Below, one piece after another: positions 1 through 31,170 of a DNA stretch of 31,170 nucleotides. Position numbers and translations under genes: made by a program. The stretch is from the NCBI GenBank assembly GCA_902516225.1, contig CABXXS010000009.1, positions 1-31,170 on the forward strand. The letters run 5' to 3'. The number at the start of each line of letters is the position of its first letter. The stretch's first letter is position 1. The notes under the pieces were generated by a model, which saw only the letters and a program-made list of their open reading frames with translations, was not told the origin of the DNA and searched no databases. Origin of the DNA: Puniceicoccaceae bacterium. Lineage in GTDB: Bacteria; Verrucomicrobiota; Verrucomicrobiae; Opitutales; Coraliomargaritaceae.

Positions 1-1
1 T

Positions 2-178
2 CTATGCTATTTCAATTACGTTTATTCTGGGGAGCGCGTTGGCCGCGCCTTACTCGGATTCGAATTTGAAGATCGTGAACAGTACGGTAAATTTGATCAA
101 GTACTCGACTCTGCTAAACATGCCTTCCGTGACTGCAGGCGCGTTTCTGAAGATACCATGAAACGGATCGTATCCTAG
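2..178 (+). CDS. ilvA: Threonine dehydratase, C-terminal regulatory end (partial)
   Basis: The open frame enters from the left edge and gives 58 residues before TAG at 176-178. It starts around [20 protein letters not shown], a pattern like the ACT-like regulatory domain at the end of biosynthetic threonine ammonia-lyase, where FNYxY is followed by a xxxLLGFE strand. The copy at 24883-25110 shows the residues just upstream, RPGVLAEFL, which is the typical RPGxLxxF opening of an ACT domain. IlvA deaminates threonine to 2-oxobutanoate for isoleucine synthesis and this domain senses isoleucine. The PLP-binding catalytic domain lies outside the window, so another ACT-containing enzyme cannot be excluded. 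Confidence 0.6.
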
Positions 179-245
179 TACGAGTGATACATCATCCACT
201 AATATAACTACGCCTGTTCCATAGCTTATTAATAAAACAAAAATC

Positions 246-272
246 TTGGACTTAGAAAAAAGTCTAAATTTT
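246..272 (+). terminator. Weak hairpin after ilvA, just before the esterase start
   Basis: TTGGACT (246-252) can pair with AGTCTAA (261-267) in RNA, seven pairs including one G-U, around an A-rich loop, followed by ATTTT. It could be a weak terminator of ilvA. Because it ends only a few bases before the esterase ATG, where no clear Shine-Dalgarno is visible, it could also affect translation start. An identical copy lies at 24789-24815. Confidence 0.3.
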
Positions 273-274
273 CA

Positions 275-1498
275 ATGAGATATCCAACTAAGATAGGTGT
301 ATGCATATTTTCGTTATTTAGTCTGACATCACAGGCAAATGTAGAAACCCATCATCTCCCTCAAGAATGGGGGAATCAACTAGCCTACAACGTGTCCGTA
401 CCAGATAGCTATGATAGTCACCTGGACTGGCCTTTGATGCTGTATTTTCACGGTAATGGTGGGCAAGGTACTAACGGCCAAAATAAGCCCCCAAATTCAT
501 CGCTATGGAAAGAAAAAGTGGTCCTTATTGCTCCCCAATCAGGCCCATTAAATAACAATAACTGGTGGCAGAAAGAACAGAGGGAAGCAGCTAAAGAGAT
601 CTTAGATTATGAACTCTCTAGACTAAATGTTAATCCTGATAAAATTATCATTATAGGACAGAGTATGGGTGGTTACGGTAGCTTCCTCTTTGCCAGAGAC
701 TATCCTGAGGTGCCCTCAGCAGTCGTACCAATTTCAGGCGGTTGGGGTAATTTTAATGGTGGCAATGCTTCCACATCTGGATACCCGAGTAATATGGCGC
801 CGTGGAATCATATTCCCTACTGGATTTTCCATGGTAAAAATGACACCACTGTTCGAATCGCCAGTTCAGAACAGGCCTACGATTTGATGACAGAAGATGG
901 TATCCACACAAAATTTACTACTTATATTAATCAGGGCCATAAACCCAGACACCATATATATAATAGCCAAATGTTTTATGATTGGGCTTTTGCTCAAGAT
1001 CGGAATACACCTCATAATTTTCAACTTTGTTTAGAAGAAGATGGCGAAGTTATCGTAGTAGGTTATTTCGAAGAAGGAACGCGTGTAAATATTTCCTCGA
1101 GACAAGCAGACGCTATCAATAAAGAATACTTTAGTGGATGGACCTCTTCTAGTGAAGTTCACTATGAAGACAGCGGAGGAGCCAAAAATACCCTAAGTTA
1201 TCCGAGTGGAAACTTAGGTTTATTCGAGGACGAAAAATCGAGAAATACTAAGTTCATTATGGGTAATTCAGATGCCCGAATAACTGCAAATTATCGCAGA
1301 TTACCAGATGCCACATTATCTATGATAACCCAAGAAACCGCTACAGGCATTCAACTTAATTTTGAAGATAGTGAAGATTTAATAATGATACAAAGCTCTT
1401 ACGATCTAAAGAATTGGACTGATGTGAACTTACAAACATCTCCGCATATAGAGGAGATCGAAGATAAAAAGTTTTTTCGCCTTAAAGTAGTTAATTAA
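275..1498 (+). CDS. Secreted alpha/beta-hydrolase (esterase/peptidase-like)
   Basis: A 407-residue protein with an N-terminal signal peptide (basic MRYPTK, then a hydrophobic run ending near SQA-NV around residue 21), so it is likely exported. Residues about 25-240 form an alpha/beta-hydrolase domain of the kind found in secreted phospholipase/carboxylesterase and prolyl-oligopeptidase-like proteins. The oxyanion-side HGNGG is at 59-63, the nucleophile elbow GQSMGG places Ser130, HGKND gives Asp190 and GH gives His222 (with H226/H227 as alternatives). Residues about 245-407 are a beta-rich tail ending in SYDLKNW and FFRLKVVN, a style of C-terminus common in Verrucomicrobiota secreted proteins. 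The substrate is unknown; polysaccharide ester, lipid ester or peptide are all possible. It lies downstream of ilvA and converges with uvrA. Confidence 0.75.
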   Translation: MRYPTKIGVCIFSLFSLTSQANVETHHLPQEWGNQLAYNVSVPDSYDSHLDWPLMLYFHGNGGQGTNGQNKPPNSSLWKEKVVLIAPQSGPLNNNNWWQKEQREAAKEILDYELSRLNVNPDKIIIIGQSMGGYGSFLFARDYPEVPSAVVPISGGWGNFNGGNASTSGYPSNMAPWNHIPYWIFHGKNDTTVRIASSEQAYDLMTEDGIHTKFTTYINQGHKPRHHIYNSQMFYDWAFAQDRNTPHNFQLCLEEDGEVIVVGYFEEGTRVNISSRQADAINKEYFSGWTSSSEVHYEDSGGAKNTLSYPSGNLGLFEDEKSRNTKFIMGNSDARITANYRRLPDATLSMITQETATGIQLNFEDSEDLIMIQSSYDLKNWTDVNLQTSPHIEEIEDKKFFRLKVVN

Positions 1499-1561
1499 AA
1501 CTTTTATTTTAAAATATATAAGATTCTCCTCAAATAACAAAACATGCCTAAAGGAAAATTG

Positions 1562-4399
1562 TTATAACTCAGCTTGAGTGGGCGTGCCTTCGCCTTGTAA
1601 AAACGTGATGCCCTCCCCTTCGTAAAGTAGATTACCCCCACCAACTCCGCCTTCAGGACCTAACTCTACAATCCAATCCGATAGACGAATAACGTCGAGG
1701 TCATGCTCAATAATAAGAATAGTATTCCCAGCATTTCGTAATTTAAACAGAAGGTCCATTAAGCGTTGAACGTCCAACCAGTGAAGACCCGTGGTTGGCT
1801 CATCGAGGATGTAGAGTGTCTGACCTTGTTGCCGCTTACTGAGCTCCAATGAGAGCTTAACTCGCTGAGCTTCTCCCCCCGAGACTGTGGTAGCTGGCTG
1901 ACCAAGCTTAATGTATCCGAGGCCAACCTCTGCCAAGGTTTGTAACTTTTCGGCAATACGCGGCTGCTTACCGAATACTGTGAGCGCTTCATCCACGCTC
2001 ATTTCTAGGACATCAGCAATACTGTGCCCTTTAAAGCGTACATCGAGGGTCTCTCGGTTATATCGGCGACCATTACAGCTAGGGCATTCGCTGTAGACAT
2101 CAGCCATGAACTGCATATCTAGCTTAATCACCCCATCACCCTTACAACGTTCGCAGCGGCCACCACTTACATTAAAGCTGAATCGATTACGCTTATATCC
2201 TCGTATCTTAGCGATTGAACATTTCGCAAAAAGGTCGCGCAGCTGATCAAAGAGCTTAGTAAAGGTGGCAGGGTTAGAACGTGGACTGCGCCCTATTGGT
2301 GACTGGTCTACTTGTATGACAGAGAGGAAATTATCCAGCCCGGTAATCTTTTTGTGCTTTCCAGGTATAGTCTTCGCGCGATTGAGTTTAAAGGCTGCAG
2401 ATTTAGCCAAGATGTCATTGACCAGCGTACTCTTGCCAGAACCGGAAATACCACAGACCACAGTGAGTAATCCCACAGGAAAACGAACATCGATATTCTT
2501 TAGATTATTTTCGCTGGCTCCTTCGATGCTTAGCCAATCTACTTTTGGCACTAGAGTTTTTGCTCCTTTTTCAATGCGTACTTCTCCACTGAGAAACTTT
2601 CCTGAGCGACTCTGCTTGTCACTAAAGGAATTAACTGGCGTACCTTGATAAATTAACTCACCTCCTTCAGTGCCTGCGGCTGGTCCTAGCTCGATCAAAT
2701 GATCTGCTGCGAGCATAGTCTCTGCATCATGCTCTACTACTACGACGGAGTTACCCCGTTCACGTAATTGTGTTAAAGTTTGGATTAGGCGGCGATTATC
2801 GACCGGATGGAGCCCAATACTTGGCTCGTCGAGCAAGTAGACTACCCCCACGAGCGACATACCAAGTTGTGTAGCCAATCGGACGCGCTGCGCCTCCCCT
2901 CCACTTAGGCTAGAATAGGCGCGGTTCAGAGTCAGATAGCTAAGTCCGACTTCGTTTAGAAAGGAAAGTCGCGAGCCAAGTGCACGGATGGCATCACTTA
3001 CTGGAGCGTATTCAGGGTCATTTTCTAGTGACTCCACAAAAGTCTGAGCTGACTGTAATGACATCTCGAGTAGATCCGTTATAGATTTGCCCTTTATCAG
3101 GACACTAAGACTAGCCCTTTGGAGGCGGTGACCTTGGCAGCTCTCACATAAGCTACTGGTTTGATAGGCCATGAGTCGAGCTCGTAAGCCATCGCTAGAA
3201 GTAGTCCTGCGGATATTCTCAAGATCTGCTAATACACCTTCGAATTGCATTAAGTCAGGCTTAGAATTCCCACCTTTTAGCTTAAAACTAAAAAGTCGCT
3301 CGCCTGTACCATGCACAATTTGGTCGCGAATATCTGATTCGAGTTCATCCCAAGGCAAATTAGGATCAAAGGGTAATTGCTCTGCTAGCTGCTTAAGTGT
3401 CGCATTGTGCCTGATTATCATTTGCTTCGAACCTAGGCGCCACGGTTTGATAGCACCCTTTTTGACACTCAAACTAGGATCGGGCACTATAAGTTCGGCT
3501 TGAAATTGTAAAGTCTCTCCTAGGCCGCCGCATTCTGGGCAAGCACCCTCGGCGTGATTCCAAGAAAAGTGCCGGGGCGAAACGCGCCCATAGACCTCTC
3601 CACATATAACACAAGCAAGACGGTTACTTAGTCGTAGATCGCGCCAGTTATCCCCATCTTCAATTAGTATTACTGCACGGTCTTCGCCCTCACTAAAAGC
3701 AAGATCGAGCGAATCGGCTAAGCGACTACGCTGGTCGGGCTCTAGTACTAAGCGGTCGACAACAATTTCAGCAATAATAGAGGGAGCTTTTGAGTCGATC
3801 AGATCCGGTTCATCAAGTCGTAGTATTTTACCGTTAAGTCTCACACGTTGGAAACCGCGTTGTTGTAAGCGCGGGAGTTCTTCACGAAGTATGGCAGGCT
3901 TAGCTGTCATCCAAGGAGCCAATACCATAAGACGGCTACCTTTTGGTTCGCTGAAAATGCGAGTCAAACAATCGTCCATTGAACGGCGCTGGATAATCCC
4001 TCCATCTTTTGGACAATATGGTGTGCCGCAGACAGCCCAGAGCACACGCGCAAAATCTGCTATCTCGGTCACAGTCGCTACGGTACTTCGAGGATTACCG
4101 CCGGCAGAAGAGCGTTGTTCTAAAGCGATAACCGGTGAAAGGCCTTGAATATAGTCGACATCTGGCCGCGGAATTTGCTCGAGCACCATACGCGCCTTAG
4201 TCGAGAGACTGTCGATGTATTTACGATAGCCTTCCGCATAAATAGTATCAAATGCTAATGAAGACTTACCAGAACCACTGACCCCTGTAATGACTACTAG
4301 TTGATTTCTAGGAATATCCACGCAGATATCCTTAAGATTATGCTCACGAGCACCTTTTACAGAAATAAAATCGCTCAGGGGTGCGTCGGATTTACTCAT
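1562..4399 (-). CDS. uvrA: Excinuclease ABC subunit A
   Basis: UvrA, the damage-sensing ATPase of nucleotide excision repair, which loads UvrB on distorted DNA. At 945 residues it matches the usual length. Both ABC modules are complete. Walker A is GVSGSGKSS at 39-47 and GISGSGKST at 650-658. The signature SGGEAQRV starts at 499 and 840. The Walker B/D-loop regions are [11 protein letters not shown] and [11 protein letters not shown]. Both zinc modules keep their cysteines (C263/C266 with C287/C290; C749/C752 with C772/C775). The ATG at 4397-4399 leads straight into the conserved start of the first module. It is divergent from the glutaredoxin gene across a 123-bp spacer. I found no TGTTC-N4-GAACA-type LexA box there. 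Confidence 0.96.
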
Positions 4400-4522
4400 A
4401 TCTAGTAATAATCTGAAAACATTATGAATGTGAATCTAATGCGCAAGCTTTGGGCAGACAAAGGTAGAATAGACAAAACTTATATTGCCTAAATATGTAC
4501 ATATCTTTAATGATTAACAAAC
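4400..4522. promoter_or_regulatory. Divergent promoter region uvrA / glutaredoxin
   Basis: This spacer separates two divergent genes. It contains a perfect 12-base palindrome ATATGTACATAT at 4493-4504. For the rightward gene, TAGACA (4470-4475) and TATGTA (4494-4499) with an 18-base spacer are a plausible -35/-10 pair, which would put the palindrome over the -10 element, as an operator would lie. This is inference from base pattern alone. The copy is at 20539-20661, with the palindrome at 20557-20568. Confidence 0.35.
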
Positions 4523-4801
4523 ATGAGTAATCAGAATCTACCTATTTTATACATCAAAGCAGGTTGCCCTTGGTGCCATGAAGCACTTTCCTTTTTCAGC
4601 GATCAAGGCATAGATTTAGACATCCAAGACGTGAATAAAAGCGCAAAATATATGGGCGATATGGTGACTCTTACTGGTCAGACTAAAACTCCTACTTTCT
4701 CCTTCGATGACTTCGTAGTAGCTGACTTTGATGTGAGTGAGTTTCTCGCAGCATTAAAAAAATCTCCTCAAATCCGCCAAAGACTGGGTATTAAAGATTA
4801 A
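4523..4801 (+). CDS. Glutaredoxin-like thiol-disulfide protein
   Basis: A 92-residue thioredoxin-fold protein with the redox motif C15-P-W-C18 after the first strand (LPILYIKAGCPWC) and the cis-proline TPT at 56-58. The length and the final helix are glutaredoxin-like. The usual GG-[DS]-D glutathione-binding turn after the third strand is replaced by VADFDVSEF, so whether it uses glutathione is uncertain. It probably reduces protein disulfides in the cytoplasm. It stands alone between uvrA (divergent) and greA (convergent) and is followed by a clear bidirectional hairpin. Confidence 0.85.
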   Translation: MSNQNLPILYIKAGCPWCHEALSFFSDQGIDLDIQDVNKSAKYMGDMVTLTGQTKTPTFSFDDFVVADFDVSEFLAALKKSPQIRQRLGIKD

Positions 4802-4829
4802 GAGGATTAGTAAATATATCTACCAATAA

Positions 4830-4860
4830 AATAGGCGCTCCTTTTAAGGAAGCGCCTATT
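4830..4860. terminator. Bidirectional terminator between glutaredoxin and greA
   Basis: AATAGGCGCTCC (4830-4841) pairs with GGAAGCGCCTATT (4848-4860), leaving one unpaired base and a short T/A-rich loop. The GC-rich stem with AT flanks lies between two convergent genes (stops at 4801 and 4890), as expected for a shared rho-independent terminator. The copy is at 20201-20231. Confidence 0.75.
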
Positions 4861-4889
4861 CGTAAATAAGAGTTTAAGAACGCTAGGAC

Positions 4890-6749
4890 CTACTTAACAT
4901 CCACCCATCGGTCGATACTTAGAACAGTCCACTGCTCTTCACTATCGCCAATTTTCGTCGTGACAGTAGCGCCAGGCTCTTTACCTAGAAGAGCTTGTGC
5001 TAGAGGTGTCTTGTAGGAGAGTACATCATTTTTAGGATCACTGTCCCATGCACCTAGAATAGAGTAACGCTGTTTCTTACTAGTGGTACCTTCCTTAAGT
5101 ACGACGACACTACCGATGCTGACATTCTCTGCAGTCGAATCAGTAAAGTCTGTTACACGAGCGCGAGATAGATCCACTTCGAGTTCATTTTTGCGCGAGA
5201 GAAGAATATCTTGGTCTTGACGGGCCATTTTGTATTCTGAGTTTTCTTTCAAATCACCGTGATCTCGCGCGACTTGGATCGCCACTTTGTTCTCTGGTAT
5301 TTTAACTGATGTGAGTTCTTCATATTCAGCCTTAGCCTTATTGAAGCTCTCCATGGAAACAATAAGAGCTTCTTCTTCTTTATTCTCTTCAACTTGCCCA
5401 GCGAGCAAGCCTTGAACAGAAGGAAATTGTTTTATAAATCTAGCAAGAAGTGACTTCTTCGTCAGATCTTCAAATCCTTGATTGAGAAGGAGAGTCTGCG
5501 CAAGATCATTAGCTGTCTCAACATTAGAGGCTGAGAGAAGATCCGGTATTAATGTGGTATCATCACTCAAAAGATCAGCCAGAGGTATCCGGCGTGTACT
5601 AGCATTCTGCAAAGCTTCGTAGTCGATCGCGTAAAACATCGCTGCCAAAAGGCGCGGAGTTACAAGTGGATCAATGATACTGCTAAACTTCTTAGAGGCA
5701 CGGTTTTTGACCACCCAAAAAAGAAGTGGACCCTTTATTGTCTGCTCATTAAGCCAACGGTCCAGGCAGTAACTTATGCGATCCTCCATCTCTTGCTCGA
5801 GCATGAAGTTAATACACTCACTAGTAAATTTACCACTCGAATTACGCAGAAGGTCTTCGACCATGCTGTGCCATTTTTCAGGGTAAGTGCGACTAATTAA
5901 GTCTAGGTAGCGCTTAAAATATTGCGCGGGTAAATCAGCCGCAAGTTGAGAGTAGTCGTTAGTCGCATCAAGTATGGATGCAGAAGACGGCTCTAATGAT
6001 TCTACATCCTCATGAAGATCACGCGCTAGATTGTTACGTACCCAGACACCATGTAAACGGTCTGCTTGACTGAGACTTTTTGCATGAGCAATCGCTTCAG
6101 TAAGTTCTTCAAGAATGGCAGGCATCTCTTCGCGAATAATCGAAATATTCTCCGATAGAGAGTAAAGCTTTTCTCCTAGCTCAATTTTCTGTTTCGAATT
6201 TTTTGTAGCATGAAACTGCTCGAGAATCTCTTGCTCTGGTTTCACTGGTTCGTCGCGGTAGATATAGGGATCAGTCTTCTTTATTGGCACGCCAATCCTA
6301 GGATCTTTAACAAGTAGCTTTTTAGTCGCGGTCCACCACTTCTTATATTTTATCGGTCCAATCACGCGAGCGAGGAGGCGTTCGATCTCAGAAGCCATCA
6401 TGGCTTGATCGTCACTGGCCGCGATAATCTCACAGATTAAGTCAGCTGGCTTCTTTTTGACCATTTCCTCGATCACTTCTAATTCAGTACGTGAGCGTAC
6501 AAGAATATCGCTTGGCTTCAGGATATTAAGCTTGTCTACGCAAAAGGCAGGTGCCATTGCGTGTCCGTCTTTGCCATCCTCGAAATCAATAATCAGACGA
6601 TCGTCTGCAGCGTTATAATCCACAATTTTACCAAAACCCCAACTATGGTGCAGGCAGTAGTTTCCTGGTACCATAGTATCAAGCTTCGCACGATGCGGAG
6701 CTAATTTAGGGTTTTTTTCGATGAGAGCGTCTATGGCCTCTTTATTCAT
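4890..6749 (-). CDS. greA: GreA/GreB-family elongation factor with long N-terminal extension
   Basis: Of 619 residues, only the last ~154 (from about 466) form a normal GreA. They comprise a coiled coil with the tip sequence GDLKENSEY, keeping the acidic pair D499 and E502 that stimulates transcript cleavage in backtracked RNA polymerase, then an FKBP-like domain that binds the polymerase (SIGSVVVLKE onward). Residues 1-60 (NYCLHHSWGFGKIVDYN, then RLIIDFEDG) look like a small beta-barrel of the Tudor/CarD kind. About 70-460 is mostly helical and unlike standard GreA, which is ~158 residues long. The fused layout is, to my knowledge, typical of Verrucomicrobiota. It is divergent from rsmB with a spacer of only ~53 bp. 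Confidence 0.88.
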   Translation of the reverse strand: MNKEAIDALIEKNPKLAPHRAKLDTMVPGNYCLHHSWGFGKIVDYNAADDRLIIDFEDGKDGHAMAPAFCVDKLNILKPSDILVRSRTELEVIEEMVKKKPADLICEIIAASDDQAMMASEIERLLARVIGPIKYKKWWTATKKLLVKDPRIGVPIKKTDPYIYRDEPVKPEQEILEQFHATKNSKQKIELGEKLYSLSENISIIREEMPAILEELTEAIAHAKSLSQADRLHGVWVRNNLARDLHEDVESLEPSSASILDATNDYSQLAADLPAQYFKRYLDLISRTYPEKWHSMVEDLLRNSSGKFTSECINFMLEQEMEDRISYCLDRWLNEQTIKGPLLFWVVKNRASKKFSSIIDPLVTPRLLAAMFYAIDYEALQNASTRRIPLADLLSDDTTLIPDLLSASNVETANDLAQTLLLNQGFEDLTKKSLLARFIKQFPSVQGLLAGQVEENKEEEALIVSMESFNKAKAEYEELTSVKIPENKVAIQVARDHGDLKENSEYKMARQDQDILLSRKNELEVDLSRARVTDFTDSTAENVSIGSVVVLKEGTTSKKQRYSILGAWDSDPKNDVLSYKTPLAQALLGKEPGATVTTKIGDSEEQWTVLSIDRWVDVK

Positions 6750-6802
6750 AATGATTGCTTATAATAGTCGTAAACTGTTTAGTATGTACTGTTTTTCTAC
6801 CA
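6750..6802. promoter_or_regulatory. Divergent promoter region greA / rsmB
   Basis: Between the greA start (6749) and the chosen rsmB ATG (6803) lies a perfect TATAAT at 6760-6765 on the plus strand, a good -10 candidate for rsmB. No convincing -35 box precedes it. The spacer is too short for much else, so the two promoters probably overlap. Confidence 0.35.
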
Positions 6803-8101
6803 ATGAGAAGTATTAAGTTTAGCTTATCGAAAAAGAGCACATCAGCCTGGGATGCTGCTGTAATTCTGACGGAGGCCTATTTAAGGAGCGAATGCAAGGC
6901 CGATCAGTTACTCGAAGAGCTCAATGAGGAGAACATAGGCAATCGCCGCGCAACCTGCCAATCTCTATTTCTTGGCGCTCTTCGCCACGGGCATCGTACG
7001 CGCGCTGCGCTTAAAAGTTTACTTCGCAAGAAGGCTAAGCCGAGTGTCGAAGCCATTCTATTAGTCACCGCTTACGAACTAATTGATTCAGATAGCGATC
7101 GCTCTCCTAAAATTATTCACTATGCAGTCGAGCGTAGTAAAGCATTGGTCAATCGTTTTGAGCAGGGTTTTCTCAATGCTGTCTTACGTAAACTACCCGA
7201 AGCCCTCGCTCTAATTAGCAAAAACGATACTCCGGCTGCCTATTACAGTCACCCGGATTGGCTGGTCGCTCGCTGGCGAAAGGAATTCCCCAAAACGTAT
7301 TCTAGCCTGCTAGAATGGAATCAACTCATACCTCCAATGTATCTTAAGATCTACGATCCAAAGATTGTTCTTCCCGATGGATTGGAGGCAACTACTTGGC
7401 CGCAGTTTTACAGAATCACTAGTCAAGTTTCTTGGAAGAACGATCTTCATCCCCTACTTAACCAAGGGACCGCTTACATCAAAGATCCATCTACTCGGCT
7501 CGCCCCCGTACTTCTTGACCCACAGCCCGAGGAATCTATTCTAGATCTTTGCGCTGCCCCAGGAGGTAAAGCATACGATATGTCACACGCAATGGATGGC
7601 CGCGGACAGATTGTAGCCGTAGACCTGCCTGGCAAGCGTATCAAACGATTAAGGGAAAATTTAGAATCAATACAATCGCCAGATCTAAATTGTGAAATCA
7701 TTGAATCCGACCTTCTTAAACTTTGCCCAGTAATTCTTGAAAAGCGTAACCTACCGACCGAATACGACGCGGTTATGCTCGATGCTCCCTGCTCGAATAC
7801 TGGGGTTATTCAGCGACGCACTGACGTAAAATGGCGCCTACAAAAGCAAGATATCAAGTCCTGCGTGGAGCTTCAAAGCAAACTGCTAGTCGCCGCATCT
7901 ACCTACGTAAAGGTTGGGGGGCGCGTCGTTTACAGCACTTGCAGTATTGAAGCTGCCGAAAACCAGGAAGTAGTGGCCCGCTTTTTAGAAAGTGCTTCTG
8001 GAAAATATTTTAAATTGAGAAATTCAGTAGTCAGTTATCCTTGGGAGACCGGTCACGATGGCGCAGGTGCCTTTTTTCTAGAGCGGACAAAAAAGAGTTA
8101 G
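6803..8101 (+). CDS. rsmB: 16S rRNA (cytosine-5-)-methyltransferase RsmB
   Basis: RsmB methylates C5 of a cytosine in 16S rRNA (C967 in E. coli). The 432-residue protein has the expected two parts: an N-terminal NusB-like helical RNA-binding domain (about 1-130) and a Rossmann methyltransferase domain. The SAM-binding motif DLCAAPGGK begins at 248. The two catalytic-type cysteines are in DAPCS (C330) and YSTCS (C380). An upstream in-frame TTG at 6755 would add 16 residues, but they are unlike the family and would run over the putative -10 element, so I prefer the ATG at 6803. This is the only complete copy in the window. Confidence 0.9.
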   Translation: MRSIKFSLSKKSTSAWDAAVILTEAYLRSECKADQLLEELNEENIGNRRATCQSLFLGALRHGHRTRAALKSLLRKKAKPSVEAILLVTAYELIDSDSDRSPKIIHYAVERSKALVNRFEQGFLNAVLRKLPEALALISKNDTPAAYYSHPDWLVARWRKEFPKTYSSLLEWNQLIPPMYLKIYDPKIVLPDGLEATTWPQFYRITSQVSWKNDLHPLLNQGTAYIKDPSTRLAPVLLDPQPEESILDLCAAPGGKAYDMSHAMDGRGQIVAVDLPGKRIKRLRENLESIQSPDLNCEIIESDLLKLCPVILEKRNLPTEYDAVMLDAPCSNTGVIQRRTDVKWRLQKQDIKSCVELQSKLLVAASTYVKVGGRVVYSTCSIEAAENQEVVARFLESASGKYFKLRNSVVSYPWETGHDGAGAFFLERTKKS

Positions 8102-8157
8102 TTTAGTAGACTTTTGACACCCGCCAGATCATTGAGCTCTGAATTTTAGATTATATT

Positions 8158-9219
8158 ATGCTTTCTGATTTATTAATATATTTTGCTAATACTTGGCGTT
8201 TTGTAACTGAGTTAGCCCCCTATCTCCTATTCGGTTTCGGTCTTGCAGGTACTTTACACGTTCTAATTAAGCCCGAACTTGTTCAACGCTGCTTGGGAAT
8301 TCCGGGTCTGGGCAGTGTAGTTAAAGCAAGCTTAATGGGTGTGCCCATTCCACTTTGTTCCTGTTCGGTCATACCAGTTGCAGCCTCACTACGCAGGAGC
8401 GGCGCCTCTCGAGGGGCGACTGCCTCATTTCTAAGTTCTACCCCACAAACTGGTGTAGATAGTATCATGGCTACTTACGCTCTTCTGGGCTCTATCTTCG
8501 CCGCAGTAAGAGTTCTTGTAGCTTTCCTTTGTGGCGTCTTAACGGGCTATCTAATTGAACTTTTCTGTAAAGAAGCTACTGCACCGGAAACAAATGACCC
8601 TAAACTAACTCCTCTCATAGATACGAGAAATGAGACTAATAATTGCTCCTTACGAGAACCTGGCCTGAAAAAACGGAGCCTTTTGCAAGCCTTACGTTAT
8701 GGTTTCATCACCCTACCAACTGATCTAGCAAATTCACTTACAGCCGGCCTCCTACTATCAGGACTAATAGTCACTGTTATGCCTGAGAATATGCTAACTG
8801 GTCCTCTGAGTAATGGAACTAGCTCATTTCTATTAGCTACAATAATTAGTATACCCCTCTACGTCTGCGCGACAGCCTCAATACCTATGGCTTATGCCCT
8901 CATTGTAACTGGGCTTTCACCTGGCGCTGTTCTGGTCTTTCTTATTACTGGACCTGCTACTAATACTGCCACCATCGCAACTGCTTGGAAGATGCTCGGG
9001 CGCAAAGCTACCAGTATATATTTAATTAGTCTACTTGGAGTAGCTTGGTGTGCTGGGTGGCTCTTTAATGCAGCGATAAAAAGCGAACCAACTCTTACGA
9101 TCGTCCACACCCACGAAATATTTCAGCCCAAACTTTGGCAACATAGCTGCGGCCTACTGCTCGCAGCTCTGATTCTATTCCCAATATTTAAAAGCTGGAG
9201 AGCGAAAAAACTAGCCTAA
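8158..9219 (+). CDS. ArsP/YraQ-family permease, SO_0444-like metal efflux transporter
   Basis: A 353-residue integral membrane protein with about eight hydrophobic segments. Its hallmark is PLCSCSVIPVAASLRRSG (C67 and C69), followed by ASFLSSTPQTGVDS. These are signatures of the PF03773 permeases and match the subgroup described as SO_0444-type Cu/Zn efflux transporters; a second conserved patch, TGPATNTATIATAW, is in the C-terminal half. It probably exports a soft metal ion or metal-like compound through the inner membrane, with the CxC as ligand. A hydrophilic loop lies at about 142-178. It is 56 bp downstream of rsmB on the same strand. No metal-responsive regulator is beside it, so the substrate is unproven. 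Confidence 0.8.
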   Translation: MLSDLLIYFANTWRFVTELAPYLLFGFGLAGTLHVLIKPELVQRCLGIPGLGSVVKASLMGVPIPLCSCSVIPVAASLRRSGASRGATASFLSSTPQTGVDSIMATYALLGSIFAAVRVLVAFLCGVLTGYLIELFCKEATAPETNDPKLTPLIDTRNETNNCSLREPGLKKRSLLQALRYGFITLPTDLANSLTAGLLLSGLIVTVMPENMLTGPLSNGTSSFLLATIISIPLYVCATASIPMAYALIVTGLSPGAVLVFLITGPATNTATIATAWKMLGRKATSIYLISLLGVAWCAGWLFNAAIKSEPTLTIVHTHEIFQPKLWQHSCGLLLAALILFPIFKSWRAKKLA

Positions 9220-9278
9220 ACAAATATAATACCCATTTTTAATAGTAGAGTTTACTAAGAAGACGCGAGAGTACCAAC

Positions 9279-10265
9279 TTATACACCTGAGTTAGACACT
9301 AGAAGAGGCACACTCGGCACACTTGGTAACACATCTCCAACAACTATCTGGTAGCCTCTAAGAAAATCCGATACGGGCAAGAGGCGTCCACTAGGGCGCT
9401 GAAGTTCGTGGATACAAAGCACGCCGTCAGTAGTGGAAATATCGAGTGTTTTACCCACTCTTAATACCGTACCGGGCAAACCAGATTTGCCCTCTGTTCT
9501 AACCGAGCAGCGGCCCACTTTAATTCTCATACCTTCGTGGTCGAAGAAAGCCCCCGGCCATGGAGTGAAAGCACGAAGGCGAGCATCGATAGTAGTTGCG
9601 CTTTGCCAGAAATTAAGTGCCCCATCTTCTTTTGAAATTTTACGGCAAAATGTAGCACGCTCTGCGTCTTGCGAGTCAAACTCAAGTCCACCATGCAGAG
9701 AGGTTTTCAAGTTACGGCCAAGTAAAGATACGACTGCTTGGCCTACTTTCGCACGAAGAGTCGTACCAGTTTCTGTAGACTCTATCTCAATATGTTCGCA
9801 TTCGGCGACCGGACCAGCATCCAATTCTTTGATAACCTGCATAAGGCAGACACCAGTCTCAGAATCACCCATAGCGATCGCCGTCTCCACCGGTGATGCC
9901 CCTCTATAATCAGGCAAAACCGAGCCATGAAAATTGAGCAGTCCATGCTTAGGTGCTTCGCGTACAGTCTTAGGCAAATAATGACCATATGCCATTACAA
10001 AGGCGAGTGTGATAGACTCCTTGCGCAGCCATTCACCCAGTGCAATATCGGGTTTTTCTGGTTGCAGAAGCGGTATCGATTGAGCGGATGCATATGCTGC
10101 GACCGCATTTTGCTGCAGTTTCTTACCCCGCCCTTGGCGACGGTCTGGCTGCGAGACAACTGCTGCAAGAACACAAAGATCTCGCCCTTTTTCAAAGAGA
10201 TATTGAAGGCCGGGAAGACAGATTGGATCTGAACCGAAATAAACAATTTTTGGAAGGTCGGGCAT
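9279..10265 (-). CDS. fmt: Methionyl-tRNA formyltransferase
   Basis: Fmt formylates the amino group of initiator Met-tRNA using 10-formyl-tetrahydrofolate. The 328-residue protein has the family's N-terminal Rossmann domain (KIVYFGSDP at 6-14; GRGKKL at 45-50) with the active-site trio N111, H113 and D149 in LLNFHGSVLP and KELDAGPV, then the C-terminal tRNA-binding barrel. I start it at the ATG at 10265, because MPDLPKIVYFG is the family's beginning; the longer frame from 10325 adds 20 residues that overlap the exonuclease gene. It begins 7 bases after that gene's stop, so the two are probably co-transcribed. Confidence 0.93.
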   Translation of the reverse strand: MPDLPKIVYFGSDPICLPGLQYLFEKGRDLCVLAAVVSQPDRRQGRGKKLQQNAVAAYASAQSIPLLQPEKPDIALGEWLRKESITLAFVMAYGHYLPKTVREAPKHGLLNFHGSVLPDYRGASPVETAIAMGDSETGVCLMQVIKELDAGPVAECEHIEIESTETGTTLRAKVGQAVVSLLGRNLKTSLHGGLEFDSQDAERATFCRKISKEDGALNFWQSATTIDARLRAFTPWPGAFFDHEGMRIKVGRCSVRTEGKSGLPGTVLRVGKTLDISTTDGVLCIHELQRPSGRLLPVSDFLRGYQIVVGDVLPSVPSVPLLVSNSGV

Positions 10266-10272
10266 GATAAAA

Positions 10273-10971
10273 TTATAATAGTTCCTGCTGTCCTCTAGCT
10301 TTATGGATATCGTCGGAGGCAGCACTTTGCATAAAAAACCAGTGTTGACTAGCTGATTCCAAGCTGGGCTCTTCTCCTAGTCGCTGTAGCAGTAGCGCCG
10401 AACCGAGGGCATCGTAAAGCGCGCAATGATAGTTAGAACGATCCATCGAGCACAAGCTTGCAGCATGCTTATTTAAGAGGGGTTGTAGATCAAATAGTTG
10501 AACAAGGTCTTCCAGCTTGTAACTGCCCAAATGTGGATAAATACGGCGATATAAATGAAGCGTATCCAACCAAGGACCCCATGTGGCAGTTTGTAAGCCC
10601 GATTCCAAAAAGTGAGGAGAGTTTCGGGGAAAGGGCCAGACTGCGCGAAGAAAGCCTTCCTCCACGGTAGAGTTATGAGCGCAAAAGAGGCCAGTCTCTC
10701 GCAAACCAGCAAATAGCGACCACTCAGCAGTAAAAGGTGCTTCTTGCTCTGCGTCGGACTCGGTAATACCATGTTGAACGTGATCTAATTTACTAATTTT
10801 ACCAACTGGAGCACAAATACGAGTATACGATTTTCCAAGCTCGCCCTGCTCCAAAGTTACGCAACCATACTCGACGACTCCACTTTGGCGACTACCCTCA
10901 AAATCGACTACATGAATAGGGAATTCAAACATAACAATAAGTTTGGTAAAAGAAGTTCCAAGGTCGAACAT
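10273..10971 (-). CDS. DEDDh-type 3'-5' exonuclease (DnaQ-like)
   Basis: Up to 232 residues with the three exonuclease motifs of the DnaQ superfamily. Motif I is VVDFEGS (D23, E25), motif II is CAHNSTVEEGF and motif III is YHCALYDALGSALL (H182, D187). In motif II the usual metal-binding Asp (HNxxxD) appears to be Glu104, a conservative change. An internal ATG at 10932 (MFEFPIHVVDFEG) gives 219 residues and starts nearer motif I; neither ATG has a clear Shine-Dalgarno. It may act in DNA repair or RNA trimming. The fmt gene follows within 7 bases. Confidence 0.75.
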   Translation of the reverse strand: MFDLGTSFTKLIVMFEFPIHVVDFEGSRQSGVVEYGCVTLEQGELGKSYTRICAPVGKISKLDHVQHGITESDAEQEAPFTAEWSLFAGLRETGLFCAHNSTVEEGFLRAVWPFPRNSPHFLESGLQTATWGPWLDTLHLYRRIYPHLGSYKLEDLVQLFDLQPLLNKHAASLCSMDRSNYHCALYDALGSALLLQRLGEEPSLESASQHWFFMQSAASDDIHKARGQQELL

Positions 10972-11010
10972 GGAATTTGATATTTGATTTGAGTCCCCAG
11001 TAGTTCAAAA

Positions 11011-11015
11011 AGGAG
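11011..11015 (+). promoter_or_regulatory. oppB: Ribosome binding site of oppB
   Basis: AGGAG lies 9 bases before the oppB ATG at 11025. It is the clearest Shine-Dalgarno in the window and fixes this start. The copy is at 27326-27330. Confidence 0.7.
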
Positions 11016-11024
11016 TCTTTAGCG

Positions 11025-11942
11025 ATGCACTTATTAATAATAAAACGCCTACTCCAAGCGATCCCTACGCTATGGGTGATCGCGACAGCAACTTTTATCC
11101 TGCTCCAACTTATCCCTGGTGGTCCTTTCGACACCGAGAAGGATATAAGTGAAGAAGTTCAATCTCTAATAAATGCCCACTACGGCCTAGATCTCCCAAT
11201 TCAAGAGCAATACTTTCGCTTTATTAGCCAGCGATTACAGGGTAATTTTGGACCCTCCTACAAGTATGCGGGCTGGGATGTAGATGAGATCATCATTCAA
11301 AGTTTTCCAGTATCTTTAGAGCTTGGATTTTACGCTCTGTTATTCGCGTTGGCGCTAGGCACACCAATCGGGGTGATCGCCGCGATAAAACACCAGAAAC
11401 CTTCAGAAAGCGCACTCATGAGCCTAGCTATGGTCGGCATCTGCCTGCCCTCCTTTGTCCTAGGACCGATTTTAATTTTGGTCTTTAGCATGGAACTAGG
11501 TTGGTTCAATCCATCTGGTTGGAATCATCCGGGCGACCGTGTCTTGCCAACTATAACACTAGGACTCTTTTATGCGGCTTACATCGCACGGTTATCACGA
11601 AGTGGTATGTTAGATGTGATGCGAATGGACTATATTCGAACCGCTAAGGCTAAGGGCCTAAAAGGACGAGTTATCATACTGCGGCACGCGCTACGCACAG
11701 CACTCTACCCAGTGGTTGCCTACTTGGGACCAGCGGTCGCAGGACTCATCAGCGGGTCGTTCGTAGTCGAGACAATCTTTTTCATACCTGGACTTGGCAG
11801 CTTCTTCGTGAATTCAGCGTTCAACCGCGACAGTACTATGGTAATGGGCACAGTACTTTTCTACGCCGTTTTAATTCTGATTCTAAATCTAATCGTAGAC
11901 CTGGTCCAGTTATGGATGAACCCTCGCACGCGCCATGACTAA
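11025..11942 (+). CDS. oppB: Peptide ABC transporter permease, OppB/DppB type
   Basis: A 305-residue inner-membrane permease of the oligopeptide/dipeptide ABC importer family. The N-terminal segment LLIIKRLLQAIPTLWVIATATFILLQLIPGGPFD is characteristic of OppB/DppB, with about five further membrane spans. The cytoplasmic coupling loop reads YIRTAKAKGLKGRVI, followed by HALRTALYPVV, the family's EAA-like motif that contacts the ATPases. It overlaps oppC by 8 bases, so the two are translationally coupled. No solute-binding protein (OppA) or ATPase (OppD/F) gene is present, so the ligand cannot be named and the partners must be encoded elsewhere. Confidence 0.9.
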   Translation: MHLLIIKRLLQAIPTLWVIATATFILLQLIPGGPFDTEKDISEEVQSLINAHYGLDLPIQEQYFRFISQRLQGNFGPSYKYAGWDVDEIIIQSFPVSLELGFYALLFALALGTPIGVIAAIKHQKPSESALMSLAMVGICLPSFVLGPILILVFSMELGWFNPSGWNHPGDRVLPTITLGLFYAAYIARLSRSGMLDVMRMDYIRTAKAKGLKGRVIILRHALRTALYPVVAYLGPAVAGLISGSFVVETIFFIPGLGSFFVNSAFNRDSTMVMGTVLFYAVLILILNLIVDLVQLWMNPRTRHD

Positions 11943-12816
11943 AATGGAACGGGAAAAAGCTGCTATGCAAGCGCGTTCACTTGGTCGCGACGCTTGGGAA
12001 CGCCTCTGTTTAAATCCGATGTCTCTCATAGGAGGGGGGTTGTTTGCCATCGTTGCCCTATCGTGCCTAATCGGACCGTCTTACGTGCCTTATGCGCTAG
12101 AAACAATTGATCTAGCCTATGGAGCACAACCACCATCATGGGAGCATTGGTTCGGTACTGATGAATTGGGGCGAGATATTCTAGTCCGCACTCTAATTGG
12201 CGGACGCATTTCAATTGGAGTAGGCTTTGCTGCGACTACAGTAGCACTCTTTATTGGTATAATTTACGGGATGATAGCAGGCTATTACGGTGGCCAAGTA
12301 GAGACGATAATGATGCGTATTATAGATACGCTCTACGCATTGCCGTTTACCATAATCGTAATTCTATTAACTGTACTACTAGGTAGGAGTATTCTACTGA
12401 TATTTCTCGCTATCGGTGCGGTCGAATGGCTTACCATGGCTCGTATTGTTCGCGGGCAGACTAAAGCGCTCAAAGAGCAGACTTTTATTGAAGCAGCTAT
12501 TGTTTGTGGCGTACCCACGCAGCGAATTCTTATTCGTCATATTTTACCCAACCTACTTAGTCCAGTAATCGTCTTCGCGACACTTACAATCCCTGCCGTG
12601 ATTTTGCTGGAATCAGTCATTAGCTTTCTCGGCTTAGGCGTGCAAGCACCCATGAGTTCATGGGGAATTTTAATCAACGAAGGCGCGGTCAAGCTCGATA
12701 TTTACCCATGGATGCTGATTTTTCCCGCACTCTTGTTCTCGCTCACTATATTTGCCCTAAACTTTTTAGGCGATGGTCTGCGAGACGCGCTTGATCCAAA
12801 AGATTCAGTCAAATGA
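11935..12816 (+). CDS. oppC: Peptide ABC transporter permease, OppC/DppC type
   Basis: A 293-residue partner permease to OppB. It has the N-terminal cytoplasmic stretch and first span of OppC, then the typical HWFGTDELGRDILVRTLIGG region, and the coupling loop EAAIVCGVPTQRILIRHILPN. A late SFLGLGVQAPMSSWG and a final FLGDGLRDALDPK are also family hallmarks. The start ATG lies inside the end of oppB (ATGACTAA overlap). No opp gene follows; the next gene is on the other strand. Confidence 0.92.
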   Translation: MTKMEREKAAMQARSLGRDAWERLCLNPMSLIGGGLFAIVALSCLIGPSYVPYALETIDLAYGAQPPSWEHWFGTDELGRDILVRTLIGGRISIGVGFAATTVALFIGIIYGMIAGYYGGQVETIMMRIIDTLYALPFTIIVILLTVLLGRSILLIFLAIGAVEWLTMARIVRGQTKALKEQTFIEAAIVCGVPTQRILIRHILPNLLSPVIVFATLTIPAVILLESVISFLGLGVQAPMSSWGILINEGAVKLDIYPWMLIFPALLFSLTIFALNFLGDGLRDALDPKDSVK

Positions 12817-12880
12817 CAGTGACTAACTTAGCCCGATTTTGGGCAACAGATCTGTGTACACGCGTGAGCTGAAAAAAATC

Positions 12881-13378
12881 CTATAAGCCCTTTTTGCGTA
12901 GCACTTCTTCCAATTGAGTTTGGAAAGACTGAACATCCTCTGGGTCTGGTCGGTATTCTGGGTCCTCCCCAGGGATAAGGCCCAATTGCCCACTAGCACT
13001 GAGTTGCCAACCAAGACTAACACCATCACTGAAACGAACCGTGCCACTTACTAATGATCCGGGACGCATTATTGCATCGACATCTACACTTACACCACCT
13101 GCGCTACTACTATCATCACCAATTATCTCTGGATCAATCGCCTCTCCATCAGTAGAATCAGTATTTTGCGCAGCTTCTTCCTTAGCCTCTTGATTAGATT
13201 CAGGCTCAGCCTTGGGTTCGGGCATTTTTACGCCCAAATCATCCACCAAAAAACGGACGTCCATATAGGTTAAAGAAATATCAAATTCCTCGCGTAATGA
13301 GCTTTGCACATCTGCTAGCGATCGGCCATTTTGAACCCACTCTGCAACTATGACTTTTTGTGTATCGGAAAGTATCAT
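12881..13378 (-). CDS. Conserved hypothetical protein with N-terminal helical and C-terminal beta domain
   Basis: I do not recognise this 165-residue protein. Residues 1-50 look like a small helical, HTH-like module (SDTQKVIVAEWVQNGRSLADV, then FDISLTYMDVRFLVDDLGV). Residues ~53-98 are an acidic, low-complexity linker rich in E, S, D and A. The rest is a compact beta-containing domain (RPGSLVSGTVRFSDG.. LGWQLSASGQLGLIP) followed by a C-terminal helix. There is no signal peptide or membrane segment. A DNA-binding or adaptor role can be guessed from the N-terminus, but nothing proves it. It is divergent from the SurA-like gene. This is the intact copy. Confidence 0.65.
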   Translation of the reverse strand: MILSDTQKVIVAEWVQNGRSLADVQSSLREEFDISLTYMDVRFLVDDLGVKMPEPKAEPESNQEAKEEAAQNTDSTDGEAIDPEIIGDDSSSAGGVSVDVDAIMRPGSLVSGTVRFSDGVSLGWQLSASGQLGLIPGEDPEYRPDPEDVQSFQTQLEEVLRKKGL

Positions 13379-13600
13379 AAGTAGAAGTTGAAGATAGCAT
13401 GCGCCGCGTCAACTACGAAGAGAATCCTACAAAATTTGGGCTACAAATTATTCTTATTTTACAATACTAATTGTATCTAATAAACTAAATGACCTTGAGC
13501 GAAAAGTGAACTCAAAAAATGGTGTTTTATATACCGCTTGACCGAAAAGATATTACTTTTAAGTTAATTCATTCTTCTAAAATACTTATTTCGAATATTT
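13379..13600. promoter_or_regulatory. 222-bp divergent intergenic region with a 6-4-6 dyad
   Basis: AT-rich spacer between the hypothetical gene and the SurA-like gene. It carries a perfect inverted repeat TACAAT-ACTA-ATTGTA at 13460-13475 that could be an operator. I see no small ORF, tRNA or clear terminator. It occurs once in the window because it lies outside the duplicated arms. Confidence 0.35.
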
Positions 13601-14593
13601 ATGAATCCTATTCGCATACTCTGCATTTTGATATTTTCTAGTAGCCTACTCCAAGCAAATCAAAACGCGCAAAAATTGACCGATGCAGAGCTTGTAAGTC
13701 TAGGTAATGGAATAGCCGCAATAGTAGAGGGACAGGTAATTACAGTAGAAAAACTTCGTCGTGAATTAGCTCCTGTTATTCCTCGATTACAAGTAGAATC
13801 AAAAAATGAGAAGGAATTCAGTCAACGCATTGAGGAACTAAGCAAGCAGGTTTTGCAGAATATGATCGACCGTATCATCATTGTTAAAGCTGCCGAAGAA
13901 AAAGGTCTTCTTATTCCACCCTCCTATGTAGAGCAAGAGTATGACGATGCTATTAATCGTGACTTTGGAGGTGACCGTAGTCGCTTCTTAGAATACTTAC
14001 GCGCACGAGGAGAAACCACTCGCGACTTTCGAAAAAACGTTTACGAGAGCGTTGTCGTCAACGTGATGCGTTCTGAGAACCGTCGCTCGCAGTCCGAAAT
14101 CAGCCCTGAGCGTATCGAAGATTTTTATATCAAAAACAAGATTCGATTTTATCAGTCTGAATCACTCCATCTTCGCCAAATAATTTTAACTTCTTTAGCT
14201 GACGAAGGGCTCATACCATTACGCCAAACCGCTAATCAAATTATGAGCGAGCTCGATGACGGATTGAATTTCGGAGACGTCGCTCGAAAATACAGTCAAG
14301 ACAAGATGAGTCGTAGTGGTGGCGACTGGGGCTGGATAGAACGTAAGGATATTCGCACAGAGCTAAGTGATGCTGCTTTCGGGCTAGAAAAAGGAAGTTA
14401 TAGCCAACCAATTGAAATCGCTGGGACTATCTTCATCCTCTACGCTGAAGATAAACGAGATGAGATGATTCAGCCTGTCTCCGAAGTACGTGATATCATT
14501 GAAAATGTGCTTGTCGGAGAAATAGCCCGGGAGACCCAAGAAAAATGGCTGGAAGAGATCCGCAGTGAAGCATATGTCCGATACTTCATGTAG
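13601..14593 (+). CDS. SurA-like periplasmic peptidyl-prolyl isomerase/chaperone
   Basis: A 330-residue exported protein: a signal peptide ([16 protein letters not shown]) is cleaved near residue 19-20. The N-terminal half is the helical SurA-type chaperone region with a strand-helix start ([19 protein letters not shown]) and [17 protein letters not shown]. About residues 180-275 form one parvulin (PpiC) rotamase domain: LHLRQII, then [23 protein letters not shown] and [16 protein letters not shown]-terminal helix returns to the chaperone fold. E. coli SurA has two parvulin domains; here there is one. It would help outer-membrane proteins fold. It converges with gatC at a gap of only 15 bases. 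Confidence 0.87.
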
Positions 14594-14608
14594 GCGAATC
14601 AATAGTTA

Positions 14609-14899
14609 TCATTCTACGACTTTAGGAACTACTACTTGATCATCGCGATATTCAGGAGCTAATTTTTCCAAGGTCTCAGGCGGATAGATTTCTCCTGGTT
14701 GATCACCTTCACGCCAGACATTAAAAACTTTTTGTGCATGCGCCATGGGCTCGACGCCTTCAACGTCTACAGCACTTAGTTTATCAAAATGACCGATGAT
14801 GTCCTCTAATTGTGAGCTAAGCTTAACTTTTTCTTCATCGGAAAGGTCGATTCGTGCAAGCTTGGCTACGTAGTCAATGTCTATCTTTGGTGTGTTCAT
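14609..14899 (-). CDS. gatC: Aspartyl/glutamyl-tRNA amidotransferase subunit C
   Basis: At 96 residues this is a standard-length GatC, the small subunit that holds together GatA and GatB in the enzyme converting Glu-tRNA(Gln) and Asp-tRNA(Asn) to the amidated forms. The family start (IDYVAKLARIDLSDEEK), the central ILDKLSAVD-like helix (IIGHFDKLSAVDVEGVEP) and the VP(K)VVE tail are all present. It follows pheT by 9 bases on the same strand, so it is probably read from the pheST transcript. gatA and gatB are not in the window, which shows the presence of the indirect Gln/Asn-tRNA pathway only by implication. Confidence 0.92.
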   Translation of the reverse strand: MNTPKIDIDYVAKLARIDLSDEEKVKLSSQLEDIIGHFDKLSAVDVEGVEPMAHAQKVFNVWREGDQPGEIYPPETLEKLAPEYRDDQVVVPKVVE

Positions 14900-14908
14900 A
14901 ATAATCGT

Positions 14909-17368
14909 TTATTTACGAATCTGATAATCTGTTTTTTCTGTAATTAGCTTCTGAATAGCATCAAAAGCTATACTAACTTCCTTATCTTTTAAAGTGCGAT
15001 CGCTTGCACGAAAACTCATACTCAGTGCTATACTCTTCTTACCATCGAGTAAGCCCTCTCCAGAGTAAATGTCAAAAACGTGGACATCTTCACAATCAAA
15101 ACCTTTCACAGTTTTCTTCGCGAAGCTCGCAACTTTCTTTTCAACATCACCAGCAAAAACAGACTGATCAACAATCAGAGCAAGGTCCTTAAATGAGGCA
15201 GGCTGATTACTTATACTAGAGTGGCGACTACGTTTTACTGCACGCTCAAAGAATTTTGGGGTCATTAAGATCGATCCCGCAATGATCGGCGTAGATAAAT
15301 CCCAACGCTCCTTCAGGGCAGAAAAGTTTAGTAGGCCGCAAGTCACCTCGAAGCCCATCTTCATAAAATCACCTGCTTCAGCGGCGTGTCCTGCTTGCCA
15401 TAAATTCGATTTAGCGATAGAATTAAATGTTAGCTTATTAGTTGTCGTTCCAGCAATCTCTAGCGCTTCACCACAAATATTTTTAGCTGAGTAAAAGTCG
15501 GCTACTTCACGTCTGCGCCATGTACGACCTACCTGATCAGCCACAATAACAAAAGCAACTGAGTGTAACTCAACCATCTCTGCGTTAACCTCACGATAGA
15601 CGTGCCCACGCTCAAAAAAGCGAGTGGCACCGGTCGCACGAGCGGTGTTCAGTTGAAGCACGTCTAACAAGCCGGGGATAAGTGACGGGCGTAAGTGACT
15701 CTGGTCGCTTTGTAATGGGTTTTTAAGTGCGAGTACTTCGTGACTTGATTGACCAAAAAAGAATTCGGTCTCCTCTGGATCGCGTAGAGAATAGAGAAAA
15801 GCTTCATTAAAGTCTTGGCCAGTCAAATAGTTAGCGAGGGACTCATTGACAGTGTAAATTCTATGATCGTTCAGGCTTATACCGCATGCCGCTACCTCAG
15901 ACTCAGGTATCTTATCGGTGCCGTAGATTCGGATGAATTCTTCGATTAGGTCGACATCGCGCTTAAGATCCTCGCGATAGGAAGGAATCGTAACTGCCCA
16001 ACATACTGTGCTGTCCGCTTGCTCCTGAATGCAGACCCGAAGGCCCAACGATTCAAGCACGGATTGTATCTCTTGGTCGCTTACATCAAAGCCGATGAAT
16101 GAGCGGACACGCTCTGGTCGTAACATCACTTTTACCTCTGAATTAGGCGTGCTACCCACTTCAATCATGTTACCATCTACAACGCCCCCTGCGACTTCTA
16201 AAATAAGATCGATCGCTCGGAACAAAGCAGGGACTACACCTTGCGGATCGACACCTCGCTCAAAACGGTAAGAACTATCAGAGGATAAGCCCAACTTCCG
16301 AGAAGTAAAACGAATACAACTAGGCGTGAAATAAGCACCTTCGAGCACAAGGTCAGTAGTATTATAATCAACCTCGGAATCAAGCGATCCCATTAGCCCA
16401 GCTAGGGCAAGTGGGCGCTCAGCATCCGCAATCAGAGCCATCTCTGCACTCAGAGTGCGCTCCACCTCGTCAAGCGTAGTAATTTTCTCACCTTCTTGCG
16501 CCATGCGCACAACTAATTTCCCACCTTTAATCTTAGCTGCATCGAAAGCGTGAAGCGGTTGACAAGTTTCGTGAAGGACGAAGTTGGTAGCGTCGACAAC
16601 GTTATTTATTGAGCGCAGGCCTACGCCTTCGATTACATCCTTTAGCCAAGTCGGACTAGGACCAACTTTTACCCCTTTTATACAAATGGCACTATAAGAG
16701 GGGCATATTTTGGGTACGTCTACTTCAACACTGCTAATGAGAGGATCTGCGCTGGAACAATTTTCTGCGCTTGCCAAAACTTGAGGGTATTTGACAGGCA
16801 GCCCAAATTTTGCGGATAGCTCACGCGCTACACCTATGTGACTGAGTACGTCCACACGATTTGGAGTGATCTCTAAATTAAAAACAGTGTCCGCTTCGAC
16901 GAAGAGCTCGTTAAGCGGAAGGCCTAGATCTGTCTGCGGATCTAGTACCATAATACCATCGTGGTCTTGGCCTATAAGTAATTCTTTAGCTGAGCATAAC
17001 ATACCAGCCGAAGGCTGACCACGTAGCTGAGCGGCTTTGATTTTAAAATTTCCAGGTAGTACTGCGCCAGGGAGCGCAACTAAAACCTTATCGCCCTGCT
17101 CAAAATTCTTTGCCCCGCAGACAATATCATGAAATTCATCCTCATTTCCTGTGGAAACCTTGCAACAACGAAGACGGTCCGCATCCGGGTGCTGAATGTA
17201 TTCGAGAACTTGACCGACCACGACATTATCTATCTGAGGTGGGCCAGATTTTTCGTATTCCTCAACATCAAAACCGAGCAATGGCAACACTTCGGCTAGC
17301 AACTCAGGTGAGTGCTCTACTGGATCGAGATCGATGTACTTTTTAAGCCAGTTATAGGAAATTTTCAT
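14909..17368 (-). CDS. pheT: Phenylalanyl-tRNA synthetase beta subunit
   Basis: PheT pairs with PheS in the (alpha-beta)2 enzyme that charges tRNA(Phe). The 819 residues contain all family parts: start MKISYNWLKKYIDLD, tRNA-binding EMAP-like domain (~44-155, with HPDADRLRCCKV), editing B3/B4 domain (~215-390), B5 domain (~405-480, EDLKRDVDLIEEFIRIYG), a catalytic-like core, and the C-terminal ferredoxin-fold anticodon-binding domain (~726-818, PASFKDLALIVD). It lies 100 bp downstream of pheS and 9 bp upstream of gatC. It is one of the few genes present once in the window. Confidence 0.96.
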   Translation of the reverse strand: MKISYNWLKKYIDLDPVEHSPELLAEVLPLLGFDVEEYEKSGPPQIDNVVVGQVLEYIQHPDADRLRCCKVSTGNEDEFHDIVCGAKNFEQGDKVLVALPGAVLPGNFKIKAAQLRGQPSAGMLCSAKELLIGQDHDGIMVLDPQTDLGLPLNELFVEADTVFNLEITPNRVDVLSHIGVARELSAKFGLPVKYPQVLASAENCSSADPLISSVEVDVPKICPSYSAICIKGVKVGPSPTWLKDVIEGVGLRSINNVVDATNFVLHETCQPLHAFDAAKIKGGKLVVRMAQEGEKITTLDEVERTLSAEMALIADAERPLALAGLMGSLDSEVDYNTTDLVLEGAYFTPSCIRFTSRKLGLSSDSSYRFERGVDPQGVVPALFRAIDLILEVAGGVVDGNMIEVGSTPNSEVKVMLRPERVRSFIGFDVSDQEIQSVLESLGLRVCIQEQADSTVCWAVTIPSYREDLKRDVDLIEEFIRIYGTDKIPESEVAACGISLNDHRIYTVNESLANYLTGQDFNEAFLYSLRDPEETEFFFGQSSHEVLALKNPLQSDQSHLRPSLIPGLLDVLQLNTARATGATRFFERGHVYREVNAEMVELHSVAFVIVADQVGRTWRRREVADFYSAKNICGEALEIAGTTTNKLTFNSIAKSNLWQAGHAAEAGDFMKMGFEVTCGLLNFSALKERWDLSTPIIAGSILMTPKFFERAVKRSRHSSISNQPASFKDLALIVDQSVFAGDVEKKVASFAKKTVKGFDCEDVHVFDIYSGEGLLDGKKSIALSMSFRASDRTLKDKEVSIAFDAIQKLITEKTDYQIRK

Positions 17369-17468
17369 TTCATTAATCGGGTTTAGACTAAATTTTAATA
17401 CACACTGATAAAATTAGAGATATTAATCTGTGCGTTTCGATACTCACTCGTGGCTTTTAATTTATCCA

Positions 17469-17939
17469 TTATGCGAATTGTTTCAGGAATCTAAGGTCAT
17501 TCTGATAATAGTAACGGATATCGTCGACTCCTTGAAGAATCATTGCGATACGCTCGATACCCATACCAAAAGCGTAACCAGTATAAACTTCAGGATCGAT
17601 GCCTACGGATTTGAAAACCTCAGAATCGACCATACCACAGCCCATAATTTCTAGCCACTTGTTACTCAACTTACCAAGATCGGGTGAGAAAAAGTCCATC
17701 TCAAAGCTAGGCTCTGTAAAAGGGAAAAAACTCGGCCGCAGACGTGTTTTTGCTTTTGATCCAAAAATAGATTTTACAAAATAGTCTATTGTCGCTTTTA
17801 GGTCGAGTAAGGTAACCCCCTTATTTATATACAGGCCTTCAATCTGGTGAAAGTTAGCACTATGGGTAGCATCTGGAGTATCTCGTCGAAAACAACGACC
17901 AGGAGCCACGATGCGAATAGGCGGTTTTTCTTTAAGCAT
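17469..17939 (-). pseudogene. pheS: Phenylalanyl-tRNA synthetase alpha subunit, 5'-truncated at joint 1
   Basis: Only the C-terminal ~156 residues are here, from [20 protein letters not shown]. Class II motif 2 (FRRD, then [14 protein letters not shown]) and motif 3 ([21 protein letters not shown]) are intact, ending in LRFLKQFA. A normal PheS has ~330-345 residues, so roughly the first half, including motif 1, is missing. It is replaced at 17936-17940 by rsmB sequence. The open frame continues 13 codons into rsmB in another frame, to an ATG at 17978, but this is not a real start. A cell with only this copy could not charge Phe, so an intact pheS must exist elsewhere or the joint is artificial. 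Confidence 0.93.
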
Positions 17940-17944
17940 AGTGA
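17932..17944. other. Joint 1 (pheS to rsmB, inversion joint)
   Basis: Sequence to the left is pheS; from 17936 it is the reverse complement of rsmB from position 7125. GCATA (17936-17940) belongs to the rsmB copy. The ATG within it (17937-17939) is also where PheS family proteins carry Met before the KPPIRI stretch, so at least four bases are probably shared by both parents. No transposon end, target duplication or long repeat is visible. A 10-base palindrome AGCGATCGCT lies about 22 bp inside the rsmB side (17958-17967, mirror of 7094-7103). Confidence 0.9.
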
Positions 17945-18258
17945 ATAATTTTAGGAGAGCGATCGCTATCTGAATCAATTAGTTCGTAAGCGGTGACTAA
18001 TAGAATGGCTTCGACACTCGGCTTAGCCTTCTTGCGAAGTAAACTTTTAAGCGCAGCGCGCGTACGATGCCCGTGGCGAAGAGCGCCAAGAAATAGAGAT
18101 TGGCAGGTTGCGCGGCGATTGCCTATGTTCTCCTCATTGAGCTCTTCGAGTAACTGATCGGCCTTGCATTCGCTCCTTAAATAGGCCTCCGTCAGAATTA
18201 CAGCAGCATCCCAGGCTGATGTGCTCTTTTTCGATAAGCTAAACTTAATACTTCTCAT
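17932..18258 (-). pseudogene. rsmB: rsmB, 3'-truncated copy at joint 1
   Basis: Identical to the first 107 codons of the complete rsmB at 6803-8101, up to SPKIIHY. It then runs into pheS sequence, reads one more Ala codon that spans the joint and stops at a TAA supplied by pheS (17932-17934). Only most of the NusB-like domain remains; the methyltransferase domain is lost. Both rsmB and pheS lie on this strand, but in different frames, so no fusion protein results. Confidence 0.95.
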
Positions 18259-18311
18259 TGGTAGAAAAACAGTACATACTAAACAGTTTACGACTATTAT
18301 AAGCAATCATT

Positions 18312-20171
18312 ATGAATAAAGAGGCCATAGACGCTCTCATCGAAAAAAACCCTAAATTAGCTCCGCATCGTGCGAAGCTTGATACTATGGTACCAGGAAA
18401 CTACTGCCTGCACCATAGTTGGGGTTTTGGTAAAATTGTGGATTATAACGCTGCAGACGATCGTCTGATTATTGATTTCGAGGATGGCAAAGACGGACAC
18501 GCAATGGCACCTGCCTTTTGCGTAGACAAGCTTAATATCCTGAAGCCAAGCGATATTCTTGTACGCTCACGTACTGAATTAGAAGTGATCGAGGAAATGG
18601 TCAAAAAGAAGCCAGCTGACTTAATCTGTGAGATTATCGCGGCCAGTGACGATCAAGCCATGATGGCTTCTGAGATCGAACGCCTCCTCGCTCGCGTGAT
18701 TGGACCGATAAAATATAAGAAGTGGTGGACCGCGACTAAAAAGCTACTTGTTAAAGATCCTAGGATTGGCGTGCCAATAAAGAAGACTGATCCCTATATC
18801 TACCGCGACGAACCAGTGAAACCAGAGCAAGAGATTCTCGAGCAGTTTCATGCTACAAAAAATTCGAAACAGAAAATTGAGCTAGGAGAAAAGCTTTACT
18901 CTCTATCGGAGAATATTTCGATTATTCGCGAAGAGATGCCTGCCATTCTTGAAGAACTTACTGAAGCGATTGCTCATGCAAAAAGTCTCAGTCAAGCAGA
19001 CCGTTTACATGGTGTCTGGGTACGTAACAATCTAGCGCGTGATCTTCATGAGGATGTAGAATCATTAGAGCCGTCTTCTGCATCCATACTTGATGCGACT
19101 AACGACTACTCTCAACTTGCGGCTGATTTACCCGCGCAATATTTTAAGCGCTACCTAGACTTAATTAGTCGCACTTACCCTGAAAAATGGCACAGCATGG
19201 TCGAAGACCTTCTGCGTAATTCGAGTGGTAAATTTACTAGTGAGTGTATTAACTTCATGCTCGAGCAAGAGATGGAGGATCGCATAAGTTACTGCCTGGA
19301 CCGTTGGCTTAATGAGCAGACAATAAAGGGTCCACTTCTTTTTTGGGTGGTCAAAAACCGTGCCTCTAAGAAGTTTAGCAGTATCATTGATCCACTTGTA
19401 ACTCCGCGCCTTTTGGCAGCGATGTTTTACGCGATCGACTACGAAGCTTTGCAGAATGCTAGTACACGCCGGATACCTCTGGCTGATCTTTTGAGTGATG
19501 ATACCACATTAATACCGGATCTTCTCTCAGCCTCTAATGTTGAGACAGCTAATGATCTTGCGCAGACTCTCCTTCTCAATCAAGGATTTGAAGATCTGAC
19601 GAAGAAGTCACTTCTTGCTAGATTTATAAAACAATTTCCTTCTGTTCAAGGCTTGCTCGCTGGGCAAGTTGAAGAGAATAAAGAAGAAGAAGCTCTTATT
19701 GTTTCCATGGAGAGCTTCAATAAGGCTAAGGCTGAATATGAAGAACTCACATCAGTTAAAATACCAGAGAACAAAGTGGCGATCCAAGTCGCGCGAGATC
19801 ACGGTGATTTGAAAGAAAACTCAGAATACAAAATGGCCCGTCAAGACCAAGATATTCTTCTCTCGCGCAAAAATGAACTCGAAGTGGATCTATCTCGCGC
19901 TCGTGTAACAGACTTTACTGATTCGACTGCAGAGAATGTCAGCATCGGTAGTGTCGTCGTACTTAAGGAAGGTACCACTAGTAAGAAACAGCGTTACTCT
20001 ATTCTAGGTGCATGGGACAGTGATCCTAAAAATGATGTACTCTCCTACAAGACACCTCTAGCACAAGCTCTTCTAGGTAAAGAGCCTGGCGCTACTGTCA
20101 CGACGAAAATTGGCGATAGTGAAGAGCAGTGGACTGTTCTAAGTATCGACCGATGGGTGGATGTTAAGTAG
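18312..20171 (+). CDS. greA: GreA-family elongation factor with long extension, second copy
   Basis: Residue-for-residue copy of the gene at 4890-6749: all 619 amino acids, the D499/E502 cleavage pair and the flanking spacer match. Its upstream neighbour is now the truncated rsmB, so the divergent promoter region (18259-18311, TATAAT mirrored at 18296-18301) is preserved. Confidence 0.87.
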   Translation: MNKEAIDALIEKNPKLAPHRAKLDTMVPGNYCLHHSWGFGKIVDYNAADDRLIIDFEDGKDGHAMAPAFCVDKLNILKPSDILVRSRTELEVIEEMVKKKPADLICEIIAASDDQAMMASEIERLLARVIGPIKYKKWWTATKKLLVKDPRIGVPIKKTDPYIYRDEPVKPEQEILEQFHATKNSKQKIELGEKLYSLSENISIIREEMPAILEELTEAIAHAKSLSQADRLHGVWVRNNLARDLHEDVESLEPSSASILDATNDYSQLAADLPAQYFKRYLDLISRTYPEKWHSMVEDLLRNSSGKFTSECINFMLEQEMEDRISYCLDRWLNEQTIKGPLLFWVVKNRASKKFSSIIDPLVTPRLLAAMFYAIDYEALQNASTRRIPLADLLSDDTTLIPDLLSASNVETANDLAQTLLLNQGFEDLTKKSLLARFIKQFPSVQGLLAGQVEENKEEEALIVSMESFNKAKAEYEELTSVKIPENKVAIQVARDHGDLKENSEYKMARQDQDILLSRKNELEVDLSRARVTDFTDSTAENVSIGSVVVLKEGTTSKKQRYSILGAWDSDPKNDVLSYKTPLAQALLGKEPGATVTTKIGDSEEQWTVLSIDRWVDVK

Positions 20172-20200
20172 GTCCTAGCGTTCTTAAACTCTTATTTACG

Positions 20201-20231
20201 AATAGGCGCTTCCTTAAAAGGAGCGCCTATT
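20201..20231. terminator. Bidirectional terminator, second copy
   Basis: Reverse complement of the hairpin at 4830-4860, again between the convergent greA and glutaredoxin copies. Confidence 0.75.
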
Positions 20232-20259
20232 TTATTGGTAGATATATTTACTAATCCTC

Positions 20260-20538
20260 TTAATCTTTAATACCCAGTCTTTGGCGGATTTGAGGAGATT
20301 TTTTTAATGCTGCGAGAAACTCACTCACATCAAAGTCAGCTACTACGAAGTCATCGAAGGAGAAAGTAGGAGTTTTAGTCTGACCAGTAAGAGTCACCAT
20401 ATCGCCCATATATTTTGCGCTTTTATTCACGTCTTGGATGTCTAAATCTATGCCTTGATCGCTGAAAAAGGAAAGTGCTTCATGGCACCAAGGGCAACCT
20501 GCTTTGATGTATAAAATAGGTAGATTCTGATTACTCAT
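20260..20538 (-). CDS. Glutaredoxin-like protein, second copy
   Basis: Identical 92-residue copy of the gene at 4523-4801, with C15-P-W-C18 and the TPT cis-proline retained, and the same palindrome-containing upstream region. Confidence 0.84.
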   Translation of the reverse strand: MSNQNLPILYIKAGCPWCHEALSFFSDQGIDLDIQDVNKSAKYMGDMVTLTGQTKTPTFSFDDFVVADFDVSEFLAALKKSPQIRQRLGIKD

Positions 20539-20661
20539 GTTTGTTAATCATTAAAGATATGTACATATTTAGGCAATATAAGTTTTGTCTATTCTACCTT
20601 TGTCTGCCCAAAGCTTGCGCATTAGATTCACATTCATAATGTTTTCAGATTATTACTAGAT
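20539..20661. promoter_or_regulatory. Divergent promoter region glutaredoxin / uvrA, second copy
   Basis: Exact mirror of 4400-4522. The 12-base palindrome is at 20557-20568. No base differs from the first copy across the whole spacer. Confidence 0.35.
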
Positions 20662-23499
20662 ATGAGTAAATCCGACGCACCCCTGAGCGATTTTATTTCT
20701 GTAAAAGGTGCTCGTGAGCATAATCTTAAGGATATCTGCGTGGATATTCCTAGAAATCAACTAGTAGTCATTACAGGGGTCAGTGGTTCTGGTAAGTCTT
20801 CATTAGCATTTGATACTATTTATGCGGAAGGCTATCGTAAATACATCGACAGTCTCTCGACTAAGGCGCGTATGGTGCTCGAGCAAATTCCGCGGCCAGA
20901 TGTCGACTATATTCAAGGCCTTTCACCGGTTATCGCTTTAGAACAACGCTCTTCTGCCGGCGGTAATCCTCGAAGTACCGTAGCGACTGTGACCGAGATA
21001 GCAGATTTTGCGCGTGTGCTCTGGGCTGTCTGCGGCACACCATATTGTCCAAAAGATGGAGGGATTATCCAGCGCCGTTCAATGGACGATTGTTTGACTC
21101 GCATTTTCAGCGAACCAAAAGGTAGCCGTCTTATGGTATTGGCTCCTTGGATGACAGCTAAGCCTGCCATACTTCGTGAAGAACTCCCGCGCTTACAACA
21201 ACGCGGTTTCCAACGTGTGAGACTTAACGGTAAAATACTACGACTTGATGAACCGGATCTGATCGACTCAAAAGCTCCCTCTATTATTGCTGAAATTGTT
21301 GTCGACCGCTTAGTACTAGAGCCCGACCAGCGTAGTCGCTTAGCCGATTCGCTCGATCTTGCTTTTAGTGAGGGCGAAGACCGTGCAGTAATACTAATTG
21401 AAGATGGGGATAACTGGCGCGATCTACGACTAAGTAACCGTCTTGCTTGTGTTATATGTGGAGAGGTCTATGGGCGCGTTTCGCCCCGGCACTTTTCTTG
21501 GAATCACGCCGAGGGTGCTTGCCCAGAATGCGGCGGCCTAGGAGAGACTTTACAATTTCAAGCCGAACTTATAGTGCCCGATCCTAGTTTGAGTGTCAAA
21601 AAGGGTGCTATCAAACCGTGGCGCCTAGGTTCGAAGCAAATGATAATCAGGCACAATGCGACACTTAAGCAGCTAGCAGAGCAATTACCCTTTGATCCTA
21701 ATTTGCCTTGGGATGAACTCGAATCAGATATTCGCGACCAAATTGTGCATGGTACAGGCGAGCGACTTTTTAGTTTTAAGCTAAAAGGTGGGAATTCTAA
21801 GCCTGACTTAATGCAATTCGAAGGTGTATTAGCAGATCTTGAGAATATCCGCAGGACTACTTCTAGCGATGGCTTACGAGCTCGACTCATGGCCTATCAA
21901 ACCAGTAGCTTATGTGAGAGCTGCCAAGGTCACCGCCTCCAAAGGGCTAGTCTTAGTGTCCTGATAAAGGGCAAATCTATAACGGATCTACTCGAGATGT
22001 CATTACAGTCAGCTCAGACTTTTGTGGAGTCACTAGAAAATGACCCTGAATACGCTCCAGTAAGTGATGCCATCCGTGCACTTGGCTCGCGACTTTCCTT
22101 TCTAAACGAAGTCGGACTTAGCTATCTGACTCTGAACCGCGCCTATTCTAGCCTAAGTGGAGGGGAGGCGCAGCGCGTCCGATTGGCTACACAACTTGGT
22201 ATGTCGCTCGTGGGGGTAGTCTACTTGCTCGACGAGCCAAGTATTGGGCTCCATCCGGTCGATAATCGCCGCCTAATCCAAACTTTAACACAATTACGTG
22301 AACGGGGTAACTCCGTCGTAGTAGTAGAGCATGATGCAGAGACTATGCTCGCAGCAGATCATTTGATCGAGCTAGGACCAGCCGCAGGCACTGAAGGAGG
22401 TGAGTTAATTTATCAAGGTACGCCAGTTAATTCCTTTAGTGACAAGCAGAGTCGCTCAGGAAAGTTTCTCAGTGGAGAAGTACGCATTGAAAAAGGAGCA
22501 AAAACTCTAGTGCCAAAAGTAGATTGGCTAAGCATCGAAGGAGCCAGCGAAAATAATCTAAAGAATATCGATGTTCGTTTTCCTGTGGGATTACTCACTG
22601 TGGTCTGTGGTATTTCCGGTTCTGGCAAGAGTACGCTGGTCAATGACATCTTGGCTAAATCTGCAGCCTTTAAACTCAATCGCGCGAAGACTATACCTGG
22701 AAAGCACAAAAAGATTACCGGGCTGGATAATTTCCTCTCTGTCATACAAGTAGACCAGTCACCAATAGGGCGCAGTCCACGTTCTAACCCTGCCACCTTT
22801 ACTAAGCTCTTTGATCAGCTGCGCGACCTTTTTGCGAAATGTTCAATCGCTAAGATACGAGGATATAAGCGTAATCGATTCAGCTTTAATGTAAGTGGTG
22901 GCCGCTGCGAACGTTGTAAGGGTGATGGGGTGATTAAGCTAGATATGCAGTTCATGGCTGATGTCTACAGCGAATGCCCTAGCTGTAATGGTCGCCGATA
23001 TAACCGAGAGACCCTCGATGTACGCTTTAAAGGGCACAGTATTGCTGATGTCCTAGAAATGAGCGTGGATGAAGCGCTCACAGTATTCGGTAAGCAGCCG
23101 CGTATTGCCGAAAAGTTACAAACCTTGGCAGAGGTTGGCCTCGGATACATTAAGCTTGGTCAGCCAGCTACCACAGTCTCGGGGGGAGAAGCTCAGCGAG
23201 TTAAGCTCTCATTGGAGCTCAGTAAGCGGCAACAAGGTCAGACACTCTACATCCTCGATGAGCCAACCACGGGTCTTCACTGGTTGGACGTTCAACGCTT
23301 AATGGACCTTCTGTTTAAATTACGAAATGCTGGGAATACTATTCTTATTATTGAGCATGACCTCGACGTTATTCGTCTATCGGATTGGATTGTAGAGTTA
23401 GGTCCTGAAGGCGGAGTTGGTGGGGGTAATCTACTTTACGAAGGGGAGGGCATCACGTTTTTACAAGGCGAAGGCACGCCCACTCAAGCTGAGTTATAA
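20662..23499 (+). CDS. uvrA: Excinuclease ABC subunit A, second copy
   Basis: Full-length 945-residue copy of 1562-4399 with no amino-acid difference. Every minor reading frame within the gene is also preserved, so there are no indels and probably no silent changes. Both Walker motifs, both signatures and both zinc modules are intact. Confidence 0.96.
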
Positions 23500-23562
23500 C
23501 AATTTTCCTTTAGGCATGTTTTGTTATTTGAGGAGAATCTTATATATTTTAAAATAAAAGTT

Positions 23563-24786
23563 TTAATTAACTACTTTAAGGCGAAAAAACTTTTTATCTT
23601 CGATCTCCTCTATATGCGGAGATGTTTGTAAGTTCACATCAGTCCAATTCTTTAGATCGTAAGAGCTTTGTATCATTATTAAATCTTCACTATCTTCAAA
23701 ATTAAGTTGAATGCCTGTAGCGGTTTCTTGGGTTATCATAGATAATGTGGCATCTGGTAATCTGCGATAATTTGCAGTTATTCGGGCATCTGAATTACCC
23801 ATAATGAACTTAGTATTTCTCGATTTTTCGTCCTCGAATAAACCTAAGTTTCCACTCGGATAACTTAGGGTATTTTTGGCTCCTCCGCTGTCTTCATAGT
23901 GAACTTCACTAGAAGAGGTCCATCCACTAAAGTATTCTTTATTGATAGCGTCTGCTTGTCTCGAGGAAATATTTACACGCGTTCCTTCTTCGAAATAACC
24001 TACTACGATAACTTCGCCATCTTCTTCTAAACAAAGTTGAAAATTATGAGGTGTATTCCGATCTTGAGCAAAAGCCCAATCATAAAACATTTGGCTATTA
24101 TATATATGGTGTCTGGGTTTATGGCCCTGATTAATATAAGTAGTAAATTTTGTGTGGATACCATCTTCTGTCATCAAATCGTAGGCCTGTTCTGAACTGG
24201 CGATTCGAACAGTGGTGTCATTTTTACCATGGAAAATCCAGTAGGGAATATGATTCCACGGCGCCATATTACTCGGGTATCCAGATGTGGAAGCATTGCC
24301 ACCATTAAAATTACCCCAACCGCCTGAAATTGGTACGACTGCTGAGGGCACCTCAGGATAGTCTCTGGCAAAGAGGAAGCTACCGTAACCACCCATACTC
24401 TGTCCTATAATGATAATTTTATCAGGATTAACATTTAGTCTAGAGAGTTCATAATCTAAGATCTCTTTAGCTGCTTCCCTCTGTTCTTTCTGCCACCAGT
24501 TATTGTTATTTAATGGGCCTGATTGGGGAGCAATAAGGACCACTTTTTCTTTCCATAGCGATGAATTTGGGGGCTTATTTTGGCCGTTAGTACCTTGCCC
24601 ACCATTACCGTGAAAATACAGCATCAAAGGCCAGTCCAGGTGACTATCATAGCTATCTGGTACGGACACGTTGTAGGCTAGTTGATTCCCCCATTCTTGA
24701 GGGAGATGATGGGTTTCTACATTTGCCTGTGATGTCAGACTAAATAACGAAAATATGCATACACCTATCTTAGTTGGATATCTCAT
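23563..24786 (-). CDS. Secreted alpha/beta-hydrolase, second copy
   Basis: Identical 407-residue copy of the gene at 275-1498, including the signal peptide and the putative Ser130/Asp190/His222 triad. The hairpin before its start is also preserved (24789-24815). Confidence 0.75.
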   Translation of the reverse strand: MRYPTKIGVCIFSLFSLTSQANVETHHLPQEWGNQLAYNVSVPDSYDSHLDWPLMLYFHGNGGQGTNGQNKPPNSSLWKEKVVLIAPQSGPLNNNNWWQKEQREAAKEILDYELSRLNVNPDKIIIIGQSMGGYGSFLFARDYPEVPSAVVPISGGWGNFNGGNASTSGYPSNMAPWNHIPYWIFHGKNDTTVRIASSEQAYDLMTEDGIHTKFTTYINQGHKPRHHIYNSQMFYDWAFAQDRNTPHNFQLCLEEDGEVIVVGYFEEGTRVNISSRQADAINKEYFSGWTSSSEVHYEDSGGAKNTLSYPSGNLGLFEDEKSRNTKFIMGNSDARITANYRRLPDATLSMITQETATGIQLNFEDSEDLIMIQSSYDLKNWTDVNLQTSPHIEEIEDKKFFRLKVVN

Positions 24787-24882
24787 TGAAAATTTAGACT
24801 TTTTTCTAAGTCCAAGATTTTTGTTTTATTAATAAGCTATGGAACAGGCGTAGTTATATTAGTGGATGATGTATCACTCGTA

Positions 24883-25110
24883 CTAGGATACGATCCGTTT
24901 CATGGTATCTTCAGAAACGCGCCTGCAGTCACGGAAGGCATGTTTAGCAGAGTCGAGTACTTGATCAAATTTACCGTACTGTTCACGATCTTCAAATTCG
25001 AATCCGAGTAAGGCGCGGCCAACGCGCTCCCCAGAATAAACGTAATTGAAATAGCATAGATTACTGTGAGGGCTCAGTACGCGAAGAAATTCTGCGAGGA
25101 CACCAGGGCG
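24883..25110 (-). CDS. ilvA: ilvA 3' end, truncated at joint 2
   Basis: Carries the same 58 C-terminal residues as positions 2-178 plus 17 or 18 more upstream residues, beginning [17 protein letters not shown]. These give the opening of the ACT-like domain and strengthen the IlvA assignment. The frame is then cut at 25106-25110, where sequence from the opposite-strand hypothetical gene begins. The bases GGGCG there encode the Arg-Pro of RPG on the ilvA side and also belong to the hypothetical gene, so they are a likely microhomology. Confidence 0.6.
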
Positions 25111-25112
25111 TA
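25100..25112. other. Joint 2 (ilvA to hypothetical gene, head-to-tail joint)
   Basis: Left of it is ilvA, right of it the reverse complement of 13235 downward. GGGCG (25106-25110) is part of the hypothetical gene and also fits the expected Arg-Pro codons of ilvA. Both sides are in the same (minus) orientation relative to the original order, so the joint links the two ends of a 13,280-bp unit directly. Confidence 0.9.
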
Positions 25113-25115
25113 AAA

Positions 25116-25460
25116 ATGCCCGAACCCAAGGCTGAGCCTGAATCTAATCAAGAGGCTAAGGAAGAAGCTGCGCAAAATACTGATTCTACTGATGGAGAGG
25201 CGATTGATCCAGAGATAATTGGTGATGATAGTAGTAGCGCAGGTGGTGTAAGTGTAGATGTCGATGCAATAATGCGTCCCGGATCATTAGTAAGTGGCAC
25301 GGTTCGTTTCAGTGATGGTGTTAGTCTTGGTTGGCAACTCAGTGCTAGTGGGCAATTGGGCCTTATCCCTGGGGAGGACCCAGAATACCGACCAGACCCA
25401 GAGGATGTTCAGTCTTTCCAAACTCAATTGGAAGAAGTGCTACGCAAAAAGGGCTTATAG
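25116..25460 (+). pseudogene. Hypothetical gene, 5'-truncated copy at joint 2
   Basis: Holds the last 114 residues of the 165-residue protein at 12881-13378, from [10 protein letters not shown]. The first ~48 residues, including the HTH-like module and the original start, are replaced by ilvA sequence on the opposite strand. An ATG at 25116 could in principle start the remnant, but it has lost its promoter and spacer. Confidence 0.9.
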
Positions 25461-25524
25461 GATTTTTTTCAGCTCACGCGTGTACACAGATCTGTTGCCC
25501 AAAATCGGGCTAAGTTAGTCACTG

Positions 25525-26406
25525 TCATTTGACTGAATCTTTTGGATCAAGCGCGTCTCGCAGACCATCGCCTAAAAAGTTTAGGGCAAATATAGTGAGC
25601 GAGAACAAGAGTGCGGGAAAAATCAGCATCCATGGGTAAATATCGAGCTTGACCGCGCCTTCGTTGATTAAAATTCCCCATGAACTCATGGGTGCTTGCA
25701 CGCCTAAGCCGAGAAAGCTAATGACTGATTCCAGCAAAATCACGGCAGGGATTGTAAGTGTCGCGAAGACGATTACTGGACTAAGTAGGTTGGGTAAAAT
25801 ATGACGAATAAGAATTCGCTGCGTGGGTACGCCACAAACAATAGCTGCTTCAATAAAAGTCTGCTCTTTGAGCGCTTTAGTCTGCCCGCGAACAATACGA
25901 GCCATGGTAAGCCATTCGACCGCACCGATAGCGAGAAATATCAGTAGAATACTCCTACCTAGTAGTACAGTTAATAGAATTACGATTATGGTAAACGGCA
26001 ATGCGTAGAGCGTATCTATAATACGCATCATTATCGTCTCTACTTGGCCACCGTAATAGCCTGCTATCATCCCGTAAATTATACCAATAAAGAGTGCTAC
26101 TGTAGTCGCAGCAAAGCCTACTCCAATTGAAATGCGTCCGCCAATTAGAGTGCGGACTAGAATATCTCGCCCCAATTCATCAGTACCGAACCAATGCTCC
26201 CATGATGGTGGTTGTGCTCCATAGGCTAGATCAATTGTTTCTAGCGCATAAGGCACGTAAGACGGTCCGATTAGGCACGATAGGGCAACGATGGCAAACA
26301 ACCCCCCTCCTATGAGAGACATCGGATTTAAACAGAGGCGTTCCCAAGCGTCGCGACCAAGTGAACGCGCTTGCATAGCAGCTTTTTCCCGTTCCATTTT
26401 AGTCAT
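25525..26406 (-). CDS. oppC: Peptide ABC transporter permease OppC, second copy
   Basis: Identical copy of 11935-12816, overlapping oppB by the same 8 bases. As in the first copy, no ATPase or binding-protein gene is adjacent. Confidence 0.92.
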   Translation of the reverse strand: MTKMEREKAAMQARSLGRDAWERLCLNPMSLIGGGLFAIVALSCLIGPSYVPYALETIDLAYGAQPPSWEHWFGTDELGRDILVRTLIGGRISIGVGFAATTVALFIGIIYGMIAGYYGGQVETIMMRIIDTLYALPFTIIVILLTVLLGRSILLIFLAIGAVEWLTMARIVRGQTKALKEQTFIEAAIVCGVPTQRILIRHILPNLLSPVIVFATLTIPAVILLESVISFLGLGVQAPMSSWGILINEGAVKLDIYPWMLIFPALLFSLTIFALNFLGDGLRDALDPKDSVK

Positions 26407-27316
26407 GGCGCGTGCGAGGGTTCATCCATAACTGGACCAGGTCTACGATTAGATTTAGAATCAGAATTAAAACGGCGTAGAAAAGTACTGTGCCCATTAC
26501 CATAGTACTGTCGCGGTTGAACGCTGAATTCACGAAGAAGCTGCCAAGTCCAGGTATGAAAAAGATTGTCTCGACTACGAACGACCCGCTGATGAGTCCT
26601 GCGACCGCTGGTCCCAAGTAGGCAACCACTGGGTAGAGTGCTGTGCGTAGCGCGTGCCGCAGTATGATAACTCGTCCTTTTAGGCCCTTAGCCTTAGCGG
26701 TTCGAATATAGTCCATTCGCATCACATCTAACATACCACTTCGTGATAACCGTGCGATGTAAGCCGCATAAAAGAGTCCTAGTGTTATAGTTGGCAAGAC
26801 ACGGTCGCCCGGATGATTCCAACCAGATGGATTGAACCAACCTAGTTCCATGCTAAAGACCAAAATTAAAATCGGTCCTAGGACAAAGGAGGGCAGGCAG
26901 ATGCCGACCATAGCTAGGCTCATGAGTGCGCTTTCTGAAGGTTTCTGGTGTTTTATCGCGGCGATCACCCCGATTGGTGTGCCTAGCGCCAACGCGAATA
27001 ACAGAGCGTAAAATCCAAGCTCTAAAGATACTGGAAAACTTTGAATGATGATCTCATCTACATCCCAGCCCGCATACTTGTAGGAGGGTCCAAAATTACC
27101 CTGTAATCGCTGGCTAATAAAGCGAAAGTATTGCTCTTGAATTGGGAGATCTAGGCCGTAGTGGGCATTTATTAGAGATTGAACTTCTTCACTTATATCC
27201 TTCTCGGTGTCGAAAGGACCACCAGGGATAAGTTGGAGCAGGATAAAAGTTGCTGTCGCGATCACCCATAGCGTAGGGATCGCTTGGAGTAGGCGTTTTA
27301 TTATTAATAAGTGCAT
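26399..27316 (-). CDS. oppB: Peptide ABC transporter permease OppB, second copy
   Basis: Identical copy of 11025-11942, with its Shine-Dalgarno preserved at 27326-27330. Confidence 0.9.
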   Translation of the reverse strand: MHLLIIKRLLQAIPTLWVIATATFILLQLIPGGPFDTEKDISEEVQSLINAHYGLDLPIQEQYFRFISQRLQGNFGPSYKYAGWDVDEIIIQSFPVSLELGFYALLFALALGTPIGVIAAIKHQKPSESALMSLAMVGICLPSFVLGPILILVFSMELGWFNPSGWNHPGDRVLPTITLGLFYAAYIARLSRSGMLDVMRMDYIRTAKAKGLKGRVIILRHALRTALYPVVAYLGPAVAGLISGSFVVETIFFIPGLGSFFVNSAFNRDSTMVMGTVLFYAVLILILNLIVDLVQLWMNPRTRHD

Positions 27317-27369
27317 CGCTAAAGACTCCTTTTTGAACTACTGGGGACTCAAATCAAATATCAAATTCC

Positions 27370-28068
27370 ATGTTCGACCTTGGAACTTCTTTTACCAAAC
27401 TTATTGTTATGTTTGAATTCCCTATTCATGTAGTCGATTTTGAGGGTAGTCGCCAAAGTGGAGTCGTCGAGTATGGTTGCGTAACTTTGGAGCAGGGCGA
27501 GCTTGGAAAATCGTATACTCGTATTTGTGCTCCAGTTGGTAAAATTAGTAAATTAGATCACGTTCAACATGGTATTACCGAGTCCGACGCAGAGCAAGAA
27601 GCACCTTTTACTGCTGAGTGGTCGCTATTTGCTGGTTTGCGAGAGACTGGCCTCTTTTGCGCTCATAACTCTACCGTGGAGGAAGGCTTTCTTCGCGCAG
27701 TCTGGCCCTTTCCCCGAAACTCTCCTCACTTTTTGGAATCGGGCTTACAAACTGCCACATGGGGTCCTTGGTTGGATACGCTTCATTTATATCGCCGTAT
27801 TTATCCACATTTGGGCAGTTACAAGCTGGAAGACCTTGTTCAACTATTTGATCTACAACCCCTCTTAAATAAGCATGCTGCAAGCTTGTGCTCGATGGAT
27901 CGTTCTAACTATCATTGCGCGCTTTACGATGCCCTCGGTTCGGCGCTACTGCTACAGCGACTAGGAGAAGAGCCCAGCTTGGAATCAGCTAGTCAACACT
28001 GGTTTTTTATGCAAAGTGCTGCCTCCGACGATATCCATAAAGCTAGAGGACAGCAGGAACTATTATAA
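27370..28068 (+). CDS. DEDDh-type exonuclease, second copy
   Basis: Identical copy of 10273-10971, with the same ambiguity of start (internal ATG at 27409) and the same Glu in motif II. The motif II substitution is thus not a sequencing error confined to one copy, although the two copies may not be independent. Confidence 0.75.
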   Translation: MFDLGTSFTKLIVMFEFPIHVVDFEGSRQSGVVEYGCVTLEQGELGKSYTRICAPVGKISKLDHVQHGITESDAEQEAPFTAEWSLFAGLRETGLFCAHNSTVEEGFLRAVWPFPRNSPHFLESGLQTATWGPWLDTLHLYRRIYPHLGSYKLEDLVQLFDLQPLLNKHAASLCSMDRSNYHCALYDALGSALLLQRLGEEPSLESASQHWFFMQSAASDDIHKARGQQELL

Positions 28069-28075
28069 TTTTATC

Positions 28076-29062
28076 ATGCCCGACCTTCCAAAAATTGTTT
28101 ATTTCGGTTCAGATCCAATCTGTCTTCCCGGCCTTCAATATCTCTTTGAAAAAGGGCGAGATCTTTGTGTTCTTGCAGCAGTTGTCTCGCAGCCAGACCG
28201 TCGCCAAGGGCGGGGTAAGAAACTGCAGCAAAATGCGGTCGCAGCATATGCATCCGCTCAATCGATACCGCTTCTGCAACCAGAAAAACCCGATATTGCA
28301 CTGGGTGAATGGCTGCGCAAGGAGTCTATCACACTCGCCTTTGTAATGGCATATGGTCATTATTTGCCTAAGACTGTACGCGAAGCACCTAAGCATGGAC
28401 TGCTCAATTTTCATGGCTCGGTTTTGCCTGATTATAGAGGGGCATCACCGGTGGAGACGGCGATCGCTATGGGTGATTCTGAGACTGGTGTCTGCCTTAT
28501 GCAGGTTATCAAAGAATTGGATGCTGGTCCGGTCGCCGAATGCGAACATATTGAGATAGAGTCTACAGAAACTGGTACGACTCTTCGTGCGAAAGTAGGC
28601 CAAGCAGTCGTATCTTTACTTGGCCGTAACTTGAAAACCTCTCTGCATGGTGGACTTGAGTTTGACTCGCAAGACGCAGAGCGTGCTACATTTTGCCGTA
28701 AAATTTCAAAAGAAGATGGGGCACTTAATTTCTGGCAAAGCGCAACTACTATCGATGCTCGCCTTCGTGCTTTCACTCCATGGCCGGGGGCTTTCTTCGA
28801 CCACGAAGGTATGAGAATTAAAGTGGGCCGCTGCTCGGTTAGAACAGAGGGCAAATCTGGTTTGCCCGGTACGGTATTAAGAGTGGGTAAAACACTCGAT
28901 ATTTCCACTACTGACGGCGTGCTTTGTATCCACGAACTTCAGCGCCCTAGTGGACGCCTCTTGCCCGTATCGGATTTTCTTAGAGGCTACCAGATAGTTG
29001 TTGGAGATGTGTTACCAAGTGTGCCGAGTGTGCCTCTTCTAGTGTCTAACTCAGGTGTATAA
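28076..29062 (+). CDS. fmt: Methionyl-tRNA formyltransferase, second copy
   Basis: Identical copy of 9279-10265, N111/H113/D149 intact, starting 7 bases after the exonuclease stop. Confidence 0.93.
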   Translation: MPDLPKIVYFGSDPICLPGLQYLFEKGRDLCVLAAVVSQPDRRQGRGKKLQQNAVAAYASAQSIPLLQPEKPDIALGEWLRKESITLAFVMAYGHYLPKTVREAPKHGLLNFHGSVLPDYRGASPVETAIAMGDSETGVCLMQVIKELDAGPVAECEHIEIESTETGTTLRAKVGQAVVSLLGRNLKTSLHGGLEFDSQDAERATFCRKISKEDGALNFWQSATTIDARLRAFTPWPGAFFDHEGMRIKVGRCSVRTEGKSGLPGTVLRVGKTLDISTTDGVLCIHELQRPSGRLLPVSDFLRGYQIVVGDVLPSVPSVPLLVSNSGV

Positions 29063-29121
29063 GTTGGTACTCTCGCGTCTTCTTAGTAAACTCTACTATT
29101 AAAAATGGGTATTATATTTGT

Positions 29122-30183
29122 TTAGGCTAGTTTTTTCGCTCTCCAGCTTTTAAATATTGGGAATAGAATCAGAGCTGCGAGCAGTAGGCCGCAGCTATGT
29201 TGCCAAAGTTTGGGCTGAAATATTTCGTGGGTGTGGACGATCGTAAGAGTTGGTTCGCTTTTTATCGCTGCATTAAAGAGCCACCCAGCACACCAAGCTA
29301 CTCCAAGTAGACTAATTAAATATATACTGGTAGCTTTGCGCCCGAGCATCTTCCAAGCAGTTGCGATGGTGGCAGTATTAGTAGCAGGTCCAGTAATAAG
29401 AAAGACCAGAACAGCGCCAGGTGAAAGCCCAGTTACAATGAGGGCATAAGCCATAGGTATTGAGGCTGTCGCGCAGACGTAGAGGGGTATACTAATTATT
29501 GTAGCTAATAGAAATGAGCTAGTTCCATTACTCAGAGGACCAGTTAGCATATTCTCAGGCATAACAGTGACTATTAGTCCTGATAGTAGGAGGCCGGCTG
29601 TAAGTGAATTTGCTAGATCAGTTGGTAGGGTGATGAAACCATAACGTAAGGCTTGCAAAAGGCTCCGTTTTTTCAGGCCAGGTTCTCGTAAGGAGCAATT
29701 ATTAGTCTCATTTCTCGTATCTATGAGAGGAGTTAGTTTAGGGTCATTTGTTTCCGGTGCAGTAGCTTCTTTACAGAAAAGTTCAATTAGATAGCCCGTT
29801 AAGACGCCACAAAGGAAAGCTACAAGAACTCTTACTGCGGCGAAGATAGAGCCCAGAAGAGCGTAAGTAGCCATGATACTATCTACACCAGTTTGTGGGG
29901 TAGAACTTAGAAATGAGGCAGTCGCCCCTCGAGAGGCGCCGCTCCTGCGTAGTGAGGCTGCAACTGGTATGACCGAACAGGAACAAAGTGGAATGGGCAC
30001 ACCCATTAAGCTTGCTTTAACTACACTGCCCAGACCCGGAATTCCCAAGCAGCGTTGAACAAGTTCGGGCTTAATTAGAACGTGTAAAGTACCTGCAAGA
30101 CCGAAACCGAATAGGAGATAGGGGGCTAACTCAGTTACAAAACGCCAAGTATTAGCAAAATATATTAATAAATCAGAAAGCAT
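29122..30183 (-). CDS. ArsP/YraQ-family permease, second copy
   Basis: Identical copy of 8158-9219, with the CSCS motif intact. Confidence 0.8.
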   Translation of the reverse strand: MLSDLLIYFANTWRFVTELAPYLLFGFGLAGTLHVLIKPELVQRCLGIPGLGSVVKASLMGVPIPLCSCSVIPVAASLRRSGASRGATASFLSSTPQTGVDSIMATYALLGSIFAAVRVLVAFLCGVLTGYLIELFCKEATAPETNDPKLTPLIDTRNETNNCSLREPGLKKRSLLQALRYGFITLPTDLANSLTAGLLLSGLIVTVMPENMLTGPLSNGTSSFLLATIISIPLYVCATASIPMAYALIVTGLSPGAVLVFLITGPATNTATIATAWKMLGRKATSIYLISLLGVAWCAGWLFNAAIKSEPTLTIVHTHEIFQPKLWQHSCGLLLAALILFPIFKSWRAKKLA

Positions 30184-30239
30184 AATATAATCTAAAATTC
30201 AGAGCTCAATGATCTGGCGGGTGTCAAAAGTCTACTAAA

Positions 30240-31170
30240 CTAACTCTTTTTTGTCCGCTCTAGAAAAAAGGCACCTGCGCCATCGTGACCGGTCTCCCAA
30301 GGATAACTGACTACTGAATTTCTCAATTTAAAATATTTTCCAGAAGCACTTTCTAAAAAGCGGGCCACTACTTCCTGGTTTTCGGCAGCTTCAATACTGC
30401 AAGTGCTGTAAACGACGCGCCCCCCAACCTTTACGTAGGTAGATGCGGCGACTAGCAGTTTGCTTTGAAGCTCCACGCAGGACTTGATATCTTGCTTTTG
30501 TAGGCGCCATTTTACGTCAGTGCGTCGCTGAATAACCCCAGTATTCGAGCAGGGAGCATCGAGCATAACCGCGTCGTATTCGGTCGGTAGGTTACGCTTT
30601 TCAAGAATTACTGGGCAAAGTTTAAGAAGGTCGGATTCAATGATTTCACAATTTAGATCTGGCGATTGTATTGATTCTAAATTTTCCCTTAATCGTTTGA
30701 TACGCTTGCCAGGCAGGTCTACGGCTACAATCTGTCCGCGGCCATCCATTGCGTGTGACATATCGTATGCTTTACCTCCTGGGGCAGCGCAAAGATCTAG
30801 AATAGATTCCTCGGGCTGTGGGTCAAGAAGTACGGGGGCGAGCCGAGTAGATGGATCTTTGATGTAAGCGGTCCCTTGGTTAAGTAGGGGATGAAGATCG
30901 TTCTTCCAAGAAACTTGACTAGTGATTCTGTAAAACTGCGGCCAAGTAGTTGCCTCCAATCCATCGGGAAGAACAATCTTTGGATCGTAGATCTTAAGAT
31001 ACATTGGAGGTATGAGTTGATTCCATTCTAGCAGGCTAGAATACGTTTTGGGGAATTCCTTTCGCCAGCGAGCGACCAGCCAATCCGGGTGACTGTAATA
31101 GGCAGCCGGAGTATCGTTTTTGCTAATTAGAGCGAGGGCTTCGGGTAGTTTACGTAAGACAGCATTGAGA
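30240..31170 (-). CDS. rsmB: rsmB, third occurrence, running off the window end
   Basis: Matches the last ~310 codons of rsmB (left positions 7171-8101), with the SAM motif and both catalytic-type cysteines. Nothing in the visible part is broken. It reaches the window edge 45 bp before the position where the other right-hand fragment of rsmB (17932-18258) begins in the original gene. If the 13,280-bp unit continues, this gene would be completed beyond the edge. Confidence 0.93.
   Translation of the reverse strand, partial: LNAVLRKLPEALALISKNDTPAAYYSHPDWLVARWRKEFPKTYSSLLEWNQLIPPMYLKIYDPKIVLPDGLEATTWPQFYRITSQVSWKNDLHPLLNQGTAYIKDPSTRLAPVLLDPQPEESILDLCAAPGGKAYDMSHAMDGRGQIVAVDLPGKRIKRLRENLESIQSPDLNCEIIESDLLKLCPVILEKRNLPTEYDAVMLDAPCSNTGVIQRRTDVKWRLQKQDIKSCVELQSKLLVAASTYVKVGGRVVYSTCSIEAAENQEVVARFLESASGKYFKLRNSVVSYPWETGHDGAGAFFLERTKKS

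Follow-up and report, generated by a model that had tools for sequence, protein, structure and literature searches.

Self-looping contigs are a known kind of artefact of de Bruijn assemblers, and SPAdes in its --sc mode finishes at k = 55. Among the MDA chimeras described by Lasken and Stockwell (2007), 406 of 475 were inverted (direct joints made up 15%), priming involved complementary sequences of 2–21 nt, and chimeras that joined sites more than 10 kb apart showed microhomology in only 34.8% (inverted) or 27.6% (direct) of cases (PMC1855051); a second report places the peak of chimera overlap length at 6 nt, with most overlaps of 5–8 nt (PMC4595205). The Bigelow single-cell workflow combines assembly by SPAdes (--careful --sc) with the subsequent removal of 100 bp from each contig end (PMC5519541, PMC9771814).

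The stretch of DNA analysed here (the window, 31,170 bp in all) shares with the Phi29/MDA chimeras described in those reports an inverted joint with an intervening deletion, exact microhomology (7 and 6 bp) and a second joint in the same stretch. Unlike most chimeras presented there, its joined sites lie 10.8 and 13.3 kb apart and its second joint is direct; a further difference is that a loop is closed by the pair of joints within a single contig. As would be expected of SCGC/Bigelow assemblies prepared as outlined in the workflow descriptions above, both ends of the window show an offset of 45 bp, which is 100 minus 55. A near relative, AG-457-L13, carries an AG- name (a prefix that we take to be the Bigelow laboratory's naming style), and the window itself probably belongs to an assembly of this type. 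Like self-looping de Bruijn contigs, it prints shared unitigs repeatedly along a path that is forced and without exit (here as modelled); unlike simple self-looping contigs, it involves three unitigs and two vertices crossed in both orientations, yielding a permuted inverted arm and not a simple terminal repeat.

We conclude that the bacterium almost certainly does not carry this very large inverted repeat, which we read as an artefact of two copying errors during amplification plus a repeated walk by the assembler. With high confidence, we attribute it to a pair of MDA-type chimeras formed on a single fragment of ~18 kb, which closed the graph so that a whole-genome-amplified (most likely single-cell) assembly passed the same 13 kb twice.

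Repeat structure of the window

An earlier, sequence-only reading had described two inverted arms, one of them permuted, around a single-copy centre, and self-BLAST and exact string comparison bear this out to the base: positions 17936–25060 are the reverse complement of 1–7125 (7,125 bp) and positions 25106–31170 that of 7171–13235 (6,065 bp), each gapless and at 100% identity. The two passages through the arms are thus identical to each other, as a looped de Bruijn contig requires. The same reading took the right arm to be the left arm minus 45 bp; its block coordinates stand, and the description can be refined to two single-copy 45-mers in the window, one at 7126–7170 (g1) and one at 25061–25105 (X, reverse strand). 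The absence of a right-hand copy of g1 is explained by the window stopping 45 bp before a branch vertex.

The first passage begins with segment A (1–7125, forward), which holds the end of a gene that we presume to be ilvA-like, an esterase-like gene, uvrA (reverse strand), a glutaredoxin gene, a gene for a GreA-domain protein (reverse) and the 5' part of rsmB. It continues through g1 (forward), 45 bp within rsmB, into segment B (7171–13235, forward), with the remainder of rsmB, an ArsP_1/SO_0444-type permease gene, fmt (reverse), a 232-aa protein (reverse), two Opp-type (oligopeptide-type) permease genes and the 3' part of a gene for a 165-aa protein (reverse). Segment C (13236–17935, forward), the single-copy centre and the seed unitig of the modelled walk below, contains the start of the 165-aa gene (reverse), a peptidylprolyl isomerase gene, gatC (reverse), pheT (reverse) and the 3' part of pheS (reverse). 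The second passage, on the reverse strand, runs through A again (17936–25060), X (25061–25105) and B again (25106–31170), and the modelled path ends 100 bp beyond the last if k = 55.

Two joints mark the second passage. J1, at 17935/17936, connects pheS to rsmB in inverted orientation over a span of 10,810 bp, and J2, at 25105/25106, connects the ilvA-like gene to the 165-aa gene in direct order over a span of 13,280 bp. The right-hand order therefore breaks four genes, as had been noted from the sequence: pheS and rsmB at J1, and the 165-aa and ilvA-like genes at J2.

Gene order in related genomes and sequence at the joints

The two top matches of the GreA-domain protein (among the best 80 of 246 confirmed, in named genome contigs) were to uncultured Opitutae bacterium ERR599050_bin.126, a metagenome-assembled genome (MAG) whose contig is G001:C35 by identical sequence, and to NODE_1 of Puniceicoccaceae bacterium AG-457-L13, a single-cell genome whose contig is likewise G012:C1. 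In AG-457-L13 (G012), the left-arm order lies in one contig and is collinear except for two gene-sized absences: the esterase-like gene (275–1498), where matches ending at 247 and starting at 1574 sit 42 bp apart, and the SO_0444-type Cu/Zn efflux/ArsP_1 permease gene (8158–9219), where the matches of 1574–8094 and 9199–17935 overlap by 15 bp. In G001, the stretch is split across the ends of three contigs, an arrangement that fits the left-arm order without proving it. Segment C is 96% identical to G001 over 13769–17935, and 9199–17935 matches G012 at 93%. X lies directly upstream of position 1 in both genomes (G001 agrees with it at 45 of 45 bases and G012 at 40 of 45), and in G001 a 514-aa ilvA-like open frame runs across X and position 1. 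The sequence-only reading was right to treat the left order as the ancestral one and the right arm as derived from it. To judge by its sequence, X plus 1–17935 (17,980 bp) is a single unremarkable piece of chromosome from a marine bacterium of the Puniceicoccaceae type; nothing requires the right arm to be one real molecule, as long as its two joints exist.

Both joints connect sequences that are not neighbours in G001 or G012, and each shows microhomology when these relatives (92–97% identical) are used as stand-ins for the bacterium's own lost sequence. At J1, pheS continues past 17935 in both relatives as GCATAGTCCTGATC, with its frame staying open, and the window continues as GCATAGTGAATAAT, the reverse complement of 7125 and the bases before it; the 7-bp GCATAGT (17936–17942, forward) is common to the reverse complement of 7119–7125 and the pheS continuation in both relatives. 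At J2, read on the left-arm strand, TTTTTACGCCC (ending at 13235) is joined to X, and the sequence preceding X in G001 and G012 is GAACGCCC; the 6-bp ACGCCC (25106–25111, reverse strand, corresponding to 13230–13235) also stands directly upstream of X in both. For random breakpoints at this base composition, the chance of at least 7 shared bases at J1 is 4.1 × 10−4 and that of at least 6 at J2 is 1.4 × 10−3. We regard both as false joints, inverted at J1 and in direct order at J2. Overlaps this short and exact might also be left by an assembler error involving no chimeric molecule, in which tips were closed on 6–7 bp by gap-closing; we consider this very unlikely, since such overlaps fall far under the k values that assemblers usually employ (at least 21), and the error would have to join each of the two tips back into one and the same stretch. 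Whether by assembler error or by MDA chimera, the duplication is not real.

All 14 genus genomes matched positions 1–17935. Among the matches listed for them, no stretch longer than 218 bp was matched twice in one genome, and the stretch encoding the GreA-domain protein appeared in 13 of the 14 (G006 being the exception) and never twice. Counted by eye, second uvrA-like matches covered 203 bp in G001 and less than 100 bp in the other genomes, and twice-listed contig-to-contig overlaps in pheT/pheS covered 218 bp (G005), 106 bp (G008) and 23 bp (G004). A duplication common to the relatives was rejected on the shortness of these double matches. The window's own arrangement was not seen among the matches listed for the 14 genomes, a search that informs order more than copy number, on which it is weak, because MAGs collapse identical copies.

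A modelled walk through a closed assembly graph

To relate the two joints to the form of the contig, we modelled path extension on a de Bruijn graph (this was not a SPAdes run, and the model's constraints do not extend to long-read assemblies). Because the input sequence was taken from the window itself, closure of the graph is built in, and the model predicts only where the path ends and in which order it passes the segments. X plus 1–17935 with the two joints gives a graph without tips that comprises, disregarding orientation, three unitigs (X–A, g1–B and C, measuring 7,225, 6,165 and 4,810 bp at k = 55) and two branch vertices; because both joints lead back into one stretch, the graph closes and has no exit. 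A walk from C finds a single next unitig at each step (forwards the reverse complements of X–A and then g1–B; backwards g1–B and then X–A), after which only a used unitig remains. At k = 55 this walk spans 31,370 bp, and removing 100 bp from each end yields the window letter for letter, with the window ending 45 bp from each branch vertex, where the loop closes. The cut needed was k + 45 at both ends for all six k values tried, so that the window is likewise recovered with k = 21, 33, 77, 99 and 127 (after trims of 66, 78, 122, 144 and 172 bp, respectively); the walk does not fix k, and the pairing of 55 with 100 was chosen because 100 bp is the published trim. Walks seeded at the other two unitigs gave ~13.3 kb and not the window.

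Six simulated sources (k = 55, 100-bp trim) served as a control, and only one of them, the closed graph, returned the window exactly. Covering the left flank gave 24,950 bp, covering the right flank 17,842 bp and covering both 17,787 bp; a chromosome in which unique random sequence flanked the full 31 kb on both sides gave 17,690 bp, and the same chromosome with X and g1 added gave 17,780 bp. Within the model, the long permuted contig thus requires that no flanking sequence be present in the graph, which is impossible for a chromosome and possible for an isolated amplified fragment.

These controls bear directly on a rival reading, in which the permuted inverted repeat is a genuine recent duplication in the bacterial chromosome. 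Such a duplication would accommodate a repeat held at 100% identity, and short microhomology can also serve template switching in nature, yet we judge it extremely improbable: flanks make the modelled graph branch, so that the trimmed centre-seeded contig falls to 17,690 or 17,780 bp instead of 31,170; the window ends just where the loop closes; four genes, pheS included, are broken at the joints; and the matches listed for the 14 genus genomes contain no long double match. Of the two options that the sequence-only reading had offered, a recent amplification is unsupported, and a chimeric assembly is favoured by the microhomology that two relatives reveal at both joints, by the left-arm order of single-cell genome AG-457-L13 and by the letter-for-letter walk. 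Natural microhomology-mediated template switching within the cell might instead have given rise to a foldback molecule of ~18 kb that lacked chromosomal flanks and was captured by single-cell sequencing, a course of events to which we assign very little probability.

Under the preferred reading of two MDA-type chimeras, a chromosomal stretch of ~18 kb (from about −50 to 17942) would have been amplified by phi29 polymerase. The 3' end at 17942 (...GCATAGT) would have annealed by foldback to 7119–7125 of the strand it belonged to and been extended, creating the inverted J1, and the 3' end at about −50 (...GGGCGT) would have re-primed at 13230–13235, creating J2. The resulting graph, with three unitigs, two branch vertices and no exit, would force the path from C in both directions; the assembler would have halted on meeting a used unitig, so that A and B were printed twice, and the contig ends would then have been trimmed. 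The end offsets point to a whole-genome-amplified template; phi29 as the enzyme and an amplified fragment ending at the joints are the probable particulars on that side, and on the other an assembler that behaved like the model, a k of 55 paired with a trim of 100 bp and the corresponding laboratory pipeline are probable.

When the AG-457-L13 assembly was compared with itself (47 contigs, 1,162,151 bases, with C18 lacking 63 bases and C48 left out), it contained no artefact of this kind, only repeats of 30–101 bp at an identity of at least 97%, indicating that such loops do not occur in every single-cell assembly of this type. An equal distance from each contig end to a branch vertex (trim minus k) may offer a simple, sequence-only test by which trimmed single-cell assemblies can be checked for looped contigs; the present contig is the one case to which it was applied.

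Gene content and gene counts

The gene content described above is ordinary. For uvrA, fmt, the GreA-domain gene and the opp genes, all doubled in the window, a single copy of each is the best reading, their doubling is no evidence of gene amplification, and the repeat should stay out of gene-dosage and rearrangement catalogues.

Fifteen proteins of the window were scanned (10 with Pfam and 9 with NCBIfam, 4 of these with both), and no replication, integration or mobility family scored above the cut-off. This bears on a further alternative, that a real extrachromosomal molecule existed beside the chromosome, for example a foldback element or the 13,280-bp circle (A–g1–B–X) into which J2 alone would close the sequence. 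Against such a molecule, besides the family scan, stand the lack of megablast matches among plasmid and phage records, the separate explanation that J1 would need and the MDA-type microhomology at both joints, and we hold it to be most improbable. A plasmid or phage origin of the sequence was likewise rejected, as positions 1–17935 had no megablast match in either collection.

Three of the proteins merit separate mention. The 165-aa protein (12881–13378, reverse strand) has a weak, partial match to an IS630 transposase model (19.4 bits against a cut-off of 100), which, as a guess, may come from a shared helix-turn-helix. Pfam gives no match for the 232-aa open frame (10273–10971, reverse), and this frame overlaps the listed start of fmt. 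The 619-aa GreA-domain protein (4890–6749, reverse) carries its GreA/GreB domains at the C-terminus, its first 463 residues having no Pfam match; relatives of this protein were found at 246 places in named genomes, and nearly all of the best 80 of these 246 have titles that name Opitutia, Verrucomicrobia or a group inside one of these.
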